Made by a program: the position numbers and the translations under genes. Source: Flavobacterium cyclinae (GTDB lineage Bacteria; Bacteroidota; Bacteroidia; Flavobacteriales; Flavobacteriaceae). Taken from it: a stretch of 64,000 nt of DNA. Below are positions 1 through 64,000 of this stretch, in pieces. Position 1 is the first letter of the stretch. Every line of letters starts with the position of its first letter. The stretch is taken from positions 682,001-746,000 of the forward strand of contig NZ_CP089095.1 of NCBI RefSeq assembly GCF_021172145.1, given 5' to 3'. The notes beneath the pieces were generated by a model. It did not search any database, was not told where the DNA came from, and saw only the letters and a program-made list of their open reading frames with translations.

Positions 1-373
1 ATGTGCAAATGTTTGCCCCGCCGATGCTATTTCAAAAGATGAATTTGGTATAGTTCATACTGCAAATACTGAACGTTGCATTGGATGTTCCAATTGTGTT
101 ATGGCATGTCCGTTTGGAGTTCCTAAGAAAATTGAAGAGTATGATTTAATGATGAAATGTACTATGTGTTATGATAGAACAAGCGTTGGAAAAAAACCAA
201 TGTGTGCTACAGTATGCCCAAGCGGCGCTTTGTTTTACGGTACTAAAGAAGAAATTAAAGAAATGAGACCAAACAGTTCACCAGTGAATACATTTGTATT
301 TGGAAAAGAAGTAGTGAATACAAAAGTGAATATAATGATGCCAAAAGGTAGTACCGAATTAATTATTTATTAA
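1..373 (+). CDS. 4Fe-4S polyferredoxin electron-transfer subunit (5' end missing)
   Basis: The reading frame is open from base 2, so this gene starts upstream of the window. The visible 123 residues carry the tail of a ferredoxin motif (CANVCP), a full [12 protein letters not shown] motif, CTMC and CATVCP, the layout of DmsB/NrfC-type subunits that hold several [4Fe-4S] clusters. Such subunits pass electrons between a quinol-reacting membrane partner and a periplasmic or catalytic subunit. It is followed 10 bp later by a Rieske protein and a small membrane protein, so the three probably form one electron-transfer module beside the nos locus. That it feeds NosZ is inferred from position only. 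Confidence 0.85.
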
Positions 374-383
374 TGAATTTATC

Positions 384-893
384 ATGTCAAAAGAAAATAA
401 TTTAGATAAAAATTGGAAAAAAGATTTTCCAATCCAAAAACAAGAAGCAGCTCAAGTTAGTAGAAGAGATTTTGCAAAGTTTTTAACTCTAGTATCAGGT
501 GGATTAATGGTAGGTAGTGGTTTAGTTGCAGCAAAATCTTATTTATTACCTAAAGAGGAAGTAGAAGGAGAACATTTTGTTTGTGATATAAAAGATATCC
601 CTGTTGGCGGAACAAAAGCATTTTTAATTAAAGGAAGTACTATTCCTTATATTTTAATCCATTTAGAGGATGGTAGTTTTACTGCATATGAACAAAAATG
701 TACACATTTATCATGTGCGGTTTATTATAAACCTGGTTCTGGTCAAATAATTTGTCCGTGTCATGAAGGTCACTTTGATGCTAAAACAGGTGATGTTTTA
801 GCAGGACCACCTCCAAGACCCTTACCACGTTTAGATGTGTTAGTAAAAGAACAAGCTATCTTTGTAAAAGCTCATGAAAATTCAATTGGTTAA
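384..893 (+). CDS. Tat-exported Rieske [2Fe-2S] protein
   Basis: The protein has 169 residues. A twin-arginine motif (SRRDFAKFL, about residues 26-34) is followed by a hydrophobic stretch, so it is probably exported folded and stays anchored by its N-terminus. The Rieske cluster motifs are CTHLSC and CPCHEGHF, giving the two Cys and two His ligands. The C-terminal part (GPPPRPLPRLDV) is the usual Rieske proline loop. It lies 10 bp after the polyferredoxin and 18 bp before a two-helix membrane protein, all on one strand. The likely role is periplasmic electron transfer in a quinol-oxidising complex that could supply the nitrous oxide or nitric oxide reductases nearby; the partner is inferred. 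Confidence 0.9.
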   Translation: MSKENNLDKNWKKDFPIQKQEAAQVSRRDFAKFLTLVSGGLMVGSGLVAAKSYLLPKEEVEGEHFVCDIKDIPVGGTKAFLIKGSTIPYILIHLEDGSFTAYEQKCTHLSCAVYYKPGSGQIICPCHEGHFDAKTGDVLAGPPPRPLPRLDVLVKEQAIFVKAHENSIG

Positions 894-911
894 TCTTAAT
901 AAATAAAGCCC

Positions 912-1157
912 ATGAGTACTTTTAGACAAGGACAGAATAGTGCCAATACAAGAAAACTAAATGCTGTATTATCTACCATAATTTTTATATTAATACTTAA
1001 TGTTACTATTCAAATTTGGTTATTATACGCTGCATTAAATAATGCTTTAGATAATAACAAAGAGATTTTAATTCCAGCTTTTATTGCATCGGCTATATTA
1101 TTTGCAATTGGAGTAGGTTTACTCTATTATCTCCCTATTGGCAATAACAAAAAATAA
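912..1157 (+). CDS. small two-helix membrane protein next to the Rieske gene
   Basis: This is an 81-residue protein with a polar, charged N-terminus (about 15 residues) and two hydrophobic segments, roughly residues 18-42 and 55-76. No catalytic motif is visible. It resembles the small uncharacterised membrane proteins (possibly the DUF6755 type) that accompany Rieske/polyferredoxin modules in Bacteroidota, but I cannot confirm the family. It closes this operon: a strong hairpin with a T-run follows. A role in anchoring the Rieske/ferredoxin module is plausible but inferred. Confidence 0.65.
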   Translation: MSTFRQGQNSANTRKLNAVLSTIIFILILNVTIQIWLLYAALNNALDNNKEILIPAFIASAILFAIGVGLLYYLPIGNNKK

Positions 1158-1178
1158 TATCTTACTTTTTTTAATTTA

Positions 1179-1216
1179 AAAACTTTTGAAAATTCTGTAT
1201 TCAAAAGTTTTTTTTA
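1179..1216 (+). terminator. rho-independent terminator after the Rieske operon
   Basis: A 12-bp perfect inverted repeat (AAAACTTTTGAA at 1179-1190 and TTCAAAAGTTTT at 1200-1211) with a 9-nt loop is followed by a run of T. It separates the Rieske operon from the 596-aa gene. Confidence 0.75.
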
Positions 1217-1267
1217 TTTTAAATTATTGATTTGTAGTTAATAAATAAAAAGTAAGGTTTTGAGAAC

Positions 1268-1312
1268 TATGATTTTAATCATGTTTTAATCGTTTTAATT
1301 GTGTTTCATTTG
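1268..1312 (+). promoter_or_regulatory. Crp/Fnr-type operator and -7 box for the 596-aa gene
   Basis: The operator TATGATTTTAATCATG (1268-1283) has TGATT/AATCA half-sites around two bases. A -7-like box TTCATTTG lies at 1305-1312, and its last G is 36.5 bp from the operator centre. The same spacing is seen at the other operator copies in the window, implying activator binding near -41.5. Confidence 0.7.
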
Positions 1313-1370
1313 TCACTATTTATTTTGCTAAGAGAATAAGTAGAACGCAAAAATTAACCAAGAAAACAAT

Positions 1371-3161
1371 ATGACTTTACAAAAAAACGTACACACTTTT
1401 CACATTCCTGTTATGGGATTGGCTTTCACTATTGATAGTCCAGTGCGAGTGGCACAATACGGAATTGATTCTGTAATCTCTATCATGGATGACGATTTGA
1501 TTGAAAAAATGACCGCTTTTTATGCCGAAAAATTCAAGCAACCGTATGAAGAAATTTCGCAAAAAGTAGAAGATTTTAGAGCCAAAAGAATTACCAATTA
1601 TTTGAATTTACTCGATACAGTTGTCACTCAAAAATTCGAAAGTTTCAAATCGGAATTGATTGAAAAAAGAACGCAATTAGAAGATTTTATCGCCATTTTG
1701 CCAACAACTTCCGAATTAAAAATCAAATTAGAACATTTAATCGAATCAGGAAAAAACAATATAATGGAATTGAAAACGATTCTTGACCATCATTTTGCAC
1801 CAGGTAGTATCGATGTGAATATCATGACAAAACTTGATAAAGATAATTTTAGTGATGAAGAACAATTGCCCGTAATTTATAACGATGCGCATGCAGCTTT
1901 AAGAGGTTTTGTAAACAGTACCACAAATTCATCGGTAGTTTTTTCTGCTGGAATGAATCCGAGATTGTACAGTTATATGGAAAATTTTGATGCTTTTTAT
2001 CCCAATGCAAACGGACAATTTCAGAAGAAAATCATTTTGAAAGTGAGTGATTTCCGTTCAGCAATGATTCAAGGAAATTTTCTTGCTAAGAAAGGACTTT
2101 GGGTTTCTGAATATCGTATAGAATCAGGTTTAAATTGTGGAGGTCACGCTTTTGCTACTGATGGGTTTTTATTAGGTCCAATTTTGGAAGAATTCAAAAA
2201 CAAAAAAGACGAGTTGATTCAATCGGCTTATTCGCTATTGACAAATGCTTTAGCTTCAAAAAATAAAATAGTTCCAAACGAACCTCCTGTTTTAAAAATC
2301 ACAGTGCAAGGTGGCGTAGGAACAGCAGAAGAGCATCAGTTTTTATTAGACCATTATCAAGTAGATGCTGTGGGTTGGGGTTCTCCGTTTCTTTTAGTTC
2401 CAGAAGCTACTTCAGTTGATGCGGAAACAAGAAAATTATTAGCTGATGCCAAAGAAAAAGATTTGTATTTGAGTAATATTTCTCCACTTGGAGTTCCGTT
2501 TAATACGATTAAAGGCATGACAAATGATTTCTTTAAAAGCCAACGCATCGCTTCAGGAAAAGCAGGAAGTTCGTGTCCTAAAAAATATTTAGCATTAAGC
2601 AAAGAATACAAGAAAGAAGGTACTTGTATCGCATCTAAAAAACATCAAGACAAGAAATTAGAAGAGTTAGAAGCAAAACGCAATAGCATTTCGTTCGAAG
2701 CTTACACCAAAGAATACAATTCAATCACAGAAAAATCATGTTTGTGTGTGGGATTATCCAATGCAAGTCACTTAGAATTAGGAATTCCAATTAAAGGTCA
2801 AGCGCAAGGAGTGGTTGTTTGTCCTGGTCCAAATATGGCTTATTTTTCAAGGGAATTTTCTTTAAAAGAGATGATTCAGCATATTTATGGCAAAAAAGAA
2901 ATCGAAGATCATACCGATAGACCTAATATGTTAGTGAAAGAATTAGGTTTGTATGTTTCGTATTTGTCAACTCAAATAAATGAAGCTTTCGAGATAACTC
3001 CCCAACAAATCAAAAAATGGGAAACATTTAAAACGAATCTTTTAAATGGAATCGACTATTATAAATCGATTTTCCAAGAAAAGAACTCAAAAATTCAAAA
3101 CGATATTACAGAATTAGAATTGCAACTAAACAAACTTGAATTCAATGTTGTTTCAGTTTAA
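1371..3161 (+). CDS. conserved protein of unknown function, possible FMN-type TIM barrel with a Cys-rich region
   Basis: I do not recognise a named family for this 596-residue cytoplasmic protein. The opening (HIPVMGLAFTIDSPVRVAQ) and the centre (TVQGGVGTAEEH, about 311-322, then VDAVGWGSPFLL, about 331-342) resemble the phosphate-binding and C-terminal strands of flavin-dependent TIM barrels such as 2-nitropropane dioxygenase or FabK relatives; this is a pattern impression, not an alignment. Six cysteines stand out: C256 in NCGGHA, C402, C419, the pair C457/C459, and C484 in VVVCPGP, which could bind metal or an Fe-S cluster. Residues 40-140 and 540-590 look helical or coiled. It is a single-gene unit between terminators. 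It carries the same operator as nosZ and the nor operon, so it is probably made under nitrogen-oxide respiration. Confidence 0.7.
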   Translation: MTLQKNVHTFHIPVMGLAFTIDSPVRVAQYGIDSVISIMDDDLIEKMTAFYAEKFKQPYEEISQKVEDFRAKRITNYLNLLDTVVTQKFESFKSELIEKRTQLEDFIAILPTTSELKIKLEHLIESGKNNIMELKTILDHHFAPGSIDVNIMTKLDKDNFSDEEQLPVIYNDAHAALRGFVNSTTNSSVVFSAGMNPRLYSYMENFDAFYPNANGQFQKKIILKVSDFRSAMIQGNFLAKKGLWVSEYRIESGLNCGGHAFATDGFLLGPILEEFKNKKDELIQSAYSLLTNALASKNKIVPNEPPVLKITVQGGVGTAEEHQFLLDHYQVDAVGWGSPFLLVPEATSVDAETRKLLADAKEKDLYLSNISPLGVPFNTIKGMTNDFFKSQRIASGKAGSSCPKKYLALSKEYKKEGTCIASKKHQDKKLEELEAKRNSISFEAYTKEYNSITEKSCLCVGLSNASHLELGIPIKGQAQGVVVCPGPNMAYFSREFSLKEMIQHIYGKKEIEDHTDRPNMLVKELGLYVSYLSTQINEAFEITPQQIKKWETFKTNLLNGIDYYKSIFQEKNSKIQNDITELELQLNKLEFNVVSV

Positions 3162-3213
3162 GATATAATTATTTAATAATGAGGGTTATTTAATTTTTAT
3201 AAGTAGGTTTTTT

Positions 3214-3254
3214 TTAAAAGGTTGTTTTCAGTTTTTGGAGACAACCTTTTTTAT
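3214..3254 (+). terminator. terminator after the 596-aa gene
   Basis: AAAAGGTTGT (3216-3225) pairs with ACAACCTTTT (3241-3250), followed by more T. It isolates the preceding gene from the cytochrome c/nosZ transcript. Confidence 0.7.
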
Positions 3255-3292
3255 TCAACAATTGTTAAGAATAAAGATAAAAATATCTTTTT

Positions 3293-3337
3293 TATGATTG
3301 TAATCATACTTTTAAAGCGCTCAATTTCAGAAATTTG
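3293..3337 (+). promoter_or_regulatory. Crp/Fnr-type operator and -7 box for the cytochrome c/nosZ transcript
   Basis: TATGATTGTAATCATA (3293-3308) is a perfect palindrome apart from the two central bases. A -7-like box GAAATTTG (3330-3337) ends 36.5 bp from the operator centre, and the cytochrome start codon follows at 3365. No convincing -33 element is seen, as expected for an activator-dependent promoter. Confidence 0.75.
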
Positions 3338-3364
3338 TAGTAATAATTTTAATATTAAAATATC

Positions 3365-3847
3365 ATGAACAAATCAATTTTACTTGTTTTATCTCTTGCT
3401 TTAGCTATAGCATGTGGTAAAAAAGAAGCATCTGCTGAGGATAATTATCAACCTGGTGGAGGTGAAGCAACAACAGAGGCTGCCGCTGATCCGGCTTCGT
3501 ATGATCCAAAACGTGGTGAAGGAAAATACGACACTGTTGAATTAGGTGCAACATTAGACCAAGCAATGGCTACTAAAGGGGAAGAAGTTGCAGGTGTAAA
3601 ATGTACATCGTGTCATAAAATGACAGATGAAAAATTAGTAGGGCCAGGATGGAAAGGCGTAACTGAAAGAAGAACACCTCAATGGATTATGAACTTCATT
3701 ACTAATCCAGATCCAATGATTGATAAAGATCCAGAAGTACAAGCACAACTTGAAATTTGTTTGGTTCGTATGCCTAACCAAGGTGTTTCTGATGATGAAG
3801 CCAGAGGGATTTTAGAGTATATGCGTAAAAATGACGGTGTAAAATAA
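3365..3847 (+). CDS. monoheme cytochrome c lipoprotein, likely electron donor to NosZ
   Basis: The protein has 160 residues. A lipoprotein signal (lipobox ending at C17 in AIACGKK) is followed by a low-complexity linker, then a single c-type heme site CTSCH at about residues 79-83. A Met in the C-terminal part (VRMPNQGVS) is the likely axial ligand. It is the first gene of the transcript and lies 61 bp before nosZ, with a hairpin in between. Cytochromes encoded directly upstream of clade II nosZ are thought to pass electrons to the CuA centre. Location should be the periplasmic face of the inner or outer membrane, tethered by lipid. Confidence 0.85.
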   Translation: MNKSILLVLSLALAIACGKKEASAEDNYQPGGGEATTEAAADPASYDPKRGEGKYDTVELGATLDQAMATKGEEVAGVKCTSCHKMTDEKLVGPGWKGVTERRTPQWIMNFITNPDPMIDKDPEVQAQLEICLVRMPNQGVSDDEARGILEYMRKNDGVK

Positions 3848-3854
3848 ACGTAAA

Positions 3855-3890
3855 AAGGTATTGTATTAAGTGAAAGTGATACGATACCTT
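3855..3890 (+). other. intercistronic hairpin between cytochrome c and nosZ
   Basis: AAGGTATTGTAT (3855-3866) pairs fully with ATACGATACCTT (3879-3890), allowing one G-U pair; the loop is 12 nt. No long T-run follows, so it looks more like an mRNA-stabilising or attenuating element than a terminator. Confidence 0.55.
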
Positions 3891-3908
3891 AATTTAACTA
3901 CATATATC

Positions 3909-5894
3909 ATGAAAAATAAATTTGTAAAAGCAATTTTAGTAATTGTATTAGGAAGTGCACTTTTTACTTCTTGTAAACCCAAAAATTCAGGAGATGCTGT
4001 TAGTGGTGATGCCGCTCAACGAGTATACGTTGCTCCTGGTAAATACGATGAATTTTATAATTTCGTTTCAGGGGGATTTAGTGGTCAAATGAGTGTTTAT
4101 GGTCTGCCAAGTGGTAGAATGTTAAAAGTAGTTCCTATTTTTTCTCAAGACCCTGAAAGTGGATGGGGCTTTAGTGAAGAAACTAAACCTATGTTAAATA
4201 CTTCAGAAGGTTTTATTCCTTGGGATGATCAACATCACTTAGAGTTATCACAAACCAACGGAGAAGTTGATGGTAGATGGATATTTGCTAATGCAAACAA
4301 CACACCACGTATTGCAAGAGTTGATTTAAAACGTTTTAAAACTGCAGAAATTATTGAGTTGCCAAACTCTGCGGGTAACCACTCATCACCTTTTATTACT
4401 GAAAATACAGAATATGTAGTTGCAGGAACTCGTTTTGGTGTACCTGGTGATTACGAAAATGGTGATGTTCCAATCAATACTTATAAAGAAAATTTTAAAG
4501 GACATATTAGTTTTATTAAAGTGGATAAAGAATCAGGTAAAATGGATTTATCTTTTCAATTACGATTACCTGGTGTAAATTTTGACCTTTCTCATGCTGG
4601 AAAAGGAAAATCTCATGGATGGTTTTTCTTCACTTGTTACAATTCTGAACAAGCTAATACACTTTTAGAAGTTAATGCTTCTCAAAGAGATAAAGACTTT
4701 ATTATGGCAGTAAACTGGAAAAAAGCTGAAGAGTATATAAAAGCTGGTAAAGGGAAAATAGAAAAAACAAAATATGCCCATAATACTTGGAATGACGAAA
4801 CACATACTGGGACTTCTGTAATTAAAGATGAGGTTTTAGTTTTAGACGCTATGGCAATGAAAGATATTTGCTATTTAATGCCTTGTCCAAAATCTCCACA
4901 TGGTTGTGATGTTGATCCAACTGGAGAATATATCGTAGGTTCAGGTAAATTAGCAGCTTTAATACCTGTATTTAGCTTTGATAAAATGATAAATGCTATT
5001 GGCAAAAAAGATTATGAAGGTGATTATGAAGGTATTCCTGTATTAAAATACAACTCAGTACTTCATGGAGAGGTTCAAAAACCAGGTTTAGGACCATTAC
5101 ATACTGAATTTGATGGAAAAGGAAACGCATACACTACTTTCTTTGTGTCTTCTGAAGTAGTTAAATGGGATATTAAAACATTAAAAGTGTTAGATAGAGT
5201 ACCAACTTATTATTCTGTAGGTCACTTATGTATTCCTGGTGGCGACTCTAAAAAACCTTTTGGAAAATATCTGATTGCTTACAATAAAATTACAAAAGAT
5301 AGATATTTACCTACAGGGCCAGAGTTAACGCAATCTGCTCAATTATATGATATTAGCGGAGATAAAATGCAATTATTGTTAGATTTTCCAACTATTGGTG
5401 AGCCTCACTATGCACAAGCAGCTCCTGCTGATTTGATTCGAAATAACGGACAATTGAAAATTTACGATATTAAGAAAAATAATCACCCAAGAGTAGCTAA
5501 AGGTGAAAAAGAAACAAAAGTGGTAAGAGAAGGTAACAAAGTACATGTTTATATGACAATGGTACGTTCACACTTTTCTCCAGATAATATTGAAGGAATT
5601 AAAGTTGGAGATGATGTTTATTTCCACATTACAAACCTTGAACAAGATTGGGATGTACCTCATGGATTCTCAATTAGAAGAGCACAAACCGCTGAATTAC
5701 TAATTATGCCTGGCGAAACCTCTACCTTGAATTGGAAACCTACAAAAGTTGGTATTGTTCCATTTTATTGTACAGATTTCTGTAGTGCATTACACCAAGA
5801 AATGTCAGGATACATCAGAGTTTCTCCTGCAGGAAGTAATGTTCCTCTTAGTTATAGCTTAGGTACAAATTTACCAGCTTCTTCAACAAAATAA
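3909..5894 (+). CDS. nosZ: nitrous oxide reductase, clade II (Sec/lipoprotein type)
   Basis: NosZ reduces N2O to N2 in the periplasm using a CuZ four-copper cluster and a CuA electron-entry site. The 661-residue protein starts at the ATG at 3909; an in-frame GTG at 3870 lies inside the upstream hairpin and would spoil the signal peptide. There is no twin-arginine motif. Instead, a Sec signal ends in a lipobox with C22 (ALFTSC), as in clade II enzymes. The beta-propeller holds His-rich CuZ motifs (DDQHH, GNHSS, KSHGW, GHLC). The C-terminal cupredoxin domain carries the CuA signature with C621, C625, H629 and M632 (CTDFCSALHQEM). A terminator follows directly, so nosZ may be made in excess of the accessory genes downstream. 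Confidence 0.97.
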   Translation: MKNKFVKAILVIVLGSALFTSCKPKNSGDAVSGDAAQRVYVAPGKYDEFYNFVSGGFSGQMSVYGLPSGRMLKVVPIFSQDPESGWGFSEETKPMLNTSEGFIPWDDQHHLELSQTNGEVDGRWIFANANNTPRIARVDLKRFKTAEIIELPNSAGNHSSPFITENTEYVVAGTRFGVPGDYENGDVPINTYKENFKGHISFIKVDKESGKMDLSFQLRLPGVNFDLSHAGKGKSHGWFFFTCYNSEQANTLLEVNASQRDKDFIMAVNWKKAEEYIKAGKGKIEKTKYAHNTWNDETHTGTSVIKDEVLVLDAMAMKDICYLMPCPKSPHGCDVDPTGEYIVGSGKLAALIPVFSFDKMINAIGKKDYEGDYEGIPVLKYNSVLHGEVQKPGLGPLHTEFDGKGNAYTTFFVSSEVVKWDIKTLKVLDRVPTYYSVGHLCIPGGDSKKPFGKYLIAYNKITKDRYLPTGPELTQSAQLYDISGDKMQLLLDFPTIGEPHYAQAAPADLIRNNGQLKIYDIKKNNHPRVAKGEKETKVVREGNKVHVYMTMVRSHFSPDNIEGIKVGDDVYFHITNLEQDWDVPHGFSIRRAQTAELLIMPGETSTLNWKPTKVGIVPFYCTDFCSALHQEMSGYIRVSPAGSNVPLSYSLGTNLPASSTK

Positions 5895-5896
5895 TT

Positions 5897-5928
5897 TTTT
5901 AGGGAGCAGAAATGCTCCCTAATTTTTC
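5897..5928 (+). terminator. terminator directly after nosZ
   Basis: TTAGGGAGCA (5899-5908), loop GAAA, TGCTCCCTAA (5913-5922), then a T-run. It may act as a partial terminator that sets the nosZ to accessory gene ratio. Confidence 0.8.
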
Positions 5929-6054
5929 TTCCAATAAAACAAAAATCTTCACTTAAAACTATAATTAAAAATCATTATTGTTTTTCTTTTAGTAAGAAAA
6001 ACTTACGATAATTTATTTAAAACAATATATGATTTTAACATAAAAATAAAAATC

Positions 6055-6639
6055 ATGAAAGAAAATAATTTAACAATACTTTCTAAAGTTTTGTTAGTAA
6101 TAGTAGGATTATTATTTATTGGCTCTTTATTTGTACCAATGTGGAGAATTGAATTAGATGCTCCACAATATCCAGAGGGATTAATGTTACAACTTCATGC
6201 AAATAAAATTGGCGGTGATGTTGATATTATAAATGGATTAAATCACTACATCGGTATGGCAACTTTACATACGGAGAACTTTTTTGAATTTACGATTCTT
6301 CCTTATGTTTTTGGGACTTTTGCATTTATTTCACTAATTTTAGTATTCATTAATAATAGAAAAGCTGTTTTTGGCTTTCTTATAACTTTTGTTCTTTTTG
6401 TAATTCTTTCTGGAATTGATTTTTATAGATGGAATTATGAATACGGACACAATCTTGATCCTAATGCAGCAATAAAAGTGCCGGGTATGGCTTATCAACC
6501 TCCATTAATTGGTTACAAACAATTATTAAACTTTGGAGCTTATTCAATTCCAGATATAGGTGGATGGATGCTTACAGGCGCTGGAATTTTATTATTTGTT
6601 GTAGTTTTAAAAGAATTTAAATTTAAAAAATCAATATAA
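6055..6639 (+). CDS. nos-locus integral membrane protein (NosB-like)
   Basis: The protein has 194 residues with about four membrane segments: residues 10-28, 78-98, 107-125 and 168-187. A periplasmic loop of about 50 residues follows the first helix. Clade II nos loci usually have a membrane protein called NosB just after nosZ; its role is not settled and may concern electron supply or assembly. Position and topology fit, but I cannot verify homology by eye. It abuts nosL with no gap (stop at 6639, next ATG at 6640), so it is translated with the accessory genes. Confidence 0.65.
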   Translation: MKENNLTILSKVLLVIVGLLFIGSLFVPMWRIELDAPQYPEGLMLQLHANKIGGDVDIINGLNHYIGMATLHTENFFEFTILPYVFGTFAFISLILVFINNRKAVFGFLITFVLFVILSGIDFYRWNYEYGHNLDPNAAIKVPGMAYQPPLIGYKQLLNFGAYSIPDIGGWMLTGAGILLFVVVLKEFKFKKSI

Positions 6640-7059
6640 ATGAAACGACTATCTTATATTTTAATCTTGTTAGTATCAATTTCTTGTGCAACAAAAGAAG
6701 CTGATCCAATTAAACTTAATTCTGACGGATGTGATTTTTGTAAAATGAAAATTGCAGATGGTAAATTTGGAGCAGAATTAATCACAACAAAGGGTAGAAT
6801 ATATAAATTTGATGATATGCATTGTATGATTAATTATCATAAAGAAAATCTAACAACAAATATTCAATCATTTTACATACATGATTTTAATCAAAATAAT
6901 GTTTTAATTCCTGCCGAAAATGCCTTTTACGTAAAAGGAGGAGAAATTAGCAGTCCAATGCGTGGCAATATAATTGCAGTTAAAACCGAGGAGGAAGCAA
7001 AAAAAATAGCATCAAAATATAATGCAAATCCAATTTCTTGGAGCGAAATAATTAAATAA
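6640..7059 (+). CDS. nosL: NosL copper chaperone lipoprotein
   Basis: NosL is an outer-face lipoprotein that binds Cu(I) and helps deliver copper for the CuZ site of NosZ. The 139-residue protein has a lipobox at about residue 16 (SISCATK). The family signature follows: CDFCKMKI (about 31-38), then a stretch with FDDMHCM (about 66-72), giving Cys and Met candidates for copper binding. It sits between the NosB-like gene and nosD, six bases before the latter, in the standard accessory order. Confidence 0.92.
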   Translation: MKRLSYILILLVSISCATKEADPIKLNSDGCDFCKMKIADGKFGAELITTKGRIYKFDDMHCMINYHKENLTTNIQSFYIHDFNQNNVLIPAENAFYVKGGEISSPMRGNIIAVKTEEEAKKIASKYNANPISWSEIIK

Positions 7060-7065
7060 AATCAA

Positions 7066-8298
7066 ATGAAATATTTCTTAATTATATTACTTTTTTTTTC
7101 ACTCTCACTTAAAGCAACCACTATACATGTAGGTAAAAAGCATGAGATTAAGTCTGTTAAGAAAGGAATTGCTTTAGCAAAAAATGGAGATACTCTTATT
7201 GTACATGGTGGATTGTATAAAGAAGGTAATATAAAAATTGATAAAAAAATTGTCTTTTTAGGAAAAGGTTTGCCGGTTTTAGATGGGGAAAAAAAACATG
7301 AAGTTTTATCAATACACGCAGATAGTGTAGTGGTTGATGGATTCAAAATAGTAAGATGTGCTTACGCAACTATTACAGATCCTTGTGGTATTAAAGTTTA
7401 TAATAGAAGTCACGTTTTAATTCAAAATAATGTTTTAGATGATAATTTTTTTGGGATATATCTTCAAAATTCTCAAAATTGTACTATTAAAAATAATACA
7501 CTAAAAGCTTATGGAAAACAAGAGCAACAGCTTGGAAATGGAATTCATTGTTGGAAATCAAATAATATTTTAATAATTGCAAATCGTATTGATGGTCATA
7601 GAGATGGGATTTATTTTGAATTTGTATATGATTCATTAATTTGGAGAAATATTAGCACAAATAATGTCAGATATGGATTGCATTTTATGTTTTCACACAG
7701 CGATACATATATTACTAATATTTTTAGAAATAACGGTGCTGGAGTTGCAGTAATGTATACTAAAGATGTTAAAATGTTTAATAACACTTTTGATGAAAAT
7801 TGGGGAGCTTCAGCTTATGGATTGCTTTTAAAAGATATAACGGATAGTTATATATTTAACAATAGATTTAACTCAAATACTTCAGCTATTTACGTTGAAG
7901 GTAGTAGCCGAAATAAAATAGAGAAAAATCAATTTAACGCTAATGGATGGGCTATGCAAATTCAAGCAAGTAGCATGGATAACGAAGTTGTAAACAATAA
8001 TTTCATTGGTAATACTTTTGATATGGGAACCAACGGAAGTTTAGTGTTGAATACTTTTAATTCAAATTATTGGGATAAATATGAAGGCTATGATTTGAAT
8101 AAAGATGAAATTGGTGATGTACCATATCATCCTTTGAGTTTATTTGCTGTTCTGATTGAAAATAATCCTTCAACTATGCTTTTATTTAGAAGTTTTATGA
8201 TTACACTTTTAGATAAATCTGAAAAAGTATTACCAAGTATAACTCCTGATAATTTTATAGACAATAAGCCACAAATGAAACCATTACCATTATTATGA
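7066..8298 (+). CDS. nosD: NosD periplasmic beta-helix protein for NosZ maturation
   Basis: NosD is a periplasmic right-handed beta-helix protein of the CASH/NosD family. It works with the NosFY ABC transporter and NosL in building the CuZ cluster. The 410-residue protein has a signal peptide (about residues 1-17). Repeated Asn-rich rungs (for example VLIQNNVLDDNFFGIYLQNS and similar units) run through about residues 90-330, as expected for the parallel beta-helix. Its stop overlaps the nosF start by 4 bp, suggesting coupled translation. Confidence 0.95.
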   Translation: MKYFLIILLFFSLSLKATTIHVGKKHEIKSVKKGIALAKNGDTLIVHGGLYKEGNIKIDKKIVFLGKGLPVLDGEKKHEVLSIHADSVVVDGFKIVRCAYATITDPCGIKVYNRSHVLIQNNVLDDNFFGIYLQNSQNCTIKNNTLKAYGKQEQQLGNGIHCWKSNNILIIANRIDGHRDGIYFEFVYDSLIWRNISTNNVRYGLHFMFSHSDTYITNIFRNNGAGVAVMYTKDVKMFNNTFDENWGASAYGLLLKDITDSYIFNNRFNSNTSAIYVEGSSRNKIEKNQFNANGWAMQIQASSMDNEVVNNNFIGNTFDMGTNGSLVLNTFNSNYWDKYEGYDLNKDEIGDVPYHPLSLFAVLIENNPSTMLLFRSFMITLLDKSEKVLPSITPDNFIDNKPQMKPLPLL

Positions 8299-9017
8299 TT
8301 GAAATAAAAAATATATCTAAAAAATTTGGAAAACTGGAAGTCCTTAAGAATGTTTCTGTTTCCTGTAATTCTGGTCAATGTATTGCTTTAATTGGACCTA
8401 ATGGTTGTGGAAAAACAACTTTGATAAAGTCGATTTTAGGTATGGTGATTCCTGATGCTGGAAGTATGGAATTTAATAAAAAATCGATTTTTGGTGATTA
8501 TCTGTACAGAGAAAAAATTGGATACATGCCACAAATTGGTCGCTATCCAGATACAATGACTATTGGTGAAATTATCGAAATGGTTAAGAAAATTCGAAAT
8601 TCAAAAGACAATTTAGATGAAGATTTGTTTAGAGATTTTGAAATTGAGAAAATGTTAAATAAGCAAATGCGAACACTATCTGGTGGAACTACTCAAAAAA
8701 TCAGTGCAGTTTTAGCTTTTTTATTTAATCCAGATGTTTTAATATTAGATGAACCTACAGCTGGTTTAGATCCTCTTGCATCTGAATTATTAAAAGAGAA
8801 AATTATTAAAGAAAAAGAAAAAGGCAAATTAATTATTATTACATCACATTTACTAAGTGAATTAGATGATTTGATTTCTGAAATTATTTTTATGCAAGAA
8901 GGTAAAATATTCTTTCATAAAAATATAGATGAATTAAGAGATGAAACACAAGAAGATAAAATTTCAAAAGCCATTGCTAAAATTTTAAGAGCCAATTCAA
9001 ATGAACAGAATAATTAA
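8295..9017 (+). CDS. nosF: NosF ABC transporter ATPase
   Basis: This 240-residue cytoplasmic ATPase energises NosDFY. It has a Walker A motif GPNGCGKTT (about 34-42), the signature LSGGTTQK (about 129-136), Walker B VLILDEPTAGLDP (about 150-162) and a switch His in TSHLL. Overlaps of 4 bp with nosD and 17 bp with nosY argue for one tightly coupled operon. Confidence 0.95.
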   Translation: MIEIKNISKKFGKLEVLKNVSVSCNSGQCIALIGPNGCGKTTLIKSILGMVIPDAGSMEFNKKSIFGDYLYREKIGYMPQIGRYPDTMTIGEIIEMVKKIRNSKDNLDEDLFRDFEIEKMLNKQMRTLSGGTTQKISAVLAFLFNPDVLILDEPTAGLDPLASELLKEKIIKEKEKGKLIIITSHLLSELDDLISEIIFMQEGKIFFHKNIDELRDETQEDKISKAIAKILRANSNEQNN

Positions 9018-9768
9018 AATTATACTATCCGATATTTTAAAAAATAAAATTGTATTAGTTTACACATTTATTTTAGCCGTTTTATCTTGGAGTTCTTTTG
9101 GAATGGAAGATAATACAGCAAAAGGAATGCTAACAATTTTGAATGTTATTTTATTTACAGTTCCATTAGTTTCAATTTTGTTTGCAACAATTTACATTTA
9201 TAATAGTTCTGAATTTATTGAACTTTTAATAAGTCAACCTATTAGAAGAAGTAAAATTTGGATAAGTTTATTTATTAGTTTATCACTCTCGCTTATTATT
9301 TCTTTTTTAATTGGATCTGGAATTCCATTACTCATCAATGCACCTAATTTGAATGGTATAATGATGTTGCTAATAGGTGTTTTAATCACTGCTATTTTTG
9401 TTTCTTTAGCGTTTCTTAGTGCTATTTTTAATAGAGATAAAGCCAGAGGAATTGGTGCTTCAATAGTTATTTGGCTCTTTTTTGCATTAATTTTTGATGG
9501 ATTGATATTGTTTTTATTGTTTCAATTCTCAGATTATCCTATAGAAAAACCAATGATTTTTGTAACTTCTCTAAGTCCAATTGATTTAGCAAGAATCCAA
9601 ATGTTATTACATTTAGATGCTTCTGCAATGATGGGATATACAGGTGCTTTATTTAAAGAATATTTTGGTAATGGAACAGGAATAGCTATTTCATTATTAT
9701 TGCTAATTCTATGGGTAATTGTTCCTTTTGTATTATCGCTTAAAAAATTTAAAACTAAAGATTTGTAA
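9001..9768 (+). CDS. nosY: NosY ABC transporter permease
   Basis: The protein has 255 residues and about six hydrophobic segments (roughly 16-34, 45-70, 96-117, 123-145, 155-178 and 228-248), the ABC-2 type permease pattern of NosY. It pairs with NosF and contacts NosD across the inner membrane. The start ATG lies inside the end of nosF. A 63-bp gap then leads to the hemoglobin gene. Confidence 0.93.
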   Translation: MNRIIKIILSDILKNKIVLVYTFILAVLSWSSFGMEDNTAKGMLTILNVILFTVPLVSILFATIYIYNSSEFIELLISQPIRRSKIWISLFISLSLSLIISFLIGSGIPLLINAPNLNGIMMLLIGVLITAIFVSLAFLSAIFNRDKARGIGASIVIWLFFALIFDGLILFLLFQFSDYPIEKPMIFVTSLSPIDLARIQMLLHLDASAMMGYTGALFKEYFGNGTGIAISLLLLILWVIVPFVLSLKKFKTKDL

Positions 9769-9831
9769 AATATATGGTTTATAAATTTAGATTTTATAGT
9801 TAAATAATTTATTTTTTTTAACTGATCCAAT

Positions 9832-10203
9832 ATGAAAACAGATATTAGAAATAGAAAAGATATTGAAAAATTAGTCAATGCATTCTATGATAAAGTAAAA
9901 AAAGATGACACTATTGGATATTTATTCAATGATGTAGCAAAAGTAAATTGGGAATTACATTTGCCTATAATGTATGATTTTTGGGAGAATATTCTTTTTT
10001 ACTCTGGAAATTATAGTGGAAGTCCTATGGTGGTTCACAAAGAGTTACATCAAAAAAGCACTATGAATCAACAACATTTTCAGCATTGGAATAATTTATT
10101 TAGTGAAACAGTAGATAAGCTTTTTATAGGTATAAAAGCCAATGAAATTAAAGAAAGAGCTTCAAATATTGCCCAGGTAATTATGTACAAAACACTATCA
10201 TAA
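9832..10203 (+). CDS. group 3 truncated hemoglobin
   Basis: A 123-residue globin of the group III truncated (trHb-P) kind. Visible motifs include FYDKVKKDDTIGYLFND near the N-terminus, FWENILFYSG in the middle, a proximal-side His in VVHKELHQK (about residues 67-75), and QHFQHWNNLF (about 83-92), typical of this class. Such globins bind O2 and NO. Placed at the end of the nos locus, it may handle NO that would otherwise harm the copper and Fe-S enzymes. Its stop overlaps the next start by one base (TAATG), so the two are likely translated together. Confidence 0.9.
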   Translation: MKTDIRNRKDIEKLVNAFYDKVKKDDTIGYLFNDVAKVNWELHLPIMYDFWENILFYSGNYSGSPMVVHKELHQKSTMNQQHFQHWNNLFSETVDKLFIGIKANEIKERASNIAQVIMYKTLS

Positions 10204-10646
10204 TGTATCATCAAATAATTTTAATAATTCACTTATTAGCGGCTACAATTTGGGTTGGGGGACATTTAATATTACTTTTAAGATATGTTCCAAAAGCTTT
10301 GAAAAATAAATCATTAGATGACATAACATTTTTTAGAAAAAATTTTGAATCTGTTGGAATTCCTTCATTATTAATTTTATTTGTAACAGGAATATTGTTA
10401 GCCTACGATTATGGAATTTCATTTGACAAATGGTTTAATTTTCAAAATTCAATAGAAAAAATAATAAGTTTAAAAATAGCACTCTTTTTTTGCACAATAC
10501 TCTTAGCTTTTACAGCGGTTAAGTTTTTATTTCCAAAACTACAAAACCAACCATCATATTTACTCTATTTATTCATCTCGTTAGTAACTATTATTGCAGT
10601 TATAATGTTAATTTTAGGAAGTTTAATTCGAATAGGAGGAATATAA
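10203..10646 (+). CDS. four-helix CopD-like membrane protein
   Basis: The 147-residue membrane protein has four hydrophobic helices. His residues sit in helix 1 (IIHLLAATIWVGGH, about 8-21), the pattern of the CopD/DUF2269-like family linked to copper transport or heme binding. It is translationally coupled to the truncated hemoglobin. It may add copper import or a heme-bearing membrane partner to the nos locus; neither is shown by sequence alone. Confidence 0.7.
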   Translation: MYHQIILIIHLLAATIWVGGHLILLLRYVPKALKNKSLDDITFFRKNFESVGIPSLLILFVTGILLAYDYGISFDKWFNFQNSIEKIISLKIALFFCTILLAFTAVKFLFPKLQNQPSYLLYLFISLVTIIAVIMLILGSLIRIGGI

Positions 10647-10668
10647 TTTAGTTTAACCATCGCTAAAA

Positions 10669-10704
10669 CAAAAAGCGTGAATTGATTCAATTCACGCTTT
10701 TTAA
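10669..10704. terminator. bidirectional terminator between convergent units
   Basis: AAAAGCGTGAATTG and CAATTCACGCTTTT form a near-perfect hairpin at 10671-10701, with A and T runs on both sides. It serves the nos operon from the left and the fasciclin gene from the right. Confidence 0.8.
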
Positions 10705-10744
10705 CCTAATTATAAGAAAAGCAAAGTTGAATTAATAATTATTT

Positions 10745-11299
10745 CTATTTTGGTAAAAGTACGTCGCCAATTACGTGAATTATTCCGTTGCCAGTTTCAA
10801 TTGTAGCAACTATTTCAGAACCATTGATATACGTTTTGTCATCTTTTTTAGTGATTTTTACTTTTCCGCCATAAACCATGTCAAACTCTTGACCATCTTG
10901 CATGTATTCTACTTTTAAGACACCTACATAGGTATGATATCCTAAAATATTTTCTAAATCACCCTTCTTTTCAGGTTTTAACAAGCCTTCTACTGTTCCA
11001 GCAGGTAACTTGTCAAATGCAGCATTTGTTGGTGCAAATACAGTAAATGGTCCAGCATTACTTAATGATGTTACTAAACCAGCCGCTTTAACAGCAGTAA
11101 CTAAAGTAGTGTGGTCTTTACTTCCTACAGCTGTTTGCACAATATTTGGAACTGAAGTTTCATCAACCACATTCTCTTGTCCACCAGCTGGTACTTCTGT
11201 AGATTCTGATGCTGGTTCTGAAGCTGTTTCTTCGCCTTGTTTACACCCAAAAGTGATCAGTAAACTGGCTAACAATAAAGTTTTAATGGAATTTTTCAT
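10745..11299 (-). CDS. fasciclin (FAS1) domain lipoprotein
   Basis: The protein has 184 residues. It has a lipoprotein signal with lipobox Cys at about residue 19 (LLITFGCKQG), an acidic Ser/Glu-rich linker, then one FAS1 domain (about 55-182). The typical blocks are present: TAVKAAGLVTSLSNAGPFTVFAPTN and NGIIHVIGDVLLP. FAS1 domains mediate adhesion or bind small ligands; the role here is unknown. Its promoter carries the same Crp/Fnr-type operator as nosZ, so it belongs to the nitrogen-oxide regulon by sequence evidence. It is a single-gene unit. Confidence 0.9.
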   Translation of the reverse strand: MKNSIKTLLLASLLITFGCKQGEETASEPASESTEVPAGGQENVVDETSVPNIVQTAVGSKDHTTLVTAVKAAGLVTSLSNAGPFTVFAPTNAAFDKLPAGTVEGLLKPEKKGDLENILGYHTYVGVLKVEYMQDGQEFDMVYGGKVKITKKDDKTYINGSEIVATIETGNGIIHVIGDVLLPK

Positions 11300-11320
11300 A
11301 ATTTGAATAATTTATACACA

Positions 11321-11365
11321 CAAAGTACTTGATTATCTGAAAATTATTTTATGCGTAGAATCATA
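11321..11365 (-). promoter_or_regulatory. Crp/Fnr-type operator and -7 box for the fasciclin gene
   Basis: TATGCGTAGAATCATA (11350-11365) keeps one perfect half (AATCATA) and a weaker partner. On the minus strand a -7-like GTACTTTG (11321-11328) ends 36.5 bp from the operator centre, the same geometry as at nosZ. Confidence 0.55.
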
Positions 11366-11379
11366 AAAAAAATACTTTT

Positions 11380-12597
11380 TTATTCCTTTTTTGTAAAAAA
11401 AGTTGTCCATAAAATACTTGCGAAAAGAAGTATAGCAATTCCAAACAAAGCTTCATTAATTTTAGGAATTAAAGTATAATTTAATGATGCGATTCCTTGA
11501 ATTCCTAATACCACTTCATTAAGTACAACTCCAATGCTAAATACAATTAATCCTAAGATGGTTTTTTTATTTACAACAATAAAATTATTTACATAAATGT
11601 AAAACAACAGAAAAAGTGAAATAATAGCTAATAATATCAAGTGTAAGTAAGCAATCACAATCGGTCTAAAACCAAATGCTAATTTGCTAATTGCAGGAAC
11701 GGTGGAACCCAATTGTAATAAGAACTTCGCACTCAAAGCAAAACTGATGAATAAAATCATATATTTTAAGTAATTTGGAAGAGTAACGAAGATGGATTTG
11801 TTTTCTTTAAAAATAGTTTTGAATAATAAATACCAAACAACTACTTGAACAATTGCCGAAATAGCCGTTAAAACATAAATTAGTAGCGGTAAATCTAACC
11901 AAAGAGTTGATAGAAAATACCCTGCAATACAAGACCAAAATAGCAATACAAATGATTGTGAATAAATGCGATTTGAGTTTGATGTTATTTTTAAATAATC
12001 CAACAACAATCCCATACAAGCAAAGAAAAACCAACCATTGTATTGAAAATGCAAATAGTAGTAAATGGAAGCCAAATATTCATTTTGATGGATGTTTTTT
12101 GTTGCCATCATATAAGCTAAAGCAAAAGTTCCTAAAGACGAAATCACATTAAAAAATAATGCAGCTTTGAACCATTTTGTTGCTACAGAAGAAGTTTCAA
12201 GTTGTTTGCAATCTTTAAAGAAAACATAAGCAAACCAATAAGAAACAAAAATAGAAAGGGTTGAAAAAGTAATCGAAATTGCACCATAACCTTGCATAAT
12301 AAAGGAAATCAGCATTACATAAGAGCAAATTAAATTTCCAATTAAAATAAGATTATATTTCTTAAATGTTATTTTGTGAAGCGTGTTGTGTTTTTGTAAA
12401 AAGGCAATTAGTAACGTCATTAAAGTATGCGTAACCCAACCAGCGAAAGCAAAATGAGAGTGCGAATGTTGTACACTTTTTTGATCGAGTAGCGGAAATT
12501 CAAACAGAATTTTATAACGCATTAAAAGTCCTAATAATGCAACAAGCATCAGATTAAAAATCGAAAACCGAATCCAAAAAGTTGTTTTAAACGACAT
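11380..12597 (-). CDS. polytopic membrane protein, heme-copper oxidase subunit I-like
   Basis: A 405-residue protein with about twelve hydrophobic segments. A His-rich start of helix 2 (VQHSHSHFAFAGW, about residues 41-53) recalls the low-spin heme ligand region of heme-copper oxidase or NorB subunit I, and of NnrS-like proteins. I do not see a clear second set of copper-binding His, so a respiratory oxidase is doubtful. Its ATG overlaps the stop of the upstream regulator gene (TGATG), so the two are co-translated. This coupling suggests a heme or NO-related membrane function tied to the regulator. Family assignment is tentative. Confidence 0.55.
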   Translation of the reverse strand: MSFKTTFWIRFSIFNLMLVALLGLLMRYKILFEFPLLDQKSVQHSHSHFAFAGWVTHTLMTLLIAFLQKHNTLHKITFKKYNLILIGNLICSYVMLISFIMQGYGAISITFSTLSIFVSYWFAYVFFKDCKQLETSSVATKWFKAALFFNVISSLGTFALAYMMATKNIHQNEYLASIYYYLHFQYNGWFFFACMGLLLDYLKITSNSNRIYSQSFVLLFWSCIAGYFLSTLWLDLPLLIYVLTAISAIVQVVVWYLLFKTIFKENKSIFVTLPNYLKYMILFISFALSAKFLLQLGSTVPAISKLAFGFRPIVIAYLHLILLAIISLFLLFYIYVNNFIVVNKKTILGLIVFSIGVVLNEVVLGIQGIASLNYTLIPKINEALFGIAILLFASILWTTFFTKKE

Positions 12598-13184
12598 CAG
12601 TAATATAATTTGTGATTAATAATTTCCACTTTATTCGTTTTACTTAATCTTGAAAGCTCTCTAATCACCGTTTCCACACGTAATCCTGTAAAGTTGGCAA
12701 TTTCTTGTCTTGTAAATTCCACTAATTCTTTTTTAGAACAATCGGGGTTTTTGTGTGCATTTAGAAAAGCTAAAATTCTAAACTCTGGTTTTTGGTTTAC
12801 AATGTCTTTAGTGGTTTTGGCTTTGGTGTGAATTCGAGTTGCCATTAAATTCAAGAATTGTTTTTGAATAAAGGGATATTCCTCTAAAATCTTTAAAAAC
12901 TTCTCTTTTGAAATTTTTATAATCTTGGAATCTTTGAAAACTACTGCTGTAGAAGGATATACTTCATCAATAAATAAAGGAGGTTCTCCAAAACTCTGAC
13001 CATTTTTAAAATAGCCTTGGGTAAACTCTTTTCCTTCATCATTTGAATTGTACATTCTTACGCAACCGTCAATAATTTGATAATAAAAATTCGCTGATTC
13101 CTCTTCATGAAAAATAATTTCATTTTTCTTGTACTCCTTGGCAATAGCGCCCCAAGTAAATAATAAATCTAAATCAATCTGCAT
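12597..13184 (-). CDS. Crp/Fnr-family transcription regulator, likely controller of the nitrogen-oxide regulon
   Basis: The 195-residue protein has an N-terminal cyclic-nucleotide-binding-like beta barrel (about 15-110), a long dimer helix (about 105-130) and a winged HTH (about 150-195). The only cysteines are C41 and C149, so there is no FNR-type [4Fe-4S] cluster; a DNR-like heme/NO or other signal is more likely. The recognition helix reads V-E-T-V-I-R (E171, R175), FNR-like (V-E-T-I-S-R) except that the Ser is Ile. That fits operators with ATGAT in place of FNR's TTGAT; this link is my inference. One operator copy lies in its own promoter. Confidence 0.88.
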   Translation of the reverse strand: MQIDLDLLFTWGAIAKEYKKNEIIFHEEESANFYYQIIDGCVRMYNSNDEGKEFTQGYFKNGQSFGEPPLFIDEVYPSTAVVFKDSKIIKISKEKFLKILEEYPFIQKQFLNLMATRIHTKAKTTKDIVNQKPEFRILAFLNAHKNPDCSKKELVEFTRQEIANFTGLRVETVIRELSRLSKTNKVEIINHKLYY

Positions 13185-13226
13185 AAAGTAGTTGTGTTGA
13201 AGGCTTTAATTCTTTTAGATAAAGCA

Positions 13227-13301
13227 CAAATTAATTTCAATAAAAGTAAAAAAAATATGACTGAAATCATACTAGACCTTAATTTATTTCTTGTAAATTT
13301 G
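13227..13301. promoter_or_regulatory. divergent Crp/Fnr-type operator with -7 boxes on both sides
   Basis: TATGACTGAAATCATA (13256-13271) lies between the regulator gene and the copper-supply genes. To the right, TAAATTTG (13294-13301) is a perfect TAnnTTTG box ending 37.5 bp from the centre. To the left, on the minus strand, TTAATTTG (13227-13234) ends 36.5 bp away. The arrangement suggests activation to the right and autoregulation of the regulator to the left. Confidence 0.7.
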
Positions 13302-13305
13302 TCCC

Positions 13306-13680
13306 ATGAAACAATTACTAATCATATTAACCGCGCTAATGTTCCTGAAGCCAATACTCCCGGTTTTAGAGTATGCCGTGAATTATGATTACATTGTAAA
13401 CAACCTTTGTGAGAACAAATCTAAACCCGAATTAAAATGTAACGGAAAGTGTCACTTGGCAAAACAATTGGCAAAAGCTTCCGAAAGTAATTCTGAAAAT
13501 TCTTCTGATAAAAAAATATCTTTCGAACATACTGAAATTGTATTTTTTCAGGAAATTCAACCTATAGAAATTAGACAAATTTATTTTTTAAATAAAACTT
13601 CTATTGGTAACAATTATTCTAACCTTTACTTTCACTTGAATGATTGTGCCTTTTTTCATCCACCCACATTTATTTCTTAA
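13306..13680 (+). CDS. small exported protein with a Cys motif, probable metal-handling role
   Basis: The protein has 124 residues. Residues 1-20 form a hydrophobic export signal or anchor. A short Cys cluster follows: C35 (NNLCEN), then KCNGKCHLAKQL (about 44-55), a CxxxCH pattern that could bind copper; the spacing does not fit c-type heme. The rest is Ser/Glu-rich. The predicted transcription start lies almost on the ATG, so the mRNA may be nearly leaderless. The gene opens a run with a Met/His-rich lipoprotein and an OprC/NosA-like receptor, which suggests copper handling for NosZ. Function is inferred from context only. Confidence 0.6.
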   Translation: MKQLLIILTALMFLKPILPVLEYAVNYDYIVNNLCENKSKPELKCNGKCHLAKQLAKASESNSENSSDKKISFEHTEIVFFQEIQPIEIRQIYFLNKTSIGNNYSNLYFHLNDCAFFHPPTFIS

Positions 13681-13797
13681 TTAAATATTGGTTTTTGTTA
13701 GTTCATTTACTGAATTAACCCACTCAACTTATATCATAATTTCTCTGAAAAAATCACATTTCAGATGGAATTACAATCACTTTAATTAAAAAATATA

Positions 13798-14643
13798 ATG
13801 AAAACTTCAATAAAATATATTGCAGCCATTTTTGCTATGGCTTTAACTTTTGTGTCTTGTTCAAACGATGATGAAATTACTGTAAATGAATTAGACGGAA
13901 TTACTAAATTTAAAGAAATCACTAACGATACACATACGATTGAATTGTATTCTCACATGGGAAGTTTAGAACAAGGATACAATGAAATTAGTCTACGAAT
14001 CAAAGAAAACGGAACCAACAATTATATAACAAATGCCCAAGTGAGTTGGATGCCTCTAATGCACATGACTTCAATGACGCATTCTTGTCCTAAATCAGAA
14101 GTGGAAAAAGTAACTGAAAATGGAACTTTATATGAAGGTTATATTATGTTTCAAATGGCGCAAAATGACACGGAATATTGGGACTTAAAAATAGATTATA
14201 CCATTAATGGAATAGACTACACTGCTACAGATGTAATTGATTTACCAGCCTCTACTCATCGAAAAGTAAATACATTCACAGGTTCAGATGGTGTTAAGTA
14301 TTTAGTGGCTTACATTGAGCCTCATCATCCAAAAGTAGCGCTTAACGATATGAAAGTTGGCGTTTGGAAAATGCAAAACATGATGACGTTCCCAGTTGTG
14401 GATGGTTACACTGTAAAAATCGACCCAAGAATGCCAAGTATGGGAAATCATACCTCTCCAAATAACGTTCATGCAACTCAAACGCTTGCTGGTGGATTAT
14501 ATGATGGGAAATTATCGTTAACCATGACAGGTTATTGGAAAATCAACTTACAATTAGCTGACGCAGAAGGAACTATCTTAAAAGGAGAAGAAATCACAGA
14601 AACAGTTACTGCTAGTAGTATTTTCTTCGAAATCGAATTTTAA
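13798..14643 (+). CDS. Met/His-rich lipoprotein with a FixH/YtkA-like domain, probable copper binder
   Basis: The protein has 281 residues. The lipobox Cys is at about residue 21 (LTFVSCSND). The N-terminal half contains a Met/His-rich block (WMPLMHMTSMTHSC, about 83-96). The C-terminal third has MPSMGNHTSPN and TMTGYWKINLQL, the pattern of FixH/YtkA-like beta-sandwich domains that bind copper. It is followed by a partial terminator and then an OprC-like receptor. The likely job is to accept copper at the outer membrane or in the periplasm for nitrous oxide reductase. Ligands are visible; the physiological link is inferred. Confidence 0.75.
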   Translation: MKTSIKYIAAIFAMALTFVSCSNDDEITVNELDGITKFKEITNDTHTIELYSHMGSLEQGYNEISLRIKENGTNNYITNAQVSWMPLMHMTSMTHSCPKSEVEKVTENGTLYEGYIMFQMAQNDTEYWDLKIDYTINGIDYTATDVIDLPASTHRKVNTFTGSDGVKYLVAYIEPHHPKVALNDMKVGVWKMQNMMTFPVVDGYTVKIDPRMPSMGNHTSPNNVHATQTLAGGLYDGKLSLTMTGYWKINLQLADAEGTILKGEEITETVTASSIFFEIEF

Positions 14644-14654
14644 ATTTTACTTAT

Positions 14655-14690
14655 AAAAAAGGTCGTTATGACATTATAATGACCTTTTTT
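14655..14690 (+). terminator. hairpin with T-run between lipoprotein and receptor genes
   Basis: AAAAAGGTCGTTAT pairs with ATAATGACCTTTTT with one G-U pair. The receptor ATG follows at 14705 with no room for an obvious promoter, so it is probably a leaky terminator or attenuator. Confidence 0.65.
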
Positions 14691-14704
14691 AAAACTTTTA
14701 TATC

Positions 14705-16690
14705 ATGAAAAAATTAATAGTATTTTTTCTGTCACTTTCGTTTTGTTTTACTTTTAGTCAAGAAGCGGATTCTCTTAAAACCAAAGAACTCAAAGAAGTT
14801 TTGGTAGTAGGAACAAAAGCAGCTTTACACGAAAAACAAACCAAAACACTTGCTACTTTAGACGAATTTCTGCAAAAATCAACCAAAGTAGATTTAATCA
14901 AAAGAGGTGCTTATGCTTGGGAACCCATCATCAACGGAATGGCAACTGAACGAACCGTAGTTACCATCGACGGAATGCGAATCTTTGGTGCTTGTACCGA
15001 TAAAATGGATCCTGTAACTTCCTATGTTGAAGTATCTAATTTGTCAGAAGCTACCATTTCTTCAGGGCAACAAGGCAGTTGTCATGGAAATACGATTGGT
15101 GGTTCTATCGATTTAAAAAGAAGCCAACGCCAATTTACTAATGCGGGTTGGGAATTCTTTGTTAACTCAGGTTATGAAACGAATAATCACCAAAAAATCA
15201 TAGGCTCAGCCATCAATTATGCTGATAGTTTATTTTATGTGGATACCGATGTAATGTTTCGCGATGCCGAAAATTACAAAGCAGGAAATAACAAAGAAAT
15301 TCAATTTTCACAGTTCAGAAAACTGAATCTTTCCGCCACTTCGGGTTACCGATTAGCTCCCAATAAAAACATTGAAGCTTCTGTAATTTTTGATAGAGCT
15401 ACTGATGTTGGTTATCCTGCATTACCAATGGATGTTTCTTTGGCGGAAGCTTTGATTACTTCAGTAAAATTCAATTACAAACCAAGTTTTGATTCAATCG
15501 ATAATTGGGAAACCAAACTCTATTTCAATACGATTACACACACCATGGACGACACCAAACGTCCTGATGTTCCTATTCACATGGATATGCCAGGTTGGAG
15601 CGATACCTATGGTTTTTATTCCAAAGTAAATAGGAAATACAAAAAACATCAATTTTTAGCCAATTTGAATTCGTTTTACAATCGTTCCGTTGCCGAAATG
15701 ACAATGTATCCGTCTGATCCAAACGAAAACTTAATGTTTATGTACACTTGGCCTGATGTTCGTACGTTGTATGCTGGAATTTATTTGGAAGATAATTTCG
15801 AAATCAACTGTCATTCGAATTTGAAATTCACCACCAATTTAGGTTTTCATAATAACAATGTAGCGAGTGATTTCGGCTTACAAAGTTTACAGATTTTTTA
15901 TCCTGAAATGGATGCTTCAAAATCTCGATTCCTAAAAAGTTTTTCCACTAATTATTTCTATAACAAAGACGGAATTTCGTATGGATTCGGAATGGGGTAT
16001 GGCGAACGCGCTCCATCAGTTTCAGAAGGGTATGGGTTTTATTTGTACAACAGTTTTGATGGATTTGATTACATTGGGAACCCAAACTTAAAAAACGAAA
16101 AATCATTAGAAGGAAATGCCAATATTGGTTTCAAAAATGCGAAATGGCAAACCAAAATATCAGCATCGTATTTTCATATTTACGATTATATCATTGGAAT
16201 TCCGGATGCTTCGGTAGCGCCTATGACTATTGGTGCCAATGGAATAAAAGTCTATACTGCTTTAGATTATGCGACTATTTTATCTTCCGATTTTACGGTA
16301 AGTTATCAATTATCAGATTTCTGGATTTGGAAAGGACAATTCGTCTATAACTTAGGAAAAGACAATGAGAATAACGGATTGCCTTTTATGAGTCCGTTTA
16401 ATTACATGACTTCTTTAGGCTTTAGACCAGGAAAATTTAGCTCGGAATTACAACTAAAAGGAAATACTACACAAACTCAATACAATGCTTTTTATGGTGA
16501 AGACAAAACACCAGATTATGCGATTGTAAATGCCAATTTTGGATATAAATTTACTTTTGAGAAATCAAAAATGATGCTAAATATGGGTGTTGAAAACATG
16601 TTCGATGCCAATTATACTACTTATACCGATTGGAAAAATATTCCAAGAATGGGACGAAATATCTTTATTAATTTGATGTTTCAGTTTTAA
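14705..16690 (+). CDS. TonB-dependent outer membrane copper receptor (OprC/NosA family)
   Basis: The protein has 661 residues: a signal peptide (about 1-19), a plug domain (about 30-150) and a 22-strand beta-barrel type C-terminus ending in Phe (FINLMFQF). The plug carries DGMRIFGACTDKMDP with C97 and M101. This CxxxM motif binds copper in Pseudomonas OprC together with a barrel HxM pair. Here H292, M293 and M295 (IHMDMPG) are candidates for that pair. NosA, a member of this family, is needed for copper loading of NosZ in Pseudomonas stutzeri. Position beside a nos locus and a shared operator upstream support the same use here. Confidence 0.88.
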   Translation: MKKLIVFFLSLSFCFTFSQEADSLKTKELKEVLVVGTKAALHEKQTKTLATLDEFLQKSTKVDLIKRGAYAWEPIINGMATERTVVTIDGMRIFGACTDKMDPVTSYVEVSNLSEATISSGQQGSCHGNTIGGSIDLKRSQRQFTNAGWEFFVNSGYETNNHQKIIGSAINYADSLFYVDTDVMFRDAENYKAGNNKEIQFSQFRKLNLSATSGYRLAPNKNIEASVIFDRATDVGYPALPMDVSLAEALITSVKFNYKPSFDSIDNWETKLYFNTITHTMDDTKRPDVPIHMDMPGWSDTYGFYSKVNRKYKKHQFLANLNSFYNRSVAEMTMYPSDPNENLMFMYTWPDVRTLYAGIYLEDNFEINCHSNLKFTTNLGFHNNNVASDFGLQSLQIFYPEMDASKSRFLKSFSTNYFYNKDGISYGFGMGYGERAPSVSEGYGFYLYNSFDGFDYIGNPNLKNEKSLEGNANIGFKNAKWQTKISASYFHIYDYIIGIPDASVAPMTIGANGIKVYTALDYATILSSDFTVSYQLSDFWIWKGQFVYNLGKDNENNGLPFMSPFNYMTSLGFRPGKFSSELQLKGNTTQTQYNAFYGEDKTPDYAIVNANFGYKFTFEKSKMMLNMGVENMFDANYTTYTDWKNIPRMGRNIFINLMFQF

Positions 16691-16717
16691 AAATACTACA
16701 AATTAGAAGAATTGGTT

Positions 16718-17155
16718 TTATAGCGATTTCAAGAAAGTTTCTCCTGACTTAATTCCCAAAGCTAATTCTTCTAAATTCGTGGTTTCTAGCATATACGCTA
16801 GTTCATTACGAATACTTTTAAATTTATCATGCACCGGACAAGGATGAGTTTCTGAGCAATGAGATAAACCTAATCCGCAACCATGAAAAACGGCATCACC
16901 ATCAATAGCATCAACGATTTCAACTAAGAAAGTTGAAGCAATACGTTTTTTCGGAATATAAAATCCACCATTTACACCTTTAACAGAATCGATAATACCA
17001 GCTTTTACAAGTATTTGTAAAATTTTAGCTGTAAACGCTTGTGGCGAATCGATTTCTTTAGCGATATCAACAAAACCTACCTTTTTTTCTTCTAAGGAAT
17101 GTTTAGCAATAAATATAGTAGCTTTTATAGCATAATTGCATGATTTTGAAAACAT
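16718..17155 (-). CDS. Rrf2-family regulator with three conserved cysteines
   Basis: This winged-helix regulator has 145 residues from ATG at 17155; an upstream TTG at 17161 adds two residues and is less likely. The HTH covers about residues 8-65, with the wing KGVNGGFYIP. C93, C100 and C106 (CGLGLSHC, then CPVHDKF) match the cluster ligands of NsrR/IscR-type members, which hold an Fe-S cluster sensitive to NO or redox. Its promoter has the Crp/Fnr-type operator. A close paralogue heads the nadA-nadB-norC-norB operon, so a regulatory cascade for NO stress is likely. Confidence 0.9.
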   Translation of the reverse strand: MFSKSCNYAIKATIFIAKHSLEEKKVGFVDIAKEIDSPQAFTAKILQILVKAGIIDSVKGVNGGFYIPKKRIASTFLVEIVDAIDGDAVFHGCGLGLSHCSETHPCPVHDKFKSIRNELAYMLETTNLEELALGIKSGETFLKSL

Positions 17156-17186
17156 AAGCAATGATAAATTTGAAAGAATTAAGGGT

Positions 17187-17231
17187 CAAATATACAATGG
17201 AATTATCAAATCTCACCTGATTTTTATCATC
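17187..17231 (-). promoter_or_regulatory. Crp/Fnr-type operator and -7 box for the first Rrf2 gene
   Basis: TGATTTTTATCA (17218-17229) is an imperfect version of the palindrome. On the minus strand TATATTTG (17187-17194) is a perfect TAnnTTTG box ending 36.5 bp from the operator centre. Confidence 0.6.
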
Positions 17232-17248
17232 GTATTTTTAGGATAAAT

Positions 17249-18574
17249 TTATTCTTCAATGTTCAATTTACTTTTCTTCCAAGATTGAATTAAAAGATAA
17301 ATGAAGAAACTCGCCATACTGAACATTAAAATTGTTCCTAAAATGATGAAAAGTAAAACCCAATTCCCACTGGAACTACTCATTTTACTAAAACTATCCG
17401 AAGTCAATCCTGCTTGCCAAATCGCACGTTGAATGCCCATCCCAATTAAGGAAATTAGAAAAAGTAATAAGGTAATTTGTACTATCCAAAACGCAATGCT
17501 CCCATACAAACGCCATTTTGCAGAATTAAAAGTCGGTTTAATAAAGTAGAAAACACCTGCCAAAATAATCATAGTGTTAATCCCAATGGTAGTTCCCATA
17601 GCATGCGCCACCGTGATATGCGTTCCGTGCGTGTATAAGTTGATGGCTGGAATCGACATGAATAAAGCTAGAGTTAAGTTTATCGTGACCCAATAATCAG
17701 ATGCCATCAAAAATCGATAAGGGAAAAAGTAGTAAAATTGTTTATTTTCTTTGATTTGTTGGCTCCATTTGTAGAAAATACGAATCAAAATAATCCATTC
17801 CGTCATGCTCACTGCGTAAGCAATGTAGTGAATGTATTTTTCGGTTGGAAGTAGGTAAATATGATGTCCCCAATTGAACATCAAATTAAACATTCCCAGA
17901 AAATACATCGCAAAAGATAGTTTTTGATAGGACGATTTCTCATCGCCACTAATTTTTTCCATCAAATAAAAAGCAACACCATAAATGATTTGATTGATAG
18001 CACCCACAAGCGAACCATTTACTTTCCACTGAATCGTCATATCGGCAATAAAATGTTGTCTGAAATAAGGAAAAATCCACAAATAGTTTTCGATGAAAGT
18101 GAAAATAAAGAAGATAATTCCAGTAAGCCACATCCAATAATACACAGGCCATTTTATCGAAAAACCAATTTGATGCAGATAGAAAACTAAGAAAATAATA
18201 AAAGAGAGAAAAATCGGTAAAGCCCAAACAGGATTGAATTCCCAATATTCTCTTCCGCCAAAATCACCTGTAAAATAGCTGTAGAAAATTCCAAGTAAAG
18301 CAATTACCCAAAGTGAAAAATGCAAGTATTGTAAAAAAGTACCCAATCGAGTGGTTTTCATTTTTGCAATAATCAGTGTTACAAAACCTAATCCTGCTGT
18401 TATGATGCCCAAATAAGCGCTACTCACATGAAGCGGACGAAGCGATAAAAATCCCATAACACCCGATTTTGGTTGGGTTATGCGATAACTTTCGGAAGCT
18501 AAATGTCCAAAAAACAAACCTAAAACAAACAGTATAAGAGCTACTCTGATGAGCCAAATTCCAATATTCTTCAT
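17249..18574 (-). CDS. norB: nitric oxide reductase large subunit
   Basis: NorB reduces two NO to N2O at a heme b3/FeB site in the inner membrane. The 441-residue protein has about twelve helices. Ligand-bearing motifs seen are LRPLHVSSAYLG (about 47-58), FNWGHHIYLLP in the middle, and HGTHITVAHAMGTTIG (about 315-330), which match the subunit I fold of NorB. The length is near that of cytochrome c-dependent NorB without the quinol-oxidase extension, and norC precedes it with a 4-bp overlap. It is the last gene of the rrf2-nadA-nadB-norC-norB operon. Its product N2O is the substrate of the nearby NosZ. Confidence 0.9.
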   Translation of the reverse strand: MKNIGIWLIRVALILFVLGLFFGHLASESYRITQPKSGVMGFLSLRPLHVSSAYLGIITAGLGFVTLIIAKMKTTRLGTFLQYLHFSLWVIALLGIFYSYFTGDFGGREYWEFNPVWALPIFLSFIIFLVFYLHQIGFSIKWPVYYWMWLTGIIFFIFTFIENYLWIFPYFRQHFIADMTIQWKVNGSLVGAINQIIYGVAFYLMEKISGDEKSSYQKLSFAMYFLGMFNLMFNWGHHIYLLPTEKYIHYIAYAVSMTEWIILIRIFYKWSQQIKENKQFYYFFPYRFLMASDYWVTINLTLALFMSIPAINLYTHGTHITVAHAMGTTIGINTMIILAGVFYFIKPTFNSAKWRLYGSIAFWIVQITLLLFLISLIGMGIQRAIWQAGLTSDSFSKMSSSSGNWVLLFIILGTILMFSMASFFIYLLIQSWKKSKLNIEE

Positions 18575-19002
18575 TTCTTTTCTAAACTAAAAGTTCCTAT
18601 TATTTCAGGTTGGTAATCTTGCGGATTCGATGTTCCGGTGGCATCTACATTTTTTAAAAAGTGTAAAAGCGCTTTCATTTCGTCATCCGAAATTTCAAAA
18701 GCAGGCATTTGTTTTACTCCCGATTTTATAATGCCTTTGATATACGCTTCGTTGTTGGCAGTTCTGGAATACACATTCGTTAAATCCGGACCCAAATAAC
18801 CGCCTAAGCCATACAATTGATGACACGTATGGCAATTGTATTTTTGCCAAACCAATCGACCTTCAGCTACTAAATGAAGTTCTTTTTCAGAATAGGGCGT
18901 TGGGCTAAAAAGCGGAATGGCATAAATCCAAATGCTAAACGTTAGAAAACAAACGAAAAGCAACAAAAAAATGCGTTTTGGATGAGCAAATAGATTCAGC
19001 AT
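18571..19002 (-). CDS. norC: nitric oxide reductase cytochrome c subunit
   Basis: The protein has 143 residues. It is anchored by one N-terminal helix (about 10-31), followed by a periplasmic cytochrome c domain. The heme site is CHTCH (about 57-61) in the family context YNCHTCHQLYGLGGYLGPDL. The axial Met is likely in KQMPAFEI (about 98-105). It passes electrons to NorB. The gene overlaps norB by 4 bp and its start shares one base with the end of nadB, so it is translationally coupled to NAD synthesis genes. Confidence 0.92.
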   Translation of the reverse strand: MLNLFAHPKRIFLLLFVCFLTFSIWIYAIPLFSPTPYSEKELHLVAEGRLVWQKYNCHTCHQLYGLGGYLGPDLTNVYSRTANNEAYIKGIIKSGVKQMPAFEISDDEMKALLHFLKNVDATGTSNPQDYQPEIIGTFSLEKK

Positions 19003-20525
19003 TACGAAATAGTTTTTTCTTTTTTAACCGATTTTACTCGGTATCTTTTTGGTAAACAATCTTTTAAAATGATTTCTGCGGTTTGAATCAAATTATAAGT
19101 TTCGCATAAAAACGGATGCGAATTATAATTTTTGAACTTCATTTTGAAGCGTTTGCTCATTTCGGTAACCATTTCATATACTTTTTCAGTATTTTTTCCC
19201 GAAGTGTACAAAGCATCGTATTTCATGAAATGTTGCAGTTGGTTTTTGAATTGCAAAATTTGGTCGTGATGAATGTTTTTATAGCGAATTGGCGTAATTT
19301 CAGACTTATTCAATTTAATTGCATCTATTGATGAAATCAGATGATTTGCTAAATCATGCGCATAAACAATCGCTTCTAATAATGAATTCGAAGCCAATCG
19401 ATTGGCGCCATGAAGTCCGGTGTGCGAACATTCTCCTATGGCAAACAATTGTTTGATAGAAGTAGCACCCATTTCATCCACCACAATACCACCACATTGA
19501 TAATGCGCTGCTGGAGTTATCGGAATTAAATCTTTAGCAACATCAATTCCATTTTCGAAACAATAGTTGTAAACCTTTGGAAATTTTGTTTTAAATGTAG
19601 CTATCGGTAAATGTCTAACATCGAGCCAAACGTGTTGCGAATGTTCTTTTTTCATTTGATCCGAAATGGTTTTCGAAACGATATCTCGAGTTGCTAATTC
19701 GCCATCAGGATGGTATTGAAAAACAAAACGTTCCATTTTTTGATTCAAAATATGAGCTCCAAATCCTCTAATCGCTTCGGTAATTAAGAAAGCTTGGCTT
19801 TTATTAGGTTCGTAAAGTGCTGTGGGATGAAATTGAATGTATTTCATTTTTTCCAATTTAGCACCCGCTCGATACGCCATCGCCACACCATCCCCAGTTG
19901 AAACAAACGGATTAGAAGTCACGCCAAACACTTGTCCCGAACCACCAGTTGCTAAAACGGTTGCTTTTGCTACGATGGATGTCACTTCGCTTTTTTCATC
20001 AAATCCAATGATTCCGATGCATTTTTGATTGTCTAATAATAAATCAGTTGCAAAAAAGGAAGTTTTGATGGTGACATTCCGTAAATTTTGAACAACTTGA
20101 ATCAACTTGGTTTCAATTTCTAATCCTGTTTTGTCTTTGTAATGTACAATACGATTTTGAGAATGACCGCCTTCTAACCCTAAATCCAGTTCACCTGAAT
20201 TATTCTTGTCCAATTCCACTCCCCATTGAATCAATTCTTGCAATCGGGTAGGTGCTTCTGTAATGACGTGTTCGACTACTTTTTTATCGCAAATGCCTTT
20301 TCCAGCAAGTAAAGTGTCTTGAATGTGTTGTTGATAACTATCTTTGATAAAATCGTGTACTACGGCAATTCCGCCTTGAGCATAATAGGTATTGCACTCG
20401 TCTATAGAGGTTTTGCTAAGTAAAATAATTTGTAAGTTCGGATTTTGCTCGCTGAGATATTTTGCTAGTGATAATCCCGCTAATCCTGTTCCTACTATGA
20501 GTATATCGGTTTCTAAATTTTGCAT
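19002..20525 (-). CDS. nadB: L-aspartate oxidase
   Basis: NadB oxidises L-aspartate to iminoaspartate, the first step of de novo NAD synthesis, and can use fumarate in place of O2 under anoxia. The 507-residue flavoprotein has an N-terminal FAD motif (VGTGLAGLSLAKYL, about 11-24). The succinate dehydrogenase-like catalytic region shows IQFHPTALYEP and AAHYQCGGIVVDE. It lies six bases after nadA and overlaps norC by one base. Flavin and fumarate use would suit the low-oxygen lifestyle implied by the rest of the operon. Confidence 0.95.
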   Translation of the reverse strand: MQNLETDILIVGTGLAGLSLAKYLSEQNPNLQIILLSKTSIDECNTYYAQGGIAVVHDFIKDSYQQHIQDTLLAGKGICDKKVVEHVITEAPTRLQELIQWGVELDKNNSGELDLGLEGGHSQNRIVHYKDKTGLEIETKLIQVVQNLRNVTIKTSFFATDLLLDNQKCIGIIGFDEKSEVTSIVAKATVLATGGSGQVFGVTSNPFVSTGDGVAMAYRAGAKLEKMKYIQFHPTALYEPNKSQAFLITEAIRGFGAHILNQKMERFVFQYHPDGELATRDIVSKTISDQMKKEHSQHVWLDVRHLPIATFKTKFPKVYNYCFENGIDVAKDLIPITPAAHYQCGGIVVDEMGATSIKQLFAIGECSHTGLHGANRLASNSLLEAIVYAHDLANHLISSIDAIKLNKSEITPIRYKNIHHDQILQFKNQLQHFMKYDALYTSGKNTEKVYEMVTEMSKRFKMKFKNYNSHPFLCETYNLIQTAEIILKDCLPKRYRVKSVKKEKTIS

Positions 20526-20531
20526 GATGTT

Positions 20532-21467
20532 TTAGTTTAGCGCTAACATTCTTTGAATAGGAAGTAAAGCTTTTTCGATGATTTCGTTGTCCAAATGTAC
20601 TTCCGGATGTTCATCTTGTAAACATTGATAGAGTTTTTCTAAGGTGTTGACTTTCATAAACGCACACTCACTGCACGCACAAGTATTGTCTTCTTTTGAA
20701 GGCGCTGGAATTAATGTTTTGGTCGGATTATCCAATTGCATTTGATGTAAAATTCCCGCTTCTGTGGCTACGATGAAAGTGTCGTTTGAACTGTTTTTTA
20801 CATGATTCAACATGCCAGATGTCGAACCTATGTAATGCGCTACCTTCAAAATATGCGTTTCCGATTCTGGATGTGCAATGATAGTAGCGGTGGGATGTTT
20901 TTTATATAAATCGATTAATTTTTCTAATGAAAATGCTTCGTGAACAATACAAGAACCTTCCCATAAAACCATATCGCGACCAGTTTCTGAAATTAAGTAT
21001 TTGCCTAAGTTTTTATCTGGAGCAAAAACAATAGGTTGGTCTTCAGGAATAGATGCGATTACTTTTTTAGCATTGGAAGAAGTACAAACTATATCTGTTA
21101 AGGTTTTAACTTCGGCTGTGCAATTTATGTAAGTTACAACGGTATGATTCGGATAATTTTTTAGAAAAGCTTTGAATGCATCTGGCGGACAACCATCGGC
21201 AAGGGAACAACCTGCTTTAACATCGGGAACGATTACTTTTTTATTGGGATTCACAATTTTAGCCGTTTCTGCCATAAAATAAACGCCAGCAAAAACGATA
21301 ATATCGGCATCAACTTGCGATGCTTTTCTCGATAATTCTAAACTATCACCTACAAAATCAGCAATTTCTTGAACGGTTTCTTCTTGATAATAATGCGCCA
21401 AAATAACCGCATTTTTTCTTTTTTTCAATTCAAGAATTTTCTCTTTTAAATCCGAAGTTGTTTTCAT
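20532..21467 (-). CDS. nadA: quinolinate synthase A
   Basis: NadA condenses iminoaspartate and dihydroxyacetone phosphate to quinolinate using an oxygen- and NO-sensitive [4Fe-4S] cluster. The 311-residue protein shows ILAHYYQEETVQEIADFVGDSLEL near the N-terminus. Cluster Cys candidates are C115 (INCTAEV), the Cys in EGSCIVHEAF and those in NTCACSECAFM. It sits directly after an Rrf2 regulator with a probable NO-sensing cluster and before nadB and norCB. NO reductase expressed with an NO-sensitive enzyme makes biological sense as protection. Confidence 0.95.
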   Translation of the reverse strand: MKTTSDLKEKILELKKRKNAVILAHYYQEETVQEIADFVGDSLELSRKASQVDADIIVFAGVYFMAETAKIVNPNKKVIVPDVKAGCSLADGCPPDAFKAFLKNYPNHTVVTYINCTAEVKTLTDIVCTSSNAKKVIASIPEDQPIVFAPDKNLGKYLISETGRDMVLWEGSCIVHEAFSLEKLIDLYKKHPTATIIAHPESETHILKVAHYIGSTSGMLNHVKNSSNDTFIVATEAGILHQMQLDNPTKTLIPAPSKEDNTCACSECAFMKVNTLEKLYQCLQDEHPEVHLDNEIIEKALLPIQRMLALN

Positions 21468-21503
21468 TAGAGGATATTTTTATCTTTTATTTAATTAAAT
21501 TTT

Positions 21504-21938
21504 TTAAAGCTTAAGGAAAGTTTCTCCGGTGTTGAATTCACTAATTAAATCCAAAAGAGAGGTTTCTTTCAGCGTTTTCTTCAAGTTTTCACGTAATGGT
21601 TTGTACTTATGATGAAAAGGACACGGTTGTTTGTCGGAACAATCATGAAGTCCTAAACTGCATCGGTCAAATAAGTCATTTCCGTCGATAGCTTTTACGA
21701 GCTGTTCTAATTTGATGTGTTTCAATTGTACCTTTTCGATTTCAAATCCACCGCCATTTCCTTTAATCGATTTTATGATGTCGGCTTTTACCAAACGTTG
21801 TAAAATCTTAGCTGTAAAAGGTTCTGGTGATTCAATTTTTCTGGCAATGTCTCGAATACCGCAACGCTTGCCCGCAGAGGATTCTGAGGCAATGTAAATG
21901 GTAGCTCGTATGGCATATTCACAGGTTTTTGAAAACAT
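21504..21938 (-). CDS. Rrf2-family regulator heading the nad-nor operon
   Basis: The protein has 144 residues. The HTH covers about 8-65 with the wing KGNGGGFEI. C93, C100 and C106 (CSLGLHDC, then CPFHHKY) are the same three-Cys set as in the paralogue at 16718-17155; the two proteins look about half identical. It is the first gene of rrf2-nadA-nadB-norC-norB. It probably senses NO or Fe-S status and may repress its own operon, while a Crp/Fnr-type protein activates it from the upstream operator. Whether it is NsrR or an IscR-like type cannot be decided by eye. Confidence 0.9.
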   Translation of the reverse strand: MFSKTCEYAIRATIYIASESSAGKRCGIRDIARKIESPEPFTAKILQRLVKADIIKSIKGNGGGFEIEKVQLKHIKLEQLVKAIDGNDLFDRCSLGLHDCSDKQPCPFHHKYKPLRENLKKTLKETSLLDLISEFNTGETFLKL

Positions 21939-21952
21939 AGATAAAATTTACA

Positions 21953-21996
21953 CAAAGTTAGGCATTTTAAATCATCGAAATATGATTTTAGTCATA
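21953..21996 (-). promoter_or_regulatory. Crp/Fnr-type operator and -7 box for the nad-nor operon
   Basis: TATGATTTTAGTCATA (21981-21996) overlaps the last codons of nrdG. On the minus strand TAACTTTG (21953-21960) is a perfect TAnnTTTG box ending 35.5 bp from the operator centre, and the rrf2 ATG follows at 21938. Confidence 0.72.
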
Positions 21997-22706
21997 TTCT
22001 GATGGATATCCTTTTCCGAAATTGATTGCGAATCGGGTAGTGGTGCAATCGTGTTTTGATAATTTCTAAAATTTTGAATGTAATAGTCTTTATCGTAACC
22101 TAATACCAATAAAACGTTTTGCATTGCTGCAATATCTTCTGAATTCAATAAAGAAGAATGATAAGTAGTTCGGACTTCAAATGGAATGGAACTCGCTTGA
22201 AGCAATTCCAAACAACTTAGAAATTGAGTATAAAAATTAGATTTAGTAATTGCATAGAATTTCTCTTTCGGACCTTTAAAATCTAAAGCCACATAATCGA
22301 TTAGCTTTTCTTCTATTAGTTTTTCTAGTACTTTGGGCTGACTTCCATTCGTATCTACTTTGATTAAAAACCCTAAACTTTTTACTAATTTGATGAATGG
22401 AATTATGTCTTTATGTATCAAGCATTCGCCACCGCTAAGAACTACGGCATCCAACAAATTTCTTCTGGATTTTAAAAACGAAATGATTTCGGAAAAGTAA
22501 AAAGAGCCTTTTCCGAAAACTATTTCGGGATTGTAACAATAATCACATTTCATGTTACACCCTGCAAACCAAAAGATACAAGCCGATTTATCGGGATAAT
22601 CTAGTAGAGTGAAGGGTGTAAAGCTATGAATGGCTTTTTTGTTTAGAAAATCAAGATTTACATTCTCTAAAGTGGGTTCGTTGTTTGTGTTCACCTTTTT
22701 TTCCAA
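21972..22706 (-). CDS. nrdG: anaerobic ribonucleotide reductase activating enzyme (radical SAM)
   Basis: NrdG uses S-adenosylmethionine and a [4Fe-4S] cluster to create the glycyl radical on NrdD. The 244-residue protein has the radical SAM motif CNMKCDYC (about residues 50-57) in the context IFWFAGCNMKCDYCYNP, and VVLSGGE (about 89-95). The N-terminal 25 residues before the core overlap the small glycyl-radical reading frame by 56 bp, so translation of the two is coupled. Its last codons (M-T-K-I-I) double as the operator of the downstream rrf2-nad-nor operon. Confidence 0.92.
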   Translation of the reverse strand: MEKKVNTNNEPTLENVNLDFLNKKAIHSFTPFTLLDYPDKSACIFWFAGCNMKCDYCYNPEIVFGKGSFYFSEIISFLKSRRNLLDAVVLSGGECLIHKDIIPFIKLVKSLGFLIKVDTNGSQPKVLEKLIEEKLIDYVALDFKGPKEKFYAITKSNFYTQFLSCLELLQASSIPFEVRTTYHSSLLNSEDIAAMQNVLLVLGYDKDYYIQNFRNYQNTIAPLPDSQSISEKDIHQNMTKIIFR

Positions 22707-22815
22707 TATTAAAACTTTCTACGGGTCTGTGATAGCCCATTACTCGTGTATACACCAAACATTTGGTTCTTTTTTCATTGTGTTGAAGCAAGGCTTCAGT
22801 GGTTTGTGTTTGCAT
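22651..22815 (-). CDS. detached glycyl-radical C-terminal segment of NrdD (54 aa)
   Basis: This short frame opens with ATG at 22815, inside the end of nrdD in the +1 frame, and ends at 22651 inside nrdG. It encodes 54 residues that match the C-terminal loop of class III ribonucleotide reductase: TEALLQHNEKRTKC, then the radical motif RVMGY (Gly about residue 27) and HRPVESFNIGKKGEHK. The main nrdD frame stops just before this segment would be expected. Either the glycyl-radical domain is made as a separate peptide, a +1 frameshift joins the two, or the assembly has a one-base error. An own ATG and intact coding argue against plain decay. Confidence 0.8.
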   Translation of the reverse strand: MQTQTTEALLQHNEKRTKCLVYTRVMGYHRPVESFNIGKKGEHKQRTHFRECKS

Positions 22816-24913
22816 AGGATGTTGTTTTTAAGGTTGCTAATAATTCTTCATCGCATTTCGGACAATACTCGTGTTCGCCATTCAAATAGCCATGTTTCGG
22901 ACAAACGCTGAAAACGGGAGTCACCGTGATATATGGCAATTTGAAATTCGTAATCACTTTTTTAATGAAATTGCGACATGCTTCTACCGAACTTAGTTTT
23001 TCATTCATGTACAAGTGTAGAACAGTTCCGCCTGTATACTGACATTGTAAATTGTCTTGTAATAGCAAAGCTTCAAACGGATCTTCGGTATAGTCTACTG
23101 GTAATTGTGAACTGTTCGTATAATAAATGTTTTCACCTTCACCTGCTTGAATAATATTGGAATAACGTTTCTTGTCTTCTTTGGCAAAACGATATGTAGT
23201 TCCTTCTGCTGGAGTAGCTTCTAAGTTGTATAAATTACCTGTTTCTTCTTGATAAGCTCTCATTGTGGTTCGAATGTGTTCCAAAATTTCAGTCGCGAAC
23301 GCCATTCCGTAATCTGAAACGATATCTTCTTTTCCATCGGTGAAATTTTGAATCATTTCGTTAATTCCGTTCACACCAATTGTAGAAAAGTGATTTCTGA
23401 AATGTGGCAAATAACGTTTGGTATATGGAAATAAACCTCTATCGTACATTTCCTGAATGAAAAGGCGTTTTTTCTCTAAGGTTGCTTTTGAAATTTCTAA
23501 CAAACGATCTAAATCGGAATATAATTTCACTTTATTGCCTTTGTTCAAATAACCCAATCGCGCCATATTGATAGTTACGACACCGATACTTCCTGTCATT
23601 TCTGCACTACCGAATAAACCGTTACCTCTTTTTAATAATTCGCGTAAATCGAGTTGTAAGCGGCAGCACATGCTTCTAACGGCATTGGGTTTGTAGGCAT
23701 TTGGATTTTCAACTTTATTGCCATTTTCATCATACGTATATTGACTTCCAATGAAATTTTGGAAATAAGACGAACCAATTTTTGCTGTATTTTCGAAAAG
23801 AATATCGGTGTTTTCTCCGTACCAATCAAATTCTTCAGTAATATTAACCGTTGGAATAGGGAAGGTGAACGGCTGTCCATGCGCATCGCCTTCGGTCATA
23901 ACCGTATAATAGGCTTTGTTGATGAGATTCATTTCTTTTTGAAAATGTTCGTAACGCATTTCGGTTACATCTGAAACGCCTCTTTCTTTGGCTCTTTGTA
24001 TAAAATCTTCAGATGTAATTCCCTTGAAAAGATGCTGTTCGTTTCGTGTTGGGATTTGCTCTTTTAAGTCGTCAGGAACTACCCAATCTAAAGTAATATT
24101 CGTAAACGGCGATTGTCCCCAACGAGCTGGAACATTCAAATTGTAGACGAAACTTCGAATCGCTTTTAAAACATCATCATATGATAAATTATCTTTGAAA
24201 ACATAAGGAGCCAAATAAGTATCAAACGAACTAAACGCTTGAGCTCCGGCCCATTCGCTTTGTAAAATTCCTAGGAAATTAGCCATTTGTCCTAATGCTT
24301 CTCTGAAATGATTAGGAGGACGACTTTCCACTCGACCTCGAACACCGTTAAAACCTTCATTTAATAAAACCCGTAAACTCCAACCCGCACAATAACCCGT
24401 TAAGCAATCTAAATCGTGAATGTGAATATCGCCATTACGGTGTGCATAGCCTTCTTCTTTCGAATAGACTTTGTCTAACCAATAATTCGCAATAATTTTT
24501 CCTGCGACATTATTCACTAAACCTGCATTTGAATATGAAGTATTAGCGTTTGCATTGATGCGCCAATCGGTTTGGTTGGTATATTCTTCGATGGTTTGGG
24601 TGCTGTCGACATAAGTGGTATCGTCATTTAATCCTAAAACGTGTTCGCGTTGCAGTTTTCTAGTATGACGGAACAACATGAAAGAACGCATCACTTCATA
24701 ATGACCATATTCATAAAGCGTTTTTTCAATCTTATCTTGTATATCTTCAACTGCCCAAGTGTCTTCGTGTGATAACAATTGGAATACGGTTTCAATTACT
24801 TTTGGATTTAAAGTTTCGCTTACACTAGCAAAAGCTTTTGTAATGGCTTCTTCTATTTTGAAAGGTTCAAATGGTAAATACGTGCCATTTCGTTTGATTA
24901 CAAATTTGTCCAT
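22796..24913 (-). CDS. nrdD: anaerobic (class III) ribonucleoside-triphosphate reductase, main part
   Basis: NrdD makes deoxyribonucleotides without oxygen. The 705-residue frame has an N-terminal ATP cone (about 1-92, starting FVIKRNGTYLPF). The barrel domain has Cys residues at C170 and C174 (DCLTGYCAGWSL), and a paired Cys stands in RSMCCRLQLD. Near the C-terminus a zinc-ribbon motif is seen (VCPKHGYLNGEHEYCPKC). The frame then stops at 22796 without the glycyl-radical RVxGY loop, which lies in the overlapping +1 frame just downstream. nrdG follows. The set lets the cell replicate DNA in anoxia, in line with the N-oxide respiration genes beside it. Confidence 0.93.
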   Translation of the reverse strand: MDKFVIKRNGTYLPFEPFKIEEAITKAFASVSETLNPKVIETVFQLLSHEDTWAVEDIQDKIEKTLYEYGHYEVMRSFMLFRHTRKLQREHVLGLNDDTTYVDSTQTIEEYTNQTDWRINANANTSYSNAGLVNNVAGKIIANYWLDKVYSKEEGYAHRNGDIHIHDLDCLTGYCAGWSLRVLLNEGFNGVRGRVESRPPNHFREALGQMANFLGILQSEWAGAQAFSSFDTYLAPYVFKDNLSYDDVLKAIRSFVYNLNVPARWGQSPFTNITLDWVVPDDLKEQIPTRNEQHLFKGITSEDFIQRAKERGVSDVTEMRYEHFQKEMNLINKAYYTVMTEGDAHGQPFTFPIPTVNITEEFDWYGENTDILFENTAKIGSSYFQNFIGSQYTYDENGNKVENPNAYKPNAVRSMCCRLQLDLRELLKRGNGLFGSAEMTGSIGVVTINMARLGYLNKGNKVKLYSDLDRLLEISKATLEKKRLFIQEMYDRGLFPYTKRYLPHFRNHFSTIGVNGINEMIQNFTDGKEDIVSDYGMAFATEILEHIRTTMRAYQEETGNLYNLEATPAEGTTYRFAKEDKKRYSNIIQAGEGENIYYTNSSQLPVDYTEDPFEALLLQDNLQCQYTGGTVLHLYMNEKLSSVEACRNFIKKVITNFKLPYITVTPVFSVCPKHGYLNGEHEYCPKCDEELLATLKTTSYANTNH

Positions 24914-24941
24914 ATTGCAGAATTTTTATTGTGGTATGGAA

Positions 24942-25009
24942 CAAATTTAAATATTAAAAAGACTTTTTAGTCTTGTTTGAATAAATAGTAATCAACAAAT
25001 TATGTTGAT
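24942..25009 (-). promoter_or_regulatory. nrdD promoter region with two inverted repeats
   Basis: On the minus strand TAAATTTG (24942-24949) fits the -7 consensus, 29 bp before the nrdD ATG. Upstream lie AAGACT-TTTT-AGTCTT (24959-24974) and ATCAACA-AATTA-TGTTGAT (24991-25009), both perfect inverted repeats. They are candidate operators but differ from the Crp/Fnr-type site. Confidence 0.45.
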
Positions 25010-25085
25010 AAGTAATCGTCTTAAAAATTTGATGGTATTTTAATGTGTAAGTTTTTAATAAAGTAATAAAAATATTAATTTCTTC

Positions 25086-25115
25086 TTGTATTGTATAGTT
25101 TTTTAACTATATTTG
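25086..25115 (+). promoter_or_regulatory. promoter upstream of the tRNA region
   Basis: TTG (25086-25088), 19 bp, then TATATTTG (25108-25115) is a good match to the Bacteroidota TTG-N19-TAnnTTTG promoter. A 7-bp inverted repeat TATAGTT/AACTATA overlaps the spacer. Confidence 0.6.
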
Positions 25116-25124
25116 CAACATAAT

Positions 25125-25159
25125 AAAAGTAAACGATTCCGTAAACGATTTTACTTTTT
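25125..25159 (+). repeat. tandem GTAAACGATT repeat inside a hairpin
   Basis: GTAAACGATT occurs at 25129-25138 and again at 25141-25150. The pair is enclosed by AAAAGTAAA and TTTACTTTT, giving a terminator-like AT-rich stem. It sits between the promoter and the tRNA fragment. The rest of 25160-25229 holds nothing I recognise. Confidence 0.5.
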
Positions 25160-25229
25160 GAGCTGGCAAACAAAATTTTAGGTTGTTGATTTTCAGGGTT
25201 TTAATTTTTAATTGAAATAAGTTTTTAAA

Positions 25230-25274
25230 CTCATAACCCGAAGGTCACAGGTTCGAGTCCTGTTCCCGCTACTA
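25230..25274 (+). pseudogene. 3' half of initiator tRNA-Met, duplicated
   Basis: These 45 bases are identical to 25333-25377, running from the anticodon loop to three bases past the discriminator of the intact tRNA 103 bp downstream. The 5' half (acceptor, D-arm, most of the anticodon stem) is missing, so no functional tRNA can form. It may be a relic of site-specific integration or of an unequal duplication. Confidence 0.8.
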
Positions 25275-25301
25275 AAAATTTATTGAATTACAACCGTACA
25301 T

Positions 25302-25374
25302 CGCGGGATAGAGCAGTAGGCAGCTCGTCGGGCTCATAACCCGAAGGTCACAGGTTCGAGTCCTGTTCCCGCTA
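25302..25374 (+). tRNA. initiator tRNA-fMet (anticodon CAU)
   Basis: The 73-nt cloverleaf has acceptor CGCGGGA/TCCCGCT, D-arm GAGC...GCTC, anticodon arm TCGGG-CTCATAA-CCCGA and T-arm ACAGG-TTCGAGT-CCTGT. The first acceptor pair is a C/U mismatch, and the anticodon stem has three consecutive G-C pairs; both mark initiator tRNAs. CCA is not encoded. Confidence 0.95.
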
Positions 25375-25378
25375 CTAG

Positions 25379-25406
25379 AAGCCCAGCAAAATGCTGGGCT
25401 TTTTTA
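25379..25406 (+). terminator. terminator after the tRNA
   Basis: AGCCCAGCA (25380-25388) and TGCTGGGCT (25392-25400) form a stable 9-bp hairpin followed by six T. Confidence 0.85.
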
Positions 25407-25419
25407 TTTTTAAAAAATT

Positions 25420-25869
25420 ATGAATCCAAAAAAAATTGCTGAGTACAGAAAATTACTCAATGTTACTAAGACAGCTACGCTGAAAGAATTAAAAACCATT
25501 TACAGAAATAGCATGAAGGAAGATCATCCTGATACTATTGCTGACCCAGTGGAGCGTTTAGCTGCTGAGGAAAGAAGTAAGAATATTATTGAGGCATATC
25601 ATTTTTTGGTTAGTATTGCTCCTGAAACCCAAGAGAAAAATAAAGAAGTTTACCAAAGAATTACTTCAACAGTAAACATTCAGGATTTTTATATGGATAA
25701 TGGAGTGTTGTACATTTCATTTTTAGATGGAAGTAATTACGAATATTTCAGCGTTCCAAAAGTAACTTACATTAAAATGGTAAATGCAGAATCGCCTAGT
25801 CGTTTTGCGAGAAGACACATTTACAATGAGTTTTTATATAGAAGCGCTTCAAAATTAGTTGCGGAATAA
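25420..25869 (+). CDS. J-domain-like protein with a C-terminal KTSC domain
   Basis: The protein has 149 residues. The N-terminal 70 residues form a J-domain-like helical hairpin with the HPD motif at residues 36-38 (EDHPD), the site that stimulates DnaK. The C-terminal part (about 83-145; FLDGSNYEYFSVPKVTYIKM and later ASPSRF-like SPSRFARRHI) resembles the KTSC domain, often fused to lysyl-tRNA synthetase or RNA-linked proteins. The combination suggests a DnaK co-chaperone of specialised use. It follows the tRNA terminator by about 15 bp, so its promoter must lie within or before the tRNA region. Confidence 0.75.
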   Translation: MNPKKIAEYRKLLNVTKTATLKELKTIYRNSMKEDHPDTIADPVERLAAEERSKNIIEAYHFLVSIAPETQEKNKEVYQRITSTVNIQDFYMDNGVLYISFLDGSNYEYFSVPKVTYIKMVNAESPSRFARRHIYNEFLYRSASKLVAE

Positions 25870-25926
25870 TCAGTCGTTAAAAAAATATCCTTATTTTTGA
25901 TATACTAACCAATAAACTATATCAAT

Positions 25927-26403
25927 ATGGAAATGAATTATTTAGCTGTTTTAGTGGCCGCTTTGTCAAGTTTTGTTGTCGGCTTTGTCTGGTACAATCC
26001 CAAAGTTTTTGGAACCATTTGGATGAATGAAATCGGGATGACCGAAGAAAAAGCGAAACAAGGCAACATGGCAAAAATTTTTGGATTAACTTTTGTGTTT
26101 GCATTTATGTTAGCTTTTATGATGCCAACATTGGTAATCCATCAAATAGGCGCTTTGCAATTAGCTGGTGGTAACGAAAAAGACGAAGCTTTTTTAGCTT
26201 ACATGCAAGTTCATGGTCACATGTTCAGAAGTTTTGGCCACGGGGCATTACATGGTTTTTTTGCTTCTTTATTTATTGTAGTTCCTACAATTGCTACTAA
26301 CTGCTTATTTGAGCAAAAATCATTTAAGTATGCAGCAATTACCTCTGGTTATTGGATTCTTGTTATGACATTAATGGGAGCTATAATTTGTGGATGGAAA
26401 TAA
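25927..26403 (+). CDS. DUF1761-family membrane protein
   Basis: A 158-residue protein with four hydrophobic segments (about 5-24, 52-75, 92-118 and 132-152). The start (NYLAVLVAALSSFVVGFVWYNPKVFG) and the later GxxHG-rich loops fit the DUF1761 family of small membrane proteins of unknown function. A Met lies two codons inside the chosen ATG, so the true start may be 25933. It is followed by a hairpin terminator. Confidence 0.75.
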   Translation: MEMNYLAVLVAALSSFVVGFVWYNPKVFGTIWMNEIGMTEEKAKQGNMAKIFGLTFVFAFMLAFMMPTLVIHQIGALQLAGGNEKDEAFLAYMQVHGHMFRSFGHGALHGFFASLFIVVPTIATNCLFEQKSFKYAAITSGYWILVMTLMGAIICGWK

Positions 26404-26422
26404 TTTAACATTTAATTATATA

Positions 26423-26456
26423 AGAATCGCTCTACATTTGTAGGGCGATTTTATTT
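26423..26456 (+). terminator. terminator after the DUF1761 gene
   Basis: AATCGCTCTACA (26425-26436) pairs with TGTAGGGCGATT (26439-26450) with one G-U pair, then a T-rich tail. Confidence 0.7.
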
Positions 26457-26461
26457 ATACA

Positions 26462-27607
26462 TTGAACAGTATTCATTTTAAAATATTCAATTCGGTTAAA
26501 GATTTACCAGTGCTTTGGGATGTAGTAGCTCAGAGTAATGTATTTCTTCAAACTCCTTATCTATCTGTATTGGAACGTTCAGCTCCAGTGAATATGGAAT
26601 GTTTTTACATTGGTATTTTTGAAAATTCAGAACTTATTGGAGTTTCTTTAGCACAATATTTAGATTTGAATAAACTAGAGTCGTTTGGTGAACGTGACAA
26701 ATGTTTTAAAACTGCGATTCGTAATTTTATCTTCAAAAATTTTGCTTCTCATACCTTGTTTTTAGGAAATAATATGATTACTGGGCAAAATGGTTACGTT
26801 TTTTCAAAGGAAATCGATTTTAAACATATCAGTGAAATTCTTTTGCAAAGTGCTGATGAAATAACATTGTATTTTAAGAAAAAAGGGATTTCAATTCACT
26901 TAGTTTCTTTTAAAGATTTTTATGACCATTGTTCGGTAGAATTGAAAAAATATCATTTTTCAAATGTTTACGAATTCAATACGCAACCGAACATGATTTT
27001 CTATTTGGATGAAAATTGGAAATCCATAGAAGATTATGTTGCAGTACTTTCCAAAAAATATCGCGATCAATTTAAAAGAGCTCGTAAAAAGTTTGACAGT
27101 ATTCAAGTCAAAAACCTTTCTTACGAAGAAGTACATCAAAATGAAGAAAAGATTTACGATTTGTATCATTATGTGGCAAAAAATGCTCCTTTTAATACGT
27201 TTTTCTTATCTCAAAATCATTTTTCTACACTAAAAGGACAATGTGGAAATCGATTTCAGATTTTTGGTTATTTTTTGAATGAGGAATTAGTTGGATTTCA
27301 TACGTTACTTTTGAATGATGAAACTCTTGAAACCTATTTCTTAGGTTACAATGATCACATTCAAAAAGAAAACATGTTGTATTTGAATATGTTATACAAT
27401 ATGACGGAATTTGGAATTCAAAACGGATTTAAACGAATCATTTTTGGTAGAACGGCTCTTGAAATTAAAAGTTCTATTGGCGCTACACCAGTTCAAATGT
27501 CGGGATTTATCTTTCACAATAATAAATTGATAAACCGATTTATTGGTAAAATCTTCAGAAGTTTAGAGCCAGAGTTACATTGGCAACAACGTCATCCTTT
27601 TAAATAA
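26462..27607 (+). CDS. GNAT/FemAB-like acyltransferase
   Basis: The protein has 381 residues from a TTG codon at 26462; there is no nearby in-frame ATG that keeps the conserved N-terminus. The C-terminal half (about 190-370) has the look of the BioF2/FemAB-like GNAT fold: AVLSKKYRDQFKRARKKF, then FGYFLNEELVGFHTLLL and MTEFGIQNGFKRIIFGRT. Such enzymes transfer amino acids or acyl groups to peptidoglycan, lipids or sugars. The substrate cannot be told. It is a single gene between a terminator and a convergent rhodanese gene. Confidence 0.65.
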   Translation: MNSIHFKIFNSVKDLPVLWDVVAQSNVFLQTPYLSVLERSAPVNMECFYIGIFENSELIGVSLAQYLDLNKLESFGERDKCFKTAIRNFIFKNFASHTLFLGNNMITGQNGYVFSKEIDFKHISEILLQSADEITLYFKKKGISIHLVSFKDFYDHCSVELKKYHFSNVYEFNTQPNMIFYLDENWKSIEDYVAVLSKKYRDQFKRARKKFDSIQVKNLSYEEVHQNEEKIYDLYHYVAKNAPFNTFFLSQNHFSTLKGQCGNRFQIFGYFLNEELVGFHTLLLNDETLETYFLGYNDHIQKENMLYLNMLYNMTEFGIQNGFKRIIFGRTALEIKSSIGATPVQMSGFIFHNNKLINRFIGKIFRSLEPELHWQQRHPFK

Positions 27608-27640
27608 AAAAAGTCCCGATTTAATCGAGACTTTCTTTTT
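27608..27640. terminator. bidirectional terminator between convergent genes
   Basis: AAAGTCCCGATT (27610-27621) and AATCGAGACTTT (27623-27634) form a hairpin with one mismatch, flanked by A and T runs. Confidence 0.7.
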
Positions 27641-27947
27641 ATAATTTACTTTCTAAACTGTTCCAACCACCACCGTTGATACAATCAATTCCGTGTTGTT
27701 GTAGCATGGAAGTAGCTTGCGCACTTCGCATTCCTGAACGGCAACAAGCGATAATTGGTTTGTTCCATTTTTTGATGGTTTCAATATTTCCGCTTAAAAC
27801 TTGTAAAGCAATATTCTTTGAACCTTTGATGTGCCCTTCTCTAAATTCTTCTGGCGTTCTTACGTCTAAGATAATAGCGCCTTTTTTAACATATTCTTGA
27901 ACATCATTTGTTTTACTTCCTAATCCTAAAAAATCTAAAATTCCCAT
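27639..27947 (-). CDS. single-domain rhodanese-like protein
   Basis: The protein has 102 residues from the ATG at 27947 (MGILDFLGLGS); an upstream in-frame start at 28004 would add 19 residues that overlap the promoter. The rhodanese fold is clear: GAIILDVRTPEEFREGHIKGSKNIAL and an active-site loop IACCRSGMRSAQAT with the catalytic Cys. It probably handles persulfide sulfur in the cytoplasm. A -7 box TATCTTTG lies on the minus strand at 27968-27975. Confidence 0.88.
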   Translation of the reverse strand: MGILDFLGLGSKTNDVQEYVKKGAIILDVRTPEEFREGHIKGSKNIALQVLSGNIETIKKWNKPIIACCRSGMRSAQATSMLQQHGIDCINGGGWNSLESKL

Positions 27948-28016
27948 AATTGTTTCTTTTTTTTTGACAAAGATAGAGCTGATTGAAAATCTTTTCAGTA
28001 ACAAAAGTTACTTTGG

Positions 28017-29774
28017 TTAAACGTTAGCTTTCTCAAAAATTAATTCCAATCCGTTATCCACTAAATGCACAATTTCTGGGCGATTATTTTTCACTTTCTC
28101 TAAATGATTTAGAACTTTATCTACTAAATCAGAATTTCCTTCTTTTTTTGCTAATTCTGCAATCTCTACCGATAATAACCAATCATTTGGATGTCCCGCA
28201 GAAACCGAAGCAAATGCTTCTTTTAAAGTAGTAGCAGCAGGTTTACCTTCTCTAATATTACGAACACTTAAATATAGTCTTTCTAATTCTTCTCTCTCTG
28301 CCGATTTCTTCTGTTTAATCGTTTGTGAAGACGGAACGTGATTAATCATGTCAAAACTATTCACATCAGCTGGACCAGAAAAAGCAGAAATTACTTTTTT
28401 ACCAACTGCCATGTCGTAAATGCCCCATTCTGGTTGAAAAAGAACTGTGTCGTTGTGAGTAACCGTACAATTTTTGAATTTAATCAATAAGATTTCGCCT
28501 TGTAAATTGCGAGTTCCTGTAACAATTTCACCTACAACTTTAATATTTCCTTCAAACTCTAAAGTCACTTGCTCGCCTTCGTAAATATCATATGCACGCA
28601 AATCTCTCGGACTCATTTCTTCAATGGCTAAGTTGATGCCTTTTAGTTTTCCAATTGGTGAACCAAAGCCTTCAGCATGATATTCTGTTCCGTGCCCTAC
28701 TAATTCTTTTTCTCTGTAGGAAAGAGCTGTTTTTCCAGTAGTTTGAACATAAACTGGTTTTCCTTCATCTTCAATAACATTTGTGAAAACGCCTGAAATT
28801 TGAAGTCCTGTACTTAATTCAATTGTTCCTAAAGCTTTAGAATTTATTAGTTTTTGAATGCCCGATAATCCACCAGTTCTTAATGCCATTTTATTTGCAA
28901 ATTCTTCTAAAACCGAACTCAAATGAGCGAAATCTGGAGTTACATAAAGTTGAGGTTGCGGTTTTGTAATATCAAAACTTATATCGGCTGCTGAAATATC
29001 GTATGGAATTTTCTTCACATTATCGGTCATACACCAAGTACTTTCTCCAATCGAAGAAAGTAATCCAGCACCATAAATTTTTGGATTGTCAACCGTTCCA
29101 ATTAAGCCGTATTCTACTGTCCACCAATGTAAATTTCGAATACGAGACATTTCCGATAGTTCACCCATATTATTTTGCAAGAAATCCACTTGCTCTTCCG
29201 CTTTTTTGATTTCTTCTTCTGGAGTATCTTCTGCTTCTTTTAAAATTGAAAGCAAACGTATCGCTTCATACAATTCATAATCTCGTGCCGATGAAATCGC
29301 TTTACAACCAATTTCACCAAAACGTCTTAAATATTCAGCATATTCTGGATTCGCAATAATAGGAGCGTGACCAGCACCTTCGTGAATAATATCTGGAGCT
29401 GGAGTGTATTCGATGTGTTCTAATTGGCGAATATCGCAAGCAATAACTAATACATTATACGCTTGAAATTCCATAAAGGCATTAGGCGGAATGAATCCGT
29501 CAACAGCCACAGCAGCCCAACCGATTTCTTTTAAAATTCGGTTCATGCCATACATGCTAGGAATGTTATCAACTTCAATTCCTGTTTTTTGTAAACCATC
29601 TAAATAAGAACTATGAGCTACTTTTGAAAGATAATCTACATTTTTACGCATAACATAGCGCCAAACCGCTTGATTTATTGGTGTGTAATCTTCATAAACT
29701 TGCGGCTTAATGAATTGTTTTAAATGTTTTGGTAATCTGTCAATCAGTGGATTACTTTCAAAATGCGTTTCCAT
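28017..29774 (-). CDS. aromatic amino acid (phenylalanine) hydroxylase with C-terminal extension
   Basis: This 585-residue iron- and pterin-dependent monooxygenase probably converts Phe to Tyr. The iron site is visible: PDIIHEGAGHAP (two His, about residues 127-138) and the Glu in HWWTVEYGLIG (about 223-233). Proteobacterial PhhA is about 260-300 residues. This protein is twice that, with an extra beta-rich segment (about 320-470) and a helical tail (about 490-585), a form I associate with Bacteroidota. No regulatory ACT domain is seen. The gene stands alone. Confidence 0.9.
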   Translation of the reverse strand: METHFESNPLIDRLPKHLKQFIKPQVYEDYTPINQAVWRYVMRKNVDYLSKVAHSSYLDGLQKTGIEVDNIPSMYGMNRILKEIGWAAVAVDGFIPPNAFMEFQAYNVLVIACDIRQLEHIEYTPAPDIIHEGAGHAPIIANPEYAEYLRRFGEIGCKAISSARDYELYEAIRLLSILKEAEDTPEEEIKKAEEQVDFLQNNMGELSEMSRIRNLHWWTVEYGLIGTVDNPKIYGAGLLSSIGESTWCMTDNVKKIPYDISAADISFDITKPQPQLYVTPDFAHLSSVLEEFANKMALRTGGLSGIQKLINSKALGTIELSTGLQISGVFTNVIEDEGKPVYVQTTGKTALSYREKELVGHGTEYHAEGFGSPIGKLKGINLAIEEMSPRDLRAYDIYEGEQVTLEFEGNIKVVGEIVTGTRNLQGEILLIKFKNCTVTHNDTVLFQPEWGIYDMAVGKKVISAFSGPADVNSFDMINHVPSSQTIKQKKSAEREELERLYLSVRNIREGKPAATTLKEAFASVSAGHPNDWLLSVEIAELAKKEGNSDLVDKVLNHLEKVKNNRPEIVHLVDNGLELIFEKANV

Positions 29775-29909
29775 AATTTTACTTGTGATGTTTGACGTAA
29801 AATTACGACTTTTTCAGAAATATTGAAAGTTTTTTGAAGATATGATATAATTTATTGAAGTATTCTTTTGTAGTTGCCAACGATAAATTTTATGAATATT
29901 ATTTAAAAA

Positions 29910-29937
29910 AATAAGGGGTTATTTATAACCCCTTAAA
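29910..29937 (-). terminator. terminator of the DUF4136 lipoprotein gene
   Basis: TAAGGGGTTAT (29912-29922) and ATAACCCCTTA (29925-29935) form an 11-bp hairpin, with a T-run on the minus-strand side. Confidence 0.75.
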
Positions 29938-29949
29938 TCATAAAAAAAA

Positions 29950-30471
29950 TTAATTTTTTGGTGGATATTGTTCTAAGATTTTAGAAACAAATTCCATAAT
30001 TCTTGCATCTTTCTTTTCAGTATTATTTGTAAGATTACCACTGCCTTCACCTTGCCAAACTAGTTCTTTTGTTTTAGCATCGATAATGTCAATGAAAAGA
30101 GTTCCTTCTGGAGTTGTAGTTACATTGGTATATCCCATTCCCATTCCCCACCAAGGATTCCAACCCCAACCAAAACCATAGTTTTGATATACATCTACTC
30201 GGTCTCTCTCTTTTGTAAAAATACTAATTAATACATCAGGATTCTCAGATTTTGTAAAGCCTTTAGTTGACATGACTTCGTCAATTGAATAAAGTATCCT
30301 TTTCTTGTCTAAATCGGATATTTCAGCTTTATCAATACCACTTTTTAAATACGCATAGGTTTTGTAGTTTGTAAAAGTTGCTTTTTTATCATAATCTGCA
30401 TTCACTCTTACACTGCCGCATGATGCTAATGTTAAAACAAATAGAATCGAAAGTAATTTTAGTGTTTTCAT
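29950..30471 (-). CDS. DUF4136 lipoprotein
   Basis: The protein has 173 residues. The lipobox Cys is at residue 18 (LTLASCGSV). The mature part starts VRVNADYDKKATFTNYKTYAYL and continues with a WGWNPWWGMGMGYTN aromatic loop and GTLFIDIIDAKTKELVWQGEG, the layout of the DUF4136 family of envelope lipoproteins. Function is unknown. It is monocistronic. Confidence 0.85.
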   Translation of the reverse strand: MKTLKLLSILFVLTLASCGSVRVNADYDKKATFTNYKTYAYLKSGIDKAEISDLDKKRILYSIDEVMSTKGFTKSENPDVLISIFTKERDRVDVYQNYGFGWGWNPWWGMGMGYTNVTTTPEGTLFIDIIDAKTKELVWQGEGSGNLTNNTEKKDARIMEFVSKILEQYPPKN

Positions 30472-30629
30472 ATGTTTAAATTATATTTTTAAATGGTAAC
30501 ATATGGTATCGCCTTTTTAATTATTGGTGTTTGCTTAAGCAAACTTTTTTTTAAAGCCGATTTCATAACAATTAGTTTTAAGTTTTAATTTCAGGAATTA
30601 GCATCTTGATTTGAAACTTAAACCCGAAA

Positions 30630-32615
30630 CTATAATAAATTATCGTCTACAATATTAGGGATGGTAACTTTTAATAAAGGTTGCGTCTCCATAGCTCTTT
30701 TTATTGCAAAAATAGCACCTTCGTTTCTCGCCCAACTTCTTCTAGAAATTCCGTTGTTTACATCCCAGAATAGCATTGACTCTAAGCGTCTTGATGCTTC
30801 TTTACTACCATCAAGAACCATACCAAAACCACCATTTATTACTTCGCCCCAGCCAACACCACCACCGTTGTGAATAGAAACCCAAGTTGCACCTCGGAAA
30901 CTATCACCAATTACATTGTGTATTGCCATGTCTGAAGTAAATCTTGAACCATCATAAATGTTAGAAGTTTCTCTGTAAGGAGAATCAGTACCTGAAACAT
31001 CGTGATGGTCGCGACCTAAAATTACATAACCAATTTCACCTTTTGCAATCGCTTGATTGAAGGCTTCTGCAATTTTTATTCTTCCTTCGGCATCGGCATA
31101 TAAAATTCGAGCTTGTGAACCTACAACTAATTTGTTTTCTTGTGCTCCTTTAATCCATTGAATATTATCCGCCATTTGTTGTTGGATTTCTTCTGGAGAA
31201 TTTTTCATCATTTCTTCTAAAACATCACAAGCTATTTTATCTGTTTTCGCTAAATCTTCTGGGTCACCCGAAGCACAAACCCAACGGAAGGGTCCAAAAC
31301 CATAATCAAAACACATTGGTCCCATAATATCCTGAACATAGCTAGGATATTTGAATTCTCTTCCTAAGGTTGGATGATCATTCATAACATCGGCACCGGC
31401 TCTTGAAGATTCTAATAAAAAGGCATTTCCATAATCAAAGAAATACGTTCCTTTAGCGGTATGTTTGTTAATTGCTTCAGCATGACGACGAAGTGTTTTT
31501 CTAACTTCTTCTTTGAAACGATCCGGTTCGTTAGCCATCATTTTATTTGAATCTTCAAATGTAAATCCGATAGGGTAGTAGCCTCCAGCCCAAGGATTGT
31601 GAAGAGAAGTTTGGTCAGAACCTAAATCGATATGTAAATTTTCTTGGTCAAATCGTTCCCAAACATCTACCACATTTCCTAAATAAGCAATGGAAACCAC
31701 TTCTTGATTTTCTAAAGCTTTTTTAACTCGAGGAACTAATTCGTTAATATTATCAATTATCTCATTAATCCAACCTTGTTCATGACGAATTTTGGTAATC
31801 TTGGGATTTACTTCGGCACAAACGGTAACACAACCTGCAATATTTCCTGCTTTTGGTTGAGCTCCACTCATTCCTCCTAATCCAGAAGTTACAAATAATC
31901 CGCCTTTTGGTGATTTTTTAATTTTTCTAAATCCGTTTAAAACTGTGATTGTTGTACCATGAACAATTCCTTGTGGACCAATATACATATAGCTTCCAGC
32001 TGTCATTTGTCCGTATTGCGAAACACCCAATGCGTTCATTTTTTCCCAGTCGTCTGGTTTGGAATAATTTGGGATAACCATTCCATTAGTAACCACAACT
32101 CTTGGCGCTTCTTTGTGCGAAGGGAATAATCCCATAGGATGACCCGAATACATGACTAGCGTTTGTTCGTCTGTCATTTCGGCCAAATATTTCATGGTTA
32201 AGCGATATTGTGCCCAGTTTTGAAAAACAGCTCCATTTCCACCATAGGTAATTAATTCATGAGGATGTTGTGCCACAGCATAATCCAAGTTGTTTTGAAT
32301 CATTAACATAATCGCTTTGGCTTGTTCGCTTTTTCCAGGATATTCTGAAATGGGACGTGCATACATCTTGTAATCAGGACGCAAACGGTACATGTAAATT
32401 CTTCCGTAAGTTTCTAGTTCCGCTTTAAATTCTGGAATTAAAGTTGCATGATGTTTTGGTTCAAAATAGCGAAGCGCATTTTTAAGAGCTAATTTCTTTT
32501 CTTCTTCAGTAAGAATTTCTTTTCTTTTTGGCGCGTGATTAATTGCTGTTTCGTATGGTTTAGGATTGGGTAAAACCGACGGAATTCCCTCTAGTATTTG
32601 TTCTTTAAATGTCAT
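30630..32615 (-). CDS. hutU: urocanate hydratase
   Basis: HutU hydrates urocanate to imidazolonepropionate in histidine breakdown, with a tightly bound NAD as electrophile. The 661-residue protein shows the family blocks ITYGGNGAVFQNWAQYRL, MYSGHPMGLFPS, GQMTAGSYMYIGPQGIVHGT and SGLGGMSGAQPKA, plus the C-terminal GRDHHDVSGTDSPYRET region. Length is within the long class of about 660-680 residues. Other hut genes are not in the window, so it stands apart from a hut operon. Confidence 0.96.
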   Translation of the reverse strand: MTFKEQILEGIPSVLPNPKPYETAINHAPKRKEILTEEEKKLALKNALRYFEPKHHATLIPEFKAELETYGRIYMYRLRPDYKMYARPISEYPGKSEQAKAIMLMIQNNLDYAVAQHPHELITYGGNGAVFQNWAQYRLTMKYLAEMTDEQTLVMYSGHPMGLFPSHKEAPRVVVTNGMVIPNYSKPDDWEKMNALGVSQYGQMTAGSYMYIGPQGIVHGTTITVLNGFRKIKKSPKGGLFVTSGLGGMSGAQPKAGNIAGCVTVCAEVNPKITKIRHEQGWINEIIDNINELVPRVKKALENQEVVSIAYLGNVVDVWERFDQENLHIDLGSDQTSLHNPWAGGYYPIGFTFEDSNKMMANEPDRFKEEVRKTLRRHAEAINKHTAKGTYFFDYGNAFLLESSRAGADVMNDHPTLGREFKYPSYVQDIMGPMCFDYGFGPFRWVCASGDPEDLAKTDKIACDVLEEMMKNSPEEIQQQMADNIQWIKGAQENKLVVGSQARILYADAEGRIKIAEAFNQAIAKGEIGYVILGRDHHDVSGTDSPYRETSNIYDGSRFTSDMAIHNVIGDSFRGATWVSIHNGGGVGWGEVINGGFGMVLDGSKEASRRLESMLFWDVNNGISRRSWARNEGAIFAIKRAMETQPLLKVTIPNIVDDNLL

Positions 32616-32739
32616 TTTTTAATTTTTATTCGTTAATAATATTTCCAAAAATTAAATTTATAAACTAAGGATAACGAATGTCAGACCTATGATAGGACTT
32701 GTGAATTTTAATACGATATTTGAATAAATTGATGTCCAT

Positions 32740-32919
32740 TTACTTTTTCTTATTGGTTCCAGTTTTTTTATCAAAACCATAAGGACAATGACGACAACCA
32801 CTTTTACAGCAATAACCTCTTTTTAAATGATATTTTTCTGTAAAGCATTTGTATCCTTCAGGAGTATAATAAAAATCTTCTCCTTCTTTTAAATTATTTG
32901 GATTTAATTCATTGTTCAT
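32740..32919 (-). CDS. small Cys-rich DUF5522-like protein
   Basis: The protein has 59 residues from ATG at 32919. A longer frame to 33039 would overlap the divergent gene and adds nothing conserved. The C-terminal block CFTEKYHLKRGYCCKSGCRHCPYGF holds five Cys and one His that could bind zinc or an Fe-S cluster. It fits the DUF5522 family of short Bacteroidota proteins of unknown function. A -7 box TAAATTTG lies on the minus strand at 32925-32932, giving an almost leaderless mRNA. Confidence 0.75.
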   Translation of the reverse strand: MNNELNPNNLKEGEDFYYTPEGYKCFTEKYHLKRGYCCKSGCRHCPYGFDKKTGTNKKK

Positions 32920-32947
32920 GTGGACAAATTTACCAATTTTGTATAAT

Positions 32948-33271
32948 ATGATTGTACTAGTTATTAAATATTTAATTCCAAAAGGATTTCGAGGACTTAC
33001 AGTTTTTCCGTTTATTTTTTTATTCAACAAAAAAGACAAAACAAATCAGGAATTATTAAATCATGAAAAAATTCATATTCGGCAACAATTAGAAATGTTA
33101 GTATTGCCTTTTTTTGTATGGTATGGAATTGAGTTTTTTGTTGGGTTAATTCGATTTAGAAATAGGAGAGTAGCTTATTTAAATATTTCATTTGAAAAAG
33201 AAGCCTACCAAAATGAAAAAGACCTTAACTATTTAAAGCAAAGGTCTTTTTGGAATTTTTTGAAGTACTAA
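32948..33271 (+). CDS. small membrane protein with an HExxH-like HEKIH motif
   Basis: The protein has 107 residues from ATG at 32948; the in-frame ATG at 32912 would overlap the divergent gene. A hydrophobic stretch near the start (about 1-28) is followed by LLNHEKIHIRQQLEML (about 39-54). HEKIH fits the HExxH zinc metalloprotease consensus and the protein is close to short Bacteroidota proteins carrying this motif. A second helix (about 53-70) follows. Whether it is an active protease is unknown. It converges on a large secreted-protein gene. Confidence 0.6.
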   Translation: MIVLVIKYLIPKGFRGLTVFPFIFLFNKKDKTNQELLNHEKIHIRQQLEMLVLPFFVWYGIEFFVGLIRFRNRRVAYLNISFEKEAYQNEKDLNYLKQRSFWNFLKY

Positions 33272-33272
33272 A

Positions 33273-35231
33273 TTATTTCTTTTTAGGAGCTTCTTTTTTA
33301 TTGTATTGAATCATTGAATCAGGCATTCTTTCAAAACGAACATTGTTTCCGTCGAAATAAATAGGTGTTCCTTCTTCTTTACTACCGTCATTATTCATAA
33401 CACCATTCATATTTTTATCGAAGTTATTAGATAAAACAACATCAGAAATTTCTACACCATTTTCATATCCTTTTCTTGTTCCGATTGCAGTCCAGTTGAA
33501 AGTAACGTTACTAGTACCATTTTTATTTTCTTTCACATAGAAACCTTCACTAGTAACTTTACTAACATAAACACCATTTGTTTCACCTGTAGGAGTAACT
33601 GTAATATTTATAGGTTCATTGTTTGAAACTAAATTTTTGAATGATTCTTTGAAAGAAACAAAGCTTTCACCATTTTTTAAATTACCAATACCTCTTGTAG
33701 TTACATCTACTTCTGTAGAAGTTGCAGTATAAGAAATGGTTCTTTGAGCATTACTAGTCTCAGTTAGTTGAACTATTGGTTCATTAGTAATTGTGTTTCC
33801 TTGAACATACATTCCAAATTCGTTACCACTTGAAATTAATCCATATTCACTTCCTTTTACATATCCACCCATAAAACCACCATTGATTCCTAATCCAATT
33901 GTATTGTTTTGAGAATTATTTAGATAATTTCTACCATTATTTCCGTTAGAAATAGATCCGTTTGCATTTCCTCCGTATACACTATAGTTTGTTCCATTTT
34001 TTGATTTATAACCTAGGATACCAAAATCACTACTTGCATTTGTTCCTAGAACACCTCCTGTAGCATCTGGTTGGCTGGCAACTCCTAATAGTAGAATATC
34101 TCCAATTACACCAAATTGGTAGGCGTCAGTAGAAGCTGACGATACTCTTGTAGCCATATTTCCATAAACACCAGCTACTGCAGGGTTAGAACTGTTGTAT
34201 GCTCCTCCACCTAATCCAGTTCCTGTAGTAATATTATTATTTTCACCTAATATAGGAGTCGCGGTATTTAAACCTGAAGTGTTTTCATCTATAATTCCAT
34301 GAACTCCAATTGGTATAGTTGAGATACCAGTTGAACCATCGGCTTGTCCTAATACTCCTTCACCAGTTTGTACGAAACTAGAAATTACTGAAGGTTGTGT
34401 TAATCCTACTACTCCATAACCTGTTCTGTCAGCAAAACCAAAAACTCCCATTCCTCCGCCATTTGCATAACCTGAAATTGCTCTTGAGTTTGTAGCTCCG
34501 GGATATCCAGTTACATTATTATAAGCAGAAGCTGTTGTATGTGATGAGAAAATATCTCTAGTGTCCTCTCCAGAAGCTTTTCCAATTACAGTTTTTCCTT
34601 GTACTCTTAAACCATTTGTTGGAGCAGCATTTGTTGATGCGTAAGTAGCACCTATACTAACATTGCTATTTTCTCTTAATCTTAAACCTTCAACTCCGTT
34701 AGTAGTTAATCCTAAATTATCTGCCGCAGAACGAAATACTCCTGTATTTGGATCAGCATTCCAAGAAAAAGCTGGTGCAGTATTTGTTCCTGCAAAATAG
34801 GATTGAAGCTGACCGTTCGTGTTTAAAATGTTTAAACGATCATTGCCTCCAGTTTTAAATCTTAAATCCTGAGCATCAGTTGTACCAATGAAATTAGTTC
34901 CTGCTGAAGTTCCTGAGTTACCAGTAAGAGCCCAATTGTTTGAAGCACCACTTGCAATTCTAACCCAAATTGAGCCATCCCAATAGTAAAAACCAGGTGT
35001 TACTTGATTTGGACCAGGTACAGAGGTTGCAGTATTATAAACTAATTCTGAAACTGTAGGGGTTAACACTGTTGCAACATTAGTCGCTGTTAAAGCAATC
35101 CTTGGTATTAATATACCATCATTTGTTGATGTTATATCCATTGTTGCTTGAGGGGTTGTAGTTCCAACACCAACTTGTCCAAATATGGATGTATTTATTA
35201 AAATTAGTAGGATAAATAGATTTCTTTTCAT
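33273..35231 (-). CDS. large secreted repeat protein, function unknown
   Basis: The protein has 652 residues. A signal peptide (about 1-18) is followed by VGVGTTTPQATMDI, a short motif common at the start of Bacteroidota secreted proteins related to phage-tail-fibre-like structures. The middle is Gly/Asn/Thr-rich with irregular repeats (ANGGGMGVFGFADRTGYGVVG and GVLGTNASSDFGILGYKS), like beta-helical or trimeric fibre regions. The C-terminus (RMPDSMIQYNKKEAPKKK) is not a T9SS sorting domain. It may be a surface fibre or adhesin. Confidence 0.55.
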   Translation of the reverse strand: MKRNLFILLILINTSIFGQVGVGTTTPQATMDITSTNDGILIPRIALTATNVATVLTPTVSELVYNTATSVPGPNQVTPGFYYWDGSIWVRIASGASNNWALTGNSGTSAGTNFIGTTDAQDLRFKTGGNDRLNILNTNGQLQSYFAGTNTAPAFSWNADPNTGVFRSAADNLGLTTNGVEGLRLRENSNVSIGATYASTNAAPTNGLRVQGKTVIGKASGEDTRDIFSSHTTASAYNNVTGYPGATNSRAISGYANGGGMGVFGFADRTGYGVVGLTQPSVISSFVQTGEGVLGQADGSTGISTIPIGVHGIIDENTSGLNTATPILGENNNITTGTGLGGGAYNSSNPAVAGVYGNMATRVSSASTDAYQFGVIGDILLLGVASQPDATGGVLGTNASSDFGILGYKSKNGTNYSVYGGNANGSISNGNNGRNYLNNSQNNTIGLGINGGFMGGYVKGSEYGLISSGNEFGMYVQGNTITNEPIVQLTETSNAQRTISYTATSTEVDVTTRGIGNLKNGESFVSFKESFKNLVSNNEPINITVTPTGETNGVYVSKVTSEGFYVKENKNGTSNVTFNWTAIGTRKGYENGVEISDVVLSNNFDKNMNGVMNNDGSKEEGTPIYFDGNNVRFERMPDSMIQYNKKEAPKKK

Positions 35232-35407
35232 TAGGTTTATGTGTTTGATAGTTAAATTTTTAGGTGGGCAAATGTATAATATAAATCATAAAGAGCCAAA
35301 AAAAATAACAAAAAATTAATGTATTGTTAATTTATTTTAAAACACACTTATTTTACAAAGTTTTATAACATTTTATTTTTTCGTGAAATTTAATTATAAT
35401 CATAAAA

Positions 35408-35442
35408 AAAATACCCCAAATAGTCGAGCTATATGGGGTAAA
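35408..35442 (-). terminator. terminator of the 1796-aa gene
   Basis: TACCCCA (35412-35418) and TGGGGTA (35434-35440), with an inner ATAG/CTAT pairing, form a hairpin followed on the minus strand by a T-run. Confidence 0.7.
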
Positions 35443-35485
35443 ATATTAGTAAATAGGGGGCGGTTTGTATGCTAATCAAGTAATG

Positions 35486-38400
35486 TTAATAAATAACTTT
35501 TTTGTTAATTATTGAACCATTTGTTAGTGTTACTTGAATTATTAAACCTGTATTGTTTTTTTGAATTTTATTCAATGAAGTTTCATAACTATTAACTTTT
35601 GGATAATAAGCTAATTCTCTTCCTAGAACATCAAAAACTCTAATTGATAAAATTTCATTCTTAGTAGATTTTACAGATAAATTGTCTGAAGAAATTACCC
35701 ATAAATTGGATTCATCTGCAATTAAATCATCATTACCTAAGGTTTCGTTCGTATATCTTAAGATAAAACGATCTGTATAACGACCTGCATTAGAACTAAA
35801 GCTGTATGGAGTTTCTCTCAAATTGTGTATGATGTTTTCTTGTAAGTCTTCTAAATAAATGTTTTGATTTTGATCGGTAAAAAATCCTTCTAATGCACCT
35901 ATTCCAATAGAGTAGTTACCATCTTGAGGGATTTTTATTCCAAATGGAACTTTATCGTTTTCATCAAAAGGCAAACTTCTTCCTTGAATTTTCATAGTTT
36001 CATTTCCTATTAAAGAAAACAAGTTTAAATTTAGTTTTTCGTTTGTTATAGCGTCAAACATTCTATCTCTGTTGTTAGTAGCATTTGAAACGTAAGCTAA
36101 TAAACTTCTGACATTTGATCCGTTTGTAGCAATTAAATCAAGCCATATTTTACCACTTTCATTTGATGTTCTATAAAACTGATTATTACTTAATGAACTG
36201 CTTCTTAGAGAATTGTTAAAGGTAATAGTTTCGTTATTTGTTGCTGAAGTGTGATTCATCAAAACGAAGAACCCTTGTCCGGCACCTATAGAACCTGAAA
36301 ATGTACCAGGTCCTGCTGAAGCTCCAGAGCTATTGTAAGTAATATAATCTCCAGGAGTATAATTATATACAAAATCTTCATAGAATGGATCTGCTATTGA
36401 GTTGTTTGGTAAAGTTCCATGTGTCCATAAATTTATGAAGCCATCAATATTGGTGTTTAATGTTAAAAAGTCTATTGCATCAATAGCTGATGGATATGGG
36501 TTTCCAACTAAATTCCAATTGTCATCCTCATTTGTTCCTAATGTTGTTGAAACACCTGTGCTGTAATTTCCACCATTCCATGTTCCTCTTTGAATAGGAG
36601 TCGTAATAATTCCATTATTTGGTGTTCCTGTGAAAACGGCATTAAATGCTGCAACTGAACTTGTAAAGCTATCAGGACCTCTAACTATATATCCTTTTCC
36701 AAGTACCATATTTTCATTGGCGGTGTTCCAATTTCCAAATCCATTAACATTTGCTGGAATTGTTGGTAGCCATTTGTATTTAAATCCATTAGTACCAGGT
36801 GATACACTGTTGATGCTAAAATTAGTTACGGGTGAAGACCAATATACATAATCTAATTTTCTAATATTAGCAGTTCTTGTCATGTGCATTGTACCTTGAT
36901 TTGTTGCATTATTAGTTTGAATTAAACTTGCACTATTCTGAAGAACTAAATCACCAGTAGCGTTAATGTTTACCCAATCAGTAATTGTTAAATAGTTATT
37001 AGAGTTAACAGTTAAGGTAGCATTGTTGTTTATGGTTAAGTTTAAACCTAATCCTACATAGTTTGTTCCTGAGATTATTGGGTCGTTTGGGGTATCTGCA
37101 ATAACTACGCAATCCATTGCTGTTGGTACACCACTAGGAGTCCAGTTATTGGCTACGTTCCAATCTGTATCAACTGATCCATTCCAAACTTTTGCTCCAT
37201 TTACTGTAACAGTAGTTTCATCTATTTCTTTGATTGTTCTTCCATCACATAATGTGTAAGTGATTTCTGCTGTATATGTTGTTGTAGAAGTTGGACAAAC
37301 ATTGATTGTAGGAGTTGTTCCAACAACTGGGCCTGTTGTTCCAGAGCCTTCGTACCATGCAATAGAGGCAATTGAGTTTCCATTTGGTACAAATCGCCAA
37401 GCTTCATTTGTAGTTGCCCAGTTTGGATCAAGTCCATTTCTACCAGGGGCAACACTTGCTAATGTTCCAGTTGCATTTTGAATACCTACAACAGCATTAC
37501 CATCATTCCAAGTACCAGCTCCAAAATTATCAATATTTTTTTCTTGAATATAAACTTCAATAATATTAGAGTTTTCATATAAAACCATCATACCTGTATA
37601 AAGTATTGAGTTTTCGTCAAACATAGGTACATTATACCAAGATGCTACTAATGCTCTACATCCTGTTGGTAATGTAATTAATTCCCAACCTACTTCTCCG
37701 CCAACTCCAGGGTTTATATCGTGAAATACACCAAAGATTGAATTTTCAAGTAGTCTTGGATCACCGCTAATAGGAATGTTATTACTAAAGCTGTAGCCAC
37801 TTGAACCACCTGCTACCGATGTGTTAAAAGTTAATATTCCATTTGAGCCAATAACACATTGATTGTAAGTATTTCCATAGAAACAAAAATCAAAAGGAAG
37901 GTTTACAATAGGAGACCAAACGTCATCGGTATTCACACTTACAGGATTTGCAAGTCCGTTAAAAGCAAAAGGAGGGTTGTATAAAATTGGTTCTACAATA
38001 TAATCCGTTGTTTCTCCAAGATCTAAGTAAGTAGCTTCTAAGTCTACACAAGTAGTGCTAGCTGTACAATCAAATGGAGCAGGATCAGCTCCGTTTAATC
38101 CTAATCCTCCTGAAACTACATTAGGGCAACCCGTAACAACGCTACTAACTTCCATAGTTGTAAAAATTCCAACGGTAGAATTACTTGAAATACCACTATT
38201 AGTACATGTAACTACTAATTGCCAATGAACCAATCCGCTTGTTGGTGCAGTTGCACTATAATCTGAATATGTACTAGAAGATGCTCCCGCATTAGTCCAT
38301 GAAACTCCTGCGTCTGTACTAAATTGCCATTGGTAAGTTAGATTAAGTGCTTGTGTATAACCACTTGAAGAGACAGTATACGATGAACCTGGCCAACCTG

Positions 38401-40876
38401 TATTTGGACTTGTGCTAACAGTTCCTCCAGAAGGAGTTCCAGAACAAACAGGATAACAAACTCCACTGTAAGATACTGAAAGTGCAAAACCTGAATAAAC
38501 AACAGAACTATCAGAGGTAAATTGAATAGTAAGTGTTTGTCCAGCTGTACCTGTATAATTGATAGTTCCAGTTCCAGAGTAGGTAGCTAATAAAGTGCCT
38601 CCAGTTCCTACGCCATTGTAAATTCTGATATAATCAACACTTTCGGTTGTATAATTTCCAGATATTGTTATTGTAGCTCCTAATCCAGCTTCTAATACAG
38701 TGTAACCTGATGAGCTATTTGCATAATCTGAAGCCGATCCTCCATTGTCATATAATACTATGCTTGTTCCACAAGATACAGTATTGCTTCCAGAGGTAGG
38801 AATATTTTGAGCTGATACAGATGTGAATGTACCTGTTGATGAAGTTGCACTTAATCCACTATTTGTACATGTTACGATTAATTGCCATATTACAGTTGTG
38901 CCTAAAGCCGGAGCAGTTGCTGTATAATTTGAATATGTTCCTGATGCAGCACCAGCATTTGTCCAAGTTGATCCTCCATTAGTGCTATATTGCCATTGGA
39001 AATTTAAACCAGTTGCACCGGTATAACCAGTTGATGATACTGTGTATGATGATCCAGGAATACCTGAAGCAGGACTTATGCTTACTGTGCCTCCAGAAGG
39101 AGTTCCAGAACAAGCAGGATAACATACACCGCTGTATGATACAGAAAGTGCAAATCCAGAATATACAACAGAACTATCAGAAGTAAATTGGACAGTTAGT
39201 GTTTGTCCAGCTGTTCCTGTATAATTTATTGCTCCAGTCCCTGAGTATGTTGCTAATAAAGTTCCACCTGTTCCAATTCCACTATATATTCTAATGTAGT
39301 CTAAACTCTCAGTTGTATAATTTCCAGAGATAGATATTGTTGCTCCTAAACCAGCTTCTAAAACTGTGTAACCTGAAGAACTATTTGCATAATCTGAAGA
39401 AGCACCTCCATTATCGTATAATACCACATTGGTGCCACAACTAACTGTGTTATTTCCAGAAGCAGGGATATTTATTGTTGAAACAGATGTAAATGTTGCT
39501 GTTGATGAAGTTGCACTAAGTCCACTATTGGTACAAGTAACGATTAAGTGCCATATAACAGTAGTTCCTAATGCTGGAGCTATTGCAGTATAATTTGAAT
39601 AAGTGCTGGAAGCTGCGCCAGCGTTAGTCCAAGTAGATCCTCCGTTTGTGCTATATTGCCATTGAAAAGTAAGTCCAGAAGCTGATGTAAAACCTGTGGC
39701 AGAAACCGTGTAGTTTGAGCCTGCATTTCCAGATGTAGGGTTTGTAGTAACTGTACCTGCGCTTGGAGTGCCTGAACATGCTGCAGGTGCAACAACTTGA
39801 ATAGTATAGTCTTCAGCTTCACCATAATCAAAAGATCCACAAGCTGGAGCAGGACTACTTAAATAAGCATTTCTAATACGCATTCTATAACTACCAACAG
39901 GTTGTCCTGGAGGAATAGTTATTGTTCCTAAACTTGCTGGAGTAGATAAATACCCAGTGGAAAGAACATTTTCTCCTGCATCATTAAAATCAGAATCGTT
40001 GTTCCAATCCACCCAAACTGAATAGGCATATGTACTTGAAGGATGAGTAGCATTTAACGAAAAACTACTACCAGGTAATTGACTAACAAATAATGAAGAA
40101 TAGTTTGTATATTGTGAAAAACCAGTAGGAGTGTTACTGATGTTAGCAATCCCACCTGTAGTAGTTACTCCACTTATGTAATAAGAAGTTGAGTAGGTAT
40201 TTGTAGGAACACAGTAAGTTACGGGAGGTGTGTAAGTAAAACGAATTTCTCCTCTTGCTCCATCTCCACCAGGTTGATTGCCGCCGCCACGTTCACCACC
40301 ACCACCACCAGCTCCTGGAGTGTTACCTGGGTTTCCTGCAGCGTTTGTAGTTCCTGTTCCACCAGCTCCTCCATTGGGAGCAGTACCACCATTTCCTCCT
40401 GATGCGCCACCAACTATTCCTGGGTTACCGTTAGTGTTAGTTGAACCTCCACTTGCAATACCACCAGTGCCAACAGCTCCTGAATTTCTTGCGCCACCAT
40501 TACCACCTCCAGCAGTGATTAATCCTCCAAAATTTATTGTTGAGTCACCACCATTACCACCGGTAGCGGAGCCTGCTGCTCCACCTATTCCACCAGCTCC
40601 TATTGTAAAAGTATAGTTTGTTGATGGTGTAACAGTCATTGTTTTAGAAGCATATGCTCCAGAACCACCTCCAGAACCACCAGATCCATTAGTGTTAGAG
40701 CCACCTCCACCACCTCCAGCGCCCCATATTTCAACAGTAACAGAAGTAACACCTGCAGGGACTGTCCATGAACCAGACGTTATAAAAGTGTCAGTAGTTT
40801 GCGAAAACGATTGAGTTGTAAAAACAAAAAAAAGAAAAACCATAAAGTTTTTCAGAATGAAAGAGATTTTTTTCAT
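35486..40876 (-). CDS. giant T9SS-secreted multidomain protein (Gly-rich, GEVED, CUB-like repeats)
   Basis: The protein has 1796 residues. Domains in order: signal peptide (1-26); Gly-rich beta region (about 45-215); GEVED-type domain (about 222-365, with WVDWNNDSDFND and DYGEAEDYTI); two 222-residue repeats (367-588 and 589-810), each an Ig-like plus a CUB-like module (YDNGG...SGYTVLEAGLGATI), and a partial third from 811. A further secreted domain (about 930-1200) with VWNGSVDTDWNVANNW follows, then a C-terminal T9SS type A sorting domain (about 1715-1796, ending NKKVIY). The sorting domain sends the protein through the type IX system to the cell surface. It is probably an adhesin or matrix protein; no enzyme motif is seen. 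Confidence 0.88.
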   Translation of the reverse strand: MKKISFILKNFMVFLFFVFTTQSFSQTTDTFITSGSWTVPAGVTSVTVEIWGAGGGGGGSNTNGSGGSGGGSGAYASKTMTVTPSTNYTFTIGAGGIGGAAGSATGGNGGDSTINFGGLITAGGGNGGARNSGAVGTGGIASGGSTNTNGNPGIVGGASGGNGGTAPNGGAGGTGTTNAAGNPGNTPGAGGGGGERGGGNQPGGDGARGEIRFTYTPPVTYCVPTNTYSTSYYISGVTTTGGIANISNTPTGFSQYTNYSSLFVSQLPGSSFSLNATHPSSTYAYSVWVDWNNDSDFNDAGENVLSTGYLSTPASLGTITIPPGQPVGSYRMRIRNAYLSSPAPACGSFDYGEAEDYTIQVVAPAACSGTPSAGTVTTNPTSGNAGSNYTVSATGFTSASGLTFQWQYSTNGGSTWTNAGAASSTYSNYTAIAPALGTTVIWHLIVTCTNSGLSATSSTATFTSVSTINIPASGNNTVSCGTNVVLYDNGGASSDYANSSSGYTVLEAGLGATISISGNYTTESLDYIRIYSGIGTGGTLLATYSGTGAINYTGTAGQTLTVQFTSDSSVVYSGFALSVSYSGVCYPACSGTPSGGTVSISPASGIPGSSYTVSSTGYTGATGLNFQWQYSTNGGSTWTNAGAASGTYSNYTATAPALGTTVIWQLIVTCTNSGLSATSSTGTFTSVSAQNIPTSGSNTVSCGTSIVLYDNGGSASDYANSSSGYTVLEAGLGATITISGNYTTESVDYIRIYNGVGTGGTLLATYSGTGTINYTGTAGQTLTIQFTSDSSVVYSGFALSVSYSGVCYPVCSGTPSGGTVSTSPNTGWPGSSYTVSSSGYTQALNLTYQWQFSTDAGVSWTNAGASSSTYSDYSATAPTSGLVHWQLVVTCTNSGISSNSTVGIFTTMEVSSVVTGCPNVVSGGLGLNGADPAPFDCTASTTCVDLEATYLDLGETTDYIVEPILYNPPFAFNGLANPVSVNTDDVWSPIVNLPFDFCFYGNTYNQCVIGSNGILTFNTSVAGGSSGYSFSNNIPISGDPRLLENSIFGVFHDINPGVGGEVGWELITLPTGCRALVASWYNVPMFDENSILYTGMMVLYENSNIIEVYIQEKNIDNFGAGTWNDGNAVVGIQNATGTLASVAPGRNGLDPNWATTNEAWRFVPNGNSIASIAWYEGSGTTGPVVGTTPTINVCPTSTTTYTAEITYTLCDGRTIKEIDETTVTVNGAKVWNGSVDTDWNVANNWTPSGVPTAMDCVVIADTPNDPIISGTNYVGLGLNLTINNNATLTVNSNNYLTITDWVNINATGDLVLQNSASLIQTNNATNQGTMHMTRTANIRKLDYVYWSSPVTNFSINSVSPGTNGFKYKWLPTIPANVNGFGNWNTANENMVLGKGYIVRGPDSFTSSVAAFNAVFTGTPNNGIITTPIQRGTWNGGNYSTGVSTTLGTNEDDNWNLVGNPYPSAIDAIDFLTLNTNIDGFINLWTHGTLPNNSIADPFYEDFVYNYTPGDYITYNSSGASAGPGTFSGSIGAGQGFFVLMNHTSATNNETITFNNSLRSSSLSNNQFYRTSNESGKIWLDLIATNGSNVRSLLAYVSNATNNRDRMFDAITNEKLNLNLFSLIGNETMKIQGRSLPFDENDKVPFGIKIPQDGNYSIGIGALEGFFTDQNQNIYLEDLQENIIHNLRETPYSFSSNAGRYTDRFILRYTNETLGNDDLIADESNLWVISSDNLSVKSTKNEILSIRVFDVLGRELAYYPKVNSYETSLNKIQKNNTGLIIQVTLTNGSIINKKVIY
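38446..39778 (-). repeat. tandem 666-bp coding repeat
   Basis: Two units of exactly 666 bp (39113-39778 and 38447-39112, minus strand) encode nearly the same 222 residues each, beginning CSGTPS and ending SGVCYP. They differ at many synonymous sites, so they are an old duplication, not an assembly artefact. A shorter third unit starts at 38446. Confidence 0.85.
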
Positions 40877-41057
40877 TTTAGGGTTAAGTTTTTAATTTAT
40901 AGTTGTTTAAGTTGATTTTTGACAAAATTACTTTTTTTTGTGAATTACACAACTTTTTTTTAAACATTTGTTAACAAAAGTGCATTTTGTTGATAAGTAT
41001 GTTATTTTTTTTGCTATAAAAATAGGGGATGTGTTTTTTTATCGAACTTTTATTGCA

Positions 41058-41089
41058 AAAAAAAGAGCTACCATTTGTTAGCTCTTTAG
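41058..41089 (-). terminator. terminator of the 1628-aa gene
   Basis: AAAGAGCTA (41062-41070) and TAGCTCTTT (41079-41087) form a hairpin with a long T-run on the minus-strand side. Confidence 0.75.
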
Positions 41090-41113
41090 TGGAATAATAT
41101 AATTTTAAATTCT

Positions 41114-44100
41114 TTAATAAATTACTTTAAAAGTTTTAATAGCTCCATTTTCTAGAGTTACCTCTACTAGTAATGCACTTTGTGTTTTTGAAATGTTTTT
41201 ACTCATAAAAGAGTTTGAATTAACATTGTTTACTTCTGTAACAACTCTTCCAAGTAAATCATGAATTTTGATAGATTTAATAGTTTCGTTTGTAGTAGTA
41301 ACGTTAATATAGTCGTTTGTGAATACTACAATTGAATTTGATGTGAAATCTTCATTGCCTAAAGTGTTGTTGTTGAATTTTAAAACAAATCTATTTTCAA
41401 TTCTTCCAATATTTGCCATAAAATTATATGGACTGTTTCTTAAATCATGAGTAATTCCTAATTGTAAATCTTCTAAATAGATAGTTTGATTTTCACTTTC
41501 AAATAATCCATCAACTTTATTAATTCCAATTGAATGTATACCATTTTCTGCTATAGAAACACCTAAATGAATTTGATCCTCGTTTGAAAACGGTAATCCT
41601 TTTCCTTGGATATTTAATTTATCAGAATTAGAGTATGAATAAATCTCAAAATTTGTTTTTACATCAAGTGCTGGCGCATCATACATTCTGTCTAACTCAT
41701 TTGTTGCATTGGTAATATATCCTAAAAGCGTTGTACTTGATTTTAATGTTGGGCTAATTAAATTTAACCAAATTCTATTTTTTTCTTCAATATCATTATC
41801 AGTTACGTTTCCATTTCTATAGAATAAATCATTTCTATAATCATTTCTTCTCATGCTGTTATCAAATACAACATTTTCATTTGCAGATCCTGAGGTATGG
41901 TTCATCAATACAAAAAATCCTTGTCCAGCAGCTATGTTTCCATTACCAATAGGTGGGTTAGCTCCCGTTGCATTGTAAGTTACATAGTCTCCAACAGTAT
42001 AATTTTGAACGAAATCTGAATAAAATGGATCAGTAATCACAGATGAAGGTAAGTTGCTGTGGGTCCAAAATTTAATAAATCCAGCAATGTTTGTATTCGT
42101 GGCTAAAAATGTATTTGCACTTATAGCTGATGGGTATGGATTTCCAATTAGATTCCAGTTATCATCATTTTTAGTAGCCAAAGTAGTTGAAACTCCTGTA
42201 CTATAATTAGCACCATCATAAGTACCTCTGCTTATAGGCATGTTGATTGTTCCGTTATTTGGAACGCCTACAAAATTTTGAGTATAATTTTGTGGAGTCG
42301 ATGTAAAGTTATCCGGTCCTCTAACAATATAACCTTTACCACTAATCATATTTTCATTAGCTAATGCCCAATTACCCCAACCATTGACATTTGCTCCAAT
42401 TGTAGGTAACCATTTATATCTGTACATTGTTGTAGAAATATTGTTTAAGGCATAATTTGCTACTGGTGATGACCAATACACATAATCAAGTTTTCTAATA
42501 TTAACATCACGTTTCATAGAGATGTTACCTGTATTTGCAACATTGTCAATTTGAATTAAACTAGCTGAATTTTCTATTTCAAAAGTTCCAGTTGCGCCCA
42601 CTTCAACAAAGTTTTGAATTGTTAAAGTATTTCCTGAAGCAACGTTAAGAGTTCCGTTATCTTTTACTTGTATTGTCTTACCAAATCCATTATAATTTGA
42701 TCCAAATATATTAGAAGGATTAGTAGAACTTACATCGGGAATGATTACGCAATTTGTAATATCTGGCACTCCAACAGGAGACCAGTTGTTAGGGTCGTTC
42801 CAATCATTACTTGAAGTTCCTTTCCAAACTTTTGATTTGTTATCAACTGATACATTTTGACTTACAGAACATCCATTAGATAATACGGCTGTTGCAGTAA
42901 AGCTATATGTTGTGTTTTCAAGCTGAGTAAGATTTGGTCTAACATAAACAGTAACTATTGGAGTTCCTGAAACATAAGGAATTGTACAAGCTGCATCTTG
43001 AAAAGCATCTACAGGTGAACCAGCAGCCCAATCAAAGGCAGTATTTAATGGTACATTTCCATGTAATTTAAAATTATCAATTGCTAATCCATCACACCAT
43101 TCACCATAATATTGAATTCTGATTCTAAAGTTTGGCTGATTAATGTAAGCACTTAAATCATAAGTTTTATTTACAAATCTTGTTCCATATCCTAAGTCTG
43201 CAGTATATCTATCAATTTCTGTCCAAGCAGTTCCGCCATCAGTTGAAACATCTACTGTTACGTAGTCAAGAGGTAAATTAGCACCATCAATATAGTATCT
43301 TGAATAGAATATATCGAAAGATAAAGTTAAATCTAAATAGGTGTTAGTATTTACAACTGGTGATAATAAAGCATTGTGTGTAATAAATGCTCCTACATCG
43401 GAAGTTGACATTGCAAAGTTATTTCCATTTAAACCAGAAGCGATTGCAGGGAACCATACTTGTTGTGCTGGTACAAACGTACTTGATTCAGTTTGCCATT
43501 GAGTTAAAGCGTCAGTTCCAGCTCCGTTTGAAACTATATTTTGGTTGGTCATTACTCCTAAGCCTGATTCGAAATCTTCATCAATTAAGTATGTTTCCTG
43601 AACATCACCAGATGCTGTTAATGAAAGTACATTGTTTTCACCACATACTTCAGGAACTGAAGGAGTAAAGCTAATAGACGCTAATGGGCTAACTATAGCA
43701 GTAACTTTTGTTCTAACATGTGATTCACAACCATTATATGCTGTTACCCAATATGTTGTAGTTGATGAAATTGATGGAGTGGTCCAGTTTCCTGTTGCTG
43801 TAGTAGCAATAGGTGTACCTCCAAATTCACTGCTGTACCATCTGTATTCGCTAGGGCTTCCTGTTGCACTTGCACTTAGTGTAACACTACCAGTACCACA
43901 TGTAGTGTCGTTAGTTACTGATGTTACAATTGCATTACAACTAGCAATTACTGTAAATAAATAATCTTCTGTTTCTCCATAATAATTAATATTTTGACAA
44001 GAATCAAAAGTGCTTATTGCATTTGGATCATAAGGTGCAGTGTTGTCATCTTTGTTTATTCTAATGCGAACTCTATAGTTTCCAGGGGCTTGAGCAATAG

Positions 44101-46000
44101 GTACAACAAATCCAAAAGTAGTAGAATAAGAAGCAATTCCACCTACATCATAGACTAATTCTCCAGCGTCAAGAAAATCTCCATCTTGATTCCAATCAAC
44201 CCATGCTTTTAAATAACCTCTATTTGTTGTTTGAGTTGAAATATTAATTCCCTGTCCTTGTGCTTGAATAGCTAAATTTGGAAGAGTAGTAAAATCTTCA
44301 TACCCTCTTGGTGCACTTGAAAATGTTGAATTGTTTGAAACATCATTTAGTGTTCCAACAAAACTAATATTAGTGAAATAAGTTAAACTTTCAAATCCGG
44401 CACCAACCGAAGGTGTACAATAGTTTGCTACTAAAGTAGTAGTATTTCCTGTTAGTGGGCTAGTTGTTAAATATAATGGACCGCCAGTACAAGCATTATT
44501 AAAGGAGTAAACAAAAACGTAGTAAGTTGTTAAAGGGGTTAATCCAGTAGCTGTAAAGGCTGTATTGGTGTCATTATCTACTACTATGTTGCCAGCTCCT
44601 AAGGTAGCTCCAATTGCGTAAGAAGTTCCATTAACAGGGTTAATTGGTGGAGTGCCTGTAGTATTGATGACTACCAAATAATTATCTGCTGCTGGAACTG
44701 CTGCTGTGAATGATCCAGATATTGAAGTTCCAGTTGGTGTTAGAATTAATGCTGTTGGTTGTGCAGTAGGTGCAACACAAGGTAGTGGTGTGTAGCAAGT
44801 TATTGACAAATCAAATCCTGAACAATTGTTAGATCCATCTGAATAGAATTGTATAGTTAAAGGACCTGTTGTTGATGTAATTGTAGGAACAGTAAAAGTT
44901 GTACAACTTGTACCAGAACCATGTGGAGAACCACCCCATAAGATAGTTCCTCCTGTACCAGTTCCATCATAAATAGTTAAATAATCATAGCCTGCTTCTG
45001 CAGTGATAGTTCCTGAAACCCTAATAAAACTACCTGGTGTTGATGGGTTAATTACTGTATAACCATTAGAAGAAGTTGCGTAATTGCCAGAAGCTCCGCC
45101 ATTATCATAAATATTCCCAGAACAAGTTGTAAACGAATTATTTCCACTTGCAGGTACAGTCATTATAGAAGTAAAAGTATCAGTTGAAGAAGGTGTACTA
45201 ATGCCAGAATTTGTACAAGATACTAAAAGTCTCCAAGTTCTAACTGTTCCAACTGCAGGTGCAATCATACCTGTTAGTGCTGAGTATGTACTTGAAGAAG
45301 CACCTTGATTAGTCCAAGGAGCAGATCCCGTATCGCTATATTGCCATTGATATGTTATCCCTAATCCAGTAGAAAATCCTGAAGCTGTTACTCCATAAGT
45401 AGAACCTGGATTTCCAGATGTTGGGTTAACAATAATTGAACCTCCCACAGGAGCACCTGAACAAGGTGTTGGTGAATATACACATATATCACCTGTCATG
45501 TCATTGTTGCTATTATATCTTTGTATTCTTACCCTATATCTTTGACCTATGGTTGTTGCATATGTAATTGTTTCTGCACCACCTGCACCATATAAATCAG
45601 CACATGCAACTGCGCTCATTGTAGTTGAGCATGCTCCTTCAAATAATGTTAGTATTGCGTCTTGTGAATCTGGAGAGTATGTGATTATTGTTGTAGTGGA
45701 AGTTGCATCAAACCAACCCCATGCGTCATCAAGGTCAGCTGCATTACATCCAGAAGCTCCATTCCAATAATCTGAATTGTTTGTGGAATCCCAAGTTTGA
45801 AAAGTACAACTTGTTCCAACGGTTAATTGCCCTGCAGAGTTGCTGTCGCAATCGCTTCTTTGTCCAAATGAAATTACTGTTGTAAATAACAATGCTAACA
45901 ACGAAATTGATTTGAAAAAATTACCAGACTTTTCCTTAGAGTGAAAATTCTTAAATCTAAAAGTTGTTGAATTCTTTTTTAACGCGTACTTTTTTTGCAT
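41114..46000 (-). CDS. giant T9SS-secreted multidomain protein, relative of the neighbouring 1796-aa protein
   Basis: The protein has 1628 residues from ATG at 46000; the TTG at 46024 is less likely. A long basic n-region precedes the signal helix (about 29-47). It then has a prepeptidase-like/pre-CUB segment, an Ig-like unit starting CSGAPVGGS, a CUB-like module, a fibronectin-like stretch, a GEVED domain (WVDWNQDGDFLDAG, YYGETEDYLF) and a MAM/laminin-like segment (about 830-990). The C-terminal half matches the 1796-aa protein closely (VWKGTSSNDWNDPNNW, DYVYWSSPV, GKGYIVRGPD) and ends in a T9SS type A domain (TFKVIY). The two genes are tandem paralogues with different N-terminal domains. 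Likely a surface adhesin. Confidence 0.87.
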   Translation of the reverse strand: MQKKYALKKNSTTFRFKNFHSKEKSGNFFKSISLLALLFTTVISFGQRSDCDSNSAGQLTVGTSCTFQTWDSTNNSDYWNGASGCNAADLDDAWGWFDATSTTTIITYSPDSQDAILTLFEGACSTTMSAVACADLYGAGGAETITYATTIGQRYRVRIQRYNSNNDMTGDICVYSPTPCSGAPVGGSIIVNPTSGNPGSTYGVTASGFSTGLGITYQWQYSDTGSAPWTNQGASSSTYSALTGMIAPAVGTVRTWRLLVSCTNSGISTPSSTDTFTSIMTVPASGNNSFTTCSGNIYDNGGASGNYATSSNGYTVINPSTPGSFIRVSGTITAEAGYDYLTIYDGTGTGGTILWGGSPHGSGTSCTTFTVPTITSTTGPLTIQFYSDGSNNCSGFDLSITCYTPLPCVAPTAQPTALILTPTGTSISGSFTAAVPAADNYLVVINTTGTPPINPVNGTSYAIGATLGAGNIVVDNDTNTAFTATGLTPLTTYYVFVYSFNNACTGGPLYLTTSPLTGNTTTLVANYCTPSVGAGFESLTYFTNISFVGTLNDVSNNSTFSSAPRGYEDFTTLPNLAIQAQGQGINISTQTTNRGYLKAWVDWNQDGDFLDAGELVYDVGGIASYSTTFGFVVPIAQAPGNYRVRIRINKDDNTAPYDPNAISTFDSCQNINYYGETEDYLFTVIASCNAIVTSVTNDTTCGTGSVTLSASATGSPSEYRWYSSEFGGTPIATTATGNWTTPSISSTTTYWVTAYNGCESHVRTKVTAIVSPLASISFTPSVPEVCGENNVLSLTASGDVQETYLIDEDFESGLGVMTNQNIVSNGAGTDALTQWQTESSTFVPAQQVWFPAIASGLNGNNFAMSTSDVGAFITHNALLSPVVNTNTYLDLTLSFDIFYSRYYIDGANLPLDYVTVDVSTDGGTAWTEIDRYTADLGYGTRFVNKTYDLSAYINQPNFRIRIQYYGEWCDGLAIDNFKLHGNVPLNTAFDWAAGSPVDAFQDAACTIPYVSGTPIVTVYVRPNLTQLENTTYSFTATAVLSNGCSVSQNVSVDNKSKVWKGTSSNDWNDPNNWSPVGVPDITNCVIIPDVSSTNPSNIFGSNYNGFGKTIQVKDNGTLNVASGNTLTIQNFVEVGATGTFEIENSASLIQIDNVANTGNISMKRDVNIRKLDYVYWSSPVANYALNNISTTMYRYKWLPTIGANVNGWGNWALANENMISGKGYIVRGPDNFTSTPQNYTQNFVGVPNNGTINMPISRGTYDGANYSTGVSTTLATKNDDNWNLIGNPYPSAISANTFLATNTNIAGFIKFWTHSNLPSSVITDPFYSDFVQNYTVGDYVTYNATGANPPIGNGNIAAGQGFFVLMNHTSGSANENVVFDNSMRRNDYRNDLFYRNGNVTDNDIEEKNRIWLNLISPTLKSSTTLLGYITNATNELDRMYDAPALDVKTNFEIYSYSNSDKLNIQGKGLPFSNEDQIHLGVSIAENGIHSIGINKVDGLFESENQTIYLEDLQLGITHDLRNSPYNFMANIGRIENRFVLKFNNNTLGNEDFTSNSIVVFTNDYINVTTTNETIKSIKIHDLLGRVVTEVNNVNSNSFMSKNISKTQSALLVEVTLENGAIKTFKVIY

Positions 46001-46590
46001 AGAAATTAATTTTAGTTTAAACAATCTGCTTGGGGAAGCTTATGCTTAATAGTAAGTACTATTTAAACAATTATATTTATTATTAATTTATTGTTAGTCT
46101 TTTAACTAAAATGAAACTAATAATGTAAACATACAAATTATTTTTTAATTTTTTGGAATAAGTGTATGTTTTTTTGGAATAACTGTTTCTGATGCAAATG
46201 TATGTTGAAAACTATCACTGCAAAAATTTTAACGATGTAATGTTTGGTTTTTTCGTCAAAATCACATTATGAGTCATAATTGTTATAAAAATGCGTTTTT
46301 TTTATAAGAAAAATTGTATTTTTTTAAGATTTGTTTAACTTGTAAGGTGTTCAATATGAGGTAATTTGTAAATATTTCATTTTTTTATGCTTAATTTTCT
46401 AGATCATATAAAAAGTATTTTATTTGTGCATTAAAATTTAGTCATTGTCATTTTGTTTGAACTTATTTTTTTAAATTGTTAATAAAAAGTTGGGTTTTTG
46501 TTATAAATAGTTTAAAAAAATGATTTTTTGTTATAATTAGATTAAATTTATTGTGTAGATTTGCACGCTACTAAACTTAATTTCAGCACT
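46001..46590. other. AT-rich intergenic region between divergent secreted-protein genes
   Basis: No coding frame is convincing here. It holds a perfect 15-bp palindrome ATTATGAGTCATAAT (46266-46280). Near the right end there is a repeated TTTTTGTTATAA (about 46495 and 46525). A -7 box TAGATTTG (46556-46563) faces the plus-strand gene. Promoters for both flanking genes must lie here. Confidence 0.5.
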
Positions 46591-48426
46591 ATGAAGAAAA
46601 ATGCACTTTTATTGTTTGGGTTTTTAACATGTTTTTCTGTTTTCTCTCAGATGTATGTTAGTCCTAATAGTTATGTTTTTGTGAATAATCAGTTTATGTA
46701 TGTTGAACAAGATGTTAATTTGCAAAACAACGGGAATTTCTTTCTTAGAAATAATTCACAGTTATTACAAGGTTCTACTGGTGCTGGAGCAAATACAGGA
46801 GCTGGTAAATTATCTGTTTTTCAAGAAGGGACAGTGAATAATTTTCAATATAACTATTGGTGTTCACCAGTCGGAAATGCTACGGCGGCAATCGGAAATG
46901 AAGCTTTCGGAATTACCATGTTAAACCGTCCAACAGGATTAACAGCTAGTACTCCTGCAACCGTTTTGGCAACCAATAATTATAATGGTACTGCCAATCC
47001 TTTGGCTATTGCGCCTTATTGGATTTGGAAATTCATAACGTCTAATGCTTATGCACAATGGGCTTATGTGGGAGCTGCTACAGCAATTAATGCGGGTGAA
47101 GGTTTTACCATGAAAGGGACTTCAGGTACAGATGCTACAATTGCAGATGCAACTGAGAATGTTCAGAACAATACAGGAAGCAGACAACGTTATGACTTTA
47201 GAGGTAAACCCAATGATGGTACAATAACAGCTTCAGTTTCAGCTTCAAATTTTACATTGGTTGGAAATCCTTATCCAAGTGCTATTGATTTAAATTCTTA
47301 TTTATTAGATCCTTCTAATGCTGCTGTAATTAATGGACAAGCTTATTTTTGGGAACAAGTAGTTGTTAATACTCATATTTTAAGTCAATATCAAGGAGGT
47401 TATGGAATTTATAATCCTGTAACGCAAATTTATACACCTGCTGCTTTTTGGACTTACGATGGTGCTGGAAATCAAACTGGAGGAATTCCTTTTGGTGCTG
47501 GCACGTCTTTTGAAAGAAGATTTTCACCTGTAGGGCAAGGTTTTATGGTTATGGGTACGGCAAACGGAAATGTGACAATGAAAAATGCATTTAGAGTTTT
47601 TGTAAAAGAAGGTGTTGCTAGTCAGTCTCAATTTGCTAGAAATAATTCAAATTCAGATGTAACAAATACTGATTCTGAATATTATCCTGAAATTCCAAAT
47701 GTAGCCGGTATCGATTATACTCAAATTAAAAAAGGTCCTGCACCATACATTAGAATTCATGCTATGTATAATAATGGCGGTGTACGTCCTACTACAATTG
47801 CGTTTTTAGATACTGCAACAGATGGATTTGACTATGGTGCTGATGGTCGTTCTCCATCTTCTGAAGCTGCAGAATTTTATTATATATTAAATGATATGCC
47901 TCATGAGTATGTTGCGAATGCTGTAAAATTTGATATCAATAAAAGAATTCCTGTTGGATTTAGATGCGCAAGTGCAACGAATTTTAAAGTACAAGTTAAA
48001 GATGTAGTAAATTTTGATCAAAACCAAGAAGTTTATCTACACGATAAAGTAAATGATATTTATTACGATATCAAGAATGGTATTTTTGATATGACGCTTC
48101 CAGCTGGAGATAATAAAACTCAATTTGAAGTTACATTTAAAAACACTACACTATCAACTCCACTTGAAGATGTAGATGCAATGTTTGTTGTAGCTCAAAA
48201 TAATGAAAATGAAGCTTTAATGTTGTACAATACTCAAAATAAAGATATTACAAGTTTGGAATTATATGATGTTACGGGTAAACTAATTATCAAAAAAGAA
48301 AATATTGGTACTGTATCAGAATATAAAATTTCAACATCAAGTTATAGTACGGGTGTTTATGTTGTTAAGTTAGCTACAAATGATAATTTGAGCATTTCTA
48401 AGAAAATATCAATTTACAATAAATAA
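46591..48426 (+). CDS. T9SS type A sorting domain protein
   Basis: The protein has 611 residues from the ATG at 46591, where a clean signal peptide begins (KKNALLLFGFLTCFSVFSQ); a TTG ten codons earlier is unlikely. The middle (YNYWCSPVGNA, FTLVGNPYPSAIDLNSYL, GQGFMVMG) matches the C-terminal halves of the two giant proteins to the left and so forms a shared module. The end (about 535-611; LYDVTGKLIIKKENIG then GVYVVKLATN) is the T9SS C-terminal domain. It is a surface or secreted protein of unknown activity. Confidence 0.85.
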   Translation: MKKNALLLFGFLTCFSVFSQMYVSPNSYVFVNNQFMYVEQDVNLQNNGNFFLRNNSQLLQGSTGAGANTGAGKLSVFQEGTVNNFQYNYWCSPVGNATAAIGNEAFGITMLNRPTGLTASTPATVLATNNYNGTANPLAIAPYWIWKFITSNAYAQWAYVGAATAINAGEGFTMKGTSGTDATIADATENVQNNTGSRQRYDFRGKPNDGTITASVSASNFTLVGNPYPSAIDLNSYLLDPSNAAVINGQAYFWEQVVVNTHILSQYQGGYGIYNPVTQIYTPAAFWTYDGAGNQTGGIPFGAGTSFERRFSPVGQGFMVMGTANGNVTMKNAFRVFVKEGVASQSQFARNNSNSDVTNTDSEYYPEIPNVAGIDYTQIKKGPAPYIRIHAMYNNGGVRPTTIAFLDTATDGFDYGADGRSPSSEAAEFYYILNDMPHEYVANAVKFDINKRIPVGFRCASATNFKVQVKDVVNFDQNQEVYLHDKVNDIYYDIKNGIFDMTLPAGDNKTQFEVTFKNTTLSTPLEDVDAMFVVAQNNENEALMLYNTQNKDITSLELYDVTGKLIIKKENIGTVSEYKISTSSYSTGVYVVKLATNDNLSISKKISIYNK

Positions 48427-48448
48427 ATAATACACATTGTTGTATATT

Positions 48449-48478
48449 TGAAAGCAGCTTTAATTAGCTGCTTTTTTT
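48449..48478 (+). terminator. terminator after the T9SS gene
   Basis: AAAGCAGCT (48451-48459) and AGCTGCTTT (48466-48474) form a hairpin followed by T. It ends four bases before the next ATG. Confidence 0.75.
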
Positions 48479-49390
48479 ATGCACTCAATTAATCAAAAAA
48501 TACCATTATCTTTTCCAAATAATATTGAACTCTTTATTAAAAGAGAAGATTTGTTACATCCAATCATTTCTGGAAATAAATTTAGAAAACTCAAATATAA
48601 TATTCAAGAAGCTAAACGATTGGGTCATTCTACTTTGTTAACTTTTGGTGGAGCTTTTTCAAATCATATTTTAGCAGTTGCTGGAGCGGGTGCTGAATTT
48701 GGGTTTTCAACTATTGGTGTAATAAGGGGAGAAGAAATAGAGTTTAAAATTCATGAAAACCCTACTTTAATAAAAGCACAAGAATTAGGAATGAAGTTTT
48801 ATTTTGTTTCTAGGTCGGACTATCGTGAAAAAGAAAACACTAATTTTAAAGAAAAATTACAGACCATTTTTGGAAATTTTTACTTAATTCCTGAAGGAGG
48901 TACTAATAATTTAGCTATTAAAGGTTGTGAAGAAATATTGACAAAAGAAGACAAAGAAGGGTTTTCTCATGTGGTTTGTTCAGTTGGAACAGGAGGAACA
49001 TTGTCGGGTTTAATAAATTCATCTAATAAAAATCAATACATAATCGGATTTTCTTCATTAAAAGGGAGTTTTTTGTCTGATGTAATTCGTAATTTTGTCT
49101 CTAATAACAATTGGGAGATTAATGATGAATATCATTTTGGTGGATATGGTAAAGTTTCAAATGAATTGATTGATTTTTTAAATTCATTTTACACACAAAC
49201 AAGTATTCCATTAGATCCGGTTTACACTGGTAAAATGGTATTTGGTGTCCTTGACAAAATCAAAGAGGGATATTTTCCAGAAAACTCAAAAATTTTGATT
49301 ATTCATACTGGTGGATTGCAAGGGATAAAAGGTATGAATTTTGTACTAAGTAAAAATAACAAAGAAATATTAAATTATGGCGAAAAGTAA
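48479..49390 (+). CDS. PLP-dependent D-cysteine desulfhydrase / ACC deaminase family enzyme
   Basis: The protein has 303 residues of the fold II PLP family. The Schiff-base Lys lies in ISGNKFRKLKYN (about 30-41), followed by LTFGGAFSNHILAVAGAG (about 53-70). The phosphate-binding loop SVGTGGTLSGL is at about 166-176. The HTGGLQG end is typical. It most likely breaks down D-cysteine or a similar amino acid; ACC deaminase activity cannot be separated by eye. The end overlaps the start of the next gene by 14 bp, giving a three-gene operon with a glucosaminidase and hemL. Confidence 0.85.
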   Translation: MHSINQKIPLSFPNNIELFIKREDLLHPIISGNKFRKLKYNIQEAKRLGHSTLLTFGGAFSNHILAVAGAGAEFGFSTIGVIRGEEIEFKIHENPTLIKAQELGMKFYFVSRSDYREKENTNFKEKLQTIFGNFYLIPEGGTNNLAIKGCEEILTKEDKEGFSHVVCSVGTGGTLSGLINSSNKNQYIIGFSSLKGSFLSDVIRNFVSNNNWEINDEYHFGGYGKVSNELIDFLNSFYTQTSIPLDPVYTGKMVFGVLDKIKEGYFPENSKILIIHTGGLQGIKGMNFVLSKNNKEILNYGEK

Positions 49391-50228
49391 ATTGGTTTTA
49401 TTTGTGTTAGCCCTTTTTATAATCAGTTGTAAAAGTTCAAAGCCTGTAGTTAGAACCACTACAAAAACAAAAGTTTCGATCAATAAAAAACCAACTGTAC
49501 ACACTAAGACCGAAACTAAATCAGTATCAATCAAAACTAAAGATAATTCACAAGAGACTTTGGAGGCTACTTCAAATGTTAAAACCTATGCAGAAGAAGT
49601 TAGAGATTATATTGATAATTTTAAAGAAATTGCAAAAAACAATATGAAGATCCATGGAATTCCTGCAAGTATAACTTTAGCGCAAGGAATTTTAGAATCT
49701 GGTGCCGGTAAAGGTAGATTGGCTCAAACGGCTAATAATCATTTTGGAATTAAATGTCATAGTGGTTGGACAGGAGAAACCATTCACCATGATGATGATG
49801 CTGCTCAAGAATGTTTTAGAAAGTATAATCATCCATCAGAATCTTACCGAGACCATTCATTATTTTTAACAACTCGATCACGCTATTCTAAATTATTTAA
49901 ATTGAATAAAGGGGATTATAAATCGTGGGCAAGAGGTTTAAAAGAAGCCGGTTATGCAACAGATGTTAAATATCCAGATAAATTAATTGGACTAATTGAA
50001 CGATATGAGTTATTTAAATACGATAATGAAGTATTGGGTCAAGATTCAAATTTTTCAAATGACACAAACCTAGTTTCAGATGGAGACGAATTTTATACGA
50101 TTCAACAAGGTGATACTTTATATTCCTTATCAAAAAGGTTTAATATCTCGATAAATGAGATAAAGAAAATGAATAATTTATCAGATAATACCATTTCAAT
50201 TGGTCAAAAATTAAGAATTAAGAAATGA
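49377..50228 (+). CDS. glucosaminidase lipoprotein with LysM domain
   Basis: The protein has 283 residues. The lipobox Cys is at residue 18 (LFIISCKSS), followed by a Lys/Thr-rich linker (about 19-70). A glucosaminidase (FlgJ/LytG-like) domain covers about 75-215, with [19 protein letters not shown] containing the catalytic Glu and [13 protein letters not shown] LysM repeat (about 238-283, [19 protein letters not shown]) binds peptidoglycan. It should cleave the glycan strand in the periplasm. It overlaps the genes on both sides by 14 and 4 bp. Confidence 0.93.
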
Positions 50229-51511
50229 TTTATAAAAGAAGTAGCGAACTATTTGTAGAAGCATGTAATGTAATTCCTGGAGGTGTTAATTCTCCAGTTA
50301 GAGCCTTTAAAGGTGTTGGAGGAACTCCAATTTTTGTTAAGGAAGCAAAAGGAGCATATTTATATGATGAAGATGGTAATCGTTTAATTGATTACATCAA
50401 CTCCTGGGGTCCTATGATTTTAGGACATGCTTACGAACCTGTTGTTAACGCGGTAATTGAAAAAGCAAAAAAAGGAACTTCTTTTGGTATGCCAACAGCG
50501 TTAGAAACTGAAATTGCCAAATTAGCAGTTTCGATGGTTCCAAATATTGATAAAATAAGATTTGTTAACTCAGGTACAGAAGCTTGTATGAGTGCTATTC
50601 GTTTAGCTAGAGGGTTTACAAAACGAGACAAGATTATAAAATTTTCAGGATGTTATCACGGGCATTCTGATTCTTTTTTAATTGCTGCAGGAAGTGGATT
50701 GAGTACATTTGGTGTGCCAAATTCTCCTGGAGTTACAGAAGGTACGGCAAAAGATACTTTACTTGCGGCTTACAATGATATTGAAAATGTAAAAGCCTTA
50801 TATGAAGCAAATAAAAATCAAATCGCGGCTATTATTATTGAACCTGTTGCAGGAAATATGGGGTGTGTTCCGCCTACAAAAGGTTTTTTAGAAGCCTTGA
50901 GAGAAATTTGTTTAGAAAATGGAATATTACTTATTTTTGATGAAGTAATGACTGGATTTCGACTAGCAAAAGGTGGGGCTCAAGAATTGTATAACATACA
51001 AGCCGATATTGTTTGTTTTGGAAAAGTAATTGGTGGTGGATTACCTGTGGGAGCATTTGCAGCAAGAGAAGAAATAATGAACTATTTAGCACCAATTGGT
51101 CCGGTATATCAAGCGGGTACATTATCTGGGAATCCTTTAGCTATGGTAGCAGGTTTAGAAATGTTAAAAGCTTTAAATGCTGATAAAGAGATTTTTAATC
51201 GATTAGACCAAAAAACAGCATACCTAGAAAAAGGGATTAGAAAAGTTCTTAATGAAAACAATATTGTTTTTACAATAAATAGAGTGGGGTCTATGATTTC
51301 AGTTCATTTTGATGCTAATCCTGTTTTTGATTTTCAAACTGCTAAAAATGGTGATAATGAAACTTTTAAAAAGTTTTTCCATGGATTATTAAAACAAGGA
51401 ATTTATATTGCGCCATCAGCTTATGAAACTTGGTTTATTACAGATGCATTAAGTTATGATGATTTAGATTTTACAATTAATGCAATAGCCGAAGTTGCAA
51501 AGGAATTATAA
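50225..51511 (+). CDS. hemL: glutamate-1-semialdehyde 2,1-aminomutase
   Basis: HemL converts glutamate-1-semialdehyde to 5-aminolevulinate, the start of heme synthesis by the C5 route. The 428-residue PLP enzyme shows [17 protein letters not shown] at the N-terminus, [32 protein letters not shown] and the PLP Lys in [15 protein letters not shown] (about 260-274). Length is standard. The start overlaps the glucosaminidase stop by 4 bp (ATGA). Heme supply would serve the many cytochromes encoded earlier in the window, though no direct link is shown. Confidence 0.96.
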
Positions 51512-51540
51512 AAAAAATGTCCCGATATCGGGACATTTTT
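51512..51540. terminator. bidirectional terminator between hemL and the next minus-strand gene
   Basis: AAAATGTCCCGAT pairs with ATCGGGACATTTT around 51514-51539, with A and T runs on both sides. Confidence 0.85.
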
Positions 51541-51900
51541 TTAATGTGTTAATTTATGTAATAAATCTTTTTGACTTGCTAATTTTTCCATTTGACTTGG
51601 AGTAAGAGTAGCTCTTAATTTTGCATCAATTTGCGCACTGATTTGTTCCTTTTCATTTTCATTTTTTGCTAAGCTTAATTGGTTGTATTTGTATAAAAAC
51701 AAACCATTTAAATCTTTAGTCATTTGTTCATCTAATTGTAATAATTTAGCTAAAGAATAAGCTTCTTTTTTTGCTAAATCATTAAAATCTGATTGTCTAA
51801 CTTCTGTATTTTGTTCAGTTTTAGCTTTTTTAATTTCTTGAGCATTTGCAACAGTAGAAATGCCAATAAAGAACACGAATGCAATGATTATTTTTTTCAT
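51541..51900 (-). CDS. small exported helical protein
   Basis: The protein has 119 residues. A signal peptide (about 1-20, ending VANAQ) is followed by an all-helical, charged mature part with repeated LxxLLQLDEQMTKDL-like and LTPSQMEKLASQ segments. The last resembles the LTPEQ motif of CpxP/Spy-like periplasmic proteins. It shares size and style with the next gene, suggesting a pair of envelope-stress or metal-sensing helical proteins. No enzyme motif is seen. Confidence 0.6.
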   Translation of the reverse strand: MKKIIIAFVFFIGISTVANAQEIKKAKTEQNTEVRQSDFNDLAKKEAYSLAKLLQLDEQMTKDLNGLFLYKYNQLSLAKNENEKEQISAQIDAKLRATLTPSQMEKLASQKDLLHKLTH

Positions 51901-51973
51901 AATTTATGTAAAATTTACTTTAAAGTTTGTCAAAACTAAATTATTTTGACAAATAAAACAAAAAAAATACAAT

Positions 51974-52402
51974 TTAAAATTTTTCTTCTCTGTGTTTTTT
52001 TGCCTTTCTTTTAGCATTGTCAATTTTTTCTTTTCTTTGACTTTGGTGTTCTTCCCATTTTGCCATTTGTTCTTGGCTTAGGATTTTTTTCATTTTAGCT
52101 TTTAATTCTATTTGATTATCTAAAATTTCAATTTGTTTTTTGTATTTTTCATCTGATGTGAAATTTTTTTCTTCTTCACTTCTAGCATTCATTTCTTTTT
52201 TGATAGCTTCTCTTTTTTTAGCTTCTTCTAATAAAAGTGCTTTTACTTCTTTTTGTTGATTTGCATTTAAATCTAAATCCAAGGTCATTTTTTTTGTTTG
52301 AAGTTCAGCAACTTGCTCAGGAGTCATTTCAAAAGATTTTCTACTTTGAGCGATTGATATGTTACATAAAAATATAAATGCAACTAAAATTAATTTTTTC
52401 AT
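51974..52402 (-). CDS. small exported helical protein, CpxP/Spy-like
   Basis: The protein has 142 residues. A signal peptide (about 1-18, ending SIAQS) precedes a strongly charged helical body rich in Lys and Glu. It carries MTPEQVAELQTKKM and LSQEQMAKWEEHQ, two LTxxQ-type segments as in CpxP/Spy/DUF4890-like proteins. It is 73 bp upstream of the similar 119-aa gene on the same strand, so the two may be co-transcribed. Function is not known. Confidence 0.65.
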   Translation of the reverse strand: MKKLILVAFIFLCNISIAQSRKSFEMTPEQVAELQTKKMTLDLDLNANQQKEVKALLLEEAKKREAIKKEMNARSEEEKNFTSDEKYKKQIEILDNQIELKAKMKKILSQEQMAKWEEHQSQRKEKIDNAKRKAKKHREEKF

Positions 52403-52475
52403 TTTTTGTGATTTTAAAGTTATATGTATAAGACAATACTAGTTTGATAAAGTTTAATGCTTTATGAAAATTTTA

Positions 52476-54008
52476 TTAATTAAATTTTAGAAATCCATAA
52501 CGAGCCGAATTCCCACAACGTGATCGAACAACATATGTGTCTTGGTCAATTGGTAATGCAATTGATAAATCTAGCTCATAACAAAAATTATAATTTTTAC
52601 CAACTCCTGAATTTGAAATATCTTTCGTATTAATGATTTTTCCATCATTGTTAATTACACTCATTACAACAAATCGACTATCTTTAGTATAATATTTGGT
52701 ATTAATATTAATATCTCTAGAATCATTATATATCAAAATTAATTCGTTGTTTCTAAAGAAATGTAAATATTTTAAATGATCACCATTGTCATTTATTGTT
52801 TTTGGTTCCATATTGTTAATTCTCGTATACCAATCCAATTTACCTGAAGTAGCATCTAACTTTATTACACTATAGCCAGTTGATAAATAAGAATATTCTG
52901 TAGGTCTTTCTAAAGGTTTTGTTTTGTCTGGTGCCGGTAAACTTTTTGTTCCAGTGTAGAGTTCGTTAAATAGTAACCAAATCTTATTATCCTTTATAAT
53001 TACTTCTTCAAAATTTAGATTGTTTTGTTTCTCAATATTAATTTTTTCATCTAAAAGTAATTTTCCATTTAAATCAAAATGCATAAATAATAGTGTATTT
53101 AGTGGATTTCCTTTTGGAAGTGCTCCTCCTAAATCTATTGTTACTTTTCGTTTTCCATCATTAATTCCGCCAAAAAAATAAGAACCATTTTCGCTATCTT
53201 TCCATTTAAATTGAGAAACCTGAAAATCTAAATCTTGCTTTAAATTATATTCCAATATATTTGATGCTTCTTTATTCCAAAAATAGATTGTTTTAAAAGG
53301 TTTGGTTTTTGGTAAATCAATTTCTCTTGTTAGCGCTACGTTTCCATTGTTTGAAACATATACATCAATGTCAAAAGATTGTTTAGTTGTGAAATTAAAT
53401 TCGTGTTCTAATGATTTAATAATTTTGAAATTTGCATCTAAAACATAAAGAGTAACTTTTTCATTTAGTTTTTTGTCACCAATAGGTCTTGAAACTACAC
53501 CATAATATTGTTTGTTTTCTGATTGTGCAATAAAATAATCACCAATATTAAACATGTTTTTTGCAGGCATTTTAGTAAGAAAAACGGCTTTTGTTTTAGT
53601 GCCCGTGTCAAAATTTACTTTTTGAGTAAATAATTCAAAATCTTTTGTTTCATTATTAAACTCAGTTAAAAAGTAAACATAATCTTTATTGTTAAGATAA
53701 AAAAGATGACTGACCGTTTGCATGTTTTTACCCATTAAAGGCTGGTCTACACTTATAGAAAAATTACTTTCGTCCTTTTCGAAATCATCATTAATTGAAA
53801 AAATGTCAACAAAAACATCTTTGTTGAAAATTTTATCATTGTAGATGGATTTAACCTTAAAAATACGTTTGCCATCAATATAATTTTGAATAGAATAATT
53901 CAATTCATTATCAATAGGAGATTGGCTTTCACTCCAAGTAAAAGAAGGGTTTTGAGCTAGTAAAATCAGATTTTGTAAAAACAAAATAAGCAGAAATAAT
54001 TTTTTCAT
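52476..54008 (-). CDS. exported protein of unknown function, beta-propeller-like
   Basis: The protein has 510 residues from ATG at 54008, which starts a clear signal peptide (KKLFLLILFLQNLILLAQ). An ATG 15 codons upstream would bury that signal. The mature part has repeated beta-strand blocks of about 40-50 residues with Asp/Asn-Gly turns (INNDGKIINTK, DATSGKLDWYTRIN), reminiscent of a WD/PQQ-like propeller. No catalytic motif is visible. It lies between lysS and the CpxP-like pair. Confidence 0.5.
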   Translation of the reverse strand: MKKLFLLILFLQNLILLAQNPSFTWSESQSPIDNELNYSIQNYIDGKRIFKVKSIYNDKIFNKDVFVDIFSINDDFEKDESNFSISVDQPLMGKNMQTVSHLFYLNNKDYVYFLTEFNNETKDFELFTQKVNFDTGTKTKAVFLTKMPAKNMFNIGDYFIAQSENKQYYGVVSRPIGDKKLNEKVTLYVLDANFKIIKSLEHEFNFTTKQSFDIDVYVSNNGNVALTREIDLPKTKPFKTIYFWNKEASNILEYNLKQDLDFQVSQFKWKDSENGSYFFGGINDGKRKVTIDLGGALPKGNPLNTLLFMHFDLNGKLLLDEKINIEKQNNLNFEEVIIKDNKIWLLFNELYTGTKSLPAPDKTKPLERPTEYSYLSTGYSVIKLDATSGKLDWYTRINNMEPKTINDNGDHLKYLHFFRNNELILIYNDSRDININTKYYTKDSRFVVMSVINNDGKIINTKDISNSGVGKNYNFCYELDLSIALPIDQDTYVVRSRCGNSARYGFLKFN

Positions 54009-54084
54009 TTTGAGAGAGTTGAATTTTTGTAAATATATAAAAAAAGACTCCATAATTGAAGTCTTTCTTAAAAGTAGTTGTTTG

Positions 54085-55782
54085 TTATTTTCCTAAATAT
54101 TCTGCTATTTTATTATCTCCATCTACAACAACACGCATCAAGCCATGTTTGCTTAATCCTTTACTTGCAGCATCCCATTTTTTTCCGCTTAATTCTGATT
54201 TAGTTTTTAAATCACCAATCGAAATTCCTTCATTAGCTTTTAAAATTTCGATAATGTGTTTTTCGTCTTCTGTTAATTCTGGACCTTTTTTCTCAGGACG
54301 CATTTGCGGGAAGAACAATACTTCTTGAATCGATTGATTGTTTGTTAAGAACATAATTAAACGGTCCATTCCAATTCCTAAACCAGATGTAGGTGGCATT
54401 CCATATTCTAAAGCTCTTAAGAAATCTTCATCGATAATTCCGTTAGCTTCGTCATCACCTTTTGCAGCTAATTCCATTTGGGCTACAAAACGCTCTCTTT
54501 GGTCAATTGGGTCATTTAATTCGGAATACGCATTTGCGATTTCTTTTCCACAAACCATCAACTCAAAACGCTCTGTTAAGTCTGGATTATCTCGGTGCGA
54601 TTTACATAATGGCGACATTTCTTTTGGATAATCGGTAATGAAAGTTGGTTGAATAAAGTTACCTTCACATTTCTCACCAAAAATTTCATCAATTAATTTT
54701 CCTTTACCCATGGTATCGTTTACTTCAATTCCCATAGATTTTGCAGCTTCACGTAATTCATCTTCCGTTTTTCCTGTAATGTCAAAACCTGTGAATTGTT
54801 TGATAGCATCAGTCATCGTTACTCTTGCGTAAGGTGCTTTGAAATCAACTTCATGGTCGCCAAAAGTAGCTTTTGTAGTACCATTTACTTGAGTGGCACA
54901 ATATTCTAATAAATTTTCTGTCATTTCCATCATCCAGTTGTAGTCTTTATAAGCTACATAAATTTCCATTGCGGTAAATTCTGGATTGTGTGTTCTGTCC
55001 ATTCCTTCGTTACGGAAGTTTTTCGAAAATTCGTAAACACCATCAAAACCACCAACGATTAATCTTTTCAAATATAATTCGTTAGCAATTCGCATATATA
55101 AAGGAATGTCTAAACTATTATGATGTGTAATAAACGGACGCGCTGCTGCTCCACCAGGAATCGATTGTAAAACCGGAGTTTCCACTTCCATATAACCAGC
55201 ATCATTGAAAAATGTTCTCATGGCTGTGAAAAGTTTAGTTCTTTTCATGAAAACCTCTTTCACTTGCGGATTTACAACTAAATCCACGTAACGCATACGG
55301 TAACGTAGTTCTGGGTCAGTAAAAGCATCAAATACATGGCCTTCTTCATCAGTTTTTGGTAACGGAAGCGGTTTTAATGTTTTGCTTAACATTTTAAAAT
55401 CATCCACACGAACGCACATTGCACCCACTTTTGTCATGAATAATTCTCCTTCAATTCCAATAAAGTCACCTAAATCAGTCAATTTTTTAAAAACTTGATT
55501 GTAAAGTGTTTTATCCTCACCAGGGCAAAGCATATCACGATTAAAATACAACTGAATTCTACCTTCGCTATCTTGAAGTTCGGCAAACGAAGCTTTTCCT
55601 TGATCACGAACACTCATCAAACGTCCAGCCAAAATAACCTTCTTACCTTCTTCAAAATTTTCCTTCACTTGCTTTGAAGTGTGATTTACCGGAAATAAAT
55701 CCGCTGGATAAGGGTTAATTCCAAGTTCGCGTAAAGCGTTTAATTTGTCTCTTCTAATGATTTCTTGTTCCGAAAGTTGCAT
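54085..55782 (-). CDS. lysS: lysyl-tRNA synthetase, class II
   Basis: The protein charges tRNA-Lys. It has 565 residues from ATG at 55782 (MQLSEQEIIRRDKLNALRE); a longer frame to 55938 adds 52 residues across the promoter and is rejected. The OB-fold anticodon domain covers about 45-165. Class II motifs follow: motif 2 (FRNEGMDRTHNPEFTAMEIY, about 255-275) and motif 3 (GLGIGMDRLIMFLTN, about 465-480). A C-terminal helical extension (about 500-565, LKTKSELSGKKWDAASKGL) goes beyond the usual 500 residues and is common in Bacteroidota. Confidence 0.96.
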   Translation of the reverse strand: MQLSEQEIIRRDKLNALRELGINPYPADLFPVNHTSKQVKENFEEGKKVILAGRLMSVRDQGKASFAELQDSEGRIQLYFNRDMLCPGEDKTLYNQVFKKLTDLGDFIGIEGELFMTKVGAMCVRVDDFKMLSKTLKPLPLPKTDEEGHVFDAFTDPELRYRMRYVDLVVNPQVKEVFMKRTKLFTAMRTFFNDAGYMEVETPVLQSIPGGAAARPFITHHNSLDIPLYMRIANELYLKRLIVGGFDGVYEFSKNFRNEGMDRTHNPEFTAMEIYVAYKDYNWMMEMTENLLEYCATQVNGTTKATFGDHEVDFKAPYARVTMTDAIKQFTGFDITGKTEDELREAAKSMGIEVNDTMGKGKLIDEIFGEKCEGNFIQPTFITDYPKEMSPLCKSHRDNPDLTERFELMVCGKEIANAYSELNDPIDQRERFVAQMELAAKGDDEANGIIDEDFLRALEYGMPPTSGLGIGMDRLIMFLTNNQSIQEVLFFPQMRPEKKGPELTEDEKHIIEILKANEGISIGDLKTKSELSGKKWDAASKGLSKHGLMRVVVDGDNKIAEYLGK

Positions 55783-55801
55783 AGTATTGTATTTTAGCGT
55801 G

Positions 55802-55832
55802 CAAATGTAACTATAAATTAAAAAACTGCCAA
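55802..55832 (-). promoter_or_regulatory. lysS promoter
   Basis: On the minus strand TACATTTG (55802-55809) fits TAnnTTTG, and a TTG 20 bp upstream (55830-55832) fits the -33 element. The lysS ATG lies 20 bp downstream. Confidence 0.55.
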
Positions 55833-55968
55833 CTTTCAACTGAACACTGAATACTTTTTTTAAGAGCGAGTAGTTCGGGCTTTTTTGGTTTCCATGTTCC
55901 TGCCATCCGTTATATCTTTTTTTTAAAAAGGATGTCACTCCTGTCAGGACTAATTAGTAAACTATTCG

Positions 55969-55976
55969 TATCTTTG
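55969..55976 (+). promoter_or_regulatory. lipB -7 box
   Basis: TATCTTTG fits TAnnTTTG and lies 31 bp before the lipB ATG. A -33 element is not obvious. Confidence 0.4.
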
Positions 55977-56007
55977 CGTCACTTTTCAAAACACAATTTC
56001 GGTTATC

Positions 56008-56703
56008 ATGAACAAAAAAATCCAACTTCAAGATTTAGGAAATAAAGATTACAAAGACACTTGGGATTATCAAGAAGAATTGTTCAAAGAAATTGTTGAC
56101 ATTAAAGTGCAAAATAGGAGAGACGAAACTTCGATTGCTACACCAAACTATTTTTTATATGTAGAGCATCCCCATGTTTACACATTAGGAAAAAGTGGTG
56201 ACATCTCAAATTTATTACTTTCCGAAAAACAATTAGAAGCTAAAGGAGCAACATTTTACAAAATCAATAGAGGAGGAGACATTACTTACCATGGACCTGG
56301 TCAAATTGTGGGTTATCCTATTTTAGATTTAGAAAACTTTTTTACCGATATTCATAAATATTTACGATTTCTTGAAGAAGCAATTATTTTAACATTAGCA
56401 GAATATGGTTTAAAAGGAACAAGAAGTGAAGGTGAAACCGGGGTTTGGTTTGACGTAGGAACACCTTTTGCAAGAAAAATTTGCGCCATGGGAGTTCGTG
56501 CTTCTAGATGGGTAACCATGCATGGCTTCGCACTAAATGTTAATGCAGATTTAGGATACTTCGATAATATTATTCCATGTGGAATAAAAGGAAAAGCGGT
56601 TACTTCAATGCATGTTGAATTAAATAGAAATGTAGACGAGCAAGAAGTGAAAGAAAAAATTCTTAAACATTTTCAAAATTTATTTGAAGCAGAGATTTTT
56701 TAA
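56008..56703 (+). CDS. lipB: octanoyl-(acyl carrier protein) transferase
   Basis: LipB moves the octanoyl group from acyl carrier protein to lipoyl domains, the first step of lipoate synthesis. The 231-residue protein has the family block RGGDITYHGPGQIVGYPIL (about 89-107). The catalytic Lys lies in CGIKGKAVTSM (about 191-201) and the Cys partner in ARKICAMGVRASRW (about 151-164). It stands alone between lysS and rnhB. Confidence 0.95.
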   Translation: MNKKIQLQDLGNKDYKDTWDYQEELFKEIVDIKVQNRRDETSIATPNYFLYVEHPHVYTLGKSGDISNLLLSEKQLEAKGATFYKINRGGDITYHGPGQIVGYPILDLENFFTDIHKYLRFLEEAIILTLAEYGLKGTRSEGETGVWFDVGTPFARKICAMGVRASRWVTMHGFALNVNADLGYFDNIIPCGIKGKAVTSMHVELNRNVDEQEVKEKILKHFQNLFEAEIF

Positions 56704-56815
56704 AATTCAAAAGCAAGTTCAATCTCAATTTTAAAGTTAAACAACTAAAGTGCTCTGTGTTTCTCTAATCAACACAATCAAAATCAAAAAAACTCTGCTA
56801 ATCTCTTTGTAAAAA

Positions 56816-57475
56816 TCAAAATTCCAATTCCAGTTGATCAGGCAACAATCGAAAACTCATTCGATGATATTTGCACGGGCCATATTTTTTTATAGCCTCT
56901 CTGTGGTCTTTTGTTGGGTAACCTTTGTTTTTTTTCCAATTATACATCGGAAATTCTTCGTGAATTTTATCCATGTATTCGTCACGGTAAGTTTTGGCTA
57001 AAATAGAAGCGGCTGCAATACTTACATATTTGCTATCACCTTTAATAATACTTGTGTTCGGAATGGATTTTAAAAGTTCAATTTCTTCCTTAGTAAAAAT
57101 TTTGCCTGTTTTCTGTTTTGTTCCCAATTTACCATTTAATGGCCGATTTCCGTCTACAATAATGTATTCAGGTGTTGGATTTAATTTTAATACACATTCT
57201 TGCATAGCCTTCATAGATGCATTTAAGATGTTAATTTCGTCTATTTCATTTGGATAAATATGGGTAACTGCAAAAGAAATGGCTAATGATTCTATTTCGG
57301 GTTTTAATTTTTCTCTAATTTTTTCTGATAATTGTTTAGAGTCATTAAGTAAGTTTAAATGAAAATTTTCAGGAAGCAAAATAGCTGCGGCAGTTACTGG
57401 GCCGGCTAGGCATCCTCTACCTGCTTCATCGGTGCCGCATTCTAATATTAAATTACTGTAACTTTTTGTTAACAT
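56816..57475 (-). CDS. rnhB: ribonuclease HII
   Basis: RnhB removes RNA from RNA/DNA hybrids and single ribonucleotides from DNA. The 219-residue protein starts at ATG 57475 (MLTKSYSN); a TTG ten codons upstream is less likely. The metal site residues are in [15 protein letters not shown] (Asp and Glu, about 14-28), IIVDGNRPL and [21 protein letters not shown]. Length is standard. Confidence 0.95.
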
Positions 57476-57673
57476 ACTTTTTTTTGACAAAAATATAATT
57501 TTCAACGCAACCTTTTTGAGATATTATCATCTAATGAATGTTATTGTTTCGCAAAATGTTTTTTTAAAACAAAAACTTTAACAAAAATAAATTAGTAATA
57601 TTCCGAAGTATTATTTGTTTATTTAAGAAATAATTAAGAAGTTTGCGGAATAACTAACTCAAATAAATTTAAT

Positions 57674-60600
57674 ATGAGATCGAAGTTCAAATGGATTTTT
57701 ACGCTTTTAGTAGCGTTTACAATGCAGTTTTCGTTCGCGCAAGAGAAAACTGTTACAGGTGTAGTTTCTGACGAACTAGGCCCAATTGCAGGTGCTAACG
57801 TTGTTGTTGAAGGAACAACTCGTGGTACTACAACAGATTTTGATGGTAATTATACTATCAAAGTTAAAAATGGTGAAGTTTTAGTATTCTCTTACACGGG
57901 TAAGAAAAATGCAAAAGTAACTATCACTGCTGCTAATTCCTACAATATAACATTGAAAGATGATGTTGTTCAGGGTATCGATGTTGTTGTGACGGCTTAC
58001 GGTGTTCAGAAAAAAGAATCTATTACGGGTTCTATTGCTGAAGTTAAAGCTGCTGAAATTGAAAATGTTGCTTCAAGTAATGTTATTCAAGGTATGGTTG
58101 GTAAGGTAGCAGGGGTTCAAGTAATTAATAATAATGGTATGCCAGGTGATCCTCCTGTTGTTAGATTTAGAGGTATTGGATCTATTAATGCTTCATCTGC
58201 TCCATTATATGTTGTAGATGGTGTTCCTTTTAATGGGGATATAGCTTCTATTAGTAATTTTGATATTGAATCTATTTCGTTCTTAAAAGATGCTTCTGCA
58301 GCTGCTTTATATGGTAACAGAGGTGCAAATGGTGTTATCATTGTTACTACTAAGAAAGGTAAAAAAGGAAAGTCTAAAGTTATGTTTGACTCTAAAGTAG
58401 GTTTTTCTTCTAGAGCTGTTAAGGAATATGATATCTTAACAAGTCAAAGAGAATATTATGAAACTTATTTTTCTGCTTTGAAAACAACATTAATGTTTGG
58501 TCCTACTAACTATGATGCTACAACTGCGGCTAACGTTGCTTCTCAGGAATTAATTACTGGTTCTCAAGGTTTGGCTTACAATGCATATAATGTTGCTGAT
58601 AATGCTTTGATTAACCCTGCTACAGGTCAATTAAATCCTGGTGCTGCATTATTGTATGATGAGAATTATTCTGATTATTTGTTTGGAGATGGTTTGTTTA
58701 CTCAGTCGGTCTTTAATATATCTGGTTCAGATGATAATCTAACTCACTTTTTCTCTATGGGTTATGAGAAAAATGAAGGTTATGTAGTTAATTCTGGATT
58801 AGAAAAAATTACTTCAAGATTGAAGTTAGATGCTAATATTTTAGATGGAAAAATTAAATTTGGTGGAAACTTTAGTTATTCTCACTTGTTCCAAGATTAT
58901 TTAGACGGATATACGGGTGGAAGTACTTATAGTAGCCCTTTCTTTTGGACGAGAACTACCGCTCCTATTTATCCGGTTTATTTGTATGATACAGCGGGTA
59001 ATCCAATTTTTAATTCATCTGGAGTTCATATGTTTGACGATGGTACTGGTTTTGGTGCAGCTCCTGTAAGACCATTTGGTTCATTACAGAATCCTTATGC
59101 TACAGCTATTAATGATGTTAAAAAATATCAAACAGATAACTTATTTGTTAGTGGTTATGTAGATATTAATTTGTATGATGGATTAAATTTTGTTTATACT
59201 GCTACTGGTGATTTATTTAATCAAAATGATAGAAGTTTAGATACTCCATTATATGGTGATGCTGTTAATGCTGGAGGTAGAGTTAGCTATTCTAACAATA
59301 GAACAATGTCCTTTACTCAACAACAATTATTAAAATATAACAAAGATTTTGGTAAACATGGATTTGATTTGTTATTAGGTCATGAAACATTAGATAGAAG
59401 AACTGATTATGTTTATGCTGAAAGATCAAAGTTATTACTTCCAGATAGTCCTTATGTTAATCAAGCTGGTGTATTACAAGCTGGTAATGCAGGTGGTTCA
59501 AGTTATGCTTTAGAAGGATATTTTTCTAGATTGAATTATGATTTTGATAATAAGTACTATATTAATGCTAGTATTAGACGAGATGGTTCTTCAAGATTTC
59601 ATCCAGATAATAGATGGGGAACTTTCTATGGTTTAGGTGCTGCTTGGAGAGTTTCACAAGAGAAGTTTATGTCTAATATTTCTTGGTTGAATGAATTTAA
59701 ATTAAAGGCTAGTTATGGAGAGCAAGGTAATGATAATTTAGGTTTAGAATTACCTTATTTAGATCAATATACAGTTTCTGTAACTACTGATACAAGTTTA
59801 CCTGTAAGTTTTAATCTTACGCAATTAGGTAATAGAAATATTACTTGGGAGAAAAAAGCAAATTTTAATGCAGGATTTGATTTAAGTTTATTTGATAGAA
59901 GACTTAACATAGAAGCTGAGTATTTTAAAAATGAGGTAAATGATATGTTATTTAATAGACCATTACCTCCTTCTTCAGGTTTCTCTTCTATTCCTGACAA
60001 TGTTGGTTCAATGCAAAATGTTGGTTTTGAAGTGTCTCTTGATGCTGAATTGATTAGAAAAAAAGATTTTAGTTTCGGAGTGAATTTCAATACAACACAT
60101 TATAAAAATGAGATTACAAAGCTACCTGAGAATGGACAAGAGAATAATCGAATTGTTTCTGGTGTTTATTTAAGAGAAGAAGGAGGTAGTGTTTATGATT
60201 TTTATATGAGAGAATTTGCTGGTGTTAATCCTTTAACAGGTGCTGCTTTATTTTGGATGGATGATGCAACTACAGGTGAGAGAGTTTTAACAGAAAATTA
60301 TAATCAAGCAACTCAATACAAAATTGGTAAAAGTGCTATTCCTGATTTTTATGGAGGTTTTGGATTTAACACAAACTACAAAGGTTTTGATATGACTGTA
60401 AATTTTGCTTATCAATTTGGTGGTTATGGTTACGATTCAATTTATATGGGTTCTATGTCTCCTAGTAGAGGTGAAAACTTCCACAGTGATTATTCAAAAA
60501 CTTGGACTGTAGACAATATGAATGCTTCATTGCCACGTGTTGAAATTGGAGATCCTCAAAACTTTTATTCAACTTCTTCATTAGGTTTAGTTAAGTCGGA

Positions 60601-60820
60601 TTATTTAAGTATTCAAAATATTTCATTAGGTTATACATTTAATAATGATTTAACTTCAAAACTTGGGTTGTCTTCTTTAAGAGTTTACAGCTTAATAGAT
60701 AATGTGCATTTGTGGTCAAAAAGACAAGGTTATGATCCTAGATTAAGTTTAACTGGTGGATCTGATAATAAATATTCGTTGTTACGTACAGTTTCATTTG
60801 GTATGAATGTTCAATTTTAA
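57674..60820 (+). CDS. SusC/RagA-family TonB-linked outer membrane protein
   Basis: This 1048-residue outer membrane importer works with the SusD-like partner that follows. It has a signal peptide (about 1-22), a carboxypeptidase-regulatory-like domain (about 25-97, VTGVVSDELGPIAGANVVVEGT), a plug (about 110-235, with the SusC motif LYVVDGVPF and SISFLKDASAAALYGNRGANG), and a long beta-barrel ending in Phe (RTVSFGMNVQF). The substrate cannot be told: no glycosidase lies nearby, and the downstream genes are a lipoprotein and a protease, so a peptide or protein substrate is possible. Confidence 0.95.
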   Translation: MRSKFKWIFTLLVAFTMQFSFAQEKTVTGVVSDELGPIAGANVVVEGTTRGTTTDFDGNYTIKVKNGEVLVFSYTGKKNAKVTITAANSYNITLKDDVVQGIDVVVTAYGVQKKESITGSIAEVKAAEIENVASSNVIQGMVGKVAGVQVINNNGMPGDPPVVRFRGIGSINASSAPLYVVDGVPFNGDIASISNFDIESISFLKDASAAALYGNRGANGVIIVTTKKGKKGKSKVMFDSKVGFSSRAVKEYDILTSQREYYETYFSALKTTLMFGPTNYDATTAANVASQELITGSQGLAYNAYNVADNALINPATGQLNPGAALLYDENYSDYLFGDGLFTQSVFNISGSDDNLTHFFSMGYEKNEGYVVNSGLEKITSRLKLDANILDGKIKFGGNFSYSHLFQDYLDGYTGGSTYSSPFFWTRTTAPIYPVYLYDTAGNPIFNSSGVHMFDDGTGFGAAPVRPFGSLQNPYATAINDVKKYQTDNLFVSGYVDINLYDGLNFVYTATGDLFNQNDRSLDTPLYGDAVNAGGRVSYSNNRTMSFTQQQLLKYNKDFGKHGFDLLLGHETLDRRTDYVYAERSKLLLPDSPYVNQAGVLQAGNAGGSSYALEGYFSRLNYDFDNKYYINASIRRDGSSRFHPDNRWGTFYGLGAAWRVSQEKFMSNISWLNEFKLKASYGEQGNDNLGLELPYLDQYTVSVTTDTSLPVSFNLTQLGNRNITWEKKANFNAGFDLSLFDRRLNIEAEYFKNEVNDMLFNRPLPPSSGFSSIPDNVGSMQNVGFEVSLDAELIRKKDFSFGVNFNTTHYKNEITKLPENGQENNRIVSGVYLREEGGSVYDFYMREFAGVNPLTGAALFWMDDATTGERVLTENYNQATQYKIGKSAIPDFYGGFGFNTNYKGFDMTVNFAYQFGGYGYDSIYMGSMSPSRGENFHSDYSKTWTVDNMNASLPRVEIGDPQNFYSTSSLGLVKSDYLSIQNISLGYTFNNDLTSKLGLSSLRVYSLIDNVHLWSKRQGYDPRLSLTGGSDNKYSLLRTVSFGMNVQF

Positions 60821-60831
60821 AAAAAAATGAT

Positions 60832-62265
60832 ATGAAAAGAATTAAAATTTTATTAATCTTATCATTATCTCTATCATTGTTTTCTTGTTCTGATGATTTT
60901 TTAGGCAAGGATTCAAGAGATAATGTTTCTGGCGATCAGATTATTGATTTAGCCAATTCTTCTCCGGAAGCTGCTTTTACTATTACAAGTGGTATGGAAT
61001 CTGGTAATAATATTTTTGTTAATGATTTTAATACGGCTGGTAATGGTAATATTCATGATGACTTCGGTTATATGGCTATTAACCTTGGTCTTGATTTAAT
61101 GTCTAATGACATGGTTCAATATCAATCTCACTGGTTTGTTAATTATTATAATTATACTGCTAGAAATGAGATTTCTATTAGAACTGATATGGTTTGGAAA
61201 TTTTATTATAAAGTAATTTATAATATGAATTCAATTTTGAAATTTTTACCAGAAAATATTAATAATGATGAATTACGTTATTTGAAGGCTAGATGTCTCG
61301 CAATGAGAGGTTTATCTTATTTTAACTTGGTAAGATTGTACGCTAATGGTGAAGTTGGTATACCAATGTATACAGAGACTGTATTAGATGCTTCAAGAGT
61401 TCCTACTTCTACAATTGTTGCTCTAATTGAAGATGATTTGACTACTGCTCATCAGTTAATCGACGGGTACAGTAGACCTACTAAAGTTAACATTGATAAG
61501 AATGTTGTTGCAGGATTTTTAGCTAGATATTATTTAGAATATGGTGATTATTCTCAAGCTGCAACTTATGCTGCTGAAGCTAGATCAGGTTATCTTCCAA
61601 TGAACAATCTTTTTGATGGTTTTAATAAAATATCTAACTCTGAGTGGATGTGGGGTGCTGACATTAATACAAATACATCAACTTATTATGCTTCTTATTT
61701 TTCTCATGTAGGAAATCTTAACGCTGGTTATGCTGGATTGTTAGGTATTTACAAAAACATTGATAAGAGATTGTACGATAATATTCCAAGTACTGATCAG
61801 AGAAAAGATTGGTTTGATGGTCCGTCTTATGGATTACCTCAATATGCAAATGTTAAGTATTATGATGATACTGACTTTGAAGGAGATTATGTTTTCATGA
61901 GAGCTGCTGAAATGTATTTAATTGAAGCAGAAGCTAAAGCACTTAATGGAGATGATTTAGGGGCTAGACAAGCATTGTTTGATTTAATTTCAACAAGAGA
62001 TGCTTCTTATACATTATCATCTAATTCTGGGTCTGCTTTACTTTCTGAGATTAGATTACATAGAAGAATTGAACTTTGGGGTGAAGGTTTTGCTTTGTAT
62101 GATATGAAAAGATGGGGTGTTGATTTAGAAAGAAATTATGCAGGTTCAAATCATACTTCTTTCGGATTTTTCAACTATCCTGCTGGATCTGTTAAATTTA
62201 CTTTCCAAATTCCATTAAGTGAGATTAATGCTAATCCTGCTTTAGGTAGCCAAAATCCTTTTTAA
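60832..62265 (+). CDS. SusD/RagB-family nutrient-binding lipoprotein
   Basis: The protein has 477 residues. The lipobox Cys is at residue 19 (LSLFSCSDD). The SusD fold is supported by TPR-like helices such as LKARCLAMRGLSYFNLVRLYA (about 145-165), VFMRAAEMYLIEAEAKA (about 353-369) and IELWGEGFALYDMKRW (about 416-431). It sits on the extracellular face as the lid of the SusC channel. It follows susC by 11 bp in the same operon. Confidence 0.95.
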   Translation: MKRIKILLILSLSLSLFSCSDDFLGKDSRDNVSGDQIIDLANSSPEAAFTITSGMESGNNIFVNDFNTAGNGNIHDDFGYMAINLGLDLMSNDMVQYQSHWFVNYYNYTARNEISIRTDMVWKFYYKVIYNMNSILKFLPENINNDELRYLKARCLAMRGLSYFNLVRLYANGEVGIPMYTETVLDASRVPTSTIVALIEDDLTTAHQLIDGYSRPTKVNIDKNVVAGFLARYYLEYGDYSQAATYAAEARSGYLPMNNLFDGFNKISNSEWMWGADINTNTSTYYASYFSHVGNLNAGYAGLLGIYKNIDKRLYDNIPSTDQRKDWFDGPSYGLPQYANVKYYDDTDFEGDYVFMRAAEMYLIEAEAKALNGDDLGARQALFDLISTRDASYTLSSNSGSALLSEIRLHRRIELWGEGFALYDMKRWGVDLERNYAGSNHTSFGFFNYPAGSVKFTFQIPLSEINANPALGSQNPF

Positions 62266-62281
62266 TTTTTAAATTTATATT

Positions 62282-63061
62282 ATGAAGAAATTTTTTAAAA
62301 TTTTAGCTTTAGTAGTTGCTCCTATTTTATTAAATAGTTGTGATGAGTACGAAGCAGGAAGTGAGGTTAATTCTCCTTTATCATATGGTTTTGAAAGATC
62401 TACTGTTAGTGTAGAGATTGAAGAAGTTGATCCAAATTTTGCTTTAAAAGTTTATTCTACCCAAGTAGTAAATTATGATCGTACTGTAGTGTTTGATATT
62501 GATCCATCATCAACTGCTTTACCAGGTGATTATGTTCCTTTTTCATCTAATTCTATAGTTATTCCTGCAGGTTCTAATTATGGATCATTAGATATTGAGT
62601 TTAATCACAATAACTTGTCTTTGTCAGACGCAAGGATGTTAAAATTTAATTTGGTTCAACCTGATGATGCCACTGCTGTAGCACTTACTACATCTTCAAT
62701 GAGTGTAAGTTATAAAGCTAAATGTATTTATAATCTTGTTGAGCTTTCATTAATACTTGATAGATGGGGTTCTGAAACAACTTGGTCAATTACTAAAAAT
62801 GGAGTAACAGTTGCTTCAGGTGGACCTTATACTGATGCTGGTTCAAATGCATTACAGCCTGAGAAAAAGTTTACTTTATGTTTAGATAGTGGTGATTATG
62901 TATTTACTGTAAATGATTCTTATGGTGATGGTATGTACACTAGTGCGTCTGTCATTGGATCATATCAAATTAAAGCAAATGGTACTACAATAGTTCCTCG
63001 TCAAACATGGGGAGATGGTACTCGTACCCATTATACTAGAAGTGTCAATTTTACACTTTAA
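62282..63061 (+). CDS. Sus-locus lipoprotein, Calx-beta-like and C-terminal beta domain
   Basis: The protein has 259 residues. The lipobox Cys is at about residue 20 (ILLNSCDEY). The N-terminal half (about 25-140) resembles a Calx-beta or DUF1735-like strand set (SVEIEEVDPNFALKVYS, NYGSLDIEFNHNNLS). The C-terminal half (LILDRWGSETTWSITKNG, DSYGDGMYTSASVIGSYQI) resembles a beta-sandwich often found at the end of secreted Bacteroidota metalloproteases. It is probably a surface ligand-binding lipoprotein of the SusCD system; the ligand is unknown. Confidence 0.7.
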   Translation: MKKFFKILALVVAPILLNSCDEYEAGSEVNSPLSYGFERSTVSVEIEEVDPNFALKVYSTQVVNYDRTVVFDIDPSSTALPGDYVPFSSNSIVIPAGSNYGSLDIEFNHNNLSLSDARMLKFNLVQPDDATAVALTTSSMSVSYKAKCIYNLVELSLILDRWGSETTWSITKNGVTVASGGPYTDAGSNALQPEKKFTLCLDSGDYVFTVNDSYGDGMYTSASVIGSYQIKANGTTIVPRQTWGDGTRTHYTRSVNFTL

Positions 63062-63068
63062 ATTTTTT

Positions 63069-63098
63069 AACGCCTCATAATTTTATGAGGCGTTTTTA
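63069..63098 (+). terminator. terminator of the susCD operon
   Basis: CGCCTCATAA (63071-63080) and TTATGAGGCG (63083-63092) form a perfect 10-bp hairpin followed by T. Confidence 0.85.
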
Positions 63099-63115
63099 TA
63101 TACACATTTGATTTT

Positions 63116-64000
63116 ATGAAAAAAATATTATTATCATTATTGTTTTTGTTAACTTCTCAAATTTTTATCAGTCAAACTATATCTGAATCTGAAAAAATTC
63201 TTTCAAGTTATGATTTAGTTAAATTGCGAATTCTTAGAGATAAATTTTCTATCAATGATAGTTTACGTGATTTAAGGATAAGTTCTTATTTAGATGCCAA
63301 TCCTAAGACTAAATATAATTTTAAAAGTGATAAGAATGTGACTTATCAAATATATGATATATTAAATGGCAAACCCATTTATATTTCTACAGATAATTTA
63401 AATGCAGCTAGAGTTACAAAAATCAATACATTACAAACTGGTGGAAGTTTAGGTTTAAATTTAGATGGACAAAATATGATTGTTGGTGTATGGGATGGTG
63501 GTTTCGGATTGATAAATCATGTTGAATTTCTTGATGATAATTCTACCCCAAGTTCTAGAATAACGATTCCTCAGTCTTCTTTGCCAATTCCACCAAGTGA
63601 TGATCATGCTACTCATGTTTTGGGTACTATTATCGCTAAAGGTACTAATGCAAGTGCAAAAGGAATGGCTCCTCAAGCAACTGCTTATTCTTACAATTGG
63701 ACAAACGATATTACAAATGTTGCTTCCTTAATTCAAAATATAGGTTTGTTAGTTTCAAATCATTCATATGGAGTACCAGTAATTAGTGATGGTAATCCTA
63801 TTGATTCTTGGATAATGGGTTGTTATTCTACTCAAGCTCGTGATTGGGATGAGTTACATTATAATTCACCTTATTATTTGATGATTGCATCTGCTGGTAA
63901 TTCTGGTTCTGATTCATATTCTGGTGGTTTAGCTCCAGGTTATGACAAGTTAACAACTAATAAAACTGCTAAAAACAATCTTGTTGTTGCTAATGCGAAT
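63116..64000 (+). CDS. secreted subtilisin-like (S8) serine protease, 3' end missing
   Basis: The first 295 residues are in the window and the frame is open at the edge. A signal peptide (about 1-19) is followed by a propeptide-like stretch. The S8 catalytic Asp lies in IVGVWDGGFG (about 122-131) and the catalytic His in DHATHVLGTIIAKG (about 162-175); the Ser motif must lie beyond the window. MIASAGNSGS (about 261-270) fits the oxyanion Asn region. It follows the susCD terminator but may share regulation with that locus. A T9SS domain at the end would be expected but cannot be seen. Confidence 0.88.
   Translation, partial: MKKILLSLLFLLTSQIFISQTISESEKILSSYDLVKLRILRDKFSINDSLRDLRISSYLDANPKTKYNFKSDKNVTYQIYDILNGKPIYISTDNLNAARVTKINTLQTGGSLGLNLDGQNMIVGVWDGGFGLINHVEFLDDNSTPSSRITIPQSSLPIPPSDDHATHVLGTIIAKGTNASAKGMAPQATAYSYNWTNDITNVASLIQNIGLLVSNHSYGVPVISDGNPIDSWIMGCYSTQARDWDELHYNSPYYLMIASAGNSGSDSYSGGLAPGYDKLTTNKTAKNNLVVANAN

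Follow-up and report, generated by a model that had tools for sequence, protein, structure and literature searches.

Genes and operator sites of the locus

The window (the whole 64,000-nucleotide stretch of Flavobacterium cyclinae DNA analysed here) contains the head of a nos unit, the gene of a Crp/Fnr-type regulator, two Rrf2 genes and a unit with nadA and nadB, together with six sites of a palindromic operator (Table 1). All six sites, which had been noted in a preliminary description of this DNA, are present in the sequence. As noted there, the operator centre lies exactly 36.5 bp from the last base of a TAnnTTTG-like box in five of the seven distances, and the site at 13256 has a box on either side. 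The description had overlooked that the site at 21981-21996 is embedded in the last codons, at the 3' end, of nrdG (ORF 21972-22706).

Table 1. Genes and operator sites of the window, with the box of each site and its distance from the operator centre
Feature	Position	Strand	Box (position; distance in bp)	Remarks
A-type operator TATGATTTTAATCATG	1268-1283	+	TTCATTTG (1305-1312; 36.5)	upstream of p596
p596 (596 aa)	1371-3161	+		no Pfam or NCBIfam match
Perfect A-type operator TATGATTGTAATCATA	3293-3308	+	GAAATTTG (3330-3337; 36.5)	upstream of cytochrome c and nosZ
Cytochrome c	3365-3847	+		head of nos unit (3365-5894)
nosZ, Sec-dependent	3909-5894	+		head of nos unit
Fasciclin-domain protein	10745-11299	-		domain match
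Operator TATGATTCTACGCATA, one half defective	11350-11365	-	GTACTTTG, 4/6 (11321-11328; 36.5)	upstream of fasciclin protein
p405	11380-12597	-		overlaps end of regulator gene
Regulator, Crp/Fnr-type (195 aa)	12597-13184	-		recognition helix ...GLRVETVIR
Two-way A-type operator TATGACTGAAATCATA	13256-13271	both	TAAATTTG (13294-13301; +, 37.5); TTAATTTG (13227-13234; -, 36.5)	
p124	13306-13680	+		p124 unit (13306-16690)
YtkA-like	13798-14643	+		p124 unit
TonB-dependent receptor	14705-16690	+		p124 unit
Rrf2	16718-17161	-		downstream of hybrid site 17216
Hybrid operator GATGATAAAAATCAGG	17216-17231	-	TATATTTG (17187-17194; 36.5)	upstream of Rrf2 gene 16718-17161; assignment uncertain
norB2, haem-copper oxidase-like subunit	17249-18574	-		unit 17249-21938
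norC2, cytochrome c	18571-19002	-		unit 17249-21938
nadB	19002-20525	-		unit 17249-21938
nadA	20532-21467	-		unit 17249-21938
Rrf2	21504-21938	-		unit 17249-21938
A-type operator TATGACTAAAATCATA	21981-21996	-	TAACTTTG (21953-21960; 35.5)	upstream of Rrf2-nadA-nadB unit

The predicted model of p596 (pLDDT 67, pTM 0.70) resembles FMN-dependent TIM-barrel enzymes, namely PfaD, FabX, FabK and 2-nitropropane dioxygenase. Its one match among PDB sequences had an E-value of 0.71, and p596 can be regarded as an uncharacterised protein that resembles a flavoenzyme. The nadA gene encodes the only NadA of the genome. In the same unit, norC2 and norB2 had been described as norCB: norB2 has a COX1 Pfam match (5e-24), yet no PDB sequence match at 0.001, solved NO reductases included, and a putative role as NO reductase is not established. 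A clear norCB, followed by NorQ-like and VWA genes, is found next to RIC beyond the window limits; its NorB matches solved cNOR at 3.6e-109. The p124 unit had been labelled as copper genes; the YtkA-like match was recovered, but a copper role is otherwise just that label. No Pfam, NCBIfam or PDB sequence match was found for p405.

The palindrome by itself is weak evidence. Up to three mismatches, the window has 26 matches against 16.6 expected, a number reached in 3 of 100 shuffles, and the 17216 site, with four mismatches, is absent from this list; up to one mismatch, the matches are exactly 1268, 3293, 13256 and 21981. For this reason the composite of operator and box was used as the search pattern. 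With TTTG at 0.0098 per position across the window, five of seven boxes at one preset offset corresponds to p ~2e-9, which is optimistic because the offset was picked after the data were seen. Palindrome and box spacing are jointly far beyond chance.

Class II Crp/Fnr activators have their operator near -41.5. The sigma-A box of Flavobacterium psychrophilum has been mapped at -12 to -5 (PMC9723704), and with the start position borrowed from that mapping the spacing of 36.5 bp would place the operator centre at exactly -41.5, the class II position that had been predicted for these sites. For p124, the same box position would put the transcription start at the ATG of the gene.

Distribution and conservation of the composite

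A genome-wide search for ATGAN6TCAT with NANNTTTG behind it, allowing 31 different gaps, gave 26 matches, and the reversed pattern gave 12. Nine of the 26 fall on the single gap equal to 36.5 (Poisson p 1.4e-10 if the nine matches outside gaps 20-24 serve as background, 1e-8 if all 17 remaining matches do), a peak that mixes sites of this operator, sister-operator sites and one coding match (844316, L011). The strict composite (TATGAYYnnRRTCATA, 20-22 bp, NNNNTTTG) had six matches in the 3.0-Mb genome, all inside 42 kb, at RIC/norCB and regulator/p124 (both two-way), the nosZ unit and the Rrf2-nadA-nadB unit. The reversed strict composite was found nowhere in this genome, in 2 of 120 genomes (one per genus) and in none of 101 genomes of the genus. 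The scan and position-bias test proposed in the preliminary description thus came out as predicted there, with the motif clustered at denitrification genes at a fixed spacing. The p596 site at 1268 matched the composite with two mismatches, as did the nirK site, a hybrid (CATGATTTTTATCATA); with nirK, RIC and the clear norCB, the regulon reaches beyond the window.

Footprints in relatives were collected from 80 loci, and rows were scored only with at least 200 bases upstream, which dropped 6 of 45 p596 rows. The composite was found at four leading genes in 213 of 240 cases and in none of the 563 cases from 14 classes of non-leading genes (80 relatives); the four classes were selected after the results had been seen, and rrf2b, rrf2a, nadA, norC2, p596 and globin were left out and are reported apart. 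All 36 scored relatives have the site of the cytochrome c/nosZ unit, 65 of 68 that of the fasciclin gene (gap 21 in all) and all 11 that of the 21504 Rrf2 unit. For the 13256-type site, 64 of 81 scored rows were positive on the regulator side and 48 of 55 on the p124 side. Inside the Rrf2 operon, nadA never has its own site (0/11) and neither does norC2 (0/12); outside it, 11 of 28 nadA genes and 14 of 20 norC2-like copies do. These copies are 40-56% identical to that of the window and may therefore be another gene, so they were not used as a split-operon test.

The footprints of p596 (11/39 at score <=4) and of the 16718 Rrf2 gene (10/33) are not general. The latter had been described as a regulon member, a claim that is not supported in that form: its site is a half-and-half hybrid (B-type left half, A-type right half) with four mismatches to the palindrome, and the relatives that share it are near ones. 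RIC, which was outside the preset gene list and is present in 27 of the 80 loci, surfaced 14 times in a blind scan. In other genera, sites were found at RIC (four loci), at nirK, nadA and hemN above NCBIfam cut-offs, and at homologues of p596 (46% identical) and globin (41%). Hmp was above cut-off in four loci of the genus Flavobacterium. A relative of p405 in another genome (G178, L149), located away from any regulator gene, has its own A-type site. An information-content calculation picked its rows by operator pattern and was not used as evidence.

The regulator family and its FNR-like paralogue

The regulator matches PF00027 (3e-20) and PF13545 (4e-7), both over the cut-off, and so combines a cNMP-type sensor domain with a Crp-type winged helix-turn-helix, which assigns it to the Crp/Fnr superfamily. 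Within the genus, with members of its family called at E <= 1e-30, the strict composite was found in 46 of 53 genomes with the family versus 3 of 48 without it (101 genomes). With one genome per genus (n = 120) it was found in 16 of 26 versus 7 of 94, leaving 7/53 and 10/26 regulator-bearing genomes without a strict composite; p-values are too small, because related genomes are not independent. The cut-off in the genus was moved from E <= 1e-50 after the first result had been seen, which was against the link, with the composite in 28 of 77 regulator-negative genus genomes.

Twenty stretches were inspected; of the 14 genomes they came from, 13 had counted as regulator-negative at E <= 1e-50. 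Nine (L148, L154-L161) contain a second regulator clade, 40-45% identical, which adjoins the site in seven of the nine, is located behind hmp in L157 and lies ~2.6 kb off in L158; the genome of L154 also has a clade 1 regulator. The three genus genomes with the composite but without the regulator are assemblies of 88-93% completeness. At L164 the site is present and no gene was found downstream. The operator is found mostly in genomes carrying one regulator family, in Flavobacterium and related bacteria.

Eight sites in seven regulator-free genomes were inspected at the family level. Three precede a 278-279-aa ORF (universal stress protein by eye) beside an FNR-related Crp/Fnr gene, the product of which is 32-34% identical to the FNR-like protein of the F. 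cyclinae genome. Of the other five, one precedes a cytochrome c-fasciclin-nosZ unit, one neighbours a nirK-like cytochrome domain, one precedes a PEP carboxykinase-looking ORF and two lead to no ORF. Judging from these neighbours, similar sites can belong to other regulators.

Of 32 family members sampled, among them 19 with just 36-45% identity to the regulator of the window, 31 retain the RVETVIR of the recognition helix. Neither a His nor a Cys is conserved throughout this sample, and therefore no known NO-sensing chemistry is visible; His191 does not vary within clade 1, and His119 hardly does. In E. coli CRP, Arg82 binds the cAMP phosphate. When QERSA of CRP is aligned with kypst of the family profile, Arg82 lies opposite Pro77; all 32 sampled members have this proline in place of the cAMP arginine. 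The L128 regulator has a different recognition helix, yet a site lies nearby.

An FNR-like Crp/Fnr paralogue is encoded at C1:1245319; it is closest to the Fnr model, though below cut-off, and has a CxxC near the N-terminus. It probably acts on ccoN, hemN and others through a sister operator (B-type, ATGAYA-N2-TRTCAT) in the same position; B-type sites were found before ccoN, hemN and a P-type ATPase gene, and next to the gene of the FNR-like protein. An HTH_Crp_2 match at C1:807472 was considered as a further Crp and rejected, since by eye it is ParB.

Proposed regulon and comparison with known regulators

The best explanation, with a probability of about 0.82, is that the 195-aa protein, as a dimer, activates a nitrogen-oxide regulon from this operator in class II fashion; the value was lowered from 0.85 because the eight sites of regulator-free genomes did not favour the operator-regulator link. 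The sequences show the operator, its spacing, its conservation and its co-occurrence with the regulator family, from which binding, activation, dimer state and signal are inferred. A possible, clearly less probable reading is that both paralogues share the sites, with the A/B differences only tuning affinity. In Pseudomonas, ANR and DNR integrate low oxygen and NO at shared sites in this way. Hybrid half-sites (nirK, 17216, 525365) fit such sharing, as do B-type sites in 4 of 81 rows and mixed ones in 6 of 81 before the regulator gene, which look like an FNR-to-regulator cascade; however, sites at the nosZ unit (36/36) and the 21504 Rrf2 unit (11/11) are pure A-type, which argues that A/B discrimination is maintained.

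It is unlikely that TATGATTnnAATCATA is bound by another Crp/Fnr protein, chiefly the FNR-like paralogue, with the genes forming an oxygen regulon and the regulator of the window being accessory. Both site types have a TGA-N6-TCA core at equal spacing, hybrids occur, 19 of 39 relatives have B-type sites before p596, and A-type-like sites adjoin FNR-related genes in three other genera; but the composite tracks the family of the window's regulator across genomes, the B-type sites of this genome differ at positions 7 and 10, and in other genera the site often adjoins the regulator gene. Even less credible is a repressor whose palindrome blocks the polymerase. In several other genera the site separates the regulator gene from a divergently oriented gene for a small membrane protein, and the strict composite was found only towards this second gene, so that the regulator side could be repressed; against this, -41.5 is an activator position and the spacing is held to ~1 bp, needless for a blocker. 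Chance palindromes in AT-rich intergenic DNA, which would suit a palindrome barely above shuffles at three mismatches, are rejected on the reversed-pattern controls and on conservation at a fixed spacing.

Under the activator reading, the regulator would bind TATGAYY-NN-RRTCATA at -41.5 of Bacteroidota-type sigma-A promoters (TAnnTTTG box at -12 to -5) and help RNA polymerase start. Because it is palindromic, one operator copy can serve both flanking promoters, as proposed for regulator/p124 and for RIC/norCB at C1:661.6 kb, and the regulator would activate its own gene. Predicted targets are the copper nitrite reductase, NO reductase and N2O reductase unit for respiration; RIC for repair of NO damage, with globin and flavohaemoglobin Hmp in relatives; and p596, the single-copy NadA with NadB, the p124 unit and the fasciclin protein. 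Since RIC and Hmp recur as targets, NO or a nitrosative product is the most likely signal. The earlier proposal of one activator over six units keeps its core, in a stronger form than stated, but is not supported in its original wording for the 17216 Rrf2 unit, the norCB label inside the window and the copper role.

More tentatively, and at somewhat less than even odds, a Crp/Fnr family for which no description was found, devoid of Fe-S cysteines, a family-wide conserved His or the cAMP arginine, may sense nitrogen oxides by an as yet unrecognised chemistry and govern both denitrification and defence against NO across much of the Flavobacteriaceae. It would put NadA, an NO-vulnerable Fe-S enzyme, and p596, as a new NO-linked flavoenzyme, under the same switch, while single-base changes at operator positions 7/10 would pass promoters to and from the FNR-like paralogue in evolution.

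Bacteroidota hold many clade II N2O reductases, and a defined operator, regulator and promoter geometry makes N2O-sink regulation in this group directly testable; the predicted regulon also offers a clue to the function of p596 and its large family of 'hypothetical' proteins, and would tie NAD synthesis to nitrogen oxides. Among the matches listed from the open-access literature, none describes an operator or regulator for flavobacterial denitrification genes or a link of NadA to denitrification.

FNR carries four cysteines for a 4Fe-4S cluster. The regulator would share with it the operator core and class II position, but differs in the lack of any Cys conserved in the 32 sampled members and in coexisting with a separate FNR-like paralogue. 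DNR and NNR mediate NO-dependent activation through haem. Like DNR, NNR and NnrR of Proteobacteria, the regulator is a Crp/Fnr protein with a palindromic operator, a presumed NO signal and predicted nir, nor and nos targets, since nirK (hybrid), norCB and nosZ units carry sites; unlike them, it would act at a Bacteroidota-type sigma box and on nadA and p596. Its profile matched DNR in the PDB at 7e-12, weaker than E. coli CRP (6e-16). The operator has ATGAY half-sites, unlike the TTGAT of the DNR consensus as quoted in PMC1274295 (CTTGATnnnnATCAAG, also given as TTGATnnnnATCAA). In one paper (PMC8510549), Crp/Fnr homologues of Flavobacteriales are classed as probable carbon sensors.

HcpR of Bacteroides and Porphyromonas is likewise a Crp/Fnr protein of Bacteroidota, a nitrosative-stress activator (PMC13370916). 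As given in PMC1274295, its HcpR2 motif (GTAACnnnnGTTAC) and its predicted regulon, hcp alone in most Bacteroides, differ from those found here, where hcp was not sought. For the clade II nosZ of Nitrosophilus, control by a Crp/Fnr (Nss-like) protein at TTGA-N6-TCAA sites has been proposed (PMC11539149); proposed Crp/Fnr control of nosZ is common to both systems, whereas operator, spacing and gene set, as outlined in that source, differ.

Operator and box spacing in the F. cyclinae genome

The preliminary description assigned a nitrogen-oxide regulon to a single class II Crp/Fnr activator. The core of this proposal stands, with corrections, among them to its norCB in the window and in finding that the operator type is not exclusive to the regulator family. 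All six palindromes described in the first 22 kb were found, and five of the seven distances from the operator centre to the last base of the TAnnTTTG-like box were 36.5 bp, the rest being 35.5 and 37.5. Taken by itself, the palindrome is poor evidence (26 matches in the window with up to three mismatches, 16.6 expected; the 17216 site has four); what counts is the combination of operator and box, here named the composite.

Genome-wide, ATGAN6TCAT combined with NANNTTTG, with 31 gaps permitted, gave 26 matches, and the reversed pattern 12. Nine of the 26 fell at the gap equal to 36.5 bp, eight at gaps 20, 21 and 23, and nine over the other 27 gaps; several lie inside coding sequence (e.g. L006, L010, L011, L012 and L015). 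Among 221 distinct operator readings in relatives, counted in both directions, the TTTG end lay at 36.5 and at 37.5 in 70 readings each and at 35.5 in eight, with 0 to 12 at every other distance.

An operator centred at -41.5 is in the class II position of Crp/Fnr activators. For F. psychrophilum, a sigma-A box TAnnTTTG at -12 to -5 is described in PMC9723704. With the last base of the box at -5, a centre 36.5 bp upstream would be at -41.5, so the class II placement is numerically exact, by way of a box mapped in another species. The regulator, a 195-aa Crp/Fnr protein by its domain matches, would act as a class II activator at -41.5 operators and run a nitrogen-oxide regulon; its binding and activation are predicted and its NO signal is presumed. 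This would be a flavobacterial variant of the DNR/NNR kind of regulon.

In the genome (3,017,062 bp), a gap of 21 with up to two mismatches gave seven matches: at RIC and norCB (one two-way site), the nosZ unit, the 596-aa protein (p596), the regulator, nirK and an acetyl-CoA hydrolase/transferase-family gene. Three mismatches gave 15 matches, compared with one for the reversed pattern; a hemN site is among the eight added. The strict composite (TATGAYYNNRRTCATA, 20-22 bp, NNNNTTTG) matched six times, all within one span, and its reverse never; nirK sits 6 kb beyond this span.

RIC, NirK, NadA, NadB and NosZ scored above NCBIfam cut-offs. The norB adjoining RIC matched subunit B of a solved cNOR (3.6e-109) and is followed by NorQ-like and VWA genes; this clear norCB is outside the window. 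The window gene previously called norB (17249-18574) had no match among solved NO reductases in sequence comparison. The two genes of the nad operon that were named "norCB" in the window encode a divergent pair resembling haem-copper oxidase, likewise without a sequence match to those enzymes.

Coordinates of the features in the window and in the genome (C1)
Feature	Position	Remark
p596	window 1371-3161	596-aa protein
Fasciclin gene	window 10745-11299	
Fasciclin operator	window 11350-11365	
p405	window 11380-12597	
Regulator	window 12597-13184 (-)	
p124 box	window 13294-13301	
p124	window 13306-13680	
Haem-copper oxidase-like pair	window 17249-19002	in nad operon
Divergent B-type pair	C1:502775-502845	L001, L002
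Acetyl-CoA hydrolase/transferase-family gene	C1:525365	gap 21, up to two mismatches
Span of strict composites	C1:661593-703996	six matches
FNR-like paralogue	C1:1245319	
hemN site	C1:1834603	gap 21, three mismatches

Conservation of the composite in 80 loci

Eighty loci, mostly of Flavobacterium, were picked by presence of the regulator (best 80 of 98 relatives). The cluster is carried, for example, by F. aquaticum (L024) and F. cucumis (L028). Gene order is reshuffled among the species, providing a natural test. Counting upstream composites that scored 4 or less, sites were found before cytochrome c/nosZ (36/36), the Rrf2 gene at 21504 (11/11), fasciclin (65/68), p124 (48/55), the regulator (64/81), the norC2-like gene (14/32), the Rrf2 gene at 16718 (10/33), nadA and p596 (11/39 each) and globin (3/48). 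Under the same score, inner or unrelated genes, fourteen classes in all, had none (0/563). In the natural test, nadA had its own site in 0/11 cases within the Rrf2-nadA-nadB operon vs 11/28 outside it; since this gene is single-copy in F. cyclinae, a basal promoter presumably exists too.

A scan independent of gene names found 261 composites, 230 of them upstream of the listed genes and 14 before RIC, which occurs in 27 loci and was absent from the gene list used. The 17 elsewhere comprise one before a norC, one at the end of a contig, in the expected place of a fasciclin gene, two preceding an apparently OsmC-like ORF, and 13 others (known palindromes read backwards, matches in coding sequence, or sites without a name).

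The 21981 site is within the final codons of nrdG. The NrdG protein terminates in MTKIIFR or MTKIIIR in 11/11 rows where the Rrf2 gene follows vs 0/30 other rows, so the coding sequence has here been adapted to hold the operator.

One half-site of the fasciclin operator is defective in most relatives (TATGATTnnACTCATA or TATGAGTnnAATCATA), and the defective half varies by species. The p124 box stops 5 bases before the ATG, which would make the transcript leaderless; 31/55 relatives have exactly the same distance between site and gene.

The regulator family and two sister operators

Across 101 Flavobacterium genomes, the composite was found in 49 (reversed control, 0) and the regulator family in 53, with an overlap of 46; 3/48 genomes without the family have the composite. 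A stricter regulator cut-off gave 21/24 with vs 28/77 without the regulator, a relation blurred until a second regulator clade was found, which stands with a small ORF and globin, or with hmp. hmp scored above the NCBIfam cut-off in L157, L158, L163 and L165, the last two being stretches without a regulator gene.

At family level (120 genomes, one per genus; regulator relative at E <= 1e-30), the strict composite was present in 23 genomes, the reversed control in two and a regulator relative in 26, with 16 shared. Thirty sites lie outside the genome of origin. The first 22 fetched precede RIC (four, above cut-off), nirK, hemN, nadA (63% identical), p596 (46%), globin (41%) and, in nine stretches where the regulator gene is present too, an ORF of 93-101 aa that looks by eye like a membrane protein; the other four precede ORFs without assigned identity. 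The last eight come from seven genomes without the regulator: three are beside other, FNR-related Crp/Fnr genes, before a universal-stress-protein-like ORF, one is at the head of a cytochrome c-fasciclin-nosZ unit, one is beside a nirK-like cytochrome domain, one precedes a PEP-carboxykinase-like ORF and two lead to no ORF. This operator type is therefore not exclusive to the regulator family across Flavobacteriaceae. In the three genera with FNR-related genes beside the site (L168, L170 and L174) the composite is A-type-like (TATGAYYnnRRTCATA). L045, a record titled as a Bifidobacterium breve MAG, holds a flavobacterial cluster with a regulator 79% identical, and is mislabelled or a mixed bin.

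A hand-chosen tree sample of 32 members (the window protein, 12 of the 80 loci, 10 from other genera and nine of clade 2) separated from the genome's three other Crp/Fnr proteins with support of 93/94, which falls short of the program's own star, the outgroup branches being long; clade 1 is firmly grouped (100/100). The recognition-helix motif RVETVIR is present in 31/32 members, although identity to the window protein is only 36-45% in the other clades; at this position the FNR-like paralogue reads ATESCIR. The 32 members share no conserved Cys or His, His191 is invariant within clade 1, and the cAMP-binding arginine of CRP aligns with a proline invariant in the sample.

Sites in the neighbourhood of the FNR-like gene and at ccoN and hemN resemble ATGAYA..TRTCAT (B-type), which differs from the A-type in bases 7 and 10, though in some sites on one side only. 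Classed by these bases, nosZ units (36/36) and 21504 Rrf2 units (11/11) are pure A; of 81 regulator rows, 54 have A, four B and six mixed sites; of 39 p596 rows, eight have A, 19 B and one a mixed site; and all 10 sites found at the 16718 Rrf2 gene are mixed. Judging from the neighbourhood, the FNR-like protein probably binds the B-type. A-type gives way to B-type at the same position upstream of p596 (L066-L092) and of the regulator (L088, L094, L097 and L100), as if the promoter had passed from the regulator to its FNR-like paralogue. Two overlapping, divergent B-type composites lie between ORFs that by eye are fatty-acid desaturase-like and rsmG-like.

The p596 protein belongs to a large family that is uncharacterised; its genes have A- or B-type operators in several species and in one further genus. 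It was modelled as a PfaD/FabX/FabK-like FMN barrel; cysteines 256, 402, 419, 457, 459 and 484 are invariant in 26 sequences and could be Fe-S cluster ligands. p405, which matched no known family, was mapped directly behind the regulator gene and is present in 73/80 loci; a distant relative comes after RIC in L150.
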